Shown here in pieces: positions 1 through 64,000 of a DNA stretch of 64,000 bases. The notes beneath the pieces were generated by a model that was not told where the DNA came from, ran no database searches, and worked only from the letters and a program-made list of their open reading frames with translations. Numbering within the stretch: the stretch's first letter is position 1; each line of letters begins with the position of its first letter. Source of the DNA: Dyella terrae (GTDB taxonomy: Bacteria > Pseudomonadota > Gammaproteobacteria > Xanthomonadales > Rhodanobacteraceae). The position numbers were made by a program, and so were the translations under genes. Where the stretch lies: the NCBI RefSeq assembly GCF_022394535.1, contig NZ_CP089414.1, positions 2,852,001-2,916,000 of the forward strand, written 5' to 3'.

Positions 1-630
1 ACGAATGAAGGCCGAAGACAGCCAGCGCTCGCGCTCCAGGCCCACGCCCGTATCAGGCAACTGATCGTCCGGGTAGCCTCGCGGATCAGCAAGCGCGGCG
101 AACAACGGCGCGAACTCGTCATCGTGCCCCGCATCAATCCATTCACGCAGATGCTGCTTCAGCGCGCGCGTCTTAGGCCATGGCGTGTTGAAGTCTGCGT
201 TGGAAAGACCATGCACGCCAGGCTCCACCGACTGCGCGCGCGAATCCGGGCGATTGCCGATGTAGAACGCATGCGTCGCATCGAAGGTAAGCAGGTTGAA
301 CGGGCGATAGTCTACCGCCGCGCCCAGCAGCGCTTTGGCGTGGGTCACGGCATCGTCATTGCCGGCGAGGTAGTCGAGCGATAGAAGGCCACGTGAGCGC
401 CCGAGCTGCGGATCAAGCGGATCGCGCACATTGGTCACCACGCTGCAACGGCCATCGTCGGTCACGCCCAGCCAGGTACCGCCAGCCTCCAAATCCTTGC
501 CAGCGACAATCGCTGGTTGCTCCCAGCGCGCCAGCGGCAGGCTGGGGCGCGCATGGAACTCGTCGCGGTTGCCGATCAACAGCAGACGCCAACGCGGATG
601 TGCCTGCCAGGCGAAAGCGATCACACACAT
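1..630 (-). CDS. NRDE family protein (TANGO2-like), 3' end cut off by the window
   Basis: Reading leftwards from the ATG at 628-630, the frame stays open for 210 codons to the window edge, so the C-terminus is missing. The protein begins Met-Cys-Val-Ile-Ala and carries the NRDE signature at residues 21-24, followed by conserved-looking GTWLG and TNVRD segments. These define the NRDE/TANGO2 family, about 250-270 residues when complete. Family members have an Ntn-hydrolase-like look with Cys2 as a possible nucleophile; their bacterial function is not settled and I assign none. It lies 74 bp downstream of the methylglyoxal synthase gene in the same direction and may be the last gene of that operon. 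Confidence 0.88.
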   Translation of the reverse strand, partial: MCVIAFAWQAHPRWRLLLIGNRDEFHARPSLPLARWEQPAIVAGKDLEAGGTWLGVTDDGRCSVVTNVRDPLDPQLGRSRGLLSLDYLAGNDDAVTHAKALLGAAVDYRPFNLLTFDATHAFYIGNRPDSRAQSVEPGVHGLSNADFNTPWPKTRALKQHLREWIDAGHDDEFAPLFAALADPRGYPDDQLPDTGVGLERERWLSSAFIR

Positions 631-704
631 GGGGTCACTCTCCTCACGATAGCGGCACCAACCGATCCGATCGGCCAGTACCCAGTATGCACCCGGCCAA
701 AGGG

Positions 705-1574
705 TCAGGCCTTTCCGCGCAACGCCACGGCCGCGGCCCAGCGTGCCGCGACCTTGGGTGAGGTCATGCACACGGCGTCATCGGTGCGCGTGGTCACCGC
801 GCGTTCCAGCAGTTGGATGTCTGCCTCGTGCTGGCGAGCCACGTGCGGATCCTCGAAGAAGATCGCGCGCTGACAGCGACGTTCGAGCACCAGGTCGGCG
901 ATCTGTGCATCGCCACCCATCGGGCCGCTCTGATAGCGCTCGACCCAGGGTTTGTCTGCCGGCCAACCGCGACTCCACGCCAGCTCGTTGAGGCGCTGAC
1001 CGGTGGTGCCGGTGCCCACGCGATGAGTGAAGCGCGATAGCACATCGAAGTGCTCGGCAGCAAAGGCGAGCATCTGCGGTTTCATGGCATCGTGTGCGAT
1101 GAGCGCGAGCGTCTGCGCTTCCAGTTCATGAAAGATGTCGGCACCGGCATCCGGCGCGAAGCCTGCGTGGATACGCTCCACCTCGATCCAATCGCGCGCG
1201 GTCGCCACGGTGGAGATAAAGGGCTTCCCATGGATCACGCACTGACGCTTGAGCGCGATGGCCTCGGGGAAGATCGACGACGGATCGACCGGATCGATCA
1301 GGTAGATAGCGCCATCGAGCACACGATCGCCATCCAGCCCCACGACCTCGGCCACCAGTTTCATCAGGCCACCCTCGCGGCCATACGGATAGCGGCGCAG
1401 CGGCAGATAACGATCCAGGTAGCCCGCCCGATGGATCGCATCGTACGTACGCCCCACCGCATGCAGCCCCAGATCCAGTTCGCGGATACCCACCTCACAT
1501 GCATGCAGCCAGCGGAAAAGCGCGGCGTTGGCATGAGCGTGATGAAGCTGGTTGGCGGCAAGGCCGAGACGCAT
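705..1574 (-). CDS. mgsA: Methylglyoxal synthase, two-domain form
   Basis: Predicted to convert dihydroxyacetone phosphate to methylglyoxal and phosphate in the cytosol. The C-terminal half (about residues 153-285) matches E. coli MgsA: AHD at 160-162 with a nearby Lys, GTGTTG 187-192, SGPMGGD 216-222, FFEDP 239-243, then His249 and Asp252 in the spacing of the catalytic site. At 289 residues the protein is about twice the usual ~150. The N-terminal half looks like a decayed copy of the same fold: AVGRTYDAI at 39-47 in place of the GTTG loop, YPYGREGG at 62-69 in place of SGPMGGD, YLIDPVDP at 91-98 in place of FFxDP, and a STVATA strand, without the catalytic His-Asp. It starts 14 bp after the XRE regulator stop. 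Confidence 0.85.
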   Translation of the reverse strand: MRLGLAANQLHHAHANAALFRWLHACEVGIRELDLGLHAVGRTYDAIHRAGYLDRYLPLRRYPYGREGGLMKLVAEVVGLDGDRVLDGAIYLIDPVDPSSIFPEAIALKRQCVIHGKPFISTVATARDWIEVERIHAGFAPDAGADIFHELEAQTLALIAHDAMKPQMLAFAAEHFDVLSRFTHRVGTGTTGQRLNELAWSRGWPADKPWVERYQSGPMGGDAQIADLVLERRCQRAIFFEDPHVARQHEADIQLLERAVTTRTDDAVCMTSPKVAARWAAAVALRGKA

Positions 1575-1588
1575 AGGGTGTCACTCCA

Positions 1589-2401
1589 TCAAGAGTTTGG
1601 CGCGCCGCCTTCGGGCAGCAGCAGGACCAGTTTGAAATCGATATGGCCGGCCGGCATCAGCGTCACCTGCGTGTACGCCACCTGGCCAAGCTGTGGATGA
1701 TTGAACGTCCGGCGTCCACCTTCGCGCGCCAGTACGCCCTGCGCATTCCAGTAACGCTCGAACGAAGGACTCTCACGACGGAGCATATCCACCTGTTCCG
1801 CCCGCATGGCATCGTCCGGATACAGCGCCGTGTCAGCGCGGAATTCGGCGACGACGCGTTGCGCGCGATCCTCCCAGTCGATGATCAGCTCGCGCGCCGC
1901 GGGATCAAGAAAGACGAAGCGCAACAGATTGTCCTCGCCACTCTCCCGCCACGCGGCGAAGAGTTCGGCCGCTGGGGCATTCCAAGTACGGCGCCGCCAG
2001 TGACGATCCAGCAGATAGGCTGGCATGGGCTGAGCGGCCACCGCGCGTAGCAGTTCGTCCGCCGTGCCTGTGTCTTCCATCATGTGCGGCGAGGGATCGC
2101 GGCGACGCGCCAGCTCAAACAGGTAGGTGCGCTCAGCGGCCGACAGACCCAGCCCTTCGGCTAGTCGTGCCAGCGCGTCTGCTGAGAGCGCCACGTCGCG
2201 CCCCTGTTCCAGCCAGGTGTACCAGGTGGTGCTGATGCCAGCGCGCTGCGCCACTTCCTCCCGACGTAGGCCTGGCGTGCGCCGTCGCCCGCGTCCTTCG
2301 CCGAGCAGCGCATCAGCCGCCACCGCTTCGCGGCGTGCGCGAAGAAACTGGCCGAGCAGGCGGTGAGGATCGTTGGGCGTGTCCAGGGTGGTACCAGTCA
2401 T
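1589..2401 (-). CDS. XRE-family transcriptional regulator with MmyB-like ligand domain
   Basis: A 270-residue protein starting at the ATG at 2399-2401; an upstream extension is possible but would run over the divergent promoter region. Residues about 10-80 form a helix-turn-helix (TPGLRREEVAQRAGIS followed by TWYTWLEQGRD). The rest, from about 105, is the MmyB-like PAS-related domain (PAYLLDRHWRRRTWN, then a segment ending FNHPQLGQVAYTQ) typical of actinobacterial and proteobacterial regulators that control a divergent enzyme gene. Here the divergent gene is a SAM methyltransferase 77 bp away, and a 15-bp inverted repeat lies 8 bp upstream of this start. Ligand unknown. Probably co-transcribed with mgsA. 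Confidence 0.88.
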   Translation of the reverse strand: MTGTTLDTPNDPHRLLGQFLRARREAVAADALLGEGRGRRRTPGLRREEVAQRAGISTTWYTWLEQGRDVALSADALARLAEGLGLSAAERTYLFELARRRDPSPHMMEDTGTADELLRAVAAQPMPAYLLDRHWRRRTWNAPAAELFAAWRESGEDNLLRFVFLDPAARELIIDWEDRAQRVVAEFRADTALYPDDAMRAEQVDMLRRESPSFERYWNAQGVLAREGGRRTFNHPQLGQVAYTQVTLMPAGHIDFKLVLLLPEGGAPNS

Positions 2402-2408
2402 ACCGGGA

Positions 2409-2423
2409 TAAGTGCACAACTTA
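2409..2423. promoter_or_regulatory. Candidate operator in the regulator/methyltransferase divergent promoter
   Basis: TAAGT-GCACA-ACTTA is a perfect 5+5 inverted repeat in the 77 bp between the two divergent starts. Its position suits autorepression and control of the methyltransferase by the XRE/MmyB regulator. No binding data; assigned by position and symmetry only. Confidence 0.4.
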
Positions 2424-2478
2424 CACCGGACGATGGGCATCCGGAAAATGCGCGCAGCACACCACAGGAAAGGAATGC

Positions 2479-3237
2479 ATGAGCACGCCGCAACAGCGCT
2501 TTGTCGCCGAACAGTACGGACCTCGCGCGCAGGATTACGTGAGCAGCGAGGTCCATCGCCAGGGTCCGGACCTTGACCAGATCGAGGCCGAGCTGCGCGC
2601 CATGGCACCGGGCCGCGTGCTCGACCTGGGCTGCGGTGGTGGTCATGTCACTTACCGCGCAGCACCACTGGTCCGCGAAGTGGTGGCCTGCGATGTAACG
2701 CCGGACATGCTCGATGCAGTTCGGCGCACCGCTGTCGAGCGTGGATTGGACAATGTCACCGTGCACACGGCACTCGCCGAACGGCTGCCGTTCGAAGACG
2801 GCGTATTCGATGTGGTGGTGGCGCGCTACACCACGCATCACTGGCATGATCGGGACGCCGGCCTGCGCGAAGCGCGGCGCGTGCTGAAAGTGGGCGGACG
2901 CGCGATCTTCATTGATGTGACCTCGCCAACATCCGCACTGCTCGACAGTTGGCTCCAGGCACTCGAGCTGCTGCGGGATATCTCGCACGTGCGCAACTAT
3001 CAGGTAAGCGAATGGATCGGGGCGTTGGAAACCGCAGGGTTCAGTGTGGACGGCATCATCCGTCGCCGCTTGCCGCTGCGCTTTGCCGATTGGGTCGCTC
3101 GCACCCAAACACCGGGCGTGCACATCGATGCCATTCGCGCATTGCAAGCCGTGGCGCCGGAAGAGGTACGGCAGCACTTCGCCATCGAAGCAGACGGTAG
3201 TTTCGTGCTGGATACCGTCACTCTCACCGCTTTCTGA
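2479..3237 (+). CDS. Class I SAM-dependent methyltransferase
   Basis: 252 residues from the ATG at 2479, preceded by an AGGAAAGGA ribosome-binding site at 2466-2474. Motif I, VLDLGCGGG, is at residues 47-55, followed by an acidic strand end (VACDVTPDMLDAV) and a post-motif FDVVVARYTTHHWHD region, the layout of the ubiE/Methyltransf_11 group of small-molecule methyltransferases. The C-terminal part (ALETAGFSVDGI) is also typical. The substrate cannot be read from sequence. It is transcribed divergently from the XRE/MmyB regulator and is its likely target. It ends just before a strong hairpin that separates it from gltD. Confidence 0.9.
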   Translation: MSTPQQRFVAEQYGPRAQDYVSSEVHRQGPDLDQIEAELRAMAPGRVLDLGCGGGHVTYRAAPLVREVVACDVTPDMLDAVRRTAVERGLDNVTVHTALAERLPFEDGVFDVVVARYTTHHWHDRDAGLREARRVLKVGGRAIFIDVTSPTSALLDSWLQALELLRDISHVRNYQVSEWIGALETAGFSVDGIIRRRLPLRFADWVARTQTPGVHIDAIRALQAVAPEEVRQHFAIEADGSFVLDTVTLTAF

Positions 3238-3239
3238 TC

Positions 3240-3279
3240 ATCTCTTGCAGGAGCGCACTGGTGCGCTCCTGCAAGAGAT
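3240..3279. terminator. REP-like hairpin between convergent genes
   Basis: A perfect 19-bp stem (TCTCTTGCAGGAGCGCAC against its complement at 3261-3278, plus an A-T pair) with a 2-nt tip lies between the methyltransferase and gltD 3' ends. There is no U-tract, so it is more a REP/BIME-type element acting as a bidirectional transcript end than a classical terminator. The same core, GCAGGAGCGCAC, recurs in a hairpin at 36775-36803. Confidence 0.6.
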
Positions 3280-3283
3280 CGCG

Positions 3284-9165
<5,882 letters not shown>

Positions 9166-9542
9166 CTCGCCTCCCCAGGCCGATGGTGGGAGACACGTCG
9201 TCCCAACGGAGCCGAAGGCGCCGCTGTCACGCATCCATAGTGTGGGTTTGACTAAAGCACAGTTTGGTGCGTCGCGTCAAAGACATCTTTACGTCTAAAT
9301 GAAAGTTTCAAATGGAAGTGTTTTCTTGTCTCGCGAGACAAATATCGCGATGCGGTGCGCGACGCGTCGATCCGTGGTGATGGCAGGCATGCGCGCCATC
9401 GATCGACACAGCGCGTATGACTTGCATCGCACAGGGCATACCAGTGATCGCATCAGCGTTGCGATGAAGAGCACATGACCGGGACTCGTGGGCGGCGTTG
9501 CCCGGCTCGCGCGCCATCACGGCGCTCTGTGATAATCAGCCG
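9166..9542. other. Divergent gltB/envC intergenic region
   Basis: 377 bp without a supportable gene. For gltB (minus strand) a weak promoter candidate is TTGACG (complement of 9275-9280) with TTTAGT (9251-9256) 18 bp downstream. The stretch 9290-9320 is AT-rich and holds a small inverted repeat AGAC-N8-GTCT (9281-9296). Nothing else recognisable; a 70-codon minus-strand frame here has no protein-like features. Confidence 0.35.
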
Positions 9543-10757
9543 ATGCCCATACCAGTCCTCCGTGCCCGCCCCCTCGTCTGCGCCATCACCGGCGTCCTCG
9601 TCCTTGCCCTCGGCACGGCGACCCCATCTGCCTGGGCGCTGCAGGACAACAAGGCCAAGTCCGACAAGGCTGAGCAAGTCGATGCCCAGAAGAAGCTCTC
9701 GGACGTACGTAGCAAGATGGAGGCACTGGCCAAGGAACAGGCCGAGACCGCCTCCAAGCGCGACAGCGCCACCGCCGAGCTAGCCAAGCAGGCCAATGCC
9801 GTGGCCGGCGCCGCCAGGGCCGTGCGCGACACCGACACCCAGCTGGCCACCAAGCAGAAAGAGCTGAGCGATCTGGAGGCCCAGCGCGCCGAGTTGCAGA
9901 AGAATCTGGAAGGTCAGCGTGCTGCCATCGCCGACCTGCTGCGCGCCACCTACGCGCTGGGGCGGGGCTCCGACCTGCGACTGCTGATGGGTGACGACGA
10001 CGTGGCCCGCATCGCCCAGGCGCTCGCCTACTCCAAGTATTTCCAGGAAGACCGCGTGGCCCGCGTGCAGAAGCTGATGGGCGACCTCGCCCACCTGCAG
10101 GATCTGGAAACGCAGATCACCGCCCAGCAGCAGGCCCTGCAGACGGCGCGCGCCGAACGCGCGACGCAGGCCAAGGCGCTGGAACAGCAGCGCTCTAGCC
10201 AAGCCAAGCTGGTGGCCGACACCGACGCCCAGTACAAGGACCAGGCCAGCAAACTGGCCGCACTGAAGCAGAACGAGGCCTCGCTGAACTCGCTGGTGGC
10301 CACACTGCAGAAGGCCATCGACGAGGCCGCCCGTGAGGCCGAGCGCGCCGCCAAGGCGAATGAAGGCAAGGCCGCACCGCCGGCAGGCAAGGGCTTGGCG
10401 AATATCCGCGGTAACTTGCCCTGGCCCGCGCCTGGCCCGGTCAACACCTATGGCGCCGGCGTGCTTATCAAGGCGCCAGGCGGTAGCGAGGTGAAGGCGG
10501 TAGCCTCCGGGCGGGTGGTCTATGCCGCCTTCCTGCGCGGCTACGGCATGCTGGTCATCGTCAGCCATGGCAGCGGCTGGATGAGCATGTACGGCAACAA
10601 CGAGACGATCCTGCACGGCGTGGGCGATCAGGTCAGCGCTGGCGAGGCCGTCGGCACCGCCTCTGCCCCCACCGGGGTCAATACCGGCGTGTATTTCGAG
10701 CTGCGGCAGAACAACTCGCCTGTGGACCCGCGCACATGGCTGGGTAAAAAGGGTTAA
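9543..10757 (+). CDS. envC: Murein hydrolase activator, EnvC family
   Basis: 404 residues from the ATG at 9543. A signal peptide (hydrophobic to about residue 31, ending SAWA) is followed by a long coiled coil (about 35-265, rich in Gln, Ala, Lys and Glu) and a C-terminal LytM/M23-like domain (from about 295; GSEVKAVASGRVVYA, GYGMLVIVSHGSGWMSMYG, PVDPRTWLGKKG). As in E. coli EnvC the zinc-binding His/Asp residues of true M23 peptidases are absent, so it should activate periplasmic amidases at the septum rather than cut peptidoglycan. The ctpA-type gene follows 138 bp downstream, a pairing common in proteobacteria. Confidence 0.92.
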   Translation: MPIPVLRARPLVCAITGVLVLALGTATPSAWALQDNKAKSDKAEQVDAQKKLSDVRSKMEALAKEQAETASKRDSATAELAKQANAVAGAARAVRDTDTQLATKQKELSDLEAQRAELQKNLEGQRAAIADLLRATYALGRGSDLRLLMGDDDVARIAQALAYSKYFQEDRVARVQKLMGDLAHLQDLETQITAQQQALQTARAERATQAKALEQQRSSQAKLVADTDAQYKDQASKLAALKQNEASLNSLVATLQKAIDEAAREAERAAKANEGKAAPPAGKGLANIRGNLPWPAPGPVNTYGAGVLIKAPGGSEVKAVASGRVVYAAFLRGYGMLVIVSHGSGWMSMYGNNETILHGVGDQVSAGEAVGTASAPTGVNTGVYFELRQNNSPVDPRTWLGKKG

Positions 10758-10895
10758 TCCGACATTGACGCCAGCTACGCAGCGTCGCACGCTAATCTCT
10801 GTAGCGTATTGAATTTTGGCGACATCCGGCGGTCGAACGGCCATGTGGTCCCGCCGCCGGGCCGCCCCCACAAGCTTCACCGGAGTCCCCCATCC

Positions 10896-12269
10896 ATGCG
10901 GTTTTCCACCTTGAGCCTGGCCGTTCTGCTGCTGGCGGCGCCGCTGGCGCAGGCGCAGACCGCGCCGACCACCAGCCAAGGCGCCAAGCCGACCACTGGT
11001 GCCTCGCCGGCCTCGGCCTCGTCCGTGCCTGACCAGGTGGACCTGGACGACGTGCGCAACTTCAGCCGCGTCTACGAGATCGTCCGCCAGGCTTACGTGG
11101 AACCGGTGGACAACAAGACCCTGATGAAGGCCGCCATCAGCGGCATGCTCAGCGGCCTGGACCCCCATAGCGAATATCTCGACAAGGACGGTCTGGCGGA
11201 ACTCAGCGAAGACACCACCGGCCAGTACGGCGGCCTCGGCATTGAAGTGCTGCAGGTGGATGGCACGCTACGCATCATCGCCCCTATCGACGACACCCCC
11301 GCCTCGCGCGCCGGCATCAAGCCGGGCGACACCATCGTGAAGATCGATGGCAAGACGGTGGAGCCGGAAAACATCGACGACATGTTCAAGGCATTGCGCG
11401 GCGACCCGGGCAGCAAGGTCACGCTTACCATCCTGCACGAGAAGAGCGACAAGCCCATCGACATGCCGCTGGTGCGCGAGAAGATCTCCGTCACCAGTGT
11501 AAAGACGCGCGAGATCGAACCCGGCTACGCCTATATCCGCATCAGCCAGTTCCAGGACGACACCGCACCTGACCTGGAGAAGAAGCTCGGCGAACTGATC
11601 CGCAAGAACGGCCCGCAAAAGGGCGCCATCCTCGACCTGCGCTCCAACCCTGGCGGCCTGCTCACCGCCGCCGTCGGCGTGAGTGATGACTTCCTCAACT
11701 CCGGCACCATCGTCACCACGCGCGGCCGCCTGCAGGATTCCAACCTCAGCTTCGAAGCGCACGCAGGCGATCTGCTCAATGGCGCGCCGATGGTGGTACT
11801 GGTCGACAACGGCACCGCGTCGGCAGCCGAGATCGTTTCCGGTGCGCTGAAAGACAACCATCGCGCACTGATCGTCGGTCGCCGCACCTTCGGCAAAGGC
11901 GTGGTGCAGACCGTGCTGCCACTGGACAACGACCACGCGGTGAAGATCACCACCGCGCGCTACTACACACCCAACGGCACCTCCATCCAGGCCGAAGGCA
12001 TCAAGCCCGACATCGCCCTCGCCGATCTCGCGGTGAACAAGGCGGACAGCGCCCCCTCCCTGGTCAGCTCCGAAGCCGACCTGCCGAACCACCTTGCCAA
12101 CGAGGATGGGACGTCGAAGGGCAAAGACATCGACAACGATGGCAGCGCGGAGAATGCCAAGCTGGCGACGCAGGATTACGCGTTGTCGCAGGCGTTGAAT
12201 GTGTTGAAGGGGTTGGCGTTGAATCGGTCGACGTATGCTGTTCCGGCGGCGGCGCCGACTAAGCATTGA
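10896..12269 (+). CDS. ctpA: Carboxy-terminal processing protease, S41 family
   Basis: 457 residues from the ATG at 10896, chosen because the signal peptide (FSTLSLAVLLLAAPLAQAQA-like, residues 1-21) begins there; an upstream in-frame start would bury it. A PDZ domain (about 108-185, QYGGLGIEV and ASRAGIKPGDTIVKI) precedes the S41 catalytic domain with nucleophile Ser309 in NGTASAAE and base Lys334 in FGKG. Periplasmic, trims C-termini of envelope proteins. Its last ~35 codons are unusually rich in G- and T-ending codons, part of the compositional halo beside repeat R1. Confidence 0.94.
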   Translation: MRFSTLSLAVLLLAAPLAQAQTAPTTSQGAKPTTGASPASASSVPDQVDLDDVRNFSRVYEIVRQAYVEPVDNKTLMKAAISGMLSGLDPHSEYLDKDGLAELSEDTTGQYGGLGIEVLQVDGTLRIIAPIDDTPASRAGIKPGDTIVKIDGKTVEPENIDDMFKALRGDPGSKVTLTILHEKSDKPIDMPLVREKISVTSVKTREIEPGYAYIRISQFQDDTAPDLEKKLGELIRKNGPQKGAILDLRSNPGGLLTAAVGVSDDFLNSGTIVTTRGRLQDSNLSFEAHAGDLLNGAPMVVLVDNGTASAAEIVSGALKDNHRALIVGRRTFGKGVVQTVLPLDNDHAVKITTARYYTPNGTSIQAEGIKPDIALADLAVNKADSAPSLVSSEADLPNHLANEDGTSKGKDIDNDGSAENAKLATQDYALSQALNVLKGLALNRSTYAVPAAAPTKH

Positions 12270-12315
12270 TTGGCTAGTACCTGGTAACTCCGGAGTACAC
12301 GGAACACCCACGCTT

Positions 12316-12755
12316 TTCTCCCTCTCCCCTACGGGGAGAGGGTTGGGGTGAGGGGTGGGTGCTCGCCTCAGCATTTCATCTTTGTCGTCATCCCTGCGAA
12401 GGCAGGGATCCAGTGACTTTTCGTGGGATTGTCGCGCTACGGCAATCTGGCTCGCCTGCGGCGGGCTTTCGACCTCCTACCGGAGGCCGAGTCACTTTTC
12501 TTTGCTTGCCCGAAGAAAAGTAACCCAAAGAAAGGGCACCCCCACTTGGCGCTGGCCGATAAAGCCGGCCAGTTCGTGAGGGGCGGCCGGGCTTTTCGAC
12601 AGGGCTCCTGCCCTGGCGAAAAGGAATCGGCATCCATGCCGATCCCCCCTGCGGGCCTTTTCGTCCACCCCTCACCGCCGCACAGGGGGCCCGAAGGTCA
12701 AAAGCGCCGAGCCCACGGCTCGTGCTGCTTCGCTGCACATCGCGCTGACGCGGAG
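12316..12755 (+). repeat. Hairpin-array repeat R1 (left arm of element E1)
   Basis: First of seven copies of a ~400 bp extragenic repeat. In order it holds: a CCCTCTCCCC/GGGGAGAGGG hairpin (12320-12342); a box ATCCCTGC/GCAGGGAT (12390-12409); ACTTTTCTT/AAGAAAAGT (12494-12521); CTGGCCG/CGGCCAG (12552-12572); a CTTTTCG/CGAAAAG stem topped by CAGGGC/GCCCTG and a TCCT loop (12592-12623); ATCGGCAT/ATGCCGAT (from about 12627); and GTGC...GCAC (12722-12738). Open frames across it differ between copies and look accidental. Confidence 0.85.
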
Positions 12756-12907
12756 AGGAATTGAAGCGGGCTTTGCTACGTTTTCCCAGACTGGGGCTAG
12801 ATAGAGCTCGCGCTAGGCTTCCCCACCGCTGTGGAGAACTCGTTACCTAGCGGCATCGTCTCTCTCTTCCGCCCTGACTTTGCGCGCTAGAGCAGGAACA
12901 ACGCCAC
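12756..12907. repeat. Core of element E1 between R1 and R2
   Basis: About 150 bp that recurs, with divergence, at 37761-37870 and inverted at 49736-49905 (shared blocks: CTGGGGCTAGATA, TGTGGAG, AACGGCAT-like, and a CTTTG...GCAGGAGC-like end). On the minus strand it holds a 19-codon frame (12797-12856) whose first residues, MPLGNEFSTAVGK, resemble frames in the other two cores. Whether this is translated is unknown. Confidence 0.6.
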
Positions 12908-13352
12908 CTGCGGCGATGCGATGTGCAGCAAAGCTGCACGAGCCGTGGGCTTGTTGCTTTTGATCTTCCAGGGCCCCGTATGAGGCGGCGGGCGGGTGGA
13001 GAAAAGGCCCGCAGGGGAATCGGCACGGATGCCGATTCCTTTTCGCCGGGGCAGGAGCCCCGTCGAAAAGCCCGGAACCCGCACGCGTACCTGGAGGGCA
13101 AAGCCCGGAAGGCGACTCATCCGGGGGGCCCTTTCTTCGGGTTACTTTTCTTGGGCAAGCAAAGAAAAGTGACCCGGACTGCGGCAGCAGTTCGGAAGCC
13201 CGCCGCAGGCGAGCCAGGTCGCTATATCGCTAAAACCAAACACAGAGGCTCTGGAGCCCGGCCCTTGCCCCCTTTTGTGGGGTACGCCGGGATGACGACT
13301 AAAGATGAAACAGTGAGGCGAGCATCCAACCCTCTCCCCAAAGGGGCGAAGG
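12908..13352 (-). repeat. Hairpin-array repeat R2 (right arm of element E1)
   Basis: Inverted copy of R1. The loop-stem at 13039-13070 reads CTTTTCG-C-CGGGGC-AGGA-GCCCCG-T-CGAAAAG, so the CAGGGC/GCCCTG of R1 is replaced on both sides (A-T pair to G-C pair). The GGAATCGGC/GCCGATTCC hairpin is fully paired here. The box near 13260-13275 is degraded relative to other copies. Ends with the AACCCTCTCCCCAAAGGGG outer hairpin at about 13330-13350. Confidence 0.85.
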
Positions 13353-13386
13353 GGCGAAGGAGCAAAAGCGCCAGCGGTAACCAAAA

Positions 13387-13860
13387 CTAAAACCCGATCT
13401 CCGGCACCAACCCCGCCAAATGCCCCGCCAGCGGATCCTCCCGCCCCAACAACTCAAACCCCTCGTACTCAAACCCCGGCGCCACCAAACAGGTGGCCAA
13501 CGCATAAGCCCCCAACGGCCGCGCCGCCTGCCACGCCCCCGCAGGCACCACCGTCACCGATTGCATGCAGTCGTGCAGAGGCCCAAGCGTGCAACGCTCC
13601 AACCGGTTCGTTGCGGAGTGATAGATCAGCAACTCCAGCGGCGCGCCTTCGACGAAATGCCAGGCTTCTTCAGCATCCACACGATGCCAGCTGCTGGACT
13701 GCCCTGCTTCGAGTAAATAGTGGATAGCGCTCATCGCATGGCGCTCGCCGCCGTCCGCGCCCTTGGGCGGATGGAAGCGATGGTAGTGGCCACCTTCGAC
13801 GTGCGGCTGCAACCGCAGCGAGGTTTTCAGTTCCTCGATGCGGGCGGCCGTGTCGCTCAT
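13387..13860 (-). CDS. Cupin_5 (DUF985) family protein
   Basis: 157 residues of a single cupin-like beta barrel: GGHYHRF at 23-29, SSWHRVDAEEAWHFVEG in the middle and VAPGFEYEGFELLGRED near the end are hallmark segments of the DUF985/cupin_5 family, related to RmlC-like barrels. Several His and Glu residues could bind a metal. No reaction is established for the family and I propose none. The start overlaps the tatC stop by 4 nt (ATGA), so it is translated as a fourth gene of the tatABC operon. The last ~25 codons, beside repeat R2, show the G/T codon bias of the repeat halo. Confidence 0.88.
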   Translation of the reverse strand: MSDTAARIEELKTSLRLQPHVEGGHYHRFHPPKGADGGERHAMSAIHYLLEAGQSSSWHRVDAEEAWHFVEGAPLELLIYHSATNRLERCTLGPLHDCMQSVTVVPAGAWQAARPLGAYALATCLVAPGFEYEGFELLGREDPLAGHLAGLVPEIGF

Positions 13861-14621
13861 ACGGTCTTATCAGTCTTGGACGGGTTGATCAGCCAGCGCA
13901 CCGCCAACAGACCGAGCTCGTAGAGCAGGCACATGGGAATGGCCAGCATGATCATCGAGGTGATGTCGGGTGGCGTGATGAAGGCCGCGATGGCGAAGGC
14001 ACCCACGATGGCGTAGCGGCGGGAATTGCGAAGTTGCTCCAGGTTCACCACGCCAATCGCAGCGAGGATCACTACTGCCACCGGCACCTCGAAGCACAGG
14101 CCGAAGGCGAAGAACATCAGCATCACGAAGTCGAGGTAATGCGTGATGTCGGTCATCATCTCCACGCCCTCCGGCGTTACCGCCGTGAGGAAACGGAAAG
14201 CCGCCGGCATCACCAGAAAGTACGCGAACGCGCAGCCGAGGTAGAACAGGAACAGCGCCGCCACCAGCAGCGGGCGGGCGAGGCGTTTTTCATTCCGGTA
14301 CAGGCCGGGGCTCACGAAGGCCCACAGCTGATAGACGATCATCGGCATGCTGATTAACAGCGCCACGTAGAACGCCAGCTTCAGCGGCGTGACGAACGGA
14401 CTGGCTACCTCGGTCGCGATGAGATGTGCCCCTTGCGGCAGGCGTGCCACCAACGGCGCGGCCAACTCTGCATAAAGGCGGTTGGCGAAGGGCATGAGCA
14501 CGGCGAGCACGATAAGCACAGTGACGATGGCTCGCATCAAGCGCGAGCGCAGCTCGATCAGGTGCGAAAACAGACCCTGTTCCAGATCGGACTCGGGACC
14601 GTCGAGTTCAGGCGCCGCCAT
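13857..14621 (-). CDS. tatC: Sec-independent protein translocase subunit TatC
   Basis: 254 residues starting at MAAPELDG; a TTG-initiated extension would merely read the tatB tail in another frame. The SHLIELRSRLMRA motif at the N-terminus is the TatC signature that contacts twin-arginine signal peptides, followed by six membrane segments (for example FVSPGLYRNEKR between TM2 and TM3, and FITPPDITSMIMLAIPM late in the protein). Inner-membrane receptor of the Tat pathway for folded proteins. It overlaps tatB by 14 nt and the downstream cupin gene by 4 nt. Confidence 0.97.
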   Translation of the reverse strand: MAAPELDGPESDLEQGLFSHLIELRSRLMRAIVTVLIVLAVLMPFANRLYAELAAPLVARLPQGAHLIATEVASPFVTPLKLAFYVALLISMPMIVYQLWAFVSPGLYRNEKRLARPLLVAALFLFYLGCAFAYFLVMPAAFRFLTAVTPEGVEMMTDITHYLDFVMLMFFAFGLCFEVPVAVVILAAIGVVNLEQLRNSRRYAIVGAFAIAAFITPPDITSMIMLAIPMCLLYELGLLAVRWLINPSKTDKTV

Positions 14622-14997
14622 GCGGGACTTCCTTGATCGGGGTGGCGTCGGCGGTGGCAGCGACAGCCGTCTCCGGAGCGATCTCCGCAACTAATGCCGG
14701 CTCTGCGGTCGGCGGCGCCGGGCTCGACGGCACGCCAGAGGGGCGCATCTTGCGCAGCGTCTCGTCCAGCTCGGCCTGCGCGGCTTCGGCGCGCGATGCG
14801 GCTTCCTTGGCCTGACGGCGGATTTCTTCCACCTGCAGCTCGCGCTCCACTTCAGCGCGTACGCTGTCCCAGCCGGTGCGGATGCGACGCATGAATACGC
14901 CCGCCGTACGCGCTGCGTGCGGGAGCTTTTCCGGGCCGAGCACAATCAGCGCAATAAGCGCGAGCAATACCAGCTTGCCGAAGCTGATCTCGATCAT
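14608..14997 (-). CDS. tatB: Sec-independent protein translocase subunit TatB
   Basis: 129 residues: MIEISFGKLVLLALIALIVLGPEKLP gives the N-terminal membrane helix and the Gly-Pro hinge typical of TatB (rather than the FG hinge of TatA), followed by an amphipathic helix (RTAGVFMRRIRTGWDSV) and a charged, then Pro/Ala-rich tail. Works with TatC in substrate recognition. It starts 16 bp after the tatA stop, giving the usual tatA-tatB-tatC order on the minus strand. Confidence 0.95.
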   Translation of the reverse strand: MIEISFGKLVLLALIALIVLGPEKLPHAARTAGVFMRRIRTGWDSVRAEVERELQVEEIRRQAKEAASRAEAAQAELDETLRKMRPSGVPSSPAPPTAEPALVAEIAPETAVAATADATPIKEVPHGGA

Positions 14998-15012
14998 GCC
15001 GATACGACCCGA

Positions 15013-15240
15013 TTACTTCTGTTCGGTTTCGTGCTGGCTCTGGTTCTGCGTGCTGGCCGGCGGCGGATCGGCATGCAGGCGCTCGCCCGGATCAGCGGAC
15101 TTTGACGCCTCGTCGCCATCCAGGCCCTTCTTGAAGTCGCGCACGGCGCCGCCCAGGTCGGAACCGATGTTGCGCAGCTTCTTGGTGCCAAAGATCAGCA
15201 CGACCACGACCAGCAGAATAAGTAGATGGGTGATGCTCAT
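15013..15240 (-). CDS. tatA: Sec-independent protein translocase subunit TatA
   Basis: 75 residues: an N-terminal membrane helix ([17 protein letters not shown]) with the Phe-Gly hinge and [22 protein letters not shown] amphipathic helix are diagnostic of TatA/E, the pore-forming subunit of the twin-arginine translocase. The tail is short, hydrophilic and Gln/Asp-rich. First gene of the tatABC-cupin operon; the SYLF gene ends 66 bp upstream and could feed transcription in. Confidence 0.95.
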
Positions 15241-15306
15241 GAAAAGGGACCTCAGGAAGGAAAGCGACGGAACGAAACTGTCACGCTGCCGCGCCGCCGC
15301 TCCACA

Positions 15307-15996
15307 TCATCGCTGAGTGTACTCCTCAAGGCGATCCCTGAAATCGACCACCGGTCCCGGAACATTGCTCACGCCGCCCTCGAAGATGCGGCGCGGGGTG
15401 ATGCCCTTGCCGTAGATGGCCTCGTTGGCGTCGTAGTCGATGCGCAAGGCGGAGCCGTCCAGGGCCACGCCTGCGAACAGGCCGCGCGAGCGGGAATAGG
15501 AGTAGATCTCGGCCTTGAAGTCGCTGTCGGTGGACGCCTGGGCGGTACGGCCCACCGGGCCGGCCGCGGCGGCGGCGTCTGCGCCTAGCGTGAATTTGCC
15601 GTTGACGATGCTATCCACACCGCGCTGGGTGCGGAACACCAGGATTACGTCGGTGGACGAGGCGCCGGCCTGGAAGCCCACGCTGCCGCCGGTCATGGTG
15701 ATAAAGCTGGGGTTGGACCAGGTGCCGTCTGCACCCTTGACCGAAATCAAGCCCTCACCACGGCGCCCACCGAACACGAAGCCCACCTTGAGCAGGTCGG
15801 GGATCACGGCGATGGCCTTGGCTTCCTTCAGCAGGTCGGTCGGGATCGACTTGTCCGGCGCATCCATGATGTCGTGCAACACGCGCACGGCGTTCTGGGC
15901 GCGTACCAGCGGCGGATCCTCTGCGTGGGCAGCCATGGCCGGTACCAGCAGGACCAGGGCAGCGAGCAGCAGGCGATGCAGCGACGTTTTGATCAT
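15307..15996 (-). CDS. SYLF/Ysc84-domain lipid-binding protein, secreted
   Basis: 229 residues from the ATG at 15994-15996. A signal peptide (residues 1-25, LLLAALVLLVPAMAAHA) precedes a complete SYLF (Ysc84) domain: AKAIAVIPDLLKVGFVFGGRRGEGL, SVGFQAGASSTDVILVF, and the C-terminal YSYSRSRGLFAGVALDGS segment. Eukaryotic SYLF proteins bind phosphoinositides; bacterial ones are periplasmic or outer-membrane proteins of unclear role. A much longer frame to 17376 exists but only because the opposite strand codes for hemH. Divergent from hemH. Confidence 0.9.
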   Translation of the reverse strand: MIKTSLHRLLLAALVLLVPAMAAHAEDPPLVRAQNAVRVLHDIMDAPDKSIPTDLLKEAKAIAVIPDLLKVGFVFGGRRGEGLISVKGADGTWSNPSFITMTGGSVGFQAGASSTDVILVFRTQRGVDSIVNGKFTLGADAAAAAGPVGRTAQASTDSDFKAEIYSYSRSRGLFAGVALDGSALRIDYDANEAIYGKGITPRRIFEGGVSNVPGPVVDFRDRLEEYTQR

Positions 15997-16104
15997 GACG
16001 ACTCCTGTGCAGATATTCGGTGTGACGGCCTGCGGCGATACTCGCCACGGCGAGGCCGGAGGCTTGTGGCAGACTCTGCAGCGGTTCTCACCGTCAGTGC
16101 CACG

Positions 16105-17169
16105 ATGCCACGCAGCCATGACTATACCGGCGTCGCCGGCCCATCCCGTGACCAGCCCGTTCAGGCTGCAGTGCTCTTGGTGAACCTCGGCACACCGGAA
16201 GCGCCCACCGCCAGCGCCGTTCGACCCTATCTCGCCGAGTTCCTGGGCGATCCGCGCGTGATCGACTATCCGCGATGGCTGTGGTGGCTGATCCTGCACG
16301 GCGTGATTCTGCGCGTGCGCCCTGCCCGCTCCGCGCATGCGTACCAACGCATATGGACACCGCAAGGCTCGCCGCTGCGCGTAGGCAGCGAGGCACTCGC
16401 GGCACGCCTGCAGGAGAAACTGTCCGAGGCCTGCAACGAGCCTGTGCGCGTGGCGTTGGCGATGCGTTACGGTCAACCGTCCGTCCCCGCGCAGATTGAA
16501 CGACTGCAGCGCGAGGGTGTGCGCCGTTTGCTGGTGTTGCCGCTGTATCCGCAATATTCGGCCACGTCGACCGGCTCGGTGATCGATGCCGTCGCCGAGG
16601 CCATGCAATCGCTGCGCTGGCCGCCGGAGCTGCGCCTGATCAACGACTACCACGGCGATGCGGGGCACATCGAAGCGCTCGCGCGCAGCATCGAACAATG
16701 GTGGGCATCGCACGGACGTGGCGACAAGCTGCTGCTCTCTTTCCACGGCATTCCCGAACGTTACGTGCGCGAAGGTGACCCGTATCTCGAACAATGCCAG
16801 GCCACCACGCGTGCGCTGCGCGAACGGCTGGGTCTCGACGAGTCGCAATTGCTGCTGAGCTTCCAGTCCCGCGTAGGACGCGAGCCGTGGCTGCAGCCTT
16901 ATACCGACGCCACCGTGCGCGAGCTGGCTGCGAACGGCGTGCGGACACTGGACGTGGCCTGCCCCGGCTTCGCAGTCGACTGCCTGGAGACGCTGGAAGA
17001 GATCGCCATGCAGAACCACGACTTCTTCCGCGAGGCCGGCGGCGATGAGTTGCGCTATATCCCCGCGTTGAACGACTCGCCCGTGCAGGTCGACAGCCTC
17101 GCGGCGCTGGTCATGCGTCATGCGGGCGGCTGGAAGGAATTCACACCACGCGCCGGTGCCGCGCAATGA
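16105..17169 (+). CDS. hemH: Ferrochelatase
   Basis: 354 residues from the ATG at 16105. Inserts Fe2+ into protoporphyrin IX, the last step of protoheme synthesis. Visible landmarks: VLLVNLGTPEAP at 23-34, PLYPQYSATSTGS at 146-158, catalytic His214 in SFHGIPERY, SFQSRVGREPWLQPYT at 252-267, and CPGFAVDCLETLEEI with the conserved Glu295. Length is normal for gammaproteobacterial HemH. The next gene overlaps its stop by 4 nt (ATGA). No strong ribosome-binding site precedes the start, so initiation a few codons away cannot be excluded. Confidence 0.96.
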   Translation: MPRSHDYTGVAGPSRDQPVQAAVLLVNLGTPEAPTASAVRPYLAEFLGDPRVIDYPRWLWWLILHGVILRVRPARSAHAYQRIWTPQGSPLRVGSEALAARLQEKLSEACNEPVRVALAMRYGQPSVPAQIERLQREGVRRLLVLPLYPQYSATSTGSVIDAVAEAMQSLRWPPELRLINDYHGDAGHIEALARSIEQWWASHGRGDKLLLSFHGIPERYVREGDPYLEQCQATTRALRERLGLDESQLLLSFQSRVGREPWLQPYTDATVRELAANGVRTLDVACPGFAVDCLETLEEIAMQNHDFFREAGGDELRYIPALNDSPVQVDSLAALVMRHAGGWKEFTPRAGAAQ

Positions 17170-18023
17170 GCGGTCCGGTCGAACGCGAGGTGCGTCTGTC
17201 GCACTTGCGCCTGAGCGCGCAGGTATGGGGCGACGAGAGTGCACCGCCGCTGCTGGCGCTGCACGGATGGCTCGACAATGCGTGGAGCTACGCGCGCCTC
17301 GCGCCGCTGCTGGCCGAGCGCTGGCAGGTGATCGCACTGGAGCTGCCGGGCCACGGCCACTCCGACCACCTGCCACCCGGGATGTCCTATCACTTCGTGG
17401 ACTACGTGCGCTCGGTGCTCGGCGCTATCGATGCACTGGGACTGGAACGTTTCCACTTGATGGGTCATTCGCTGGGCGCTGGCATCGCATCGCTGGTGGC
17501 TGCCGCCCAGCCGAAACGCATCGACCGCCTATTGCTCATCGAAGGCCTCGGCCCCATCGCGGATGACGGCCACCACACGCTGCGTCATTTCCGCGATGCC
17601 ATGGCGAGCTCGGCTACTGGGCGCTCGTTGCGCGCGTTCCCGACCATCGACATGGCCATCAGCGCCCGCACCATGGCCAGTGGCCTACCGGCCGACCAGG
17701 CACGCCCCATCGTGGAGCGCGGCCTACGCAAGACCGAACACGGCTGGCACTGGCGCAGCGACGCGCGGGTCAACCGCCCCTCCTCCGTCCGGCTCGCAGA
17801 AACGCAAGTACACGCCTTGTTGCGTGGCATCGAAGCGCCAACGGCGCTGCTGCTCGCACAACCGGATACACCTTATCTGCCCGGACTGCGCATGCGCGAG
17901 CGTGCCGATTGCGTGGGTGACCTCGCCATGACGCACATGGAAGGTGGCCATCATCTGCACCTCGAGCACCCGGATGCCGTCGCCGCGTGGGCGAATGCGC
18001 ATCTGGATAGCCGCACAGGCTGA
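17166..18023 (+). CDS. Alpha/beta hydrolase
   Basis: 285 residues with a classical alpha/beta-hydrolase layout: oxyanion-loop HGWLDN at 33-38, ELPGHGHSDH at 59-68, nucleophile elbow GHSLGAG with Ser102, and a catalytic His candidate in MEGGHHLHLEHP near the C-terminus. The overall form resembles the MhpC-like/serine hydrolase-like (SERHL) esterases; substrate unknown. Translationally coupled to hemH through an ATGA overlap, an arrangement that suggests shared regulation but not a heme function in itself. Followed by a fold-back repeat that probably ends the transcript. Confidence 0.9.
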   Translation: MSGPVEREVRLSHLRLSAQVWGDESAPPLLALHGWLDNAWSYARLAPLLAERWQVIALELPGHGHSDHLPPGMSYHFVDYVRSVLGAIDALGLERFHLMGHSLGAGIASLVAAAQPKRIDRLLLIEGLGPIADDGHHTLRHFRDAMASSATGRSLRAFPTIDMAISARTMASGLPADQARPIVERGLRKTEHGWHWRSDARVNRPSSVRLAETQVHALLRGIEAPTALLLAQPDTPYLPGLRMRERADCVGDLAMTHMEGGHHLHLEHPDAVAAWANAHLDSRTG

Positions 18024-18033
18024 ATCACCTTTA

Positions 18034-18178
18034 GAGTCGCTAACAAAACGTAGCGAGCGGCCGTCAGGTGGGCGTGGGCGGCGCGCAGGAAACCGGAGTG
18101 TACTTGTACGTACATGAGGATTCCGAGCACCGACCGCGCCCACCTGACGGTCGCGCAGTAGTTTTGTTGGCGGCTCTT
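18034..18178. repeat. 145-bp fold-back element
   Basis: Imperfect inverted arms, 18034-18083 and 18131-18178, share CTAACAAAAC/GTTTTGTTGG-type ends and a perfectly matching CCGTCAGGTGGGCG block. The centre adds nested symmetry (TGTAC...GTACA; GGAA...TTCC). The whole can form one long hairpin. It lies 10 bp after the hydrolase stop and 51 bp before the AraC gene. Arms differ at roughly one position in seven, so it is not recent. Confidence 0.7.
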
Positions 18179-18229
18179 AGCCTGACCGACGGCACATGCT
18201 CCTACGCCCAGGCGGCCTAGACTGTCGCC

Positions 18230-19045
18230 ATGCGACATCTACAGCGCGCCAACTACGGCCAGCCCGAGCAACTACGGCAACTGGGCAGCTTGCAGGTCTC
18301 TGCGACGCCTTACGCAGGCGACAGCGCGTTGCCTTGGCATGAGCATGACGAGGCGTATCTATGCCTGGTTGCTGCAGGCGGCTACACACAACAGTCGGGC
18401 AACGACGAACTGGAGTGTCAGCCAGGCCTGCTGCTGACACATCCGCAAGGGCACCGGCATGCGAACCGCTTCGGTCCGTCGGGTGCACGTTGTATCAGCA
18501 TTTTTCTCGGCGAACCGGCGAGCAATGGCGTGACACGCCTGTTGGGCGATCACCGTCCGCTACGCCTGCCGGATGCAGACCGCCTGCTCGCACGCATCGA
18601 GCGCGAATTGCGCGCGACAGATGACGCCGCCGCACTGGCGCTCCATTCCGCCGTACTGGAGCTCGTCGCCCTCGCCTGCCGCGCTGGCGACGAACGTCGT
18701 CCTGCGTGGTTGCAACGTGTGCTCGAGCGCTTGCACGACGATCCACTTGCCGCGCCGTCCCTGCATGAACTGGCCGCGCTGGCGGGCGTGCATCCCGCGC
18801 ATCTGGCGCGCAGTTTCCAGCGAGCCAAAGGTGTCTCGGTCGGCGAGTACCAGCGTGGATTGCGCATCGCGCTTGCGCGGGAAGCGTTGACTGACAGCCA
18901 CTACTCCATCGCCGAGATCGCCGCCAGCACCGGCTTCAGCGATCAGAGCCACTTCGCACGCGTGTTCCGCCGCGCGACCGGCTTGACGCCGCGCGAATTT
19001 CGACAGAACTGCAAATCGCGTCCCGTTCCGTCAATGGCATCCTAG
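18230..19045 (+). CDS. AraC-family transcriptional regulator
   Basis: 271 residues. The N-terminal part (about 20-110) has a cupin-like sensor pattern (LPWHEHDEAYLCLVAAGGYTQ, LLTHPQGHRHANRF), and the C-terminal ~100 residues hold the two helix-turn-helix motifs of the AraC/XylS family (LHELAALAGVHPAHLARSFQ and SIAEIAASTGFSDQSHFARVFRR, followed by TGLTPREFR). The His-rich sensor may bind a metal or small ligand, not identifiable here. The retropepsin-like gene follows 52 bp downstream in the same direction and is a possible target. Confidence 0.93.
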   Translation: MRHLQRANYGQPEQLRQLGSLQVSATPYAGDSALPWHEHDEAYLCLVAAGGYTQQSGNDELECQPGLLLTHPQGHRHANRFGPSGARCISIFLGEPASNGVTRLLGDHRPLRLPDADRLLARIERELRATDDAAALALHSAVLELVALACRAGDERRPAWLQRVLERLHDDPLAAPSLHELAALAGVHPAHLARSFQRAKGVSVGEYQRGLRIALAREALTDSHYSIAEIAASTGFSDQSHFARVFRRATGLTPREFRQNCKSRPVPSMAS

Positions 19046-19097
19046 ATCGGGCCCAGGCGCCCCGGCACCATGGCACCCAACCCCACGGAGCCATCAC

Positions 19098-20981
19098 ATG
19101 CCACTCTCCACTTCCCGCATCCATGGCCTGGCGTTGGCTTGCCTTGGCCTGTTCCCGGCACTGGCCATGGCGGCCTCCACCGGCGGCGATGCAACCGCAT
19201 CACTGCAGGAACTTCGCCAGGCCTACGGTGGCGACCATTGGAACGCCGTCGGCTCGCTGCTGTTAGATGGCAAGCAAACCAGCGATGGCCTGACCGGCGA
19301 ACTGCATACGGCGGTCGACTTGCGCACGGGCTATTACGCAAGCCGTCAGCGCAACGCCGTGTTTGCCAGCGCGGACGGTTACGACGACGCTGGCCGCTGG
19401 CATCAAGACATCTCCGGTCTGGTGCATCCCTACGATTCGGATGAAGCGAAGGCTGTCGCGATCAGCGAGAGTTGGCTACGCCGCTTCGGTTTCCTGCGCA
19501 CCGACGACACTCACTTCAATCCCCTCCCCGATGCCTACGAGAACGACCGCCGCTATATCCGCCTCGAAGCGACACCCCATGGCGGCCGGAGCATCACCTT
19601 ATGGATCGACTCGGCCACGCATCGGCTTGATCGCGCAATGTGGAACAGCTCCTTCCTGACGGTGACCCAGCGCTATAGCGACTATCGCGACGTGACCGGA
19701 CTGCAGCTTCCCTTTGATGTCCGTACGTCGGCGACCACCAACAGCGGCACCCAGGATGGAGACGAGCAGGAAACGGTGGAACGCTACCAAGCGCTACCCG
19801 CCGTCCCGGCGCAAGCACTGCAACGGCCTGACGGCACGGTGCACGATGTGAGCATGCTGCACGGTGCAAGTCGCGCAGTCAGTCCCATGCAGTTGGAGGG
19901 CGGCGCCCTGCTGATCCACGTCAGTATCAACGGGAAAGGCCCGATGCCTTTCATACTGGACACGGGTGGCCACGCGATTCTCACCGATGATGCGGCGAAG
20001 AAACTTGGCCTCACCAGTACGGGTAAAGGTGTCAGCACCGGCTCGGGCCCGGGCTCGATGACAACCGCGTACACCCAGGTGCAACACCTCACCATCGGCG
20101 ACGCCGACGTCAAGGATTTGACCTTTCTGGTGATGCCTTACCCGTACTCATTCTATGAGCGGGGCACGCGCGAACCCATCGCCGGCATTCTTGGACTGGA
20201 GATCTTCGAGCGCTTCGCCGTGACCTTCGACTACGACAAACAGCAATTGATACTGCAGCCCTTTGATCACGGCCAGGCACCCGCAGAGGGCGAAGGTTCG
20301 CCAGTAACGCTACGCTTTACAGACGATATGCCCTTGGTATCTGCATCCCTGGATGGCAAGCAGGGCATGTTCGGCGTCGACACCGGCAACTCGGGTTACA
20401 CACTGATGTTCCCGCAATGGGCAGAACGCGAAGGCCTAGCGACGCGCTACCTCAAAGGTGTCCCCGTATCCGGCGGGGGCGTGGGTGGAAGTTTCGTGTC
20501 GCGCTTCTCGCATGCGCGCTCATTGCAACTTGGCGACCAGCACGTGAGCCCCGCACTGGCCCAGTTGACGCCGCCCGACGCGGGCGCGACAGGCAACCCC
20601 ACCGAAGCGGGAAATATCGGCCAGGATGTACTGGCGCGCTTTACCGTGCATTTCGACTACCGCCGCCAACGCATGTATCTGCAGCCGCGTGGGGTTGCCT
20701 CACATTGGCAGTACGCGACGGCAGGCCTGCGTGCCAACCGGAGCGCCGAGCAGCGCGATCGGCTGAAAGTAAGCTGGGTGGTACCTGACAGCCCCGCGGC
20801 AGCGGCTGGCTTGAAGCAAGGCGACGAGATCGTGGCCGTCAATGGCAAACCCGCCGCGGAGATCAGCAGCTACGATCTTCGCGATGAGGTGAATCACCGC
20901 GAAGAAGGTGCGCCCTTGTCACTCACACTCGCTGACGGCCGTATCCTGACCATGCGACTGCGGGACATCGCACCGCGCTGA
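19098..20981 (+). CDS. Secreted retropepsin-like aspartyl protease with PDZ domain
   Basis: 627 residues with a signal peptide (to about residue 26, LFPALAMAA). Residues about 30-240 resemble the outer-membrane lipoprotein-sorting-like beta sheet often found ahead of such domains. Two retropepsin-type folds follow, each with a catalytic Asp-Thr-Gly: DTG at 288-290 (FILDTGGHAILTD) and 428-430 (GVDTGNSGYTLMF). A C-terminal PDZ domain (about 545-622, SPAAAAGLKQGDEIVAVNGKP) ends the protein. Having both DTG halves in one chain would allow an intramolecular active site, unlike dimeric retropepsins. Periplasmic; substrate unknown. Confidence 0.85.
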   Translation: MPLSTSRIHGLALACLGLFPALAMAASTGGDATASLQELRQAYGGDHWNAVGSLLLDGKQTSDGLTGELHTAVDLRTGYYASRQRNAVFASADGYDDAGRWHQDISGLVHPYDSDEAKAVAISESWLRRFGFLRTDDTHFNPLPDAYENDRRYIRLEATPHGGRSITLWIDSATHRLDRAMWNSSFLTVTQRYSDYRDVTGLQLPFDVRTSATTNSGTQDGDEQETVERYQALPAVPAQALQRPDGTVHDVSMLHGASRAVSPMQLEGGALLIHVSINGKGPMPFILDTGGHAILTDDAAKKLGLTSTGKGVSTGSGPGSMTTAYTQVQHLTIGDADVKDLTFLVMPYPYSFYERGTREPIAGILGLEIFERFAVTFDYDKQQLILQPFDHGQAPAEGEGSPVTLRFTDDMPLVSASLDGKQGMFGVDTGNSGYTLMFPQWAEREGLATRYLKGVPVSGGGVGGSFVSRFSHARSLQLGDQHVSPALAQLTPPDAGATGNPTEAGNIGQDVLARFTVHFDYRRQRMYLQPRGVASHWQYATAGLRANRSAEQRDRLKVSWVVPDSPAAAAGLKQGDEIVAVNGKPAAEISSYDLRDEVNHREEGAPLSLTLADGRILTMRLRDIAPR

Positions 20982-21003
20982 AGCGCATTTGAATCACGAC
21001 GGT

Positions 21004-21035
21004 CGATGGCGAACCGTGACTCCGGTTCGCCATCG
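21004..21035. terminator. Bidirectional hairpin between convergent genes
   Basis: CGATGGCGAACC (21004-21015) pairs perfectly with GGTTCGCCATCG (21024-21035) around an 8-nt loop, 23 bp after the aspartyl protease stop and 14 bp after the zinc-peptidase stop on the other strand. No clear U-tract. Confidence 0.6.
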
Positions 21036-21048
21036 GTCAACGCATACC

Positions 21049-22752
21049 TTAGGGCTTCGTGAGGCCCAATACATCGGTCCCCTGCTCGAACGTGATGTCC
21101 ACCGGGATCTTCGCCTGATCCAGTCGCTTGAGATCGCCGGCGAGCGTCGCATCGACGTTGCCCATGCTATCGGTGAGCTTCTTGGCTGCGTCGTAGTCGC
21201 CGTCACCCTGGATGGTGAGCAGCTTGGCGGAGAGTGCGTTCATTGCCGCCGTCATCTTGTCGAAGTCGACGCGGTAACGCCCGGTCGCGGGGTCGCGAGT
21301 GAATGCGCCCTGCTGCTGGAAGAAGTTGAAGCGCACCATGTTCGCCTTGGCGTGCGCATCGCTGGCGCCGAAGCGCACCGAACGCAAAATGCCGGCGAGG
21401 AAGGTGACGTAGTTGTCCATCAACTTGGACTTATCCAGCTCGCCCTTGTCGGCCAGCTTAGTGACCATGTAGAGGCCCAGGATGTCGGCCTTGCCCTCCT
21501 CGAAACTCGAGGCCTGATCCTTCAATGCCGTGCGCACCATGCCCTTGCCGTCGAGCGTGTTCTTGATGCCCAGGCCATGCGCGACTTCGTGGAACATGGT
21601 GTTCTCGAAGAACGCATCAAAGGTGAGGTGCGATTGCTGGTCGTTCGCGATCAGCTCCTTCGCGATGGGCAACATGATCTTGTCGAACTTAGCCTGCATC
21701 ACGTTCTCCAGCTGCAAGCGGCGCGTGCCCTTCTTGAGCTGCACTTCCTCGTCATTGGGAAGATTGATGGCGATGGTCTTGGCGCCAACGTTGGCGTCGC
21801 CGGCGTAATACACAGCAAAGTAAGCGTTGAGGTCAGCGTCGGAACCGGGCTTCTCGGCCTTGTACTTGTCATCCACCGGCAGCTCGCGCTGCAGATCCGG
21901 CAGGTACTTGGCGAAGCGGGCAAGCTTGGCACTCCACGCCTGATCCTTCACCAGCACGTAGCTTTCGTAACTAGCCTTGTAGCCGAACAACTGGTCTTCG
22001 TAGGTCTCGATGGGGCCGATCACGATGTCGACGGGGTTGTTCTTCATCGACATCCACGCGAAATCGCTGGGACGGTAATCGTCACTCAGCAGCGCGTCGG
22101 CACGCTTCTTCAGATAACCCGCGAACTCCTTGTCCGCTGACAAATCCGCCGCCTGACGCAGCAAGCCAGCAGCGCGTTCCAGATCAGCCTTATAGGCCTC
22201 GTGATAGGGCACGGTCACCAGTTGGTTCTGCGCGTCACGACGCAGCAGCGTATAGAGGCCTGCTTTGTCCTTGAGATCGGCCTTGTCGAACTCTTCCTTG
22301 GTCATGTCGGCCGGGTAGAACTGCGCCCCCGCCGGGCGCGGACCAACACCGGCAACAAACGGCTGGTCATTGTCCAGGCGATCCCACGGGCCGTAGTTGA
22401 TCTCGGCAAAACGACGCGTGACCTCGTCGGGGATACGCGCCATCAACGCGGCCTTATCGCCCCACGACTGCTGCCAATAGATGTCGTTAGTAACGTCCGC
22501 CGCTTCGATCAGCAACGCAATCATCTGCTTCTGCTTGTCATCGAAACTGGACAGGTCAGCAGTGAGTTTTATCGACGCATAGTTCGCCATGCGCTGCGCG
22601 GCGATGTCCTCATCGGTAGACGGCGGCGGCACGGCGGGTGCCGTGCTGGCAGGCGCCGGGGCAGAAGCCTGCGCGGCCGGCGCATTGCTGTCGTGGGAAC
22701 TGCAGCCAGCCAGAACGGCGATGAGGCTCAGGGCGAGGAGATGGCGGCGCAT
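21049..22752 (-). CDS. Zinc-dependent peptidase lipoprotein (M49-like)
   Basis: 567 residues. Lipobox LAGC places the lipidated Cys at residue 17; a linker rich in Ala, Pro and Ser follows. The catalytic region has HEVAHG at 388-393 and EEGKAD at 418-423, the HExxH plus downstream EExxAD arrangement of zinc hydrolases related to dipeptidyl-peptidase III (M49), often annotated only as Zn-dependent hydrolase. Periplasm-facing. Two ATGs 6 bp apart (22758 and 22752) are possible; the inner one is at better distance from the GAGA ribosome-binding site. Upstream reading into repeat R3 is not supported. Confidence 0.85.
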   Translation of the reverse strand: MRRHLLALSLIAVLAGCSSHDSNAPAAQASAPAPASTAPAVPPPSTDEDIAAQRMANYASIKLTADLSSFDDKQKQMIALLIEAADVTNDIYWQQSWGDKAALMARIPDEVTRRFAEINYGPWDRLDNDQPFVAGVGPRPAGAQFYPADMTKEEFDKADLKDKAGLYTLLRRDAQNQLVTVPYHEAYKADLERAAGLLRQAADLSADKEFAGYLKKRADALLSDDYRPSDFAWMSMKNNPVDIVIGPIETYEDQLFGYKASYESYVLVKDQAWSAKLARFAKYLPDLQRELPVDDKYKAEKPGSDADLNAYFAVYYAGDANVGAKTIAINLPNDEEVQLKKGTRRLQLENVMQAKFDKIMLPIAKELIANDQQSHLTFDAFFENTMFHEVAHGLGIKNTLDGKGMVRTALKDQASSFEEGKADILGLYMVTKLADKGELDKSKLMDNYVTFLAGILRSVRFGASDAHAKANMVRFNFFQQQGAFTRDPATGRYRVDFDKMTAAMNALSAKLLTIQGDGDYDAAKKLTDSMGNVDATLAGDLKRLDQAKIPVDITFEQGTDVLGLTKP

Positions 22753-22910
22753 GGGCATTTCTCGGCGAAGGAAAACCCCATGGTAGCGCGAGGGGTACGG
22801 AGCGCGGTGGGGGTACATTGGTACGCTGGCGCGGCCTTTTGCTTCGCTGTCTTCCTGGTGAGAACCAGGGGTCCCGTTTCCGTATCGCCTGTTTGTCACG
22901 CTACCGCGAC

Positions 22911-23340
22911 CCGCAGCGATGCGATGTGCAGCGAAGCTGCACGAGCCGTCCGCTTTCGCTTTTGACCTTCCGGGCCCCCTGTGCGGCGGTGAGGGGTGGA
23001 CGATCATGCCCGCAGGGGGGATCGGCATGGATGCCGATCCCTTTTCGCCAGGGCAGGATGCCCTGTCGAAAAGCCCGGCCGCCCCTCACGTACTGGCCGG
23101 CTTTACCGGCCAGCGCCAAGTGGGGGTGCCTTTCTTTTGGTTACTTTTCTTGGGCAAGCAAAGAAAAGTGACTCGGCCTCCGGCAGGAGGTCGAAAGCCC
23201 GCCGCAGGCGAGCCAGTTCGCGACTACGCGACAACCAAACACCGAGGCTCTGGATCCCGGCCTTCGCCGGGATGACGATAACAACGGTGAGGCTAGATTG
23301 ACCCCTCACCCCAACCCTCTCCCCGAAGGGTAGAGGGAGC
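22911..23340 (-). repeat. Hairpin-array repeat R3, single arm
   Basis: A minus-orientation copy without a facing partner. GTGCAGC/GCTGCAC is at about 22925, the GGGATCGGCAT/ATGCCGATCCC hairpin near 23015-23040 (G-C class), the stem CTTTTCG/CGAAAAG with CAGGGC/GCCCTG at 23041-23073, CTGGCCGG/CCGGCCAG near 23093-23113, ACTTTTCTT/AAGAAAAGT near 23142-23170, the GGATCCCGGCCTTCGCCGGGATGACG box at 23252-23278 in several pieces, and the outer hairpin near 23318-23338. The 22753-22910 region upstream of the peptidase gene holds nothing else recognisable. Confidence 0.85.
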
Positions 23341-23443
23341 AGACCTAAGGCGTTCAGCGTGCCTCGCGCTTACCCAGCACCCGCTCTCTTCCCGGGATAT
23401 ACAAAAATACCCCCTTCAACATCAAAAGAAACACAACAAAACA

Positions 23444-24649
23444 TCACCCCGAAATCGCCAACCTCTCCGACTGATACAACCGCGCCGTCGCCAACACCCC
23501 AATCAACGCCGCCACCAAACTACCCGCCAGACACAACCCAAGCTGCTCCGTAGTCACACCATCACCGCGCAACAACTGCATGATGCCCAAGTGCTGGCCC
23601 AGCAACGGCACCGCATACATCCAGCCCTGCGCCTTGATAGGCATGGTGGAAAGCAGAATGCTCGGCAGCACCGGCACGAACATCAGCAACGACAGATAGG
23701 TCTGCGCCTCGCGATAGCTCTTGGCGAAAGCCGCAACCATCGATTGCAACGCTGCCAGCAATGCAATCAGCGGCACCATCAGCAACAACACCTGACCACT
23801 AAAGCGCGGACCGAGATCCAGCTCCATACCGAGCCTCTCCGTCGGGATAAACGGCCCCACCACGCCAAACGCCAACAAGCTGATCAGCAGACTCGCCGCA
23901 GAGAACGTGCAGATCGCCGCCAGCTTGCCCGCGAGAATCTTCCAGCGCGGCACCGGATTGGCAAACAAGGGCTCGAGCGACTGACGTTCGCGTTCGCCCG
24001 CGGTGAGATCGATCGCCAGATACATGCCACCCATGAACACCGTGAGCACGAAGAAGTACGGCAGGATCGAGAACATCAGCGCCGCGCGCGCCTGCGCCGT
24101 GGCCTGATCGCGCCTGGCGGCTTGTACCGGCCACGCGGTGCTAGGTGAGAGCCCGCGCGACACCAGCCGCATGGCACCCTGCTGGCGTGCGTAGCCCTCC
24201 ACCACTTGCGATACGCGCTCCACTGCGGCGTTGGCATCACGCTGCGAGGAGTCGTAGATCAACTCGACCTGCACGGCCTCGCCTTTGCGCCACGCGGTGA
24301 CGTAATCAGGTGAAATGCGCAGCGCGACATCGGCATCCTGCTTGCGCACGGCGAGCTCGGGATTGTCGATGGGTGGTCTTGGCACGATGCCCTCGGCCTT
24401 CAGCGCATTGATCAGGTTCGGTGCGTTCTCGGCACCGATGATCGGCACAGGCAGCGGTTTCTCCGCCTTGTCGAACTGACGATTGAGTGTGATGTTGAGC
24501 AACATCACCAGGATTAATGGCCCCAACAACGGACCCGTGAGGAAGGCACTGATGATGGTGCGGCGATCGCGCAGGTTTTCCTTCACTTCCTTGAGGAAGA
24601 CAGTAAGGAAGGCGCGCGTACGGGTGGCCGGCATAGTCGGCGTACTCAT
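23444..24649 (-). CDS. natB: ABC exporter permease, NatB type
   Basis: 401 residues of the ABC-2 type fold: one N-terminal membrane helix (about 36-56), a large periplasmic domain (about 60-200), then a cluster of membrane helices from about 205 (FSILPYFFVLTVFMGGMYLAID, TAGERERQSLEPLFANP, the NatB/YhaP-like signature). In Bacillus NatAB exports Na+; other members export antibiotics or peptides. The start overlaps the natA-like stop by 4 nt. The final ~40 codons are strongly G/T-biased in the coding strand, and the non-coding DNA beyond the stop continues the same bias towards R3. Confidence 0.85.
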   Translation of the reverse strand: MSTPTMPATRTRAFLTVFLKEVKENLRDRRTIISAFLTGPLLGPLILVMLLNITLNRQFDKAEKPLPVPIIGAENAPNLINALKAEGIVPRPPIDNPELAVRKQDADVALRISPDYVTAWRKGEAVQVELIYDSSQRDANAAVERVSQVVEGYARQQGAMRLVSRGLSPSTAWPVQAARRDQATAQARAALMFSILPYFFVLTVFMGGMYLAIDLTAGERERQSLEPLFANPVPRWKILAGKLAAICTFSAASLLISLLAFGVVGPFIPTERLGMELDLGPRFSGQVLLLMVPLIALLAALQSMVAAFAKSYREAQTYLSLLMFVPVLPSILLSTMPIKAQGWMYAVPLLGQHLGIMQLLRGDGVTTEQLGLCLAGSLVAALIGVLATARLYQSERLAISG

Positions 24650-25380
24650 GCGGCGAGTCCTTCTTCGCTGCCGATGATCTTGACGAAGGCATCCTCGAGG
24701 TTCGATTCACCGGTCTGCTCGCGTAACGCCTGGGGCGATTCATCGGCCACCACACGCCCGTTGGCGATGACTACGATGCGGTCGCACAGCGCCGCAACCT
24801 CTTGCATGATGTGGCTGGAAAACAGCACGCAACGCCCTTCGCTCTTCAGGTGCTGCATGAACTGGCGAAGTGCGCGCGTCGCCATGACATCGAGGCCATT
24901 GGTGGGCTCATCGAGGATGACGTTGCGCGGATCGTGGATGAGTGCTCGGGCAATCGCCGTCTTCACGCGCTGGCCCTGGGAGAAACCTTCGGTACGGCGA
25001 TCGCCGATATCCTCCATCTCCAGCGCTTTCACTAGTGCTTCGCGGCGGTTGGCGATGACGCCTTCCGGCAGGCCATGCAAGCGTGCGAAGTAGTCGATGT
25101 TTTCGCGCGCGGTGAGGCGCTTATATAAGCCTCGTGCATCCGGCAGCACGCCAAGCTGGCGTCGCACGGCGAGCGCATCTTCGGCGGCGTCGATGCCATC
25201 CACCAGCACCTGGCCGCGATCGGGGTTCATCAGCGTATAGAGCATGCGCAGCGTGGTGGTTTTGCCTGCGCCATTGGGGCCAAGCAAGCCGGTGATCTCA
25301 CCATCGCGCGCGGTGAAACTGACGCCATCCACGGCTTTGACGGTACCGAACGCCTTGTGCAGATCCTTCACCTCGATCAT
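24646..25380 (-). CDS. natA: ABC exporter ATPase, NatA type
   Basis: 244 residues from the ATG at 25378-25380, inside a longer open frame. Walker A GPNGAGKT is at 34-41, the signature FSQGQRVKTAIARAL in the middle, Walker B VILDEP with NGLDVMATRALR after it, and the switch His in SSHIMQEV. This is the pattern of the NatA/CcmA exporter group. It overlaps both neighbours by 4 nt (ATGA), so hydrolase, ATPase and permease are translationally coupled. Confidence 0.92.
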   Translation of the reverse strand: MIEVKDLHKAFGTVKAVDGVSFTARDGEITGLLGPNGAGKTTTLRMLYTLMNPDRGQVLVDGIDAAEDALAVRRQLGVLPDARGLYKRLTARENIDYFARLHGLPEGVIANRREALVKALEMEDIGDRRTEGFSQGQRVKTAIARALIHDPRNVILDEPTNGLDVMATRALRQFMQHLKSEGRCVLFSSHIMQEVAALCDRIVVIANGRVVADESPQALREQTGESNLEDAFVKIIGSEEGLAA

Positions 25381-26954
25381 GGCGTCGCTCCGTTGAAGTC
25401 GATGAACATAGGTGTGGCCTGCAAGCGCTGCAGGCAGGAGGCATCTAGCGTCTTGGGATGGAGGTCTTCGATGAAGTGCTTCACTACTTGTGGCGCACAA
25501 CCGGCATTGATCACGTTGTGACCCTGCCCGGTGAGCACCAGGTGACGCGCGTTGCTCAGGTTCTTCGCTACTTGGTCGCCATAGCGCGGCGGTGTGACGG
25601 GATCGAACTGACCGGAGAACAGCAGCGTAGGGATGTCGGTCTTCAGCGGCTCGTGGAAGTCAGCGGGACGGGCGCCCTTGGGCCACACGGAGCAGGTGTT
25701 GCGCAAGGTGTCGACCATGCGCGTGCCGAGAATGGTGTGTGCGTCCGCATCGTTCGAAGCGAGCAGGTCTGCGTCCTCACTGCAGATCACCGACAACTGC
25801 ATGCCACCATTCATGGTGTCCGACAGATCACCCGACAACAGCTTGGCCTGCCCCAATAGCGGCCCCACGTCACCGTGCGCTGCTGCATCAATGGAAAGCG
25901 GCAACAACGAAGCCGTCAGCGGCGAGTACGCAAACATGCGCACCACACTGGACAATGAGTATTCGCTCAAGGTGCGCTGCACGCTCTGGTAGGTCTGTGG
26001 GTCACGGAAGCTCACCTTGTGCGGATTGGCCCGCAGCGCATCGCGCAATTGATAGAGCGTCTGGTACGGGTCGTTGAAGCGCTTGCGGCATGCATCGTTG
26101 GCGGTGCACTGCGCGAACTGCGCTTTCAGCGCATCGTCGAGATTGCGCGCGAAGTCCTGCCCCAGTACCAGCTCGTTGGGCACCACACCATCTAGCACGA
26201 GGCTGCGCACGGCTTTTGGATAACGCATGGCGTACTGCTGAGCCATACGCGTGCCGTAGGACACACCCACCAGGTCGAAGCTCGGCGAGCCCAGCGCCTT
26301 GCGCACATCTTCCAGATCCTGCGCTGCGATGGTGGTGGTGTAGTAGCGTGGATCGGCCGTGTCTTGAAGCTGCTTCAGGCAACGCTCGGTTTCCCGCTTC
26401 TGGCGATCGGCGCCGGCGACGATGTCGTCGGAGCCACCCTCGGTGCCTTCGCCTTCGTCCTTGCAGGTGAGCGGATTGGAGCCCCCGGTGCCGCGCTGGT
26501 CGAGCAACACCACGTGGCGATGTGCAGTGAGCGGCTGCAGCGCGGCCGACACGCCCGGCCATGATTCCGTCGCGGCCTGGCCCGGACCACCGGCGAGCAT
26601 CGCCAACATGTCTTTGCTGGCGACCTGCGCACTGCTGCGGATCACCGCGAGCTTGAGGTGGATCTTCCGGCTGGTCGGGTCGTCGCGGTTCTCCGGCACC
26701 TCGAACGGTGCGCACCACGCAGCGGTCGACAAGCCGCTGTTGGGCTGGCTCAGTTCACACGGGGTCAGCGTCAGCGAGCCCAATTTCCACGTCGGCGGCT
26801 TGGCCGGTGTGGCCGGTTTGCCGGTGGATGTGGTCGCAGGCGGGGTATCCGCAAGAGGTTCGGCTGACGGGGGATGGAAGTGTCGCCACCCCAGTGCCGC
26901 CAGCGCGATGACCACAACGCCTATGCGAAAGGCGGTTCGGCCCTTGATTGCCAT
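25377..26954 (-). CDS. Exported alpha/beta hydrolase, tripeptidyl-aminopeptidase (TAP) family
   Basis: 525 residues. A single hydrophobic N-terminal segment (about 10-23) could be an uncleaved signal anchor. The S33/TAP pattern is clear: MLAGGPGQAATE at 119-130, DQRGTGGSNPL at 152-162, nucleophile Ser232 in GVSYGT, the acid near residue 443 in FSGQFDPVTPP, and His near 471 in GQGHNV, with a TAP-like C-terminal cap. Such enzymes release tripeptides or cleave proline esters outside the cytoplasm. Its place immediately before natAB in a coupled operon suggests that hydrolase and exporter serve the same peptide or antibiotic-like substrate (inference). Confidence 0.88.
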   Translation of the reverse strand: MAIKGRTAFRIGVVVIALAALGWRHFHPPSAEPLADTPPATTSTGKPATPAKPPTWKLGSLTLTPCELSQPNSGLSTAAWCAPFEVPENRDDPTSRKIHLKLAVIRSSAQVASKDMLAMLAGGPGQAATESWPGVSAALQPLTAHRHVVLLDQRGTGGSNPLTCKDEGEGTEGGSDDIVAGADRQKRETERCLKQLQDTADPRYYTTTIAAQDLEDVRKALGSPSFDLVGVSYGTRMAQQYAMRYPKAVRSLVLDGVVPNELVLGQDFARNLDDALKAQFAQCTANDACRKRFNDPYQTLYQLRDALRANPHKVSFRDPQTYQSVQRTLSEYSLSSVVRMFAYSPLTASLLPLSIDAAAHGDVGPLLGQAKLLSGDLSDTMNGGMQLSVICSEDADLLASNDADAHTILGTRMVDTLRNTCSVWPKGARPADFHEPLKTDIPTLLFSGQFDPVTPPRYGDQVAKNLSNARHLVLTGQGHNVINAGCAPQVVKHFIEDLHPKTLDASCLQRLQATPMFIDFNGATP

Positions 26955-26966
26955 GAGTGCTCTCCC

Positions 26967-27197
26967 TCACTCCATTGGGTGTCTCGATACCGGCGCCACC
27001 GCAGGCGGTTCCGGCTCGAAGATCGATTCGATAGAAAGACCAAACAACCGCGCAATCTTGAAAGCCAGCGGCAGGCTCGGATCGTACTTGCCTGTCTCGA
27101 TCGCGTTCACCGTCTGGCGCGAGACATCCAGGCGTTCAGCCAGATCGGCCTGCGACCAACCGTGGTCGCCGCGCAGTTCACGAATACGATTGTTCAT
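26967..27197 (-). CDS. Small XRE-family regulator
   Basis: 76 residues, almost wholly a single Cro/CI-type helix-turn-helix: IRELRGDHGWSQADLAERL, SRQTVNAIETGKYDPSLPLAFKIARLF. This is the compact YozG/YgzD-like type that sits next to small membrane proteins of DUF2975 or similar kind and represses its own operon. It overlaps the upstream membrane-protein gene by 4 nt and ends 12 bp before the hydrolase. The palindrome at 27866-27883 is its most likely operator. Confidence 0.93.
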   Translation of the reverse strand: MNNRIRELRGDHGWSQADLAERLDVSRQTVNAIETGKYDPSLPLAFKIARLFGLSIESIFEPEPPAVAPVSRHPME

Positions 27198-27817
27198 TCG
27201 CGGCGGACGCGCCAGATCAGATAGCAGCGAACGGCGCCATAAACCAGACAGAGCGCCGGGTATACGAAGAGCAAAACAAAGGTACCGTCCAGTACGAGGA
27301 CCTTCGCCGCACCCAGGAACCCCAGCGCCATGCTCGCCACGCCGACCACCGATGCGCTGATGCCGATGGATTCCAGGTGCTGGCGACGCTCCAACTCATC
27401 ACTGGCAAGAATGTGGCGGATACAGGCAATGATGATCCAGGCGATCGGCAACATGGGCGACAGCACCAGCGCCGTCTTGAGCACGCCGGACGACATGCCC
27501 TTCTGCAGCGGCCACGCATAAAGCATCACCGCCATATAGATGAGGATGGCCGGCATGAACTCACGCACGTAACGGCGATCCGCGGCGCGGCAGCGCTCGC
27601 GCGTTAGCGCGCGTCCCGTATAGACCATGAGCGGCAGCCCGGTGGCGAAGACCACCAACCCCAACAGCTTCACCAGCGAACTGTTCTGAATCATCAGAAA
27701 GAAGCTGGCTGCCAGCAGCGCATAGGTGAAAACGACTGCACCCCAGCGCGCCCAGGTGGGCCACGCGTCCATCGGTGCCAGCCGGCCACCCGGTGTTAAC
27801 CCGGTGAATGTGCTCAT
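27194..27817 (-). CDS. Multi-pass membrane protein of unknown function
   Basis: 207 residues from the ATG at 27815-27817. Hydrophobic segments near 28-46, 50-66, 92-106, 120-136, 158-175 and 182-198 suggest six membrane helices, with two short Arg-rich cytoplasmic loops (RALTRERCRAADRRYVREF and ASDELERRQHLESIG). No named family recognised; it resembles membrane partners encoded beside small XRE regulators. First gene of the operon that continues with the regulator, TAP-type hydrolase and natAB. Confidence 0.82.
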   Translation of the reverse strand: MSTFTGLTPGGRLAPMDAWPTWARWGAVVFTYALLAASFFLMIQNSSLVKLLGLVVFATGLPLMVYTGRALTRERCRAADRRYVREFMPAILIYMAVMLYAWPLQKGMSSGVLKTALVLSPMLPIAWIIIACIRHILASDELERRQHLESIGISASVVGVASMALGFLGAAKVLVLDGTFVLLFVYPALCLVYGAVRCYLIWRVRRE

Positions 27818-27865
27818 GGCACGCCACCCATCGCACTGCTCCGTTCCATGCTGCCCCCGGACACA

Positions 27866-27913
27866 TGTCAAGTTGACTTGACACAAGCTAGCTCTGGCAC
27901 CGAGATGTGTCAA
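27866..27913 (-). promoter_or_regulatory. Promoter and operator of the membrane protein/XRE/natAB operon
   Basis: On the minus strand TTGACA (complement of 27908-27913) is followed after 17 bp by TAGCTT (27885-27890). Directly downstream is TGTCAAGT-TG-ACTTGACA (27866-27883), an 8+8 palindrome. The -35 itself carries another TGTCAAG half-site. A repressor bound here would block transcription initiation, as expected for autoregulation by the encoded XRE protein. Confidence 0.55.
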
Positions 27914-27975
27914 GCAACCTTTACATGCGAGGGCACGTATCGGCGGCCCCGTCTGAAACTTGAGCATCTGGACAA

Positions 27976-28012
27976 TAGGAACATTCCTAAAATGTGACGC
28001 AATGTGCACATT
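27976..28012. promoter_or_regulatory. Two palindromes upstream of the fimbrial operon
   Basis: TAGGAA-CA-TTCCTA (27976-27989) and AATGTGCACATT (28001-28012) are both perfect inverted repeats, 11 bp apart. They lie in the 469-bp region between the divergent membrane-protein operon and the pilin gene. They could bind a fimbrial regulator, but no such regulator gene is adjacent. Nothing else recognisable was found between 28013 and 28286. Confidence 0.35.
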
Positions 28013-28286
28013 CCCATCCTGATGGGGTGACCCGAAGTGACCTTTCAGGACTCACCGAATCATTACAAAATCTTAACGACTACCTCTCATTTCTGCCCCG
28101 CGTCGCCGTTTCTCCATCTTCATACGCCTTGGCATGGCGATTGCTTATGGGTCGGTAAGCGACTTGGTGACCGACCTGTACAGGTACGGACCACCAGGAG
28201 CCGAAGGCGCCATGGGGGGCAGAAGCCACTGTCCGGACAGCGCACAACGAACAGGTTTCATCCACACACGCTCAAAGGACATGGAT

Positions 28287-28865
28287 ATGAAGAAGCTTCT
28301 CCTCGCCGCCCTGGTTACCACCACCCTGGGCTTTGCCGGTCTCGCCACTGCCGCCACCACGGTCAGCAGCGGCACGATCACCGTCAACGGCAAGATCGTC
28401 TCCTCGACCTGCGCGGTCACCGCGAACAACGCACAGAACCCGACCATCACGCTGCCGACCCTGGACACCAACGCCCTGTCGACGGTTGGCAGCGCAGCCG
28501 GCTGGACCGCCCTCACCTTTTCGGTGACGGGTTGCTCGGCTGTCACTGGCGCCACCGCCGTGTCGACCTACTTCTCCAGCGCGAACGTCGACACCACGTC
28601 GGGCTACCTGAAGAACACCACCGCCGGCGGCAGCAACGTCGAGATCGTGCTGTCCAACTCGCAGAGTGCGGTCGCGGGCACCACCGGCGCCCTGGCCCTG
28701 AACGGCGTTGCGGGTGCGCAGAACGCCCAGACGGCCACCCTGCCGACCTCGGGCAGCGCCGGCGCCGCCACGTTCAACTACTACGTGGGCTACGTCGCGA
28801 ACGGCGCAGCTGCCACGGCCGGTGCGGTCAACACCACCGTCCAGTACGCGCTGAGCTACCAGTAA
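28287..28865 (+). CDS. Major fimbrial subunit, type-1 pilin family
   Basis: 192 residues from the ATG at 28287, favoured over the ATG at 28281 because AAAGGA then lies at normal distance. Signal peptide to about residue 23 (LGFAGLATAA). The mature protein begins with a pilin-like strand (TVSSGTITVNGKIVSSTCAV), has a cysteine pair (in SSTCAV and VTGCSA) and ends in the alternating hydrophobic strand TVQYALSYQ used in donor-strand exchange. Very rich in Ala, Thr, Ser and Gly. First gene of the chaperone-usher operon and separated from the chaperone gene by a strong hairpin. Confidence 0.88.
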   Translation: MKKLLLAALVTTTLGFAGLATAATTVSSGTITVNGKIVSSTCAVTANNAQNPTITLPTLDTNALSTVGSAAGWTALTFSVTGCSAVTGATAVSTYFSSANVDTTSGYLKNTTAGGSNVEIVLSNSQSAVAGTTGALALNGVAGAQNAQTATLPTSGSAGAATFNYYVGYVANGAAATAGAVNTTVQYALSYQ

Positions 28866-28879
28866 GCGTTGCAACACCC

Positions 28880-28906
28880 GTGCTGCGGCCGCCTTGGCCG
28901 CAGCAC
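28880..28906 (+). terminator. Intercistronic hairpin between pilin and chaperone genes
   Basis: GTGCTGCGGCC (28880-28890) pairs perfectly with GGCCGCAGCAC (28896-28906), loop GCCTT, followed by TTCTCTT. Placed 15 bp after the pilin stop, it should end part of the transcription or protect the pilin mRNA 3' end, giving more pilin than chaperone and usher. Confidence 0.65.
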
Positions 28907-28935
28907 TTCTCTTCAGCACCTTTCCGGGGTTTCCC

Positions 28936-29691
28936 ATGAAGCGTCCTCTCCGCGCCCTTTCCGCGGCGCTGCTGGCGGTTGGCTGTCTGGTTTCCATGAC
29001 AGCAGCACACGCCAACGTGATCATTGCCGGTACCCGGATCATCTTTCCCGCCGCCGATGGCGAGGTGACGGTTCGCCTGACGAACCAGAACACCACACCT
29101 GCGCTCGTCGAGTCGTGGGTGGACAACGGCGACCCGATGTCCACGCCGGACAAGGTGAAGACGCCGTTCCTGATCACCCCGCCGCTGTTCCGTATGGAGC
29201 CGAACCGGGATCAGAGCCTGCGCATCCTGTTCACCCACAGCGATCAGCCGCTGCCCACGGACCGTGAGTCAGTGTTCTGGCTCAACGTGCTCGAAGTGCC
29301 GCCCAAGCCGACCAGCCTGGAAGTGCAGAAGGCGAACACGCTGCAGATGGCGATCCGCTCGCGCCTCAAGTTGTTTTACCGTCCGGCCGGTCTCGCTGGC
29401 GATCCGATCAAGGCACCGGGCGAACTGACTTTCAAGGCCACCAGTGCTGCCGGTACGGCAGCGGTAGTGGTGCACAACCCCACGCCGTACTACGTCACGA
29501 TCACCGATCTGCGCGTGACGACCGGCGGCAGCGCGCACAAGGCCGAGCCTGGCATGGTCGCGCCGATGTCCGACCTCAACCTGTCGGTATCGGACCTCAA
29601 GCAGGCGCCGGCCACCGGCAGCGCCATCGAATACCACTGCATCAATGATTACGGCTCCGACGTTGTCCTCAAGGGCACGGTCTCGCCGTGA
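28936..29691 (+). CDS. Periplasmic fimbrial chaperone, PapD family
   Basis: 251 residues from the ATG at 28936. Signal peptide to about residue 26 (VSMTAAHA). The N-terminal immunoglobulin-like domain holds the conserved GTRIIFPAADGEVTVRLTNQN start, the PFLITPPLFRMEPNRDQSLRI block (subunit-binding strand) and SVFWLNVLEVPPKP; the second domain includes IRSRLKLFYRP and ends YHCINDYGSDVVLKGTVSP. It keeps pilins folded until delivery to the usher. The stop overlaps the usher start by one base. Confidence 0.95.
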   Translation: MKRPLRALSAALLAVGCLVSMTAAHANVIIAGTRIIFPAADGEVTVRLTNQNTTPALVESWVDNGDPMSTPDKVKTPFLITPPLFRMEPNRDQSLRILFTHSDQPLPTDRESVFWLNVLEVPPKPTSLEVQKANTLQMAIRSRLKLFYRPAGLAGDPIKAPGELTFKATSAAGTAAVVVHNPTPYYVTITDLRVTTGGSAHKAEPGMVAPMSDLNLSVSDLKQAPATGSAIEYHCINDYGSDVVLKGTVSP

Positions 29692-32474
29692 TGACACTGC
29701 ACGCCAGCACCCAGCGACGCACGTCCTGGCCCGTGGCGTGCCGTCGTGCCTTTCTGAGTTCGGCCATCGCCGCCACGCTGGCCGGCGCGGCCTTTTCCGC
29801 CCACGCCCTGCCGGCAGCGGCCAATGGCGCCGATCCGGCTGCCGGCGGCGGCTACGCCGACTTTGACCGCAGCATGCTGTCGGGCGCTGGCCAGAACACT
29901 ACCGACCTGTCTCGCTTCGAGCACGGCAATCCGGTGTTGCCGGGCGAGTACGTCAGCGACATCTACTTGAACAACGTGTGGGTGAACCGCCAGACGGTGC
30001 GCTTTGCAGCGCCCTCGGCGAAAGCGGACGCCGTGGCCTGCCTCAGCCACAAGATGCTCGACCAGTTCGGCCTGCATCCGAAGATGAGCGAGGACGTAGC
30101 CAAGCGCCTGGACGATCCGAACGGTTGCGTTGCGCTGGGCGAGCTGATCCCCGACGCAACGATGACCTTCGACATGACCCAGCTGCGCCTGGACGTGAGC
30201 GTACCGCAGGCCTACCTGGGCACCATGCCGCGCGGCTATGTGAGCCCGGAATACTGGGACGCGGGCGCGACGGCCGGCTTCCTCAACTACAACGTCAACA
30301 GTTTCCACAGCAGCAGCCAGGGTTCCACCCAGACCTCAACCTACCTGGGCGTGAACACGGGCGTGAACGTGGGCCTGTGGCACCTGCGCGAGCAGGGCAC
30401 CATGACCTGGACGTCTGGCTCGGGCAACACGCCCTCCCAGTCGCACTGGCAGAACATTCAGACCTACCTGCAGCGCGACCTGCCGTCGCTGCGTGCAGTG
30501 CTCTCCGTGGGCGACAGCTACACCGACGGTGCAGTGTTCGACAGCTACGGCATCCGCGGCGTGCAGCTTTCCACTGACGACCGCATGCTGCCGCAGTCGA
30601 TGCAGGGTTACGCGCCGATGATCCGTGGCGTGGCTACCACCAACGCACTCGTGAGCGTGCGCCAGAACGGCGTGCAGATCTACCAGACCACGGTGGCGCC
30701 CGGCCCGTTCGTCATCAACGACCTGTACCCGACCGGCTTCGGCGGCAATCTCGACGTCACCGTAACCGAGGCCGACGGCCACACCACCACTTTCGTAGTG
30801 CCTTATGCCTCAGTGGCGCAGTTGCTGCGCCCGGGTATCACGCGTTTCGATGTCGCTGCCGGCCAGCTGCGCACGGCCTCCATCAAGGATCAGCCGGGCG
30901 TGGTGCAGGCGACCGTGCAGCACGGTTTCAGCAATCTGCTCACTGGATATGCGGGTATCGTTGGCTCGCAGGGTTACGGTGCGGCGTTGATCGGCGCAGC
31001 CATCGACACGCACTACGGCGCCCTCGCCGTCGACGTGACGCAGGCTCAGGCGCATATCCCTGGCTATTCGACGCAGTCGGGCCAAAGCGTGCGCATCACC
31101 TACAGCAAGATCATCCCCTCCACGCAGACCAACTTCTCCGTGGCCGCCTACCGCTATTCCACCGGCGGCTACCTCAGCCTGACCGATGCCGAGCAGGCGC
31201 GTGACTTCGTAAACCAGGGCCGCGATGCCTTTGCCACGAGCGTGACGCCAGTGGTGCCCACCATCGATGGCGTAAACGCATCGAGCGTGCTGACACCCGC
31301 ACAACAGGCGGCGCTCAACGGTACGACGCTCAATGCCGGCTCGTTGTTCACGGTGACGGGTGTGCAGCGCCAGCGCAGCAGCTTCACACTGTCGATGAGC
31401 CAGCCGCTCGGCCCGATGGGCGGTTCGCTCTATGCAAACGTCTCCGTGCGCAGCTACTGGAACCGCAACGGCAACGACACGCAATACCAGGTGGGCTACA
31501 ACAACCACTTCCGTCGGCTTGGCTATGGTGTCTCGGCGACGCGCTCGGTCGACGCGACTGGCCGTTATGACAACCAGTTCTTTGTGAACTTCACCCTGCC
31601 GCTGGGAAGCACTCCGCATTCGCCCACGATGACGCTCAACCTGTCGCATGACGATCAGAGCGGCTCGCAACAGCAGGCCATGGTGAGCGGCACGCTGGGC
31701 TCGGACAATCAGTTCAACTACGGTGCGACTGCATCGCACAGCTCTGGTGGATCGAGCAGCTCGAACGATGCCGGCTCGCTGAGTGCGGGTTATCGCAGCC
31801 CGTATGCGATCTTCTCGGCGACCTACGGCAAGGGCACGGGCTACTCGCAGGCCTCGGTAAGCATGAGTGGCTCGATCGTCGCGCACCCGGGCGGCGTCAC
31901 CTTCGGCCAGCCCATCAGCGACACCGTGGGCGTGGTCTACGCCCCTGGCGCGGCTGGCGCTCGCGTGAACAGCAGCGGCGGCATCACCATCGATCGCTTC
32001 GGCTACGCCATCGTGCCTTACCTGACGCCTTACAGCCTCAATACGGTGCAGATCGACCCGAAGGGCCTGCCGCTGGACGTGCAGCTCACCACTACCAGCG
32101 CGCAGGTCGCTCCGTACGCCGGCGCGGTGGTGATGCTGAAGTTCAAGACCGAGAACGGCCGTAGCCTGCTGATCCGCTCGCAGTTGGAAAACGGCAATGC
32201 ACCGCCGTTCGGCGCCGAAGTGTTCAACGAGAAAAACGCCTCGCTGGGCGTGGTGGGCCAAGCCGGCCAGATCCTGGTGCGCGGCGTCGAGCAATCCGGC
32301 CAGTTGACCGTGCGGTGGAATGATGACGACGGCCAGGCTCAGTCCTGCTCGTTCTCGTACCAGCTGCCGGCCAAAGACAAAGACAAAGACAAGCAGTCCA
32401 AGGCGCTACAGCAGATCCAGGCAACGTGCGTCAGGCCGACGATGGTCGCGCAGGCAACAGGAAACGGCTCATGA
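29691..32474 (+). CDS. Outer-membrane fimbrial usher, FimD/PapC family
   Basis: 927 residues from the ATG at 29691; a GTG directly before it is an alternative. After a signal peptide (to about residue 38, ending SAHA) come the N-terminal substrate-binding domain (ADFDRSMLSG, PGEYVSDIYLN), a 24-strand barrel with a plug, and two C-terminal domains (YAIVPYLTPYSLNTVQIDPKGLP is a clear usher signature). It assembles chaperone-delivered pilins through the outer membrane. The stop overlaps the tip-protein start by 4 nt. A Lys-Asp repeat (KDKDKDKQ) near the end is unusual but outside the folded domains. Confidence 0.96.
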   Translation: MTLHASTQRRTSWPVACRRAFLSSAIAATLAGAAFSAHALPAAANGADPAAGGGYADFDRSMLSGAGQNTTDLSRFEHGNPVLPGEYVSDIYLNNVWVNRQTVRFAAPSAKADAVACLSHKMLDQFGLHPKMSEDVAKRLDDPNGCVALGELIPDATMTFDMTQLRLDVSVPQAYLGTMPRGYVSPEYWDAGATAGFLNYNVNSFHSSSQGSTQTSTYLGVNTGVNVGLWHLREQGTMTWTSGSGNTPSQSHWQNIQTYLQRDLPSLRAVLSVGDSYTDGAVFDSYGIRGVQLSTDDRMLPQSMQGYAPMIRGVATTNALVSVRQNGVQIYQTTVAPGPFVINDLYPTGFGGNLDVTVTEADGHTTTFVVPYASVAQLLRPGITRFDVAAGQLRTASIKDQPGVVQATVQHGFSNLLTGYAGIVGSQGYGAALIGAAIDTHYGALAVDVTQAQAHIPGYSTQSGQSVRITYSKIIPSTQTNFSVAAYRYSTGGYLSLTDAEQARDFVNQGRDAFATSVTPVVPTIDGVNASSVLTPAQQAALNGTTLNAGSLFTVTGVQRQRSSFTLSMSQPLGPMGGSLYANVSVRSYWNRNGNDTQYQVGYNNHFRRLGYGVSATRSVDATGRYDNQFFVNFTLPLGSTPHSPTMTLNLSHDDQSGSQQQAMVSGTLGSDNQFNYGATASHSSGGSSSSNDAGSLSAGYRSPYAIFSATYGKGTGYSQASVSMSGSIVAHPGGVTFGQPISDTVGVVYAPGAAGARVNSSGGITIDRFGYAIVPYLTPYSLNTVQIDPKGLPLDVQLTTTSAQVAPYAGAVVMLKFKTENGRSLLIRSQLENGNAPPFGAEVFNEKNASLGVVGQAGQILVRGVEQSGQLTVRWNDDDGQAQSCSFSYQLPAKDKDKDKQSKALQQIQATCVRPTMVAQATGNGS

Positions 32475-33604
32475 CACGCAGCAATAACCAACGTATGCGC
32501 TGGACGCGACTGGCAGGGCTGATGCTACTGATGCTGCTGGCTTTCGTCGGCTGGGCGCCTTCGGCGCTGGCGGCTGGGCCCGCATGCTCCGCGGCGTCCG
32601 CCACGCTCACCATGCCGTCCAGCGTCACCGTCCAGCCGTTCGCCAGTGCCGGCCCGATTTCGGGCGCAACGGGTACGGCGACCATCACGTTCAATTGCTC
32701 GGGCCTTCCCGCGTCAAAGTCCACCCCCGACTACACCGCGACTATCCAGGCCGGCCAGTACCTAGCCACACTGGACGCCACCAACAACACGAACGGTCCG
32801 GGCATCACCTTCGCCACCAACATCACGGGGCTGGCTGTGCTGGTTACCGCGTCCACGGTGCAGGCCACCAGTAACAGCTGCCTTGCCTGCGGCCCGACCA
32901 GCACGGCAGGTTATGTGCCTGGCTCGATCGTTGCGCCGTCCAACTCGAAGGTAAACGGGTATTCAGGCTCATTCTCCGCTGTCTATACCGCGCAGCTGAT
33001 CAAGACCACCTCCGGCGCGGTGTCTCCCGGCACCATCACCACGAACCAGCTCATTCCGTTCTGGTGGTACATCCCGGGCGGCAGTGTCAACTCGACCAGC
33101 CAGGCCCTCAACGCCTACCTGATCCTGCCCAACATCACCATCACCGTGCCGACATGCACCATTTCGGCGGGAGCCAACCAGACGGTGACGCTGCCCACGA
33201 TAGATAGCAGACTGCTTGCTACCACTGGTGCCACCGCCGGCCTCACGCCCTTCAGCATCAGCATCACCAATTGCCCGTCAGGCGCATCGATCGCGTCCAA
33301 CGTATTCAGTGGTGGCTCCACCGACACCACCACCGGTGCACTGACGAACACCACTTCGTCGACCAAGGGCGGATCAGGCGCAGCCAACCTTGAGGTGCAG
33401 TTCCTCAATGGTCCCGGTGGCAGCAACAAAGCGGGCTCGGTCATCAATCTCAGTCAGACCACGGCAACCGCGCAGGGCACCAGCACGTATACGCTCGTCA
33501 ACAACGGGGCAACGCTCAACTACTACGCGCAGTACCTTGCGACCGGCACGGTCACACCGGGGCTCTTCACGGCCACTGTGCAGTACGGCATCAACTATCA
33601 GTGA
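32471..33604 (+). CDS. Fimbrial tip protein with C-terminal pilin domain
   Basis: 377 residues from the ATG at 32471. Signal peptide to about residue 35 (WAPSALAA). The N-terminal half (about 36-225) is a separate Cys-containing receptor-type domain (SLACGP-like NSCLACGPTS motif); the C-terminal half (about 235-377) is a pilin module with the ITVPTCTISAGANQTVTLPT start and the donor-strand end TVQYGINYQ. This two-domain form is that of a tip adhesin or initiator subunit. The ligand is unknown. Last gene of the operon, coupled to the usher by ATGA. Confidence 0.85.
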   Translation: MTRSNNQRMRWTRLAGLMLLMLLAFVGWAPSALAAGPACSAASATLTMPSSVTVQPFASAGPISGATGTATITFNCSGLPASKSTPDYTATIQAGQYLATLDATNNTNGPGITFATNITGLAVLVTASTVQATSNSCLACGPTSTAGYVPGSIVAPSNSKVNGYSGSFSAVYTAQLIKTTSGAVSPGTITTNQLIPFWWYIPGGSVNSTSQALNAYLILPNITITVPTCTISAGANQTVTLPTIDSRLLATTGATAGLTPFSISITNCPSGASIASNVFSGGSTDTTTGALTNTTSSTKGGSGAANLEVQFLNGPGGSNKAGSVINLSQTTATAQGTSTYTLVNNGATLNYYAQYLATGTVTPGLFTATVQYGINYQ

Positions 33605-33608
33605 AACG

Positions 33609-33941
33609 TCACTCGTAGGTTCGCGTGACGATGCGCGCGTTGTCGTCAGTGGCGTAGCCGGAGAAGTAGGCCAGCAGACGATCATTGCCTGCAGCGGGCT
33701 CAAGCAATCCCACTTCCTGACGATAACTAGAAGCAGGCAGCGATGCTTCCGCAGAACCCACCGCGCAGCGGTGAAGTTGGCGATCTGGCGACGCTTCGCC
33801 CGTATCGGACACGCTGCACGTCGGAACCACGACAGCCCCGACGAAAGTGATCGTTCCACCCCCGCCCGCATGCGCCAACGGCGCGCCTAGCGCCAAGGCG
33901 ACGACGCATCCGATCCAGGTCTTGCGAGTCCAGCCCTTCAT
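33609..33941 (-). CDS. Small type-1 fimbrial-like protein
   Basis: 110 residues with a signal peptide (to about residue 25, APLAHA). The mature start GGGTITFVGAVVVPTCSV matches the first strand of type-1 pilins, but the protein is far shorter than a pilin and ends in a compact segment with LLAYFSGYATDDNARIVTRTYE, a form seen in small fimbrial-like proteins of beta- and gammaproteobacteria. It faces the fimbrial operon, 4 bp from the tip-protein stop. Its leader can form a hairpin (33956-33981: GTACCCCC/GGGGGTAC, with GC/GC extension) beside a GGAAGGGG ribosome-binding site. Role unknown; perhaps a cap or minor subunit. Confidence 0.7.
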   Translation of the reverse strand: MKGWTRKTWIGCVVALALGAPLAHAGGGGTITFVGAVVVPTCSVSDTGEASPDRQLHRCAVGSAEASLPASSYRQEVGLLEPAAGNDRLLAYFSGYATDDNARIVTRTYE

Positions 33942-34128
33942 AAATGCCCCTTCCCGTACCCCCTGCGGAAAGCGGGGGTACCTGATGGGATCTATCGGCG
34001 TGGGTCACCGGGGCTTGATATCGGAATCCCGGGCGCACTCTCAGAGCGTGAACCAAGTCACACTTTTGGCGCATCCCACGAAGGGCGTACGTAGAACTAC
34101 GTTGGAAGGCGGCGAAGGGCATCGCCGG

Positions 34129-34158
34129 GGCTGATCCGGTTAGCGGCCGGGCTCAGCC
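34129..34158 (-). terminator. Hairpin downstream of the ferredoxin reductase gene
   Basis: GGCTGA (34129-34134) pairs with TCAGCC (34153-34158) and CCGG with CCGG inside, about 47 bp beyond the stop on the minus strand. No U-tract, so only a candidate transcript end. The rest of 33942-34205 holds nothing recognisable. Confidence 0.35.
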
Positions 34159-34205
34159 GAACTTGAGGGCCTTGTTAGGCAACGGTTTAGGAAACTATCC
34201 CAGAC

Positions 34206-34949
34206 TCAACGTGAGGAGATGTATTTCTCGCGGCGGATATGCATCACCGGCAAACCGAAGTCCTTCAGGGCGGTAAAGGCCGCGTCGACCATGTTGGGGT
34301 TGCCGCACAGGTAGGCGATATCCCGCTCGGCGCTGGGCGCCAGCTCGGCCAGCACGTTCTGCACGTGACCGGGGCGGTCGTTGGGACGAGGCTCCGCACG
34401 GGGCTGACGGCTCAGGCAGCCGTAGAAGGAAAAGCCCGGGTTGGCCTGTGCAAAGGCTTCGAATTCATCGCCGTAGAGCAGTTCAGTTTCGTTGCGTGCG
34501 CCATACAGCAGCACCACTTCGCGGCCCTGCTTCACCAGTTCGGCGATCTGCGGAAGCATGGCGCGGTACGGCGTGACGCCTGTGCCGGTGGCCAACAGCA
34601 GGTAGCGTGCATTGGTGTCGCCTGCCTGCAGGACGAAACGGCCGTACGGGCCGCTGGCGTTGATCTCGCCGCCGATCGGCAGCTCGCCCAGCAACTTGGT
34701 GGCCGCGCCGCCCTCCACATAGCTCACCGCGATTTCGATGCGCTGCACCGGCGAGGAGCCGTCGCCCACCGTGCCCACCGAATAGCTGCGCTTGGTGGCC
34801 GCACCGTCCTCGTAGTGGAAGTGGATCTGCAGGAACTGTCCCGGCGTGAAGGCCAGCGGTTGGCCGTCGACGCGCTCGAACGCCATGTGCCGCACGGTGG
34901 GCGCCAGCATGGTGGAGTCGACGAGACGGAGCTGGAAATGATCGGCCAT
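34206..34949 (-). CDS. fpr: Ferredoxin--NADP+ reductase
   Basis: 247 residues. FAD domain with RSYSVGTV (residues about 54-61, the RxYS flavin motif) and the GGAATKLLGELPIGGEINASGPYGRF region, then the NADP domain with LLLATGTGVTPYRAMLPQ, YGARNETELLYGDEFE and AYLCGNPNMVDAAFTALKDFG. Ends in Tyr-Ile-Ser-Ser-Arg; bacterial-type FPRs often carry such an extension past the aromatic residue that stacks on FAD. Exchanges electrons between NADPH and ferredoxin or flavodoxin in the cytosol. Divergent from the YadGH-like exporter genes, 93 bp apart. Confidence 0.92.
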   Translation of the reverse strand: MADHFQLRLVDSTMLAPTVRHMAFERVDGQPLAFTPGQFLQIHFHYEDGAATKRSYSVGTVGDGSSPVQRIEIAVSYVEGGAATKLLGELPIGGEINASGPYGRFVLQAGDTNARYLLLATGTGVTPYRAMLPQIAELVKQGREVVLLYGARNETELLYGDEFEAFAQANPGFSFYGCLSRQPRAEPRPNDRPGHVQNVLAELAPSAERDIAYLCGNPNMVDAAFTALKDFGLPVMHIRREKYISSR

Positions 34950-35042
34950 GGGTTTTCCGGGGAAACAGTGAGAACGCCGTTTGTGAACGGAGCGGTATGG
35001 GAAGCCACGTATAATAGAAGGCTGGCCCCTTCGGTGCAGCCC

Positions 35043-35996
35043 ATGTCCCCCAGTTCCACACCCGCGCTGGTCGTCGAGAACCTGCGCAAGACCTACAGCA
35101 ACGGCGTCGAAGCCCTCAAAGGCATCAGTCTCACGGTCCAGCCTGGCGATTTCTTTGCCCTGCTCGGCCCCAACGGCGCCGGCAAATCCACTCTCATCGG
35201 CATCCTGTCCTCCCTGGTGAACGCCACCAGTGGCGACGCGCAGGTGTTCGGCGTGTCAGTCAACAAGCAGCGTGGCAAGGCCATGCAGCTCATTGGCCTG
35301 GTGCCTCAGGAGATCAACTTCAACCAGTTCGAAAAGCCGTTCGACATCTGCGTCAATGAGGCCGGTTTCTACGGCATTCCGCGCAAGATCGCCGCCGAAC
35401 GCGCCGAGAAGTACCTCAAGGAACTGCGCCTGTGGGATAAGGCCCAGCACCAGGCGCGCATGCTTTCCGGCGGCATGAAGCGCCGTCTGATGATCGCCCG
35501 CGCGATGATGAACGAGCCCAAGTTGCTCATCCTCGACGAACCCACCGCCGGCGTGGACATCGAGATCCGACGCTCCATGTGGCAGTTCGTCAGCGGTATC
35601 AACGCCGCCGGCACCACGGTGATCCTGACCACGCATTACCTTGAGGAAGCGGAAACGCTTTGCCGCAACATCGCCATCATCGACCACGGCACCATCGTGG
35701 AAAACACCTCGATGAAGCGCCTGCTGGCTTCGCTGGACGTGGAAACCTTCGTGCTGGACGTGAACCACCTGCCCGCCGAGCTACCCGCCATCCACGGCAT
35801 CAGCCTGCGTCGCGTGGACGATCACACGATGGAGGCGGAGATGTCCCGCTCGCACGACCTCAACTCGCTGTTCGCCGGCCTGAGCGAGCGCGGCGTCACC
35901 GTGACGTCGATGCGCAACAAGACCAACCGCCTGGAAGAACTGTTCGTGCGACTCGTCGAGAACGGCCGTAAGGACACCACGGAGAAGGCCGCATGA
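35043..35996 (+). CDS. yadG: ABC transporter ATPase, YadG type
   Basis: 317 residues from the ATG at 35043; a longer in-frame reading is only the shadow of fpr. Walker A GPNGAGKS at about 44-51, the YadG-like stretch LVPQEINFNQFEKP, signature LSGGMKRRLMIARAM, Walker B LLILDEPTAGVD, and switch His in THYLEEAE. The C-terminal ~80 residues form the regulatory tail of this exporter class. Pairs with the permease downstream (ATGA overlap). Substrate not known for YadGH. Confidence 0.92.
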   Translation: MSPSSTPALVVENLRKTYSNGVEALKGISLTVQPGDFFALLGPNGAGKSTLIGILSSLVNATSGDAQVFGVSVNKQRGKAMQLIGLVPQEINFNQFEKPFDICVNEAGFYGIPRKIAAERAEKYLKELRLWDKAQHQARMLSGGMKRRLMIARAMMNEPKLLILDEPTAGVDIEIRRSMWQFVSGINAAGTTVILTTHYLEEAETLCRNIAIIDHGTIVENTSMKRLLASLDVETFVLDVNHLPAELPAIHGISLRRVDDHTMEAEMSRSHDLNSLFAGLSERGVTVTSMRNKTNRLEELFVRLVENGRKDTTEKAA

Positions 35997-36766
35997 ACGC
36001 CGCTGGCAACCTCGTCGCACTCCACACCATCGTCCGCCGCGAGATCGTGCGCATCATGCGCATCTGGACGCAGACGCTGATCCCGCCCGCCATCACGATG
36101 ACGCTGTACTTCGTCATCTTCGGCAAGCTGATCGGCAGCCGCATCGGCGAAATGCATGGCTTTACCTACATGCAGTACATCGTGCCTGGCCTGGTGATGA
36201 TGAGCATCATCACCAACAGCTACGGCAACATCTCCAGCTCGTTCTTCGGCGCCAAGTTCAGCCGCGCCGTGGAGGAAATGCTGGTGTCACCTATGCCCAA
36301 CTGGGTGATGTTGCTGGGCTACGTCACCGGCGCAGTGGCGCGCGGTTTGGTGGTCGGCGCACTGGTGCTGCTGATCGCGCTGTTCTTTACCGACCTGCAT
36401 GTGGCGCATCCGATCATTACCTTCCTGTCGGTATTGCTCGGTGCCACGGTGTTTTCACTGGCTGGCTTCGTCAACGCGGTGTTCGCCAAGAAGTTCGACG
36501 ACATCGCGCTGGTGCCCACCTTCGTGCTCACCCCGCTCACCTACCTGGGTGGCGTGTTCTATTCGGTGGATCTGCTGGGCCAACCCTGGCGCAGCATCTC
36601 CATGATCAACCCCATCCTGTACATGGTGAACGCGTTCCGCTACGGCGTGCTCGGCGTGAGCGACGTGCAGATCGGCGTGGCTTTCGCGGTGATGTTGGTG
36701 TTCGTGATCGGCCTGACCGCCGTGGCGCTGCACCTGCTCAAGCGCGGCGTGGGCATGCGTTCCTAA
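35993..36766 (+). CDS. yadH: ABC-2 type permease, YadH type
   Basis: 257 residues with six membrane helices of the ABC-2 fold. EIVRIMRIWTQTLIPPAITMTLYFVIFG opens the protein, and FTYMQYIVPGLVMMSIITNSYGNISSSFFGAKF and PTFVLTPLTYLGGVFYSVDLL are characteristic of YadH and NodJ-like exporters. Forms the membrane part of the exporter with the preceding ATPase, to which it is coupled by a 4-nt overlap. A REP-like hairpin follows the stop. Confidence 0.92.
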   Translation: MNAAGNLVALHTIVRREIVRIMRIWTQTLIPPAITMTLYFVIFGKLIGSRIGEMHGFTYMQYIVPGLVMMSIITNSYGNISSSFFGAKFSRAVEEMLVSPMPNWVMLLGYVTGAVARGLVVGALVLLIALFFTDLHVAHPIITFLSVLLGATVFSLAGFVNAVFAKKFDDIALVPTFVLTPLTYLGGVFYSVDLLGQPWRSISMINPILYMVNAFRYGVLGVSDVQIGVAFAVMLVFVIGLTAVALHLLKRGVGMRS

Positions 36767-36774
36767 CCGCAACA

Positions 36775-36803
36775 TGCAGGAGCGCACAGCGTGCGCTCCT
36801 GCA
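36775..36803. terminator. REP-like hairpin after the yadH gene
   Basis: TGCAGGAGCGCAC (36775-36787) and its perfect complement (36791-36803) around an AGC loop, 8 bp after the stop. It shares its core with the hairpin at 3240-3279, so these are members of one short palindromic family. Probably ends the yadGH transcript and separates it from rluF. Confidence 0.6.
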
Positions 36804-36823
36804 AACGAACCAAAGATTGATCC

Positions 36824-37543
36824 ATGCGCGTCAACAAATACATCAGCGAAGCCGGCATCTGCTCCCGTCGTGAGGCGGACGAACTACTACTCGCCGGCCG
36901 CGTCACCATCAATGGCGAAGTCGTCACCACCGGCGCGAAAGCACTGGAAGGCGACGAAGTACGCGTGGACGGCGAGATCGTCAAGGCACGCATCCTCGCC
37001 GCCACACCGTCCGCCAAGCGCGCGGTATACATCGCGCTGAACAAGCCGGTCGGCGTTACCTGCACCACCGACCAGACGGTGAAAGACAACATCGTCAATT
37101 TCGTCGACCACCAGGAACGCGTCTTCCCCATCGGCCGCCTGGACAAGGATTCCGAAGGCCTGATTCTGCTCACCAGCAACGGCGATATCGTCAACGAAAT
37201 CCTGCGCTCGGAAAACAACCACGAGAAGGAATACCTCGTGGCCGTGAACAAGGCGGTGACCGACGAATTCCTGCAAGGCATGGCACGTGGCGTACGTATC
37301 CACGGCCAGATGACCAAGCCATGCAAGGTGCGCAAGATCGCCAAGTTCGGCTTCGCGATCGTCCTAACGCAGGGTTTGAATCGACAGATTCGTTTGATGG
37401 CCGCGGAGTTTGGTTATCGCGTGACGCAGTTGCGGCGGGTGCGCATCGTCAACGTGAAGCTGGGGCATTTGAAGGTGGGGCAGTGGCGGAATCTCACCGA
37501 TGCGGAGTTGAAGGGGTTGTTGCCTCAGCGGACGCAGTGGTAG
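36824..37543 (+). CDS. rluF: 23S rRNA pseudouridine synthase, RluF type
   Basis: 239 residues. An S4 RNA-binding domain (1-60, RVNKYISEAGICSRREADELLLAGRVTING) precedes the RsuA/RluB/E/F catalytic domain with Asp in GRLDKDSEGLILLTSNGD, and NHEKEYLV and LTQGLNRQIRLM segments that match RluF, which modifies U2604 of 23S rRNA. E. coli RluF has a basic C-terminal tail of about 50 residues that is missing here. The final ~55 codons shift sharply to G- and T-ending codons, part of the halo beside element E2. Confidence 0.9.
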   Translation: MRVNKYISEAGICSRREADELLLAGRVTINGEVVTTGAKALEGDEVRVDGEIVKARILAATPSAKRAVYIALNKPVGVTCTTDQTVKDNIVNFVDHQERVFPIGRLDKDSEGLILLTSNGDIVNEILRSENNHEKEYLVAVNKAVTDEFLQGMARGVRIHGQMTKPCKVRKIAKFGFAIVLTQGLNRQIRLMAAEFGYRVTQLRRVRIVNVKLGHLKVGQWRNLTDAELKGLLPQRTQW

Positions 37544-37570
37544 TTGGCGACGCCTCGCTGTTTCGTCTTT

Positions 37571-37760
37571 AGCCGTTATCCCTGCGAAGGCAGAGATCGA
37601 GTTTCGCCAGTGGTCGGCTGTCGCCTCGTGCTTTATCGCGACCTGGCCGCTTACGCAGAGGGCGTTTCGATCGTCTGCCGACGACGCGAAGCTAGTCCCG
37701 TGGAACACAGCGGGTAGTTCGGAGCGCTTCGCAACGCGCCCTCGCGAAGAGGACTTAAAG
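37571..37760 (+). repeat. Degenerate left arm of element E2
   Basis: Starts with a box TATCCCTGCGAAGGCAGAGATC (in two halves 37577-37598) and continues with GACCTGGCCGC-TACGC-GAGGGCGTTTCG, recognisable as a worn copy of the R-type outer part (compare 62577-62612). The hairpin array itself is lost or too diverged to see. Confidence 0.5.
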
Positions 37761-37870
37761 CAGGCCTCGCTACGCTTCCCGACCGGTGTGGAGAACTCGC
37801 CACGGAACGGCATCGTCTTTCTCTTCTGCCTTGGCTTTGTGCACTAAAGCAGGAGCCACGCGACCCGCCG
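37761..37870. repeat. Core of element E2
   Basis: Homologous to the cores at 12756-12907 and 49736-49905: CTTCCCGACCGGTGTGGAGAACTCG, AACGGCATCGTCTTTCTCTTC-type blocks (each shared with at least one other core) and a GCAGGAGC end. The minus-strand frame beginning at 37813 reads MPFRGEFSTPVGKRS, similar in its start to the 19-codon frames of the other cores, but runs on further here. Confidence 0.55.
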
Positions 37871-38303
37871 CGATGCGATGTGCGGCGCAGCTGCACGAGC
37901 CGTCCGCTTTCGCTTTTGACCTTCCGGCCCCCTGTGCGGCGGTGAGGGGTGGACGACAAGGCCCGCAGGGGGGATCGGCATGGATGCCGATCCCTTTTCG
38001 CCAGGGCAGGATGCCCTGTCGAAAAGCCCGGCCACTCCTCACGGACTGGCCGGCTTCACCGGCCAGCGCCAAGTGGGGGTGCCCTTTCTTTGGGTTACTT
38101 TTCTTGGGCAAGCAAAGAAAAGTGACTCGGCCTCCGGCAGGAGGTCGAAACGCCCGCCGCGTAGGCGGCCAGGTCGCGATCACGCGCCAACCGAGAGCAA
38201 AGTCACTGGATCCCTGCCTTCGCAGGGATGACGGCTTAGAAGAAACGATGAGGCTAGATTGACCCCTCACCCCAACCCTCTCCCCCAAAAGGGCGAGGGA
38301 GCA
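37871..38303 (-). repeat. Hairpin-array repeat R4 (right arm of element E2)
   Basis: Minus-orientation copy very close to R3. G-C class GGGATCGGCAT/ATGCCGATCCC near 37972-37994, CTTTTCG stem with CAGGGC/GCCCTG near 37993-38026, CTGGCCGG/CCGGCCAG near 38045-38065, ACTTTTCTT/AAGAAAAGT near 38096-38124, box ATCCCTGCCTTCGCAGGGAT (38210-38229) and outer hairpin near 38276-38300. Confidence 0.85.
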
Positions 38304-38580
38304 GAAATGCAGCGCCTCGCCTCTACCCACCATCTCGCTGTCCGCACCCAAGAACACCCCGAGTCGAAAACCCGCTGCACCGCAACATCAACACACACAA
38401 AAAACTCCCCAAACCCAACCAACCAAAGAACCACCCAACAAAAACCCCAAACGCACCTGCACAAACCGTTACAACCGAGCCCATCCCTCGACATCCCCGC
38501 CACTCTGGTGCATACGTATTCACTTCGATGAACCGGCGCAGCCATCGCAGAATCGCCGGACTCTGAATTGGGGAGAGGCA
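38304..38580. other. A+C-rich non-coding gap between R4 and the sugar porter gene
   Basis: No gene is supportable. On the plus strand positions 38341-38460 are A or C at 103 of 120 positions by my count, including runs such as CACACACAAAAA and CCAACCAACCAAAG. From about 38500 the composition returns to normal. The sugar porter promoter should lie in 38500-38575; a GGGGAGAGG stretch just before the start codon serves as ribosome-binding site. Confidence 0.6.
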
Positions 38581-40020
38581 ATGAATTTGAATTCGACACC
38601 GGCGTCGAAGAACGCCGTTGATGATCTTGGGCAGCACGCCACTGCGCGTGTAGTGCTCATCGCCGCCGCCGCTGCGCTGGGCGGTTTCCTGTTCGGCTTC
38701 GATACTGCGGTGGTCAACGGCGCGGTCGATGCCGTGCGCGGCAATTTCGGGCTGGATGCGGCGCGTATCGGTTTCGCCGTGTCATGTGCACTGCTCGGCT
38801 CGGCGGCCGGCGCCTGGTACGCAGGCCCGCTGGCTGATCGCGTGGGCCGTGTTCGCGCGATGCAGGTGGCCGCAGTGTTCCTCGCGTTGAGTGCGCTTGG
38901 TTCGGGCTTGGTCACCGGCGTAGGCAGCCTTGTTTTCTGGCGTCTTGTCGGTGGCATCGGCGTGGGCGTGGCATCGGTGATCGCACCGACCTACATCGCG
39001 GAGATCTCGCCGGCCGCCGTGCGCGGTCGACTGGGTTCGTTGCAGCAACTCGCGATTGTGCTGGGCATTTTCGCTGCGTTGCTCAGCGATGCGTGGCTCG
39101 CTGGCACGGCCGGCGGCGCCGTGGAGAAGTTGTGGTTTGGCCTCGCCGCGTGGCGCTGGATGTTCCTCGTTGCGGTGGTGCCAGCGTTGATCTACGGCTC
39201 GCTGGTGCTTGGCGTACCGGAATCGCCGCGCCATCTGGTTGCAAAGGGTCGCCTCGCCGAAGCGAAGGACGTGCTGCGCCAAGTGCTGAACATGCACAGC
39301 GATGCGGCACTGGATGCCAAGGTGAAGGACATCCAGGACAGCTTGCATTCGGAATACCGTCCCACGCTCAAGGATCTGCGCGGCCCGCGTCTGGGTCTGT
39401 TGCCGGTGGTGTGGATCGGCATCCTGCTGTCGGTGTTCCAGCAGTTCGTCGGTATCAACGTCATCTTCTATTACTCGTCCACGCTGTGGCACTCGGTGGG
39501 TTTCAGCGAGAGCGATTCGTTCTCCATCACGGTCGCTACGTCGGTGGTGAACGTACTGGTGACGTTGGTCGCCATCGCACTGGTGGACCGCATTGGCCGC
39601 AAGCCGCTGCTGGTGATCGGTTCCGCCGGCATGACCATCACGCTGGGCGCGATGGCGTGGTGCTTCTCGCAGGCCACGGGTACTGGCGCCAGCCTGAGCC
39701 TGCCAGCGCCGTGGAATATGGTGGCGCTGGTCGCGGCCAATGCCTACGTGGTGTTCTTTGGTCTGAGCTGGGGCCCGATGGTGTGGGTGCTACTGGGTGA
39801 GATGTTCCCCAACCGCATCCGCGCCATTGCGCTCGCCGTGGCTGCCGCCGCGCAGTGGCTGGCTAATTTCGTCATCACCAGCACCTTCCCGGCGTTGTCC
39901 GAGGTCGGCCTGTCCTTCGCGTACGGCCTGTACGCGGCGTTCGCGCTGATTTCGCTGTTCTTCGTACTGAAGGCAGTGCGTGAAACCAAGGGCGTGGAAT
40001 TGGAAGATATGCAGGGCTGA
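38581..40020 (+). CDS. Sugar porter, major facilitator superfamily
   Basis: 479 residues, twelve predicted membrane helices. Sugar porter signatures: GGFLFGFDTAVVNGA in TM1, DRVGRVRAM after TM2, RLVGGIGVGVASVIAPTYIAEISPAAVRGRLGSLQQ in the TM4-5 region, PESPRHLVAKGR after TM6, QQFVGINVIFYYSSTLW in TM7, DRIGRKPLL after TM8, and EMFPNRIRA after TM10. Most like XylE/GalP/GlcP-type H+-sugar symporters; the sugar cannot be named. Followed by a clear rho-independent terminator. Confidence 0.94.
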   Translation: MNLNSTPASKNAVDDLGQHATARVVLIAAAAALGGFLFGFDTAVVNGAVDAVRGNFGLDAARIGFAVSCALLGSAAGAWYAGPLADRVGRVRAMQVAAVFLALSALGSGLVTGVGSLVFWRLVGGIGVGVASVIAPTYIAEISPAAVRGRLGSLQQLAIVLGIFAALLSDAWLAGTAGGAVEKLWFGLAAWRWMFLVAVVPALIYGSLVLGVPESPRHLVAKGRLAEAKDVLRQVLNMHSDAALDAKVKDIQDSLHSEYRPTLKDLRGPRLGLLPVVWIGILLSVFQQFVGINVIFYYSSTLWHSVGFSESDSFSITVATSVVNVLVTLVAIALVDRIGRKPLLVIGSAGMTITLGAMAWCFSQATGTGASLSLPAPWNMVALVAANAYVVFFGLSWGPMVWVLLGEMFPNRIRAIALAVAAAAQWLANFVITSTFPALSEVGLSFAYGLYAAFALISLFFVLKAVRETKGVELEDMQG

Positions 40021-40026
40021 AGCCAA

Positions 40027-40053
40027 GGGCGCGTTTGACACGCGCCCTTTTTT
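40027..40053 (+). terminator. Rho-independent terminator of the sugar porter gene
   Basis: GGGCGCGT (40027-40034), loop TTGAC, ACGCGCCC (40040-40047), then six T. The best intrinsic terminator in the window. Confidence 0.9.
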
Positions 40054-40076
40054 CGGTGTACATATTTAACTAATAC

Positions 40077-40090
40077 TTTAATTGCTTAAA
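40077..40090. promoter_or_regulatory. Candidate ArsR operator
   Basis: TTTAA-TTGC-TTAAA inverted repeat five bases before the ArsR start codon, within an AT-rich promoter stretch (40057-40090). The position fits autorepression. Confidence 0.4.
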
Positions 40091-40095
40091 AGCTG

Positions 40096-40413
40096 ATGGC
40101 CATCGATCAAGTCTTCGAAGCACTCGCCTCTCGCCCCCGTCGCGAGATCCTGGCGTACCTGTCAGCACAGGAGTTGACGGCCGGCGACATCGCCGGCCGC
40201 TTCGAGATGACGGCGCCAGCCATCTCCCGGCATCTGTCCATCTTGGAAGCCGCTGGGCTGGTGAGCAGCGAGCGCCGCGGCCAATACGTGTTCTACCGGC
40301 TCAACAAGGACAGCCTGGTCAACACGCTGACCGGCTTCGCTTTCGAAATCTGCCCCACTGCAGGTCCGCTGAAGCGCGAATCGCGCAAGCTGGCTCGTAA
40401 GGGCAGCGCGTAG
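40096..40413 (+). CDS. ArsR-family repressor (SdpR-like)
   Basis: 105 residues of a winged helix: IDQVFEALASRPRREILAYLSAQELTAGDIAGRFEMTAPAISRHLSILEAAGLVSSERRGQYVFYRL. There are no metal-binding cysteines in the alpha-3 helix (only one Cys, near the end), so it is of the SdpR/YczG-like non-metal type that controls neighbouring enzyme genes. The cupin/DUF2867 gene downstream is the likely partner. The start follows an AT-rich promoter with an inverted repeat. Confidence 0.93.
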   Translation: MAIDQVFEALASRPRREILAYLSAQELTAGDIAGRFEMTAPAISRHLSILEAAGLVSSERRGQYVFYRLNKDSLVNTLTGFAFEICPTAGPLKRESRKLARKGSA

Positions 40414-40539
40414 TGCCGTAACCACCCGGCGATTGGCGCCGGGTTCGCAAAGGAGCTGCCCGATGTCGTCTCACGCCCGTGCCGTCCCCACTTCCCCAGC
40501 GCTCGCCTCCCATCGCGAAGCGGCGGGCTGCCCATCGAG

Positions 40540-41877
40540 GTGACGTTGATCGCGCAGTTGGGCCACGGTTCTGGCGACCAGCTCGTCGCCGGTGCAACGG
40601 CGCGCCAGCGGGCGCACGCCGGCTTCATCGACGCGATGGACGAACCGTCAGCCAAGCTGGCCGGTGCAGACTTCGAAAAAGGCGACCCCACCTCGCTCTA
40701 CAGCTTCACGGTGGAGGCGAAGGGACATCCCTTCCATCGCCATGCCGGGCACCGCGTGTTCACGGCGATATCCGGTAGCGGCGGCGTGCAGCTTCGTTTT
40801 TCGGACGCTACGCCGGCGCAGGTTACCGACGATCCGATGAGCTTTCTGCGCGGATTGCGCTATATCGACATCCCGCCGGATTGCCTGTTCACAGTGCGCT
40901 TCGGCGGCAACACCTGGCACCAGTTTGCGTCGCTACACCCTCGCGCCGGGCATCCCGCGCTGTTCGCGCTGTCCTGCCATACCAACGAGCTGGGTGGTGA
41001 TCTCCCTGCGGATATCCAGCAACAGATCCGCGCGAACGAGGCGACCATCCCCTCGCTGACGGAACTGCTCCCGCTCACCGTCCAGCGCCTGCTCGACGAT
41101 GGCGCGCTACGACACGTGGACGTGCCCACCATGGCCTTGTCGCTCGATGCACCGGCCGGCTCGCTGCAGAGCCTGCTCTGTCGCGCTGCCAGAGGCGTCG
41201 CGGGCAGGCTGCGTGGCGCATGGGCACACGTGCGCCGGGCGGGAGGCTTCGCCGCACAGCGCGGTGGCCGGCATACGGTGATGCTGTTGCCCGAACCGCC
41301 AGCCGACTCATTGCTGCACGAACAGTTGCAGGGACGCCACCATCATCAGGATACCTCCGTGCTCGGCCTGGATCAGGCTGGCATCGACGGACTGGGTGCC
41401 ACTGCACTGCTCAGTTCCCTGCTCGACGCCTTCATCGCCAACCCGCCGCCCGGTGTCTCCCATCTGATGGCGTTCCGCAACCTGCTCGTCAAACCGCTCG
41501 GCCTGCGCACCTCGTCGCTGGGCTGCCCGGTGTCATCGCTGCTTGGCACGGCGGATGGCCCCAGGTTCATGAACCGCTATCCGGTGATCGATCAACGCGT
41601 CGATGCGGGCGACACCTTCGCGCAGGTGATTCTGGGTGCAGACGACAAGCACCTTCGTTTTCGCTCCTGCGTCGCCGTACGCATTCGTGGCGCGGGCCGG
41701 GTCGAGCTAAGCCTGGGCACCCGCGTGCAGTGCACGAACCTGTTTGGGCACGCCTACATGGCGGTGGTCGACCATTTCCACCGCAGCTATGCCAGCCCAA
41801 CCATGCTGCGCGCGGCCACCGAGCATGCATTTGCCGCGCATGAGTCGCCGGTAGATGCGATCATGGCGCATGACTGA
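40540..41877 (+). CDS. Cupin-like/DUF2867 two-domain protein, possible 5' frameshift
   Basis: 445 residues if read from the GTG at 40540. Residues about 45-115 look like a cupin barrel (KGHPFHRHAGHRVFTAISGSGGVQLRF); about 270-435 match DUF2867 (HLRFRSCVAVRIRG, TRVQCTNLFGHAYMAVVDHFHRSYASP). Function unknown. A better start signal, AAAGGAG then ATG at 40463, lies in another frame and stops after 26 codons at 40543; joining the two needs one extra base. So either a 1-nt deletion has cut the N-terminus or initiation is at GTG. It overlaps dbpA by 8 nt. ArsR is probably its regulator. Confidence 0.72.
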   Translation: MTLIAQLGHGSGDQLVAGATARQRAHAGFIDAMDEPSAKLAGADFEKGDPTSLYSFTVEAKGHPFHRHAGHRVFTAISGSGGVQLRFSDATPAQVTDDPMSFLRGLRYIDIPPDCLFTVRFGGNTWHQFASLHPRAGHPALFALSCHTNELGGDLPADIQQQIRANEATIPSLTELLPLTVQRLLDDGALRHVDVPTMALSLDAPAGSLQSLLCRAARGVAGRLRGAWAHVRRAGGFAAQRGGRHTVMLLPEPPADSLLHEQLQGRHHHQDTSVLGLDQAGIDGLGATALLSSLLDAFIANPPPGVSHLMAFRNLLVKPLGLRTSSLGCPVSSLLGTADGPRFMNRYPVIDQRVDAGDTFAQVILGADDKHLRFRSCVAVRIRGAGRVELSLGTRVQCTNLFGHAYMAVVDHFHRSYASPTMLRAATEHAFAAHESPVDAIMAHD

Positions 41878-43261
41878 TTTCCGCACGCTCCCGCTCAAGC
41901 CCGCGCTCCTCGCCAGCGTGGAAACCCTCGGCTATACCGAGATGACCCCGGTACAGGCCCTGAGCCTGCCGCCCATCCTCGAAGGGCGGGATGTCATCGC
42001 GCAGGCCCGCACCGGTAGCGGCAAGACGGCCGCCTTCGGGCTGGGCCTGCTGCAGCAGATCGACGTGGACACCATCCGCCTGCAGGCGTTGGTGCTCTGC
42101 CCCACGCGTGAGCTGGCCGACCAGGTGAGCAAAGCGATCCGCAAGCTGGCGGCCAATACACCTAACGTAAAGCTGCTGACGCTGTGCGGCGGCATGCCAC
42201 TGGGCCCGCAGCTCGCCTCGCTCACGCATGATCCGCACATCGTGGTCGGTACGCCCGGCCGCGTGCAGGAGCACCTCAAGCGCGCCAGCCTGCACGGTGG
42301 TGGCATCAAGGTGCTGGTGCTGGACGAGGCCGACCGTATGCTCGACATGGGCTTCAGCGAGGCCATCGACGACATCGTCGGGCGCATCGCGAAACACCAC
42401 CAGACGCTGCTGTTCTCGGCCACGTATGCGGAAGAAATCCGTCAGGTGAGCAAGCGCCTGCAGCGCGAGCCGGTGGAAGTGACGGTGGAAGCCCCGCACG
42501 AAGAATCCACCATCGAGCAGCACTTCCACGAAGTGGAACCGGCACAGAAGATCGACGCGCTCGCGCAGTTGCTGGACAAGGGCACGCTCAGCACCGAGCA
42601 GACACAGCACGCACTGGTGTTCTGCAATATGCGCAAAGACGTGGATGCCGTGGCGCAAGAACTCGACCGACGCGGCTTCTCCGCGCTGGCCTTGCACGGT
42701 GACATGGAGCAGCGCGACCGCGACGAGGTGTTGGTGCAGTTCGCTAACCGCAGCTGCTGCGTTCTAGTAGCGACGGACGTCGCCGCGCGCGGCCTGGACA
42801 TCGCCTCGCTGCCGCTGGTAGTGAGCTACGACATCGCGCACGATCCAGACACACACACGCATCGCGTGGGCCGCACCGGGCGAGCGGGCGAGAATGGCCT
42901 CGCCATCACGCTGGTCACTCCGCGCGAACGCCCCAAGGCGATGAACATCGAGGAGCAGCTCGGCCAGCCGCTTTCGTGGCGCCCGCTGCGCGTATCGCCG
43001 CCGCGCGGCAAGCAGCTCAACCTGGCACCGATGAAGACGTTAGTCATCGACGCCGGTCGACAGGACAAGCTGCGACCCGGCGATATCCTTGGTGCGCTTA
43101 CCGGCGACGCGGGGCTGGACGCCAAGGACATCGGCAAGATCGACGTGTTCGCCACGCGCGCCTATGTCGCCCTGCGGCGGGATCTTGCGAACAAGGCGTT
43201 GGAGCGACTGCGTTCCGGCAAGGTCAAGGGACGCAACTTCCGCGTGCGCCCCCTGCACTAA
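41870..43261 (+). CDS. dbpA: ATP-dependent RNA helicase DbpA
   Basis: 463 residues from the ATG at 41870. DEAD-box motifs in order: Q-motif region MTPVQALSLPPIL, motif I ARTGSGKTAAF, PTRELADQ, TPGRVQEHLK, DEAD in VLDEADRML, SAT, and HRVGRTGRAGENG. The last ~75 residues form the RNA-binding domain (KTLVIDAGRQDKLRPGDILGALTGDAGL, KIDVFATRAYVALRR) which in DbpA binds hairpin 92 of 23S rRNA, giving it its ribosome-assembly role. Its start lies within the end of the preceding gene. Confidence 0.95.
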   Translation: MTDFRTLPLKPALLASVETLGYTEMTPVQALSLPPILEGRDVIAQARTGSGKTAAFGLGLLQQIDVDTIRLQALVLCPTRELADQVSKAIRKLAANTPNVKLLTLCGGMPLGPQLASLTHDPHIVVGTPGRVQEHLKRASLHGGGIKVLVLDEADRMLDMGFSEAIDDIVGRIAKHHQTLLFSATYAEEIRQVSKRLQREPVEVTVEAPHEESTIEQHFHEVEPAQKIDALAQLLDKGTLSTEQTQHALVFCNMRKDVDAVAQELDRRGFSALALHGDMEQRDRDEVLVQFANRSCCVLVATDVAARGLDIASLPLVVSYDIAHDPDTHTHRVGRTGRAGENGLAITLVTPRERPKAMNIEEQLGQPLSWRPLRVSPPRGKQLNLAPMKTLVIDAGRQDKLRPGDILGALTGDAGLDAKDIGKIDVFATRAYVALRRDLANKALERLRSGKVKGRNFRVRPLH

Positions 43262-43293
43262 GCTCACACCGTTCAAAGGCAAGGGAACCCCAC

Positions 43294-44067
43294 ATGATCC
43301 GCTGGCGCTTTTTGGCCGCCGCATTCTGCGCACTCGCGGCCACCGCCGCTGCTCACGCTGCCGCGCCCGTCTATGGCTACCGCGTGGTGAAGGTCTATCC
43401 GCACGATACCTCGGCCTATACCGAGGGCCTGTTTTACAAGGACGGCTATCTCTACGAGAGCACGGGCGAAGCTGGCGACTCCACCGTGCGCAAGGTGGAG
43501 CTGGAGAGCGGCAAGGTCGTGCAGCGCCATGATCTGCCGTCGCAGTATTTCGGCGAAGGCATCGTAGATTGGGGTTCGCAGATCGTGCAGCTGACCTGGA
43601 AGGATCAGCTCGGCTTTGTCTATGACATGGCCTCGTTCAAACAGCAGCGTACTTTTTATTACGCTGGTGAAGGCTGGGCGCTGACTCGCAACAACAAGCA
43701 GATCTACATGAGCAACGGCACGTCGCAGTTGCAGGTCCTCGATCCAAACACGCTAGCCGTTGTAAACACCATCAATGTCACCGACGACGGCCGACCGGTG
43801 GTCAATCTCAACGAGCTGGAATGGGTGAAGGGTGAGATCTACGCCAACGTGTGGCTCACCAACCGCATCGCCCGCATCGACCCCACCACGGGCCACGTCA
43901 CGGGCTGGATCGACCTGACCGGCCTGTTCGACGTCAGCACACTGCCCGACCCCGGCAACGACGTGCTCAACGGCATCGCCTATGACGCCAAGCGCGACCG
44001 CCTGTTTGTCACTGGCAAGCGCTGGCCGAAGCTGTTCGAGATCACCCTGGTGCCACGCAGCCCTTAA
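43294..44067 (+). CDS. Glutaminyl-peptide cyclotransferase (glutamine cyclotransferase), secreted
   Basis: 257 residues from the ATG at 43294 with a signal peptide (to about residue 22, ATAAAHA). The family motifs YPHDTSAYTEGLFYKDGYLYESTG, EGWALTRNNKQIYMSNGTS, VNLNELEWVKGEIYANVWLTNRIARIDP and NGIAYDAKRDRLFVTGKRWPKLFEI show the five-bladed propeller of plant/bacterial-type glutamine cyclotransferase. It converts N-terminal Gln of peptides to pyroglutamate in the periplasm. Independent from the M28 gene that follows, which has its own signal peptide. Confidence 0.94.
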   Translation: MIRWRFLAAAFCALAATAAAHAAAPVYGYRVVKVYPHDTSAYTEGLFYKDGYLYESTGEAGDSTVRKVELESGKVVQRHDLPSQYFGEGIVDWGSQIVQLTWKDQLGFVYDMASFKQQRTFYYAGEGWALTRNNKQIYMSNGTSQLQVLDPNTLAVVNTINVTDDGRPVVNLNELEWVKGEIYANVWLTNRIARIDPTTGHVTGWIDLTGLFDVSTLPDPGNDVLNGIAYDAKRDRLFVTGKRWPKLFEITLVPRSP

Positions 44068-44140
44068 CCCTGCCATTCGGCATGGGTTGAGCCCGCCCGG
44101 GCGGGGGTAAAGTGGGGCGTTACCTTGCCCGGAGCTTTCG

Positions 44141-45523
44141 ATGCGCTACGTTCCCCTGTTGCTGCCGCTGGCACTCAGCCTCGCCGTCTCCACCGCGTAC
44201 GCCGACGAGTCACCGGTACAGCCGCGCGCGCAACCGTCGCTGCTGGCGCTGTCCACGGCGCCGAGCGAAACGGAGCTGCACGCGACCATCGCCAAGCTGG
44301 TGAGCTTCGGCACACGCCATACGCTCTCCGATACCACCTCTGACAAGCGCGGCATCGGCGCCGCGCGCCGCTGGGTGAAATCGCAGTTCGAGGCCATCGC
44401 CAAGGAATGCGGCGGCTGTATCGAAGTGGTCACGCCCTCGCAGGTGTTCACCGGCAAGCGCGTCCCGCAGCCGACGGAAGTGATGGACGTGGTGGCGATC
44501 AAGCGCGGCAAGACCGATCCCAAGCGCGTGATTGTGATGACCGGCCACCTGGATTCGCGCGTCACCGATGTGATGAACGCCAAGTCCGACGCACCGGGCG
44601 CGAACGACGATGCCTCTGGCGTGGCCGCGCTGATGGAAGCGGCGCGACTGCTGTCCAAGCAGGACAACGATGCCACCCTGGTATTCGCCGCGCTGTCTGG
44701 CGAGGAGCAGGGTCTGTATGGTGGCAAGGTACTAGCCGACTACGCCGTGCAGCAGGGCTGGCAGGTGCAGGCCGACCTCAACAACGACATCGTGGGCAAC
44801 AGCCACGGCCAGAACGGCGTGCTGGACAACACCACGGTGCGTATCTTCTCCGAAGGCACAAAGAGCAACGAGACGCCGGAGCAAGCGAAGTACCGCGCCT
44901 ATCACGGCGGCGAAGTGGATTCGCCCTCACGCAACGTGGCGCGCTACATGGAGCAGATCGGCTCGACCTATCTGCCGGACCTGCGCGTGCACATGGTCTA
45001 CCGCACCGATCGCTACAGCCGTGGCGGTGATCAAGTGCCGTTCCTTGAAGCAGGCTACCCCGGCGTGCGCGTCACCGAGGGCCACGAGGATTACACCCGC
45101 CAGCACCAGGATCTGCGCACTGAGAAGGGCATCAAATACGGTGACACCATCGACGGCGTCGACTTCCGTTACCTCGCCCGTGTCACCGCGCTCAACACTG
45201 TGACCATGGCCGCGCTCAGTCGCGCCCCTGCGCCGCCCAGCGGCGTCAGCACCGAGGGTGCACTCGCCACCGACACCACCGTGCACTGGAAGAAGGTGCC
45301 GGGTGCCGCTGGCTACGTGGTGCACTGGCGTGACACCACCGCACCGCAGTGGCAGTACAGCCGCTCCGTGGGCGATGTGGACCAGGCGGTGATCAAGGAT
45401 GTGGTGATCGACGACTGGTTCTTCGGCGTCTCGGCCGTCTCCGCCGAGGGCTACGAAAGCCCGGTGGTATTCCCCGGTGATGCGGGCAGTTTCGAGCGCT
45501 CGCCGGCCCCAAAATCGCCGTGA
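44141..45523 (+). CDS. Secreted M28-family metallopeptidase with C-terminal FN3-like domain
   Basis: 460 residues. Signal peptide to about residue 21 (SLAVSTAYA). Zinc ligands are visible in the M28 order: MTGHLDSR, GANDDASG, LSGEEQGLYGG, later DLNNDIVGN, and a His in the VTEGHEDYTRQHQD region. About 85 C-terminal residues (APPSGVSTEGAL to the end) resemble a fibronectin type III module. Probable aminopeptidase acting on peptides outside the cytoplasm. Preceded by a 73-bp gap with a GC-rich hairpin. The 45524-45762 gap after it contains a short inverted-repeat element and an A/C-rich stretch. Confidence 0.93.
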   Translation: MRYVPLLLPLALSLAVSTAYADESPVQPRAQPSLLALSTAPSETELHATIAKLVSFGTRHTLSDTTSDKRGIGAARRWVKSQFEAIAKECGGCIEVVTPSQVFTGKRVPQPTEVMDVVAIKRGKTDPKRVIVMTGHLDSRVTDVMNAKSDAPGANDDASGVAALMEAARLLSKQDNDATLVFAALSGEEQGLYGGKVLADYAVQQGWQVQADLNNDIVGNSHGQNGVLDNTTVRIFSEGTKSNETPEQAKYRAYHGGEVDSPSRNVARYMEQIGSTYLPDLRVHMVYRTDRYSRGGDQVPFLEAGYPGVRVTEGHEDYTRQHQDLRTEKGIKYGDTIDGVDFRYLARVTALNTVTMAALSRAPAPPSGVSTEGALATDTTVHWKKVPGAAGYVVHWRDTTAPQWQYSRSVGDVDQAVIKDVVIDDWFFGVSAVSAEGYESPVVFPGDAGSFERSPAPKSP

Positions 45524-45528
45524 CCCCC

Positions 45529-45623
45529 ACCGTCATTCCCGCGAAGGCGGGGATCCAGTGCCTTTTGAAACGCATGACAAGAACGAAAGACGCTGGATCC
45601 CCGCCTTCGCGGGGATGACGGTG
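45529..45623. repeat. Inverted pair of GTCATTCCCGCGAAGG boxes
   Basis: CACCGTCATTCCCGCGAAGG... (45529-45560) and its inverted partner (45591-45623) enclose 30 bp. Each box is itself a hairpin (CCCGC-GAA-GGCGGG type). This box family also forms the ends of the GIY-YIG cassette and part of the R repeats. Confidence 0.75.
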
Positions 45624-45762
45624 AGGCATGTACAACGTGTGCCGGGGAACGTAAAAGCACGAAAACCAAAACCCCACTAAAATCCCCGCGCCGCTGCATC
45701 CTAGGAAACAGCGGCCGCATCGATACGGATGCGTATCAACGGACGATACCAAGGGGATTTCC

Positions 45763-46677
45763 ATGTTTCGCAAAACGCTACCGCTGGCGCTGGCCCTGCT
45801 TGCCGGCTTTGTCCTGGCCGCCCCCGTCGCGGCCATGCCCGACGCCAAGGGCGAACACCAGATGACGGCGGAGGAGTTCGTCGCCTCACTGCACCCGAAG
45901 ACGGGCGACGTAACCATTCCGGAGGCCAAGGCCACGTTGAAGCTGGCCAACGGCTACAGCTTCCTATCCGCCAGCGATGCACAGCGCGTGCTGACGCAGG
46001 CCTGGGACAACCCGCCCGACGACAGCGTGCTGGGCCTGATCCTGCCGAGCACCGACGCGCATTCGGTGCTGGACGACAGCGCCTGGGCCGTGGTCGTCAC
46101 CTTCGTCGACGAAGGCTATGTGTCCGACAAGGACGCCGCCAAGATCGACTACGACGACATGCTCAAGGACCTGAAGAAGGCCACGCAGGACAACAATGCG
46201 GATCGCCTCAAGGAAGGCTATCCCGCCATCGAACTGGTCGGTTGGGCCGAACCGCCGCGCTATGATCCCTCCACGCACAAGCTGTACTGGGCACGCGACC
46301 TGAAGTTCAAGAAGGCCGACGGCAGCGATGACGGCCAAACGCTCAACTACGCCATCCGCGTACTGGGTCGCCGGGGTTATCTGTCGCTCAACGCCATCGC
46401 ACCGATCAAACAGCTCGACAAGGTGCGCGCAGACATGCCCGACGTGGTGGCCATGGCCGAGTTCGATCAGGGCGAGCGTTACGCCGACTACAACGCTGGC
46501 ACTGATAAGGCCGCTGCCTATGGCATCGCCGCGCTGGTGGCGGGCGGCATCGCGGCCAAGGCAGGCTTGTTCGCCAAGCTCGGCATATTGCTGCTCGCAT
46601 TCAAGAAATTCATCGTGATCGGCATTGCCGCCGTCGGCGGCTTCTTCGCCAAGCTCTTCAAGCGCAAGAAGGCTTGA
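45763..46677 (+). CDS. DUF2167 membrane-anchored protein
   Basis: 304 residues with a signal peptide (to about residue 25, AAPVAAMP). The body (about 45-235) matches DUF2167: ATLKLANGYSFLSASDAQRVLTQAWDNPP, DSAWAVVVTFVDEGYVSDKDA, EGYPAIELVGWAEPPRYDPSTHKLYWARDLKF, NYAIRVLGRRGYLSLNAI. A C-terminal pair of hydrophobic segments (about 250-298) with a KLFKRKKA tail anchors it in the inner membrane. Family function unknown; I propose none. Ends at a strong convergent hairpin. Confidence 0.9.
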   Translation: MFRKTLPLALALLAGFVLAAPVAAMPDAKGEHQMTAEEFVASLHPKTGDVTIPEAKATLKLANGYSFLSASDAQRVLTQAWDNPPDDSVLGLILPSTDAHSVLDDSAWAVVVTFVDEGYVSDKDAAKIDYDDMLKDLKKATQDNNADRLKEGYPAIELVGWAEPPRYDPSTHKLYWARDLKFKKADGSDDGQTLNYAIRVLGRRGYLSLNAIAPIKQLDKVRADMPDVVAMAEFDQGERYADYNAGTDKAAAYGIAALVAGGIAAKAGLFAKLGILLLAFKKFIVIGIAAVGGFFAKLFKRKKA

Positions 46678-46687
46678 TGTCATTCAG

Positions 46688-46717
46688 GTGTCGCGCCACC
46701 TGAGGGTGGCGCGACAC
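46688..46717. terminator. Bidirectional hairpin between convergent genes
   Basis: GTGTCGCGCCACC (46688-46700), loop TGAG, GGTGGCGCGACAC (46705-46717): a perfect 13-bp stem between the DUF2167 and ArsR 3' ends. Confidence 0.7.
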
Positions 46718-46722
46718 GCTGT

Positions 46723-47427
46723 TCAACGGTCGCTCTCCCACGGTACGCCCAGTGCGATCAGGCGCCGCAAGCCATCGTCACTAGGTTGCAGCGCACGACT
46801 GCTCGCCCGACGCCTGAGCCAACCCGCATCGAGCAACGCGTCAGTCAGCGATACACCGAGTGGACCGCCCAGATGCAGGCGCCGCTCCGTCCAATCCAGA
46901 CATCCCCGCCCCGTCAACGGCAGCAGGGCTTCGACGCGCGACGCATCGAGTCCGGCGTCGGCGAGCGCCTGGACGCCACTCTCCAGAAGACGCATGCCTT
47001 CGCTCGCCGTCTGCAGGTAACCACGCTGCAGGAGCGCATCACACAAGCCCACACCCAGCCGCCCGGCGAGATGCCGATAACAGGTCCGCGCTGTGCACAA
47101 GGCACGATTGCCACCGGTGGGATCGGGCAGCACCGGCCGCGTGCGCGGCAAGGCGAGCCTTTCGATCAAGGCCGCGACATCGTCGTTGGCCAAGTGGTAG
47201 TAGCGATGGCGGCCCTGCTCGTGTACCGCCAACAAACCGCCTTCCAGCAAGCGCTTGAGATGCGCGCTGCCCGTCGCCGCCCCCACGCCCGCAGCTCGCG
47301 CCAGTTCGCCTGCGGGACGCGACGTGCCATCGATCAACGCCAGCAACATAGCGGCGCGAGCCGGCTCGGCGAGCAGTGCGCCGATCTCGGCCAGCTGGTA
47401 TCGGCTCGGGGAGACTGCATCGTTCAT
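46723..47427 (-). CDS. ArsR-family winged-helix regulator, long form
   Basis: 234 residues. The N-terminal ~90 form a winged helix (AEIGALLAEPARAAMLLALIDGTSRPAGELARAAGVGAATGSAHLKRLLEGGLLAVHEQGRHRYYHL). The C-terminal part (about 105-225) contains CTARTCYRHLAGRLGVGLCDALL and GRGCLDWTERRLHLGGPLG, the extension seen in ArsR-type regulators of the YdfF-like group. Three cysteines near residues 110-120 and one in GRGCLDW could sense metal or redox, unproven. Divergent from the flavin reductase gene with 83 bp between starts; TTCG-N8-CGAA at 47462-47477 is a possible operator. Confidence 0.88.
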   Translation of the reverse strand: MNDAVSPSRYQLAEIGALLAEPARAAMLLALIDGTSRPAGELARAAGVGAATGSAHLKRLLEGGLLAVHEQGRHRYYHLANDDVAALIERLALPRTRPVLPDPTGGNRALCTARTCYRHLAGRLGVGLCDALLQRGYLQTASEGMRLLESGVQALADAGLDASRVEALLPLTGRGCLDWTERRLHLGGPLGVSLTDALLDAGWLRRRASSRALQPSDDGLRRLIALGVPWESDR

Positions 47428-47510
47428 GCGCGCAGTCTAACGCCGTGCTTCGCGGCGATAGTTCGACCACGAGCGAAACATTCACGGACCACGCCGGGGA
47501 CACTGTCTGC

Positions 47511-48149
47511 ATGGACATGCATCGCTACCCCGACATGCGGATCATCCGCCCTTCCATCCTCTACTTCGGTACGCCGGTGGTGCTGATCACCACGCGCAAC
47601 CCGGATGGCTCCACCAACATCACGCCGATGTCATCCGCCTGGGCTCTGGCTAACCGCATCGTCATCGGCCTGACTGGCGGCGGACAGGGCCTGGCGAACC
47701 TGCGGCGCGAAGGCGAGTGCGTGCTCAACCTTGCCGGCGAGGACATGCATCGCGGCGTGGAACGCATTGCGCCAACCACTGGCCGCCAGCCCGTGCCGCC
47801 CTGGAAACAGGCCACGGGCTATCGCCATGAAGCGGACAAGTTCGCGCTCGGCGGCTGGCATGCCGCGCCGTCCCTTGCGGTGAAACCGCCGCGCATCATG
47901 GAATGCCCGCTGCAACTGGAAGCCCGCTTGTTGTTGGATGTCGATCGCCCGCTGGACGCGTGGAGCGACGGCCCGGGCGGTTACGCCATCCTCGAACTGG
48001 AAGTGCTCCACGTGCACGCGCATGAGGACGTCACCGTGCCCGACACGCAGCATGTCGACCCGCAGCGCTACCGGCCGCTGTTCTACCTGTTCCGCCATTA
48101 CGTGGGGCCCGGCAAGCCCATGGGCAGGACGTTTAAAGCGGAAGTTTGA
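47511..48149 (+). CDS. Flavin reductase-like FMN-binding protein
   Basis: 212 residues from the ATG at 47511. The split-barrel FMN-binding fold is shown by FGTPVVLITTRNPDGSTNITPMSSAWALANRIVIGL, GGQGLANLRREGECVLNLAGEDM and CPLQLEARLLLDV, as in flavin reductase/DIM6-NTAB family proteins. Substrate unknown. Probable target of the divergent ArsR-type regulator. The epimerase gene begins 79 bp after it. Confidence 0.9.
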   Translation: MDMHRYPDMRIIRPSILYFGTPVVLITTRNPDGSTNITPMSSAWALANRIVIGLTGGGQGLANLRREGECVLNLAGEDMHRGVERIAPTTGRQPVPPWKQATGYRHEADKFALGGWHAAPSLAVKPPRIMECPLQLEARLLLDVDRPLDAWSDGPGGYAILELEVLHVHAHEDVTVPDTQHVDPQRYRPLFYLFRHYVGPGKPMGRTFKAEV

Positions 48150-48228
48150 ACGGGCCGGTGATGTTGTTGCAGCGAAAGCCGGTGCTAGGATCGAACCTAT
48201 TACGGCTTCGGTACGATTGCGGTCGAGC

Positions 48229-49215
48229 ATGCGCATTCTGGTCACGGGCAGTTCGGGTCATCTGGGCAAGGCGCTGGTGCGCACACTGCTCGATGACGGT
48301 CACGAGGTCATCGGGCTGGACGTAGCCGAGGGGCCCTACACACACCGCGTGGGCTCCATCGCCGACCGCGCCTTTGTAAAGCGTTGCATCGCTGGCGCTG
48401 CCACCGTGTTCCACCCGGCCACGCTGCACAAGCCACATGTCGCCACGCACGCCCGACAGGATTTTCTCGACGTCAATCTCACCGGCACGCTGAACCTGCT
48501 GGAGGAAGCCGTCGCCACCGGCGTGGAGTCCTTCGTCTACACCAGCACCACCAGCGTATTCGGCGACGCGCTCACCCCGCACACCAACGAGCCGGCCGCG
48601 TGGGTCACCGAAGACCTGGCATCCGTACCCAAGAACATCTACGGCGTCACCAAGTCAGCCGCCGAGGACCTGTGCCAGCTGTTCCAGCGCAACCAGGGCC
48701 TGTCCACCATGGTGCTGCGCACCTCGCGTTTCTTCCCCGAGGAAGACGACGATCGCACCGTGCGTGCGCGCTACACCGACGACAACCTCAAGGCGAACGA
48801 GTACCTCCACCGTCGCGTCGACATCGAAGATGTAGTGAGCGCTCATCTGCTCGCCGCACGCCGCGCCCCCATGCTCGGCTTTCGCCGCTACATCATCAGC
48901 GCCACCACACCGTTCCTGCCGGAAGATCTGGCTGAGCTGCGTGTACACGCACCCTTGGTGGTGCGTCGACGCGTCCCTGGTTACGAAGCGGTCTATGCGC
49001 AGCACGGGTGGAAGATCGCGCAGGGCATTGATCGTGTGTACGTGAATCAGCGTGCGCGTGATGAGTTGGGTTGGACGCCACGCCATGACTTTGCCGCGCT
49101 GTTGGCGCGGTTGCAGGCGGGTGGGGACATTCGCAGTCCACTCGCTCGGGAGATTGGGTCAAAGGGGTATCACGCGGACGCGTTTAGTGATGGGCCTTAT
49201 CCCGTCGAATCATGA
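48229..49215 (+). CDS. NAD-dependent epimerase/dehydratase (extended SDR)
   Basis: 328 residues from the ATG at 48229. NAD-binding GSSGHLGKALV (residues 7-17), catalytic Tyr-Lys in YGVTKSAAEDL (about 145-155) with the Ser/Thr triad member in YTSTTSVFGD, and a substrate domain after about 180 with DNLKANEYLHRRVDIEDVVSAHL. Related to UDP-sugar epimerases, exact substrate unclear. The last ~65 codons are G/T-biased (for example about 62 % G+T over 49021-49200) whereas the middle of the gene is A/C-rich, the halo effect beside R5. Confidence 0.92.
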   Translation: MRILVTGSSGHLGKALVRTLLDDGHEVIGLDVAEGPYTHRVGSIADRAFVKRCIAGAATVFHPATLHKPHVATHARQDFLDVNLTGTLNLLEEAVATGVESFVYTSTTSVFGDALTPHTNEPAAWVTEDLASVPKNIYGVTKSAAEDLCQLFQRNQGLSTMVLRTSRFFPEEDDDRTVRARYTDDNLKANEYLHRRVDIEDVVSAHLLAARRAPMLGFRRYIISATTPFLPEDLAELRVHAPLVVRRRVPGYEAVYAQHGWKIAQGIDRVYVNQRARDELGWTPRHDFAALLARLQAGGDIRSPLAREIGSKGYHADAFSDGPYPVES

Positions 49216-49245
49216 CTGAGGGTTGGGCGCGGAGCGCTTTAGTTC

Positions 49246-49735
49246 TGCTCCCTCGCCCCTTCGGGGAGAGGGGTGGGGTGAGGGGGCAACCTAGCCTCAC
49301 CATTTCGATGGAATCGTCATCTCGGCGCACCCCGAGAAGGGGCAAGGGCCGGAGGCGCTTTTCAACAGCCGAATGGCTGGTCATCCAGTAGAGATATTGC
49401 TTGGTTGTCGCTTTGCAGCGACCTGGCTCGCCTGCGGCGGGCTTCCGAACTGCTACCGCAGTCCGGGTCACTTTCTCTTGCTTGCCCAAGAGAAAGCAAC
49501 CGAAGAGAAAGGCCCCCCGGAATCGGCGCCTTCCGGGCTTCGCCCTCCAGGTACGCGTGCGGGTTCCGGGCTTTTCGACGGGGCTCCTGCCCCGGCGAAA
49601 AGGAATCGGCATCCATGCCGATTCCCCTGCGGGCCTTTTCTCCACCCGCCCGCCGCCTCATACGGGGCCCTAGTAGATCAAAAGCAGCGAGCACGCGGCT
49701 CGTGCAGCTTTGCTGCACATCGCATCGCGGCGGAA
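49246..49735 (+). repeat. Hairpin-array repeat R5 (left arm of element E3)
   Basis: Plus-orientation copy. The outer hairpin CCCTCGCCCC/GGGGAGAGGG is near 49250-49271. ACTTTCTCTT/AAGAGAAAG-C replaces the ACTTTTCTT/AAGAAAAGT of R1 (49469-49496). The stem near 49571-49602 is CGGGGC/GCCCCG like R2, and GGAATCGGCAT/ATGCCGATTCC (49602-49626) is fully paired A-T class. The box near 49313-49345 is degraded. Ends with GTGCAGC/GCTGCAC near 49702-49718. Confidence 0.85.
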
Positions 49736-49905
49736 CGCTTTGCTCCTGCACTAAGGCGCAAAGTCAAAGCAGAAGAGAAAGGTCATGCCGTTAGGTGGCG
49801 AGCGCTCCACATCGGTCAGGAAGCGTAGCGCGTGCTTTATGTAGCGCGCTTTATCTAGCCCCAGCGATCGGAAAGCGAAACTCGCTTCAAGTCCTCTCCG
49901 CATCG
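49736..49905. repeat. Core of element E3
   Basis: Same core as E1 and E2 but inverted. Carries on the plus strand a 19-codon frame, 49785-49844, starting MPLGGERSTSVRK, the same length as the E1 core frame. GAAGAGAAAGGTC precedes the ATG. Coding status unproven. Confidence 0.55.
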
Positions 49906-50316
49906 GCGATGTGCAGCTTTGCTGCCGAGCCGCGTGCTTGCCGCCTTTGATCTCCGGGCCCCCTGTGCGGCGGTGAGGGTGGACGATCAGGCCCGCAGGG
50001 GAATCGGCATGGATGCCGATTCCTTTTCGCCAGGGCAGGATGCCCTGTCGAAAAGCCCGGCCGCCCCTCACGAACTGGCCAGCTTCACCGGCCAGCGCCA
50101 AGTGGGGGTGCCCTTCTCTTTGGTTACTTTCTCTTGGGCATGCAAGAGAAAGTGACCCGGCCTCCGGCAGGAGGACGGAAGCCCGCCGCAGGCGAGCCAG
50201 GTCGTGACAGCGCGACAACCAAGCGCAAGGTCACTGGATCCCTGCCTCCGCAGGGATGACGGTTTCATCGAAACGGCAAGGCAAGCACCCAACCCTCTCC
50301 CCAAAAGGGGCGAGGG
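49906..50316 (-). repeat. Hairpin-array repeat R6 (right arm of element E3)
   Basis: Minus-orientation copy. It combines the ACTTTCTCTT/AAGAGAAAGT stem of R5 (near 50126-50153, perfectly paired) and A-T class GGAATCGGC/GCCGATTCC with the CAGGGC/GCCCTG stem of R1, R3 and R4, so stem classes are assorted independently among copies. Box ATCCCTGCCTCCGCAGGGAT near 50239-50258, outer hairpin near 50293-50315. Confidence 0.85.
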
Positions 50317-50334
50317 AGAAGAACTGAGACACCC

Positions 50335-50631
50335 CTAACCAATAATCGCCAACACCGCCGCAAACCAAATCACCACCACCCCACCCGCAAACGCCCGCCG
50401 CGCCGCCCCGATGCGCTCCCCGCTCTCCTCACTCACCGGCGTAGTCACAATCCACGGCACCGAGGCCAGCAACCCAAACCCAACAAAGGCCAACACGATC
50501 ACCGCCACATCCAGCCCCCGCCACGGCACCGGCTCGTGTACGCCCCAGTAGCCCAGAAAAGCCATCCCCATCGCGCACAAGGTGGCCGATGCGGAACACA
50601 ACCCGACGACTGAACCTGCTGGTGCACGCAT
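50335..50631 (-). CDS. Small membrane protein of unknown function
   Basis: 98 residues if started at the ATG at 50629-50631; in-frame starts up to 50757 exist but would run into the YceI promoter. Three hydrophobic segments (about 8-27, 36-55 and 77-97), with loops GVHEPVPWRG and TTPVSEESGERIGAARR. No family recognised; an unnamed inner-membrane protein. Its 3' end next to R6 is part of the repeat halo (A+C about 83 % on the plus strand at 50341-50400). Composition makes it slightly doubtful as a gene, but the hydrophobic pattern is regular. Confidence 0.6.
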   Translation of the reverse strand: MRAPAGSVVGLCSASATLCAMGMAFLGYWGVHEPVPWRGLDVAVIVLAFVGFGLLASVPWIVTTPVSEESGERIGAARRAFAGGVVVIWFAAVLAIIG

Positions 50632-50767
50632 GGCAGCTGTCTCCGGCAAGGAATGCGCAGAGCCTACCGCAGCCGGGAAAAAGGAATGTCGAAATCCGGC
50701 GACCCCGTTCGTCATGAGGATAAGCGCGCCAAAAAAGGCGCCCGTTTCCCCGCCCAAGGAGTTGACG

Positions 50768-51403
50768 ATGTCCCTGCCCTACCGCACGCACGCCGCCCTC
50801 ACCAGCGCTCTGCTGCTCCTGCTCGCCGCTGGTACGGCAAATGCCGCTGCCGCCACCTATGTCATCGACCCCGCACATACCTATCCCAGTTTCGAGGCTG
50901 ACCACTTCGGCGGGCTATCCACCTGGCGCGGCAAGTTCGACCGTACTTCCGGCAAGGTCACGCTGGACAAGGCCGCCGGCACCGGCAGCGTAGATATCAC
51001 CGTCGACGCCACCAGCGTGAATTTCGGCCTGGACAAGATGAACGAGACGGCGCGCGGCAAAGAATTGTTCGACGTGGCGCAGTACCCCACCGCCACCTAC
51101 CGCGGCCAGCTCGCCGGGTTCGTCAACGGTGCGCCGACGCGGGTGGATGGCTCACTCACCCTGCATGGCGTGACGCGCCCGCTGGAACTGACCATCAAAA
51201 GCTTCAAGTGCGTGCCGCATCCGCTCTACAAGCGCGAGCTGTGCGGAGCGGATGCCTATGCCACGTTCAAGCGTGATGCCTTCGGCATGGACAGCGGCAA
51301 GGACTACGGCTTCAACATGGACGTGACACTGCGCATTCAGGTGGAAGCTCTGATCGACGACGGCAGCGCCGGCAAAGTCGCGCTCGCTGCGCCCACCCAC
51401 TGA
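50768..51403 (+). CDS. YceI-family periplasmic protein
   Basis: 211 residues from the ATG at 50768, preceded by AAGGAG. Signal peptide to about residue 27 (GTANAAAA). The lipocalin-like YceI domain is complete: YVIDPAHTYPSFEADHFGGLSTWRGKFDRTSGKVTLD, SVDITVDATSVNFG, LFDVAQYPTATYRG, GSLTLHGVTRPLELTI and AYATFKRDAFGMDSGKDYGF. Family members bind isoprenoid chains or lipids in the periplasm. The GST gene follows after 15 bp, probably in one transcript. Confidence 0.94.
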   Translation: MSLPYRTHAALTSALLLLLAAGTANAAAATYVIDPAHTYPSFEADHFGGLSTWRGKFDRTSGKVTLDKAAGTGSVDITVDATSVNFGLDKMNETARGKELFDVAQYPTATYRGQLAGFVNGAPTRVDGSLTLHGVTRPLELTIKSFKCVPHPLYKRELCGADAYATFKRDAFGMDSGKDYGFNMDVTLRIQVEALIDDGSAGKVALAAPTH

Positions 51404-51418
51404 GCACGGAATACGACC

Positions 51419-52093
51419 ATGTCACTCACACTCTACATGCATCCGCTGGCAGCCTATTGCCACAAGGCGCTGATCGCGCTGTACGAGAACGACACACCCT
51501 TCCATTCCCATCTGGTGGATCTGGCAGATGACACGCAACGCGCCGCGTTCTACGCGCTGTGGCCGATCGGCAAATTTCCCGTGCTCAACGACCACACGCG
51601 GGGCTGCCTGGTGCCAGAGTCCAGCATCATCATCGAATATCTTGCGCGGCATTATCCCGGCAAGGTCGCGCTAGTTCCCGAGGATCCCGACGAGGCGCGT
51701 GAAGTGCGCTTCCGCGACCGCTTCTACGACCAGTATGTCGCCGAGCCGATGCAGAAGGTGATCACCGACCGGCTACGTCCCGATGGTCAGCACGATCACT
51801 ACGGCGTAGCGCAGGCACGAGAGAAGCTGCGCTCTGCGCTGGACTTGATCGAACGCGAGTTCGAGCGCGATAACGGCAAGCGCCAGTGGGGCGCCGGCGA
51901 GCACTACAGCATGGCCGATTGCGCGGCGTCGCCCGCGCTGTTCTATGCCAACTTCGTGATACCGCTGGAAGACGAGCACCCGCTCACGGCGGCCTACCTG
52001 CTTCGCTTAATGCAACGCCCATCGTATGCACGTGTGCTACGTGAGGCGGCGCCCTACCTGCACATGGTCCCTTCCGAACCCGTCGAAGCCTGA
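51419..52093 (+). CDS. Glutathione S-transferase family protein
   Basis: 224 residues. Thioredoxin-like N-terminal domain (SLTLYMHPLAAYCHKALIALYENDTPF, WPIGKFPVLND, VPESSIIIEYLA) and an all-helical C-terminal domain (YDQYVAEPMQKVITDRLRP, GAGEHYSMADCAASPALFYA). The PESSIIIEYL motif is the glutathione gamma-Glu binding site. The active residue is not obvious: Ser/Cys near AAYCHKAL. Substrate unknown. 15 bp after YceI and 37 bp before the SRPBCC gene, so a three-gene transcript is likely. Confidence 0.92.
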   Translation: MSLTLYMHPLAAYCHKALIALYENDTPFHSHLVDLADDTQRAAFYALWPIGKFPVLNDHTRGCLVPESSIIIEYLARHYPGKVALVPEDPDEAREVRFRDRFYDQYVAEPMQKVITDRLRPDGQHDHYGVAQAREKLRSALDLIEREFERDNGKRQWGAGEHYSMADCAASPALFYANFVIPLEDEHPLTAAYLLRLMQRPSYARVLREAAPYLHMVPSEPVEA

Positions 52094-52130
52094 CATTCCA
52101 ACCACCGCCATCGCATCAAGGAAACAGACG

Positions 52131-52661
52131 ATGTTCATCGCACTCATCATTATCGTGGCCGTCATCGCCGTTGTGCTGATCGTGGCCGCCATGCGCCCGG
52201 ATCAATTCCGCATCGAGCGCTCGGCCACCATCCAGGCAACGCCCGAACGCATCTTTCCGCTCATCAACGATCTGCATCGCTGGCAGTCATGGTCGCCGTA
52301 CGAGAAGAAAGACCCCGATATGCAACGCAGCTTTGAGGGACCATCGTCAGGCCCCGGCGCCGCCTATGGCTGGAACGGCAACAAGAACATCGGCAGTGGG
52401 CGCATGGAGATCAGCGAATCCATGCCGTCCTCGCACGTGCGCCTACAACTGGAATTCTTTACCCCGTTCAAGGCGAGCAACACCGCCGATTTCGTGCTCG
52501 ACCCACAGGGCGCCGCAACGCGTATCACCTGGTCCATGCAAGGCCGCGCCAACTTCATGAGCAAACTGATGGGCGTGGTGTTCAACATCGACAAGATGGT
52601 CGGCAAAGACTTTGAGGACGGCCTGGTCAACTTGCGTAGGCTGACCGAAGAACCGGCCTGA
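52131..52661 (+). CDS. SRPBCC (polyketide cyclase-like) protein with N-terminal membrane anchor
   Basis: 176 residues from the ATG at 52131. One membrane helix at the N-terminus (FIALIIIVAVIAVVLIVAAM), then a START/SRPBCC fold: FRIERSATIQATPERIFPLINDLHRWQSWSPYEKKDPDM, and ADFVLDPQGAATRITWSMQGRANFMSKLMGVVF near the end. Such proteins bind hydrophobic ligands in a deep cavity; none can be named. Last gene of the YceI-GST-SRPBCC group. The 271 bp after it (52662-52932) hold no supportable gene. Confidence 0.9.
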   Translation: MFIALIIIVAVIAVVLIVAAMRPDQFRIERSATIQATPERIFPLINDLHRWQSWSPYEKKDPDMQRSFEGPSSGPGAAYGWNGNKNIGSGRMEISESMPSSHVRLQLEFFTPFKASNTADFVLDPQGAATRITWSMQGRANFMSKLMGVVFNIDKMVGKDFEDGLVNLRRLTEEPA

Positions 52662-52932
52662 TTCCGCAGTGCAACAACACGCATGCGGGTGCGTATTTTT
52701 CAAATGCGTAACAGCAGGCTTACGCCAAGCCTAAGCAAGCTCGCTTGCGGCTGAATGGATTCGACAACGCGCACCGCATGCGTCAACCGCCTTGCGGGCG
52801 CCTCGTTCTCCGGCATGAGTCATCCATCCACCGGATGACCTACAGGGGTCACACACACCACATGCAGTGGGCGCAAGCCCAGGGGTTGTGACACCTATTA
52901 AAAACCTGTCGGAACAATGAGGACCGAAGCCC

Positions 52933-53292
52933 ATGAAGAACCTTATGACGTCACGTTTCAGCCTGATCGCTTTCGGCATGGTCGCCGCCCTCGCCAGCGC
53001 CGGAGCCATGGCGCAGGCCACCAACCCCAACGACATTCCGGGTCATCCCCGCGTCAGCGAAGTGAACCAGCGCCTGGACAACCAGCAGAACCGCGTCCAG
53101 GCCGGCGTGGCCGATGGCCAGCTCAACGCCAAGCAAGCCGCCCGTGACGAAAAGCAGGATTCCAACATCGCCGCCCGTGAAAGCCGTGACGAAGCCGAAC
53201 ACGGCGGCCACCTGACCAAGCAGGAAGATAAGAACCTCAACAAATCGCTGAATCAGGACAGCAAGCGCATCCACAAGCAGCGCACCAAGTAA
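52933..53292 (+). CDS. Small secreted, highly charged protein
   Basis: 119 residues. Signal peptide to about residue 28 (ASAGAMA). The mature part is almost entirely hydrophilic and helical with evenly spaced Asn, Gln, Asp and Lys: VNQRLDNQQNRVQAGVADGQLNAKQ, then HGGHLTKQEDKNLNKSLNQDSKRIHKQ. I recognise this NQR-DNQQ-GV-GQL-HGGHLTKxE-LN-LN pattern from small periplasmic proteins of beta- and gammaproteobacteria that have no known role. Followed by a strong hairpin. Confidence 0.82.
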   Translation: MKNLMTSRFSLIAFGMVAALASAGAMAQATNPNDIPGHPRVSEVNQRLDNQQNRVQAGVADGQLNAKQAARDEKQDSNIAARESRDEAEHGGHLTKQEDKNLNKSLNQDSKRIHKQRTK

Positions 53293-53313
53293 TCGCCCAC
53301 GCGATAACGCCCT

Positions 53314-53340
53314 GAACGGCCCGGCCCTGCCGGGCCGTTC
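53314..53340 (+). terminator. Hairpin after the small charged-protein gene
   Basis: GAACGGCCCGG (53314-53324), loop CCCTG, CCGGGCCGTTC (53330-53340), then GCGTTTGTG. Perfect 11-bp stem, short T run. Confidence 0.75.
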
Positions 53341-53427
53341 GCGTTTGTGCGGGCACAACTTCCAGCACTGTCCCCTCCCCGCGAGCGTGCCAGTATCCGG
53401 GGACCATCATTCGGGCGGGAGGGTCGT

Positions 53428-55500
53428 ATGGTCAGCAGGATTCTGGCAGCGGCATGCGCGTGTGCACTGGCGTTCGGCACGGCCCATGCGGCCGACGCAT
53501 CGACGGGCAAGCCGCACTATGGCGCGTGGGGCTTCGACCAGGCGGGCGGCGATAGCTCGGTCAAACCCGGCAACGACTTCTTCCGCTACGCCAACGGCAC
53601 CTGGCTGGACCACACGCCGATTCCCGCCGACAAACCAGCCGTCAGCCTGCGACTGGCGATGACCGACCTCACCGAGCAACGGCTGCATGACCTGATGGAA
53701 GCAGCAGCACAGGGCAAGGCCGGCGACGCGACGCTCCAAAGCAAAGTCGGGATGTTCTACCGCTCTTTCATGGACCAGACCCACCTCGACGCGCTGGGCG
53801 CAAAACCGATCACTCCGCAACTCGATGCGGTGAAACAAGCTGCCACGCGCGATGCGCAAGCCGCGCTGATGGGCCGTACCAACACCGATTTCGACGGTTC
53901 TCTGTTCAACATCAGCATCGATGTCGACCTGAAGGACATCAACCAATACGCCGTTTATGTGTCGCAGGCCGGTCTGGGTATGCCGGACCGTGACTACTAT
54001 CTCAAGCCGGATTTCGCGAAACAGAAGGCCGCCTACCAGACCTACGTCACGCGCCTTCTCACGCTGGCCGGCTGGCCGCAACCCGACGCCGCGGCGAAGG
54101 ACGTGGTGGCGTTCGAGACGGCCATCGCGCAGGCCAGCATCAGCAAAGTCGAGCAGCGCGATCCGGTGGCCATGTACAACCCGATGAGCGTCAGTGATCT
54201 GCAAAAGCTCGCGCCCGGGTTCGCCTGGAGCGATTTCTTCAAGGCGGCGCAACTCGGAAAGCAGGCGCACGTGGTCGTGATGGAGAAGACCGCCTTCCCG
54301 AAGCTGACCGCGCTATATGCAAAGACGCCTGTCACGACCATCCAGGCATGGCAGGCCGCGCGCATCGCAGACAACGCCGCCTATTACCTCTCGGATCCGT
54401 TCCAGCAAGCGTACTTCGAGATGCACAACAAGACGTTGGCCGGCCAACAGCAGATCGAAGCGCGCTGGAAGCGCGGTGTGCATGCCGTGTCGGGAGGCGA
54501 TTGCGAGGTAGGCGAACGCCTTTATTGCTTCGGCAACCTCGGCTGGGCGGTGGGCCAGCTCTACACGGATACGTATTTCCCCGCCGCGTCCAAAGTGAAG
54601 ATCGAGCAACTCGTCGGCAACCTGAAGGCGGCCTACCACGTACGCATCGAGAAACTCGACTGGATGGGCCCGGAAACACGCAAGGAAGCGCTGAAGAAGC
54701 TCGACACCTACACCATCAAGGTCGGCTACCCCGACCATCCGCGTGATTACACCGACGTCGCCATCCAAGGCGACGACCTAGCCGGCAACGTGCTGCGCGC
54801 GGCGCAAGCCGACTGGTCGTTCTACGTGAATCGTCTGGACAAGCCGGTCGACCGCAGCGACTGGAGCATGACGCCACAGACCAACGATGCCTATAACGGT
54901 ACGCTGCGCGACATCGTCTTTCCTGCCGCCATCCTGCAGCCGCCGATCTTCGATCCCAACGCCGACCCCGCCATCAACTATGGCGCCATCGGCGGCTTCA
55001 TTGGTCACGAGCTCACGCACGGCTTCGACGACGAAGGCCGCAAGATCGACGCCAGCGGTGCGCTGCGCGACTGGTGGACGCCCGCCGATGCAAAGGCCTT
55101 CGAGGAACGCGCGAAGAAACTCGGTGCGCAGTACGACGCTTTCGAGCCGCTGCCCGGCGTGCACATCAACGGCAACCTGTCCATGGGCGAGAACATCGCC
55201 GACCTCGGTGGACTCACCCTCGCGCTCGACGCCTACCATGCCTCGCTGCATGGCAAGCCCGCACCGGTGATCGACGGCCTTACCGGCGACCAGCGCGTGT
55301 TCCTGGGCTGGGCGCAGGCGTGGCGCGGCAAACTCACCGACGACGCCATCCGCCGCCAGGTGACCAGCGACCCGCACTCGCCGCGAGCATTCCGCGTCAA
55401 CGGACCGGTGCGCAACATCGATGCGTGGTATCAGGCGTTCGACGTGCAGTCGGGCGACAAGCTGTACCTCGATCCGAAGGATCGGGTGCGGATTTGGTAA
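53428..55500 (+). CDS. M13-family zinc metallopeptidase (neprilysin-like), secreted
   Basis: 690 residues from the ATG at 53428, where the signal peptide starts (to about residue 21, FGTAHA). The N-terminal M13 domain holds DFFRYANGTWLDHTPIPADKP; the catalytic domain has HELTH at 527-531 in GFIGHELTHGFDDEGRKID, and the third zinc ligand Glu588 in GENIADLGG. The NAYYN-like substrate strand is represented by TNDAYNG and AIGGFIGHE region. It ends KDRVRIW, the typical VCRVW-like terminus. Probably an oligopeptidase of the periplasm. Confidence 0.95.
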   Translation: MVSRILAAACACALAFGTAHAADASTGKPHYGAWGFDQAGGDSSVKPGNDFFRYANGTWLDHTPIPADKPAVSLRLAMTDLTEQRLHDLMEAAAQGKAGDATLQSKVGMFYRSFMDQTHLDALGAKPITPQLDAVKQAATRDAQAALMGRTNTDFDGSLFNISIDVDLKDINQYAVYVSQAGLGMPDRDYYLKPDFAKQKAAYQTYVTRLLTLAGWPQPDAAAKDVVAFETAIAQASISKVEQRDPVAMYNPMSVSDLQKLAPGFAWSDFFKAAQLGKQAHVVVMEKTAFPKLTALYAKTPVTTIQAWQAARIADNAAYYLSDPFQQAYFEMHNKTLAGQQQIEARWKRGVHAVSGGDCEVGERLYCFGNLGWAVGQLYTDTYFPAASKVKIEQLVGNLKAAYHVRIEKLDWMGPETRKEALKKLDTYTIKVGYPDHPRDYTDVAIQGDDLAGNVLRAAQADWSFYVNRLDKPVDRSDWSMTPQTNDAYNGTLRDIVFPAAILQPPIFDPNADPAINYGAIGGFIGHELTHGFDDEGRKIDASGALRDWWTPADAKAFEERAKKLGAQYDAFEPLPGVHINGNLSMGENIADLGGLTLALDAYHASLHGKPAPVIDGLTGDQRVFLGWAQAWRGKLTDDAIRRQVTSDPHSPRAFRVNGPVRNIDAWYQAFDVQSGDKLYLDPKDRVRIW

Positions 55501-55565
55501 CTACTACCTAGCGACGGCGCTCGACAGCCACTAACGGTGAGCTGACGGCCAGGCGATGCGGTTGC

Positions 55566-56816
55566 TCAGCGATTTGACGCAACCGCCGTTCCGTGTCGCG
55601 CCCGCCCGTACGACGCCATCACCATCGGCGTCGTCATCATCGTGGTGACAATGGCCATCACTAGCAGGATGGTGAACATCGCGGTGTTGATGACGCCTGC
55701 ATCAAGGCCAACCTTGATGACGATCAACTCCATCATCCCGCGCGCATTCATCAGCGAGCCGATGGTGAAGCTGTCGCGCCAGCTCTGCCCGGCGATGCGC
55801 GCTCCCGCCGTGCCACCCAGTAGCTTGCCCAGCACGGCAACAGCCAGCACCAGCAGCAACGCCACACCTGCGCCACCCGTGAGCACTTGTGCACTGGTGC
55901 TCAGGCCCGCCAGCACGAAGAACACCGGCACCAGCGTCGCCACTGTCACGTGCTCCACGCGCTCGATCAGCTTGTGCAGCAGGCGGTCGTCGCGCGGCAG
56001 GCACACGCCGAACAGGAAGGCACCGAACACGGCGTGCAAGTTGAGCCATTCGGTGATGGCTGCGCAACCAAAGGCCCCCGCCAGAAGGAAGGCGAGCACA
56101 GCGGCGTTCGCATTGCCTTCCGGGGCGTGACGCGCCAGCAACCGCGCGCATAGCGGGCGCAGCACGAACCACGTCAGCGCAAGTAGCAGCACCAGACCCA
56201 TCACGGTGCGCCAGAACGGTGCCCAGTCACCATGCGCGCTGATCAATGCCACCACACAGGCCAGCATGATCCACGCAAGCACATCGACCACGGCGGCCGC
56301 GGCAATACCCAATCGCCCCGGCAGACTGTCGGTGAGGCCGCGCTCCTTCACGATGCGCGCCATGACCGGCAACGCGGTGATGGCGCAGGCAGTAGCGAAG
56401 AACAGCGCGAAGGCCGTCTTGGTAATGCCTGGCGGCGCGTAGTTCGCATACAGCAGCGGCGCGATACCCAGGGCGAGCGCCATCGGCAGCACGACCGAGA
56501 TGCCGCCGATCCATGCGGCCGGCCGCAGCAAACCGCCGCGCGCACTGGCCGGCACGCGCAACTCCGCGCCCACCACCACCATGAAAAGGACCAGGCCCAG
56601 CGTACTCAGGCTCTGCAGGTTGCCCAGGCTGTCCGCCGGAAACAGTCGCTGCTGCCACGTGGGCGCGATGGCGCCGAACACGATAGGGCCAAGCGCCAGC
56701 CCCGCCAGCATCTCGCCCACCACAGCCGGCTGACCGAAGCGACGGGCAATCGTCGCGACCAGACGCGCGGCCACGATGATCACTACGAGCTGGATGAGCA
56801 GAAGCGGATGACCCAT
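55566..56816 (-). CDS. Cation:proton antiporter, CPA2/Kef-type membrane domain
   Basis: 416 residues from the ATG at 56814-56816, which stands at proper distance from GGAAG; an ATG 6 bp upstream is too close. About twelve membrane helices, with RFGQPAVVGEMLAGLALGPIVFG, VGAELRVPASARG, ATACAITALPVMARIVKERG (the ion-binding TM region), NLHAVFGAFLFGVCLPRDDRLLHKLIERVE and SLMNARGMMELIVIKVGL. No TrkA-N domain at the C-terminus, so it resembles the Na+/H+ NapA-type or GerN-type rather than full Kef. Convergent with the M13 gene. Confidence 0.92.
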   Translation of the reverse strand: MGHPLLLIQLVVIIVAARLVATIARRFGQPAVVGEMLAGLALGPIVFGAIAPTWQQRLFPADSLGNLQSLSTLGLVLFMVVVGAELRVPASARGGLLRPAAWIGGISVVLPMALALGIAPLLYANYAPPGITKTAFALFFATACAITALPVMARIVKERGLTDSLPGRLGIAAAAVVDVLAWIMLACVVALISAHGDWAPFWRTVMGLVLLLALTWFVLRPLCARLLARHAPEGNANAAVLAFLLAGAFGCAAITEWLNLHAVFGAFLFGVCLPRDDRLLHKLIERVEHVTVATLVPVFFVLAGLSTSAQVLTGGAGVALLLVLAVAVLGKLLGGTAGARIAGQSWRDSFTIGSLMNARGMMELIVIKVGLDAGVINTAMFTILLVMAIVTTMMTTPMVMASYGRARHGTAVASNR

Positions 56817-56970
56817 GAACATCTTCCGGAGGGAGTGCGGTGTCGTCAAACAAGCGCCACAGAGTGCACTGAGAGCCTGAGTCCCGCAACGCAGAATATT
56901 GCGACGCAAGTCGCCTGCACGACATCCCGCCAAGTTCCCATAGACTCGGGCCGTGCAAAGGGGAATACGT

Positions 56971-57831
56971 ATGACTTCTAAAGCAGGAATGTGGCTGCTG
57001 GCTCTGTTTGCGACCACGGTGTCTATGACCACGGTACGCGCCGAGGACGGCTATTTCGTCAATCAGCGGAAGGAGGCCAGCATGCTGGTGACCGGCGTGG
57101 TCAATCTCAATCCCGATGGCTCTGTGCGGGACTACACGCTGGACCGCCCGGAGAGGCTGCCCGCCGAGGCTGGCGACGTAATCAAGCAGAACGTTGCGCG
57201 CTGGAAATTCCAGTTCGCCTCTCCGGTATCAACCGTCATCTCTGAAAAGATGACGCTGCGCCTGGTCGCACGCATGATTGACGACCAGCACGCGTCGGTA
57301 CGCCTCGTCGGCACCAGTTTCGATGACGTGCAGGTTCCGGAAGACGAACGCATCGCGCACAAGGATCAGCCACGGATCGAGTACCCCAGGCAGGCCATCC
57401 AGGAGCGCTTCTGGGGAACGGTATATGTCCTGGTCCGCGTCGGCAGGGACGGATCAGTGCAGGAAGCGACCGCCGAGCAGGTCAACCTGGGTGCCTTTGC
57501 CCCGGCCGCCGACATGGCCCGCTATCGCAATTACCTTGCCGATGCTGCCGTGAAGGGCGTGAGGCAATCGACCTATGTCGTGCCCACGCAGGGCAAATCG
57601 GCGGGACGGCCCTTCTGGTTGGTGCGCATCCCGGTCAACTTCGTGCCCGTGGGAGAGCGGCCGACCGACGACTACGGCGTGTGGCGGGTCTATGTCCCGG
57701 GTCCCCGTATGAGCATCCCCTGGCTCGAGCACACTCAACTCGCTTCGGACGCGCCAGACACGGTTCCCACTGGCGGGCTACACACGCTGGGCGATCAACC
57801 GCAACTGGCGCCCGAATCCAGCGGCAGCTAA
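56971..57831 (+). CDS. Secreted TonB C-terminal-like protein of unknown function
   Basis: 286 residues from the ATG at 56971, preceded by AAAGGGGAA. Signal peptide to about residue 24 (SMTTVRAE). About residues 125-165 contain PRIEYPRQAIQERFWGTVYVLVRVGRDGSVQEATAEQVNL, the TonB C-terminal fold, here without a TonB transmembrane or proline region, as in many periplasmic proteins of Xanthomonadales. Partner unknown. A hairpin follows 27 bp after the stop. Confidence 0.8.
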   Translation: MTSKAGMWLLALFATTVSMTTVRAEDGYFVNQRKEASMLVTGVVNLNPDGSVRDYTLDRPERLPAEAGDVIKQNVARWKFQFASPVSTVISEKMTLRLVARMIDDQHASVRLVGTSFDDVQVPEDERIAHKDQPRIEYPRQAIQERFWGTVYVLVRVGRDGSVQEATAEQVNLGAFAPAADMARYRNYLADAAVKGVRQSTYVVPTQGKSAGRPFWLVRIPVNFVPVGERPTDDYGVWRVYVPGPRMSIPWLEHTQLASDAPDTVPTGGLHTLGDQPQLAPESSGS

Positions 57832-57858
57832 GAACCCGGTCAGGACCTCTGTGTCACC

Positions 57859-57879
57859 CACCCGCGTGCTGTGCGGGTG
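57859..57879 (+). terminator. Hairpin downstream of the TonB-like gene
   Basis: CACCCGC (57859-57865), 7-nt loop, GCGGGTG (57873-57879). No T run. The remaining 57880-58089 shows nothing recognisable beyond being the promoter region for nrdA. Confidence 0.4.
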
Positions 57880-58089
57880 CCTGCGGGACGGCTGGAGGTC
57901 GGCAGCCCCTGCCTGCCCAGCCGGGGTCAAGTCGTCTGCGGGTGAGCTCACGCGAGCTTCGGGCCAGTCCCCTCCGACGCGAAAATTTCCTCGCATTTCC
58001 TAACTCCGCCCCCCCTCCTGAAGTTTTCCGGCTTATCCACGCTCAATCCACAATCTATTGGGTTGACCGGCCCGAGGTAGCCCGATATG

Positions 58090-58284
58090 TTGTGCCTCGT
58101 CGGTGCCAATCTCAGACCTATGGTCGGACTGGTTTAAAAGGGAATCCGGTGGAAATCCGGGACTGCCCCGCAGCGGTAAGTGGAAACGAAAGCCAACAAC
58201 GCACTGGCCCTCAGCGGCTGGGAAGCGGGAGCGAGTAGGCGGGTCGAAAGACCCATGTCCACGAGTCCGAAGACCTGCCGACAG
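58090..58284 (+). promoter_or_regulatory. Cobalamin (adenosylcobalamin-class) riboswitch upstream of nrdA
   Basis: The conserved blocks are all present in order: CGGTGCC (58101-58107), AAAAGGGAATCCGGTG (58136-58151), ACTGCCCCGCAGCGGTAAG (58162-58180), and the B12-box GAGTCCGAAGACCTGCC (58263-58279). Directly after it CCGTGG/CCACGG (58285-58290/58298-58303) could form the expression-platform hairpin. The nrdA start is 166 bp further on. B12 binding should switch off this class I reductase, as in bacteria that also have a B12-dependent enzyme. Confidence 0.93.
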
Positions 58285-58449
58285 CCGTGGCCACGCACCA
58301 CGGTGAAGGGTGACGGCTTCCGCGGGGAAGTGCGTCGATGCGCGGGGCGCCTGCCCTGCCGCTCGACCGTCCGCGAGACTTCACCTTCATTTACTCAGCC
58401 CTGCGCGCGCGAGCAGGCAGTTGATGACCAAGCTTGGAGCGAAGTCGCC

Positions 58450-60939
58450 ATGCAACCTATTGATACCACTGGCCGCGAGCGTGAAGACGAGCGCGCCGAC
58501 GCCCCCGTTTTCTCTGCCGACACCGTTGTGGCCGAAGCGCCGCGCACGGATACCCCCTTTGCCCTGACCCCACCCCACAACCCCGGCCAGATGCGCGTGA
58601 CCAAGCGCAACGGCCGCCAGGAAGTGGTGGACGTGAACAAGATCGTCCGCGCCGTTACCCGTAGCGCGGAAGGTCTGCATGCGGTCGACCCGATGCGCGT
58701 GGCGCTCAAGACCATCGGCGGCTTGTACGACGGCGCCACCACGCTGGAACTGGATCAGCTGTCCATCCGCACCTCGGCCGCCCTCACCGCCGAGGAACCC
58801 GAGTACGGCCAGCTCGCCGCGCGCCTGCTGGGCGCGTTTGTCGACAAGGAAGTGAGCGGCCAGGAAATCCAGAGCTTCTCGCAGTCCATCGCGCGCGGCT
58901 CGGAACTGGGCATCCTCAACGAACGCCTGCGCGACTTCGTTTCCGCCAATTCGCGCAAGCTCAACGACGCGATCGATCCGCTCGCCACGCGCCGCTTCGA
59001 ATACTTCGGCCTGCGCACCGTCTATGACCGCTACCTGCTGCGCCATCCGCAGCTGCGCAAGGTCATCGAGACGCCGCAGCACTTCTTCATGCGCATTGCC
59101 TGTGCGCTGGGCGGCAACGAGATCGGCGAGACGCTGGAGCTGTATCGCCTGCTGTCCTCGCTGGAATACATCGCCAGCTCGCCGACGCTGTTCAACGCAG
59201 GCACCGCACACGAACAGCTCAGCTCGTGCTTCCTGCTCGACTCGCCGGCCGACTCTCTGGAATCGATCTACGAGAAGTACGGCGACGTGGCCAAGCTCAG
59301 CAAGTTCGCTGGCGGTATCGGCCTGGCCTACTCGCGCGTGCGTTCGCGCGGCTCGCTGATCAAGGGCACCAACGGCCACTCCAACGGCCTGGTGCCGTGG
59401 CTGAAGACGCTGGACGCCTCTGTGGCGGCGGTGAACCAGGGCGGCAAGCGCAAGGGCGCTGCCTGCGTGTACCTGGAGCCGTGGCACGGCGATATCGAAG
59501 AGTTCCTCGAGCTGCGCGACAACACGGGCGACGATGCCCGCCGCACGCACAACCTCAACCTGGCCAACTGGATCCCGGACGAGTTCATGCGCCGCGTGGA
59601 AACCGACGGCGAGTGGTCGCTGTTCGATCCCAAGGTCGTGCCGCACTTTGTCGACAGCTGGGGCGAGACGTTCGAAAAGGCCTACCGTGAAGCGGAGGCC
59701 GCCGGCCTCGCCACCAAGAAGGTCAAGGCGCGCGAACTGTACGCCCGCATGCTGCGCACACTGGCGCAGACCGGCAACGGTTGGATGACCTTCAAAGACC
59801 GCAGCAACGCCACCAGCAACCAGACGGCGAAGCCGGAAAACGTCATCCACCTGTCGAACCTGTGCACTGAAATCCTGGAAGTCACTAATGCTGATGAAAC
59901 GGCAGTGTGCAACCTGGGTTCGGTGAACCTGTCGCGCCACGTGGTGGATGGCCAGTTCGATTTCGACAAGCTCGCCGCCACGGTGCGTACCGCCGTTCGC
60001 CAGCTGGATCGCGTGATCGATCTGAACTTCTACCCGATCGACACCGCCAAGGTCGCCAACAACAAGTGGCGCCCGGTCGGCCTGGGCGTGATGGGCATGC
60101 AGGACGTGTTCTTCAAGCTGCGTCTGCCGTTCGATTCGGCTGAAGCGTTGATGCTTTCCACGCGCATCGCCGAAGAGATCTATTACAACGCGCTGTGGCA
60201 GTCGAACGAGCTGGCCGCGGAGAACGGTGCGCACCCAGGCTTTGCCGAAAGCCGCGCGGCCAACGGTGAGCTGCAGTTCGACTATTGGTCGAATGCCACG
60301 CCGACCGACAAGGCGCGCTGGGACGAACTTCGTGAGTCGATCAAGGACAAGGGCCTGCGCAACTCGCTGCTGATCGCCATCGCACCGACGGCGACCATCG
60401 CGTCGATTGCCGGTTGCTACGAGTGCATCGAGCCGCAGGTGAGCAACCTGTTCAAGCGCGAAACGCTGTCGGGCGACTTCCTCGTAGTGAACCGCTACCT
60501 GGTGGAAGAGCTGAAGACGCTGGGCCTGTGGACCGCCGACGTGCGCGACGCCATCAAGCTGGCCGAAGGTTCCATCCAGGGCATCAGTGCGATTCCGGAG
60601 CGCCTGCGCACCATCTACCGCACCGTGTGGGAACTGCCGCAGAAGGCGTTGATCGATCTGGGCGCCGCGCGCGGTGCGTACATCGACCAGAGCCAGTCGC
60701 TGAACCTGTTCATGGAAAACCCGAACATCGGGCAGCTCAGCTCCATGTACATGTACGCGTGGAAGTCCGGCATCAAGACCACGTACTACTTGCGTTCGCG
60801 CCCGGCCACCAAGATCGCCAAGACCACGGTCTCGGCTGCACCGGTCGCGAAGCCGGCGCCTGTCGCAGATCAGGAAGAGGCCACGGCAGCCGTGTTCTGC
60901 TCGCTGGAGAACCCGGAGTATTGCGAGGCTTGTCAGTAA
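58450..60939 (+). CDS. nrdA: Class I ribonucleoside-diphosphate reductase, alpha subunit
   Basis: 829 residues from the ATG at 58450; longer frames run back into the riboswitch. An ATP-cone (about 47-135, VTKRNGRQEVVDVNKIVRAV) senses dATP/ATP. Catalytic features: Cys in EQLSSCFLLD, the NLCTEI loop (Asn, Cys, Glu), the Tyr pair in GIKTTYYLRSRPAT, and the C-terminal redox pair in CSLENPEYCEACQ. Reduces NDPs to dNDPs with NrdB. NrdB is not directly next to it: a GIY-YIG cassette lies between. Confidence 0.97.
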   Translation: MQPIDTTGREREDERADAPVFSADTVVAEAPRTDTPFALTPPHNPGQMRVTKRNGRQEVVDVNKIVRAVTRSAEGLHAVDPMRVALKTIGGLYDGATTLELDQLSIRTSAALTAEEPEYGQLAARLLGAFVDKEVSGQEIQSFSQSIARGSELGILNERLRDFVSANSRKLNDAIDPLATRRFEYFGLRTVYDRYLLRHPQLRKVIETPQHFFMRIACALGGNEIGETLELYRLLSSLEYIASSPTLFNAGTAHEQLSSCFLLDSPADSLESIYEKYGDVAKLSKFAGGIGLAYSRVRSRGSLIKGTNGHSNGLVPWLKTLDASVAAVNQGGKRKGAACVYLEPWHGDIEEFLELRDNTGDDARRTHNLNLANWIPDEFMRRVETDGEWSLFDPKVVPHFVDSWGETFEKAYREAEAAGLATKKVKARELYARMLRTLAQTGNGWMTFKDRSNATSNQTAKPENVIHLSNLCTEILEVTNADETAVCNLGSVNLSRHVVDGQFDFDKLAATVRTAVRQLDRVIDLNFYPIDTAKVANNKWRPVGLGVMGMQDVFFKLRLPFDSAEALMLSTRIAEEIYYNALWQSNELAAENGAHPGFAESRAANGELQFDYWSNATPTDKARWDELRESIKDKGLRNSLLIAIAPTATIASIAGCYECIEPQVSNLFKRETLSGDFLVVNRYLVEELKTLGLWTADVRDAIKLAEGSIQGISAIPERLRTIYRTVWELPQKALIDLGAARGAYIDQSQSLNLFMENPNIGQLSSMYMYAWKSGIKTTYYLRSRPATKIAKTTVSAAPVAKPAPVADQEEATAAVFCSLENPEYCEACQ

Positions 60940-60946
60940 CCCTCAT

Positions 60947-61480
60947 CGTCATTCCCGCGAAGGCGGGAATCCAGTGACTTTTCGGCCATGCCAAAGACGC
61001 TGGATTCCTGCCCTTCCTGGAGTGGCGGTCAAGCGCAGATGTCGTCGTAGAGGTCGCGCCAGCAAGAATTGGATTGTTCGATGAGTTTTATCTTCCAGCT
61101 GCGCATCCATTTCTTGAGGGTTTTTTCGCGAACAATGGCTGCTTCCATGGTGTCGTGCGCTTCGTACCAGACCAGTTGATGGACCTGATGACGTTGAGTA
61201 AAGCCTTCAACGACATCGTTGCGGTGTTGCCAAATGCGGCCAGCAAGATTGGAAGTCACACCCGTGTACAACGTACCGTTTCGTTGGCTGGCAAGGATGT
61301 AAACGCAAGGCTGTCGTTCGCTCATGGTGGCCGTTCCTTTGGATCACGGACCGAGCTTGCAGCAAAGAACACCCCATTTCGACCGTCATCCCCGCGAAGG
61401 CGGGGGTCCAGCGGCTTCCTCTGACACGTTTCGGCGGAATAAAGAGAAGTCACTGGATTCCCGCCTTCGCGGGAATGACG
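60947..61480. mobile_element. GIY-YIG cassette with 34-bp perfect terminal inverted repeats
   Basis: The first 34 bp (60947-60980, CGTCATTCCCGCGAAGGC...CAGTGACTT) and the last 34 bp (61447-61480) are perfect inverted repeats. Each end has a second, inner copy in opposite direction: 60999-61028 (worn) and 61384-61413. So both ends are inverted pairs like that at 45529-45623. Between them is one small nuclease gene (61029-61325). No target duplication was seen. It separates nrdA and nrdB. The interpretation as mobile is inference. Confidence 0.6.
61029..61325 (-). CDS. GIY-YIG nuclease superfamily protein
   Basis: 98 residues. The family motifs are VYILAS and GTLYTGVTS (GIY and YIG equivalents), Arg in NLAGRIWQH, and Glu in AAIVREKTLKKW. 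This is the small single-domain UPF0213/COG2827-type, with no DNA-binding extension. Bacterial members may act in DNA repair or as mobile nucleases; none is well characterised. The gene is on the opposite strand to nrdA and nrdB and its stop touches the worn inner repeat, so it is embedded in the repeat-bounded cassette. Confidence 0.88.
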   Translation of the reverse strand: MSERQPCVYILASQRNGTLYTGVTSNLAGRIWQHRNDVVEGFTQRHQVHQLVWYEAHDTMEAAIVREKTLKKWMRSWKIKLIEQSNSCWRDLYDDICA

Positions 61481-61536
61481 AGCAAAAAGAACTAAAGACG
61501 CGCCGCTCTATCCGCGCGACAACAACGAGGCACATC

Positions 61537-62547
61537 ATGTCCACCCAGAACATTCTCGATCCCGGCTTTGAACTCACCCTGCGCCCCATGCGCTATCCCG
61601 AGTTCTACGAGATGTACCGCAACGCGATCAAGAACACCTGGACGGTCGAGGAAGTGGATTTCTCGCTGGACACGACGGACCTCAAGTCCAAGATGTCCGA
61701 CGCGGACCGCCACCTGATCCATCGCCTCGTGGCCTTCTTCGCCACCGGTGACACCATCGTGGCGAACAACCTGGTGCTGAACCTGTATCAGCACATCAAT
61801 GCGCCCGAAGCGCGCATGTATCTGTCGCGCCAGCTGTACGAAGAAGCGCTGCACGTGCAGTTCTACCTCACCCTGCTGGACACCTATATTCCCGATCCGA
61901 CCGAGCGCAACAAGGCGTTCGACGCGATCCAGAACATCCCGTCGATCCGTCAGAAGGGCGAGTTCTGCTTCAAGTGGATCGATTCCATCCAGGGCCTGCA
62001 GAAGCTGGAAACGCGCGAGCACCGCCGCCAGTTCCTGCTGAACCTGATCTGCTTCGCCGCGTGCATCGAGGGCCTGTTCTTCTTCGCTGCGTTCGCCTAC
62101 GTGTACTTCCTGCGCTCGCGCGGCCTGCTGCACGGTTTGGCCTCGGGCACCAACTGGGTGTTCCGCGACGAGAGCTGCCACATGGCGTTCGCGTTCGACG
62201 TGGTGCGCACGGTGCGCGCCGAAGAGCCGGACCTGTTCGACGACCAGATGCGCACGCAGATCGAAGAGATGCTGGAAGACGCCATCGCCTGCGAAACCCA
62301 GTTCGCCGAGGATGTGCTTTCTGGTGGCGTGGCTGGCCTCTCGGTGAAGGATATGCGGCAGTATCTGGAGTACTGCGCGGACCAGCGCTTGGTGCAGCTT
62401 GATCTGCCGAAGAAGTATGGTGCGAAGAACCCATTCGACTTTATGGATCTGCAGGATGTGCAGGAAGTGACGAACTTCTTCGAGCGTCGGGTTTCGGCTT
62501 ATCAGGTGGGTGTGCAGGGTGATGTGGCGTTTGATATGTCGTTCTGA
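61537..62547 (+). CDS. nrdB: Class I ribonucleoside-diphosphate reductase, beta subunit
   Basis: 336 residues from the ATG at 61537, with GAGG 10 bp upstream; longer frames read the repeat box. Ferritin-like di-metal protein. A conserved Glu-x2-His-x3-Tyr is seen in EEALHVQFY, so the radical-bearing Tyr seems present (class Ia rather than Phe-type Ic), subject to alignment. Other ligand segments: FFATGDTIVANN, and RDESCHMAFAFDVVR with Glu and His. Pairs with NrdA. The last ~50 codons turn G/T-rich next to repeat R7. Confidence 0.95.
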   Translation: MSTQNILDPGFELTLRPMRYPEFYEMYRNAIKNTWTVEEVDFSLDTTDLKSKMSDADRHLIHRLVAFFATGDTIVANNLVLNLYQHINAPEARMYLSRQLYEEALHVQFYLTLLDTYIPDPTERNKAFDAIQNIPSIRQKGEFCFKWIDSIQGLQKLETREHRRQFLLNLICFAACIEGLFFFAAFAYVYFLRSRGLLHGLASGTNWVFRDESCHMAFAFDVVRTVRAEEPDLFDDQMRTQIEEMLEDAIACETQFAEDVLSGGVAGLSVKDMRQYLEYCADQRLVQLDLPKKYGAKNPFDFMDLQDVQEVTNFFERRVSAYQVGVQGDVAFDMSF

Positions 62548-62554
62548 TGTGAGG

Positions 62555-62952
62555 GGCGTTGTCGCTTAGTTATCGCGTTGCGGCAATCTGGCCGCCTACG
62601 CCGCGGGCGTTTCGCCCTCCTACCGGAGGCCGAGTCACTTTTCTTTGCTTGCCCGAAGAAAAGTAACCCGAAGAAAGGGCACCCCCACTTGGCGCTGGCC
62701 GGCTATGCCGGCCAGTTCGTGAGGGGTGGCCGGGCTTTTCGACAGGGCTCCTGCCCTGGCGAAAAGGGATCGGCATCCGTGCCGATCCCCTGCGGGCCTT
62801 CTCGTCCACCCCTCACCGCCGCACAGGGGGCCCGAAAGGTCACAAGCTCAAAGCTGACGGCTCGTGCAGCTTTGCTGCACATCGCAGGGATGACGGCATG
62901 GGCGAAACGGCGGGGCTAGATTGAGCCCTCTCCCCAAAGGGGAGAGGGAGAA
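62555..62952 (+). repeat. Hairpin-array repeat R7, fused to an opposite outer end
   Basis: Plus-orientation array (ACTTTTCTT/AAGAAAAGT near 62636-62663, CTGGCCGG/CCGGCCAG near 62695-62714, CAGGGC/GCCCTG stem near 62737-62768, GGGATCGGC/GCCGATCCC near 62766-62790, GTGCAGC/GCTGCAC near 62864-62880). It lacks its own left outer hairpin, and right after GCACATCGC it continues with GGGATGACGG...GCTAGATTGAG and the outer hairpin of the opposite orientation (62924-62950). It looks like a two-armed element shortened by an internal deletion. Confidence 0.8.
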
Positions 62953-62961
62953 AGAGCAACA

Positions 62962-63825
62962 TCACTTACTCGCCGACACACTCCCAAGATTCACAAAAGG
63001 CACCGCACTACTCCCCGTATACGTCGGCAAATGCCCATCCCATTTCTCAATCGCCGACATCTGCACAATGTTCGGGTTGGACCGCAACGCCTCACCCTTC
63101 AGTTCGATGGCTTTCGCCTCCGCCTCCGCAATGGTGATCTGAGCCTGCGCACGGCCCTGCGCTTCAGCCTCCACCTTTTCCGCTTCAGCCCTCGCCTGCG
63201 CCACTTCGTTCTGGCGTTGCTCCGCCATCTGCGTCGCCTGGATCTTGGCGTTGATCGACTGCACCACGTTTTCCGGCAGGCGTAGCTCGCCAACCCAGTA
63301 GATCTTTTCCACGTCGATGCCAACGGCAGCGACTTCGTCACTCACGTCCTTCTGCACGGCTTCGATCAGGTTGGCTTTGCCCTTGCCATACACCGACTCG
63401 ATGTCCAGGCTTGATGCTTCCTTTACCAACGCGTCGCGGATCATGTTGCGCAGATAGACGTCCGTGATCTCGTCGATACCCTTGCGGTACTTCTGGAAGA
63501 TCAGCGTTACCTTCGACGGATCGATGTGATACGTGATGCCCACGTCCGCATTCACCGTCAGGCCTTGCGAGGTCTGGAAGCTGATCGACTCGTCGGTGGG
63601 TCGGCCTTCGGTCGGCGAACGGGTGAAGGTGTACGTCTGGGTGAAAGTGGGGAAGGTGTACATCTCATAACCCCAGCCGACCCAGTAACGGCCAGGCGGC
63701 AGCTCCTGCAGCGAATCCTTGCCATCGCCGTACATCTGAAACTTCACACCGACATTGCCCGCCGGCACCTTGGAGCAGGAGGCCAGCAACAGGGCGGAGA
63801 GCGACAACATCAACAGGCGTTTCAT
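62962..63825 (-). CDS. SPFH/prohibitin-like lipoprotein
   Basis: 287 residues from the ATG at 63823-63825 (AAGGA stands 9 bp upstream; an ATG at 63834 is too close to it). Lipobox LASC makes Cys17 or thereabouts the lipidated residue. The SPFH/Band 7 domain covers about 22-200 (VGVKFQMYGDGKDSLQELPPGRYWVG, LTVNADVGITYHIDPSKV, NMIRDALVKEASSLDIESVYGKGK). A long helix rich in Ala, Glu and Gln (about 200-250) follows, as in prohibitins. A lipid-anchored rather than membrane-spanning SPFH protein is uncommon. Its 3' end carries the A/C-rich (plus-strand) halo of R7. Confidence 0.88.
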   Translation of the reverse strand: MKRLLMLSLSALLLASCSKVPAGNVGVKFQMYGDGKDSLQELPPGRYWVGWGYEMYTFPTFTQTYTFTRSPTEGRPTDESISFQTSQGLTVNADVGITYHIDPSKVTLIFQKYRKGIDEITDVYLRNMIRDALVKEASSLDIESVYGKGKANLIEAVQKDVSDEVAAVGIDVEKIYWVGELRLPENVVQSINAKIQATQMAEQRQNEVAQARAEAEKVEAEAQGRAQAQITIAEAEAKAIELKGEALRSNPNIVQMSAIEKWDGHLPTYTGSSAVPFVNLGSVSASK

Positions 63826-63830
63826 GGTGA

Positions 63831-64000
63831 TCATTCCTTGTGAGTGAAACCGCGGCGCAGCAGCAGGTAGCCCCACGCCAACAGCAAGGCCAGCACGACC
63901 AGGCCTACGACCACGGCCAACGTGCTGGCGGCCGAGATCAGTTCCGGTCCGATGAGACCGACGTACAGCAGCAGGCAGAACACGAACGGCCAAAGCCGTC
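63831..64000 (-). CDS. C-terminal fragment of a membrane protein
   Basis: About 56 codons entering from the right edge and ending at TGA (63831-63833), five bases before the SPFH start codon. It reads PFVFCLLLYVGLIGPELIS, then STLAVVVGLVVLALLLAWGY and a LLLRRGFTHKE tail: two membrane helices and a basic end. The family cannot be named. The tight spacing points to one operon with the SPFH lipoprotein. Confidence 0.7.
   Translation of the reverse strand, partial: RLWPFVFCLLLYVGLIGPELISAASTLAVVVGLVVLALLLAWGYLLLRRGFTHKE

Follow-up and report, generated by a model that had tools for sequence, protein, structure and literature searches.

Cytosines on the strand that points into hairpin-rich repeat arrays of the 5.36 Mb chromosome of a soil-dwelling Dyella have mostly been lost over ~250 bases on each side of the repeats. 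The loss is centered on the array, two-sided, strand-coordinated, and dependent on the presence of the array, and the C-depleted flanks resemble a standing, local hot spot of mutation in which the ends of neighboring genes are rewritten. The window referred to below is the whole 64,000-nucleotide stretch of this chromosome described in the earlier note.

Arrays and their flanking halos

Repeat islands were defined by a self-BLAST depth of at least 40 and a length above 300 bp, and 47 were counted in 37 stretches totaling 461,034 bases, the window included. Full-length islands are ~1-kb quasi-palindromes. In the window, self-BLAST delineates the full-length arrays E1 (12311..13363) and E3 (49227..50328), the array E2 (37551..38319), and the half arrays R3 (22903..23355) and R7 (62556..62955), all without an assigned strand. 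E1, the sole array folded, consists of two inverted hairpin-rich halves (arms 12396–12541 and 13123–13268) that make up one ~1-kb quasi-palindrome and fold into a single giant branched hairpin (DNA MFE −414 kcal/mol). R7 coincides with one end of a 6.5-kb inversion that separates a relative (G019) from this genome and G006; the array that follows marks its other end, a sign of recombination at these repeats.

Each array in the window is bordered by halos in which the strand running 3′ into the array is rich in G+T, namely the plus strand on the left and the minus strand on the right. Keto skew is G+T minus A+C, given as L100 and L200 on the left and R100 and R200 on the right, with L100 and R100 taken over 1–100 bp. 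The left halo of E1 (12111..12310, plus strand), at the 3′ end of an S41/PDZ peptidase gene, is weak (L100 +0.08, L200 +0.04; 70 % G+T at 12181–12240), and the right one (13364..13563, minus strand) covers the 3′ end of the cupin gene 13387–13860 (minus strand, Cupin_5; R100 −0.52, R200 −0.38). R3 is preceded by a halo (22703..22902, plus strand; L100 +0.26, L200 +0.04) on the upstream side of a peptidase gene pointing away and followed by another (23356..23600, minus strand; R100 −0.44, R200 −0.48) at the 3′ end of an ABC-2 membrane gene on the minus strand. To the left of E2, the halo (37351..37550, plus strand; L100 +0.26, L200 +0.22) occupies the 3′ end of a pseudouridine synthase gene (PF00849); its right halo (38320..38540, minus strand; R100 −0.60, R200 −0.52) is non-coding, lies upstream of a sugar-transporter gene (38581, plus strand), and is the strongest in the window, with a 100-bp maximum of 0.80. 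The halos of E3 extend over the 3′ end of an epimerase gene (PF01370; 49027..49226, plus strand; L100 +0.14, L200 +0.32) and over an open reading frame known from the ORF list only (50335–50757, minus strand; halo 50329..50590, minus strand; R100 −0.58, R200 −0.50). Finally, R7 is flanked by the 3′ end of nrdB (PF00268; 62356..62555, plus strand; L100 +0.40) and by the 3′ end of a Band-7 gene on the minus strand (62956..63155, minus strand; R100 −0.36, R200 −0.02).

Taken over all 47 islands, G+T enrichment falls on whichever strand has its 3′ end facing the island, to the left as well as to the right. At 26–50 bp, keto skew averages +0.42 on the left (45/47 positive) and −0.40 on the right (45/47 negative); at 51–75 bp, all 47 left flanks are positive and 45 of the 47 right flanks negative, and the halo decays to ~0 by ~300 bp from the island. 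Far-away 100-bp windows have a skew standard deviation of 0.116 and a 99.9th percentile of |skew| of 0.40. The mean half-difference is 0.343; among 2000 sets of 47 randomly placed positions, the largest value was 0.033. Longer islands tend to have a higher mean skew (Spearman 0.49, p 0.0004), the halo of eight short islands is weak at about +0.1, and one weak island (L043) measures 0.00 on the left and −0.08 on the right. All eight flank percentages in the earlier note were reproduced exactly, and the G+T-left, A+C-right asymmetry that it described around the arrays is real and genome-wide.

Halos recur in other Dyella species and in other genera of the order, mostly weaker; in one genome (G073) they are one-sided only, and the islands of another (G008) are weak. 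The BIME/REP elements of E. coli are likewise clustered, inverted, hairpin-forming intergenic repeats, but they differ in sequence, are mostly much shorter than the arrays, and lack a halo at the 24 K-12 clusters inspected; among 12 larger clusters, one exceeds 300 bp (599 bp, +0.06/−0.04). The REP/RAYT system also has a Y1 transposase, whereas a PF01797 profile search of the Dyella genome returned 0 matches (5 of 14 controls positive). The assertion that every hairpin element carries a halo is not supported: that of the eight short islands is weak, and the E. coli clusters have none.

Array-less orthologs and the substitution spectrum

We compared array-bearing flanks with orthologs lacking the array in 29 of 40 pairs; the alignments of the other 11 stopped over 150 bp before the array edge and were left out. 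Skew was higher with the array in 13 of 14 flanks (mean difference +0.175 near and −0.028 far; Wilcoxon p 0.0001), three differences being near zero and one negative; where both members carry the array, both are skewed. The halo is therefore tied to the element, as the earlier note had proposed. At the right flank of R3, for example, three relatives without the array are less skewed (near difference +0.328). Two single-gene ortholog series are only suggestive. In the S41 series, where an array longer than 200 bp begins no more than 40 bp from the stop, the final 100 bp have a skew of +0.22 to +0.30 (L053, L066, L092), but some loci without a detected array still show +0.16 to +0.22 (L056, L081, L088, L091). 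In the second, third-position skew is at least +0.25 in four of the five genes whose stop lies no more than 250 bp from the start of a large array (L102, L104, L107, L108), the exceptions being L105 (large array, −0.05) and L122 (no array, +0.25). Aligned with Dyella sp. ASV24, the halo bins of E1 have no raised substitution rate (3 to 13 differences per 88–100 bases), which is the expectation near equilibrium rather than proof.

On the 3′-pointing strand within 200 bp, changes from array-less to array-bearing sequence comprise 232 C>T versus 39 T>C and 157 C>G versus 40 G>C; far from arrays, the same ratios are 0.66–1.30. The pattern holds within the species alone (C>T 163:28, C>G 110:20, with 20 C>A) and in other species alone (C>T 69:11, C>G 47:20, with 14 C>A). 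The predicted excess of C>T and A>G was borne out for C>T but not for A>G, which equals its reverse (75:75), and C>G is in excess besides. Because C is lost to T and G alike and A>G is weak, plain deamination fails as an explanation; combined C>T and A>G deamination is rejected on this spectrum and on a far worse fit than models with C>G. Lost cytosines show no 5′ context preference (depletion ×0.50–0.61 in all four contexts), hence no deaminase signature. At fourfold sites of 59 genes, C falls from.44 to.11 and G rises from.39 to.71, and T in C/T families rises from.25 to.73. Amino-acid changes share the bias toward G/T, with 52 up and 24 down near arrays against 96 up and 139 down far away. 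The nrdB end beside R7 retains its protein sequence, with codons shifted to G/T-ending ones relative to three array-less relatives. A codon-based gene caller missed genes ending at arrays.

Alternative explanations

Arrays might insert into, or survive at, pre-existing G+T-to-A+C switch points or gene ends, and array-less orthologs do have a slight skew within 100 bp (+0.14 to +0.19), but they lack most of it, and 216 array-free gene ends average +0.007 (+0.005 at the 47 convergent ones among them). This rival is largely refuted and barely credible. The five gene ends that the earlier note listed as unskewed (20981, 33604, 40020, 43261, and 60939) have 43–57 % G+T, and a gene-end effect is rejected, as the skew centers on the array; beside genes pointing away from the array the halo is the same, with 24/25 flanks positive at 51–100 bp. 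Replication produces a similar one-strand G+T excess, the leading-strand GC/keto skew, but the halo changes sign at each array, is present for either fork direction, and is several times stronger than the fork-related skew of this genome. Once leading-strand bias is allowed for, the flank on which the fork arrives is nearly as skewed as the opposite one; fork-stall asymmetry as sole cause was rejected because the difference between the two is close to that background. Rho-utilization sites are C-rich and G-poor, as is the outgoing strand of the array, and selection at the RNA level could favor A+C-rich outgoing RNA that stops read-through from the array. A Rho-dependent terminator pair requires transcription out of the array, but the halo does not differ by exposure (0.349 at only nine flanks with no gene reading in from the far side of the array versus 0.372 at 51 others, p 0.72), and we judge this very improbable. 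Strand-coordinated clusters in kataegis are typically single events, which would suit a one-time mutation shower at array insertion with no continuing process. With array sharing labeled by hand, however, the halo of the array at 22903, present in no relative (+0.15/+0.46), is about as strong as those of the arrays at 12311 (+0.06/+0.45) and 37551 (+0.24/+0.56; all over 200 bp), which occur in all three relatives, and a single shower is very improbable.

The main rival to a mutational reading is selection for GT-rich RecA/Chi-like DNA: a G+T-rich 3′-pointing strand would load RecA and regulate RecBCD when arrays break or forks collapse, and the halos would be recombination-rescue islands. The G+T strand is oriented as in Chi, RecB is present in the genome, and GNTGGTGG occurs 33 times near arrays versus 9.2 (order-1) or 14.9 (order-2) expected, its reverse complement once. 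GGTGG/TGGTGG words also exceed order-2 expectation, more near arrays than far, which blind C loss does not predict. RecA is reported to prefer TGG repeats (PMC3763553); halos share with such DNA and with Chi islands the TGGTGG words and a G+T strand whose 3′ end faces the presumed break, but they are tied to arrays, and a search for a single dominant motif in them found none. Moreover, GNTGGTGG exceeds expectation far away too (69 versus 43.9, order-2). A one-parameter keto tilt predicts fourfold composition fairly well, although this keto-only fit was superseded by later base-specific and joint fits. In the joint fit of six own-species flanks, which uses non-independent ortholog pairs and assumes stationarity, a model with C>T and C>G both accelerated ninefold and A loss twofold reaches AIC 3163, versus 3227 for three-potential selection (64 worse) and 3665 for C>T plus A>G; a mutation model was best in 29/30 bootstraps over the six flanks, selection in 1/30. 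Cytosine is lost too fast for an equilibrium tilt, 13 C sites being retained where the C-loss model predicts 25 and three-potential selection 59. Fourfold G>C changes (2/142) fall below the 9 predicted by the C-loss model, leaving room for fixation bias. With pair data alone and array age free, base-specific selection (four parameters, AIC 1052.7) ties with equal C>T/C>G acceleration (two parameters, 1052.4), so the case against selection rests on the joint fit. On this model comparison, a mutation-rate effect is favored and selection seems unlikely. Biased gene conversion would have recombination at arrays form heteroduplex that is resolved in favor of the keto base carried by the invading 3′ strand. 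It would account for a halo symmetric about the array, for a keto tilt that is fairly uniform, and for the fewer C gains, and the inversion at arrays suggests recombination there. It is nevertheless improbable, as its rate acceleration is limited, like that of selection, and C loss far above A loss is unpredicted by a keto rule.

A proposed mechanism and its meaning

The explanation we prefer, at about even confidence, is recurrent exposure of the 3′ strand beside the palindrome coupled to cytosine-directed error-prone repair, kataegis-like but fixed in a bacterial lineage. On each side of a long quasi-palindromic array, the strand running 3′ into it would repeatedly become single-stranded over its final ~250 bases, most simply as 3′ overhangs from a two-ended break or gap. 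Exposed cytosines would be lost to T and G ~nine times faster than elsewhere, with a smaller, ~twofold loss of A, and over evolutionary time a steady-state halo would form, its 3′-pointing strand depleted in C and enriched in G+T, which shows up in gene ends as altered codon usage and outside coding sequence as skew. Breakage followed by error-prone resynthesis, for instance bypass of abasic sites, may be the cause. A DnaE2-type error-prone polymerase gene is present (NF004225, 1477 bits), and no imuB was identified beside it. A Caulobacter imuC (dnaE2) mutant is reported to change the spontaneous spectrum only slightly (PMC7198004), which counts against this reading.

SbcCD cleaves long palindromes, and the fold of E1 would offer such a substrate. 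The SbcCD cleavage suggested earlier is unlikely here, since a profile search of the genome for SbcD (TIGR00619) gave 0 matches at E ≤ 0.001 (13 of 14 controls positive) and SbcD passed the cut-off in none of the 50 array-pattern genomes among 299. Across the order, none of the 14 genomes with SbcD over the cut-off carries arrays, an association that is not significant (P 0.07). Halos resemble eukaryotic AID/APOBEC kataegis (Taylor et al. 2013, PMC3628087), in which strand-coordinated changes of C beside breaks yield T and G but seldom A; in yeast, AID gave 46 % C>T, 47 % C>G, and 7 % C>A. In halos, too, C substitutions share a strand and switch strands across the center, and C>T and C>G lie far above C>A. 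Unlike kataegis, halos are fixed in bacterial lineages, span ~250 bp rather than kilobases, are centered on arrays next to a break that is presumed, and lack both a deaminase 5′ context (TC or similar) and a known deaminase.

Somewhat more tentatively, with confidence just short of even, we propose that, in bacteria, a chromosomal array of this quasi-palindromic kind is a lasting mutator of its own neighborhood. The ~250 bp of 3′-ending strand on each side would recurrently become single-stranded and error-prone, placing gene ends under a private, strand-specific, cytosine-destroying mutation regime, a kind of kataegis fixed in bacteria and involving neither a deaminase nor SbcCD. Were selection the cause, the halos would instead represent recombination-rescue sites, naturally occurring and in large number. 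The fragility of palindromes at forks or breaks in bacteria without SbcD would become directly testable. If the mutational reading is true, the halos are a natural, genome-wide record, readable in sequence, of recurrent single-strand exposure in a bacterial chromosome, and next to repeats of this kind codon usage, gene calling, dN/dS, and the C-termini of proteins would reflect a local mutation regime and not function.

Keto skew belongs to the arrays

Repeat borders were set by mutual comparison of 37 stretches (461 kb, including the window), and a length above 300 bp with a depth of at least 40 defined 47 islands. On the plus strand, the keto skew (G+T minus A+C) left of the islands measures +0.25 at 1–25 bp, +0.42 at 26–50 bp, +0.39 and +0.31 (76–100 bp), then declines through +0.23 and +0.15 to +0.09 (201–300 bp) and +0.02 (301–400 bp). 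In the same bins, counted outward from the array, the right side gives −0.27, −0.40, −0.38, −0.32, −0.29, −0.21, −0.05, and +0.01. The left flank at 26–50 bp contains A.12, C.17, G.41, and T.30, versus about A.19, C.32, G.31, and T.18 more than 1 kb from arrays. Across 2000 random position sets the maximum is 0.033, versus 0.343 at islands. The earlier note had described this G+T-rich strand running 3′ toward each array; its eight flank percentages and its five control gene ends agree exactly with our recomputation.

The halo goes with the array rather than with genes. Gene 3′ ends adjoining arrays have a mean skew of +0.326 (n = 56), versus +0.007 for those more than 800 bp away (n = 216; convergent subset +0.005, n = 47). 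Using our own simple codon-based gene caller, we found the neighboring gene pointing toward the array at 62 flanks within 120 bp and 7 further out, and away from it at 25 in total, orientation being uncertain at some large-gap flanks because the caller overlooks genes ending in halos. Skew is alike in both classes, and 24 of the 25 flanks with genes pointing away are positive at 51–100 bp. Read-through is not supported as a cause: where no gene can be transcribed through the array into the flank (n = 9), the skew matches that of the remaining flanks (n = 51; p 0.72). The best DnaA match, at 3.44 Mb, and a GC-skew sign change near 3.5 Mb allow fork direction to be inferred; at 1–50 bp the skew is +0.40 on the incoming and +0.27 on the outgoing side, against a background (400–1000 bp) that already differs by about 0.07–0.10, and replication direction was set aside as sole cause.

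Mutation or selection in the halo

Syntenic stretches of 120–140 kb, taken from three complete Dyella genomes, served for comparison. Set beside array-less orthologs, a comparison the earlier note had proposed, 13 of 14 array-bearing flanks show the higher G+T content over the nearest 200 bp (mean difference +0.175 there, −0.028 beyond 400 bp); where both orthologs carry an array, both are skewed and differ little. From array-less to array state, C>T substitutions number 232 versus 39 in reverse, C>G 157 versus 40, C>A 34 versus 23, and A>G 75 versus 75, with forward/reverse ratios of 0.66–1.30 far from arrays. The previously proposed deamination-like spectrum thus holds for C>T and fails for A>G, while C>G is also in excess. 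In the last 32 codons of nrdB, beside half array R7, all synonymous differences from three relatives end in G or T here, and just one or two residues differ.

Within 150 bp of arrays, C makes up 11% of fourfold sites in 59 genes, down from 44%, and G 71%, up from 39%; T goes from 25 to 73% in C/T codon families, and G from 71 to 93% in A/G families. Of 109 fourfold C sites in array-less orthologs, 64 become G, 31 T, and 1 A, with 13 kept, and 2/142 fourfold G become C. With pair data alone, an equal C>T/C>G acceleration (two parameters, AIC 1052.4) ties with base-specific selection (four parameters, 1052.7), followed by keto-only selection (1123.7). Fitting pairs and composition jointly, the best model accelerates C>T and C>G equally ninefold and A loss twofold (AIC 3163), versus 3227 for three-potential selection, 3288 for single keto selection, and 4090 for no effect; bootstraps over six flanks rank a mutation model best in 29 of 30. 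The C>T plus A>G deamination model (1157.3 for pairs, 3665 jointly) lies well behind models with C>G and was rejected. Selection for G+T-rich sequence of the RecA/Chi type fits less well in the joint comparison, but stays a rival because oriented TGGTGG words exceed expectation, in line with RecA/Chi preference. We favor mutation, since weak selection giving such an equilibrium could not speed C loss this much; our confidence is moderate because the flanks are few and stationarity is assumed.

Structure and spread of the arrays

A full array is a quasi-palindrome of ~1 kb, and E1, the sole array folded, forms a single branched hairpin; the half arrays R3 and R7 have one arm only. Rfam at gathering thresholds finds no match in the window's arrays; elsewhere in the window it matches a cobalamin riboswitch (58084–58296, plus strand) and an sX9 small RNA homolog (18038–18115, minus strand). 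The genome (5,355,565 bp, one contig; window at G000:C1:2852001-2916000) holds at least 54 matches, from a search in which 40 of 93 candidates were scored, and further copies may exist. Located arrays are spread unevenly: one lies below 1.1 Mb (at 36 kb) and the rest at 1.1–5.0 Mb, seven of them in 2.86–2.93 Mb, with none among the matches listed near the inferred terminus (~0.83 Mb).

The core pattern (at most two mismatches) turns up in 50 of the order's 299 genomes and in 19 of 85 genera. Halo strength grows with island length (Spearman 0.49), eight short islands having a weak halo (mean about +0.12). Dyella sp. ASV24 and AtDHG13 are the closest named relatives at one locus (98% protein identity). 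Among Dyella genomes, G006 and G019 have clear halos and G008 a weak one (13 large islands, at most +0.20 left and −0.23 right). Island edges are less precise where only few copies are available; within the family, G309 gives +0.18/−0.34 at 51–100 bp (n = 6), G265 +0.17/−0.19 (n = 7), and G073 a halo on the left only (n = 5). Outside the family, 20 islands from two genomes of a single genus show +0.22 on the left and −0.12 on the right at 51–100 bp, with GTTGCT-like runs in the flanks inspected. In stretches L216–L218 (genome G160, genus g64), array edges grade into degenerate GTTGCT/GTTGCC runs whose G+T-rich strand points at the array. Unlike the arrays, 24 REP clusters of E. coli K-12 (six 50-kb stretches), most of them far shorter, have no halo (bin means within 0.083). 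The accessible portions of the open-access matches listed on bacterial kataegis, intergenic repeats, RecA/Chi skew, and SbcCD describe no comparable halo, subscription journals being mostly outside this scope; nor do those on strand asymmetry around repeats or on Dyella/Lysobacter and Xanthomonadaceae repeats.

Possible origin and consequences

SbcCD cleavage at the hairpins, suggested earlier, is at odds with the lack of an SbcD match in the D. terrae genome. Across this gammaproteobacterial order, just 14 of 299 genomes have an SbcD above the curated TIGR00619 cut-off, and none of the 14 carries the array pattern (chance P 0.07). The D. terrae genome encodes RecB and an error-prone DnaE2-type polymerase; no Y1 transposase (PF01797) was found. 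We infer that palindromes would persist without SbcCD as sites of recurrent gaps or breaks, where damage and error-prone resynthesis would remove cytosine from the 3′-ending strands. Large C>T and C>G shares also mark UNG/REV1-dependent kataegis in yeast (46% and 47%; PMC3628087). No 5′-context was found for the lost C at halos, so a deaminase is not indicated. A role for the DnaE2-type polymerase is only a guess, because Caulobacter dnaE2 (imuC) is reported to have only a minor part in spontaneous mutation (PMC7198004).

A 6.5-kb segment from R7 to the next array (L032:5540), running from window position 62983 to L032:5469, is inverted in G019 (126553–132988 of its stretch), not in G006; G019 has an array at one inversion end and none at the other. 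We read this arrangement as recombination at the arrays, which seem to act as its end points. Two ORFs of the window, 13387–13860 and 50335–50757, end in halos, with codon usage so altered that the codon-based caller missed both; annotation next to arrays may be in error elsewhere too.
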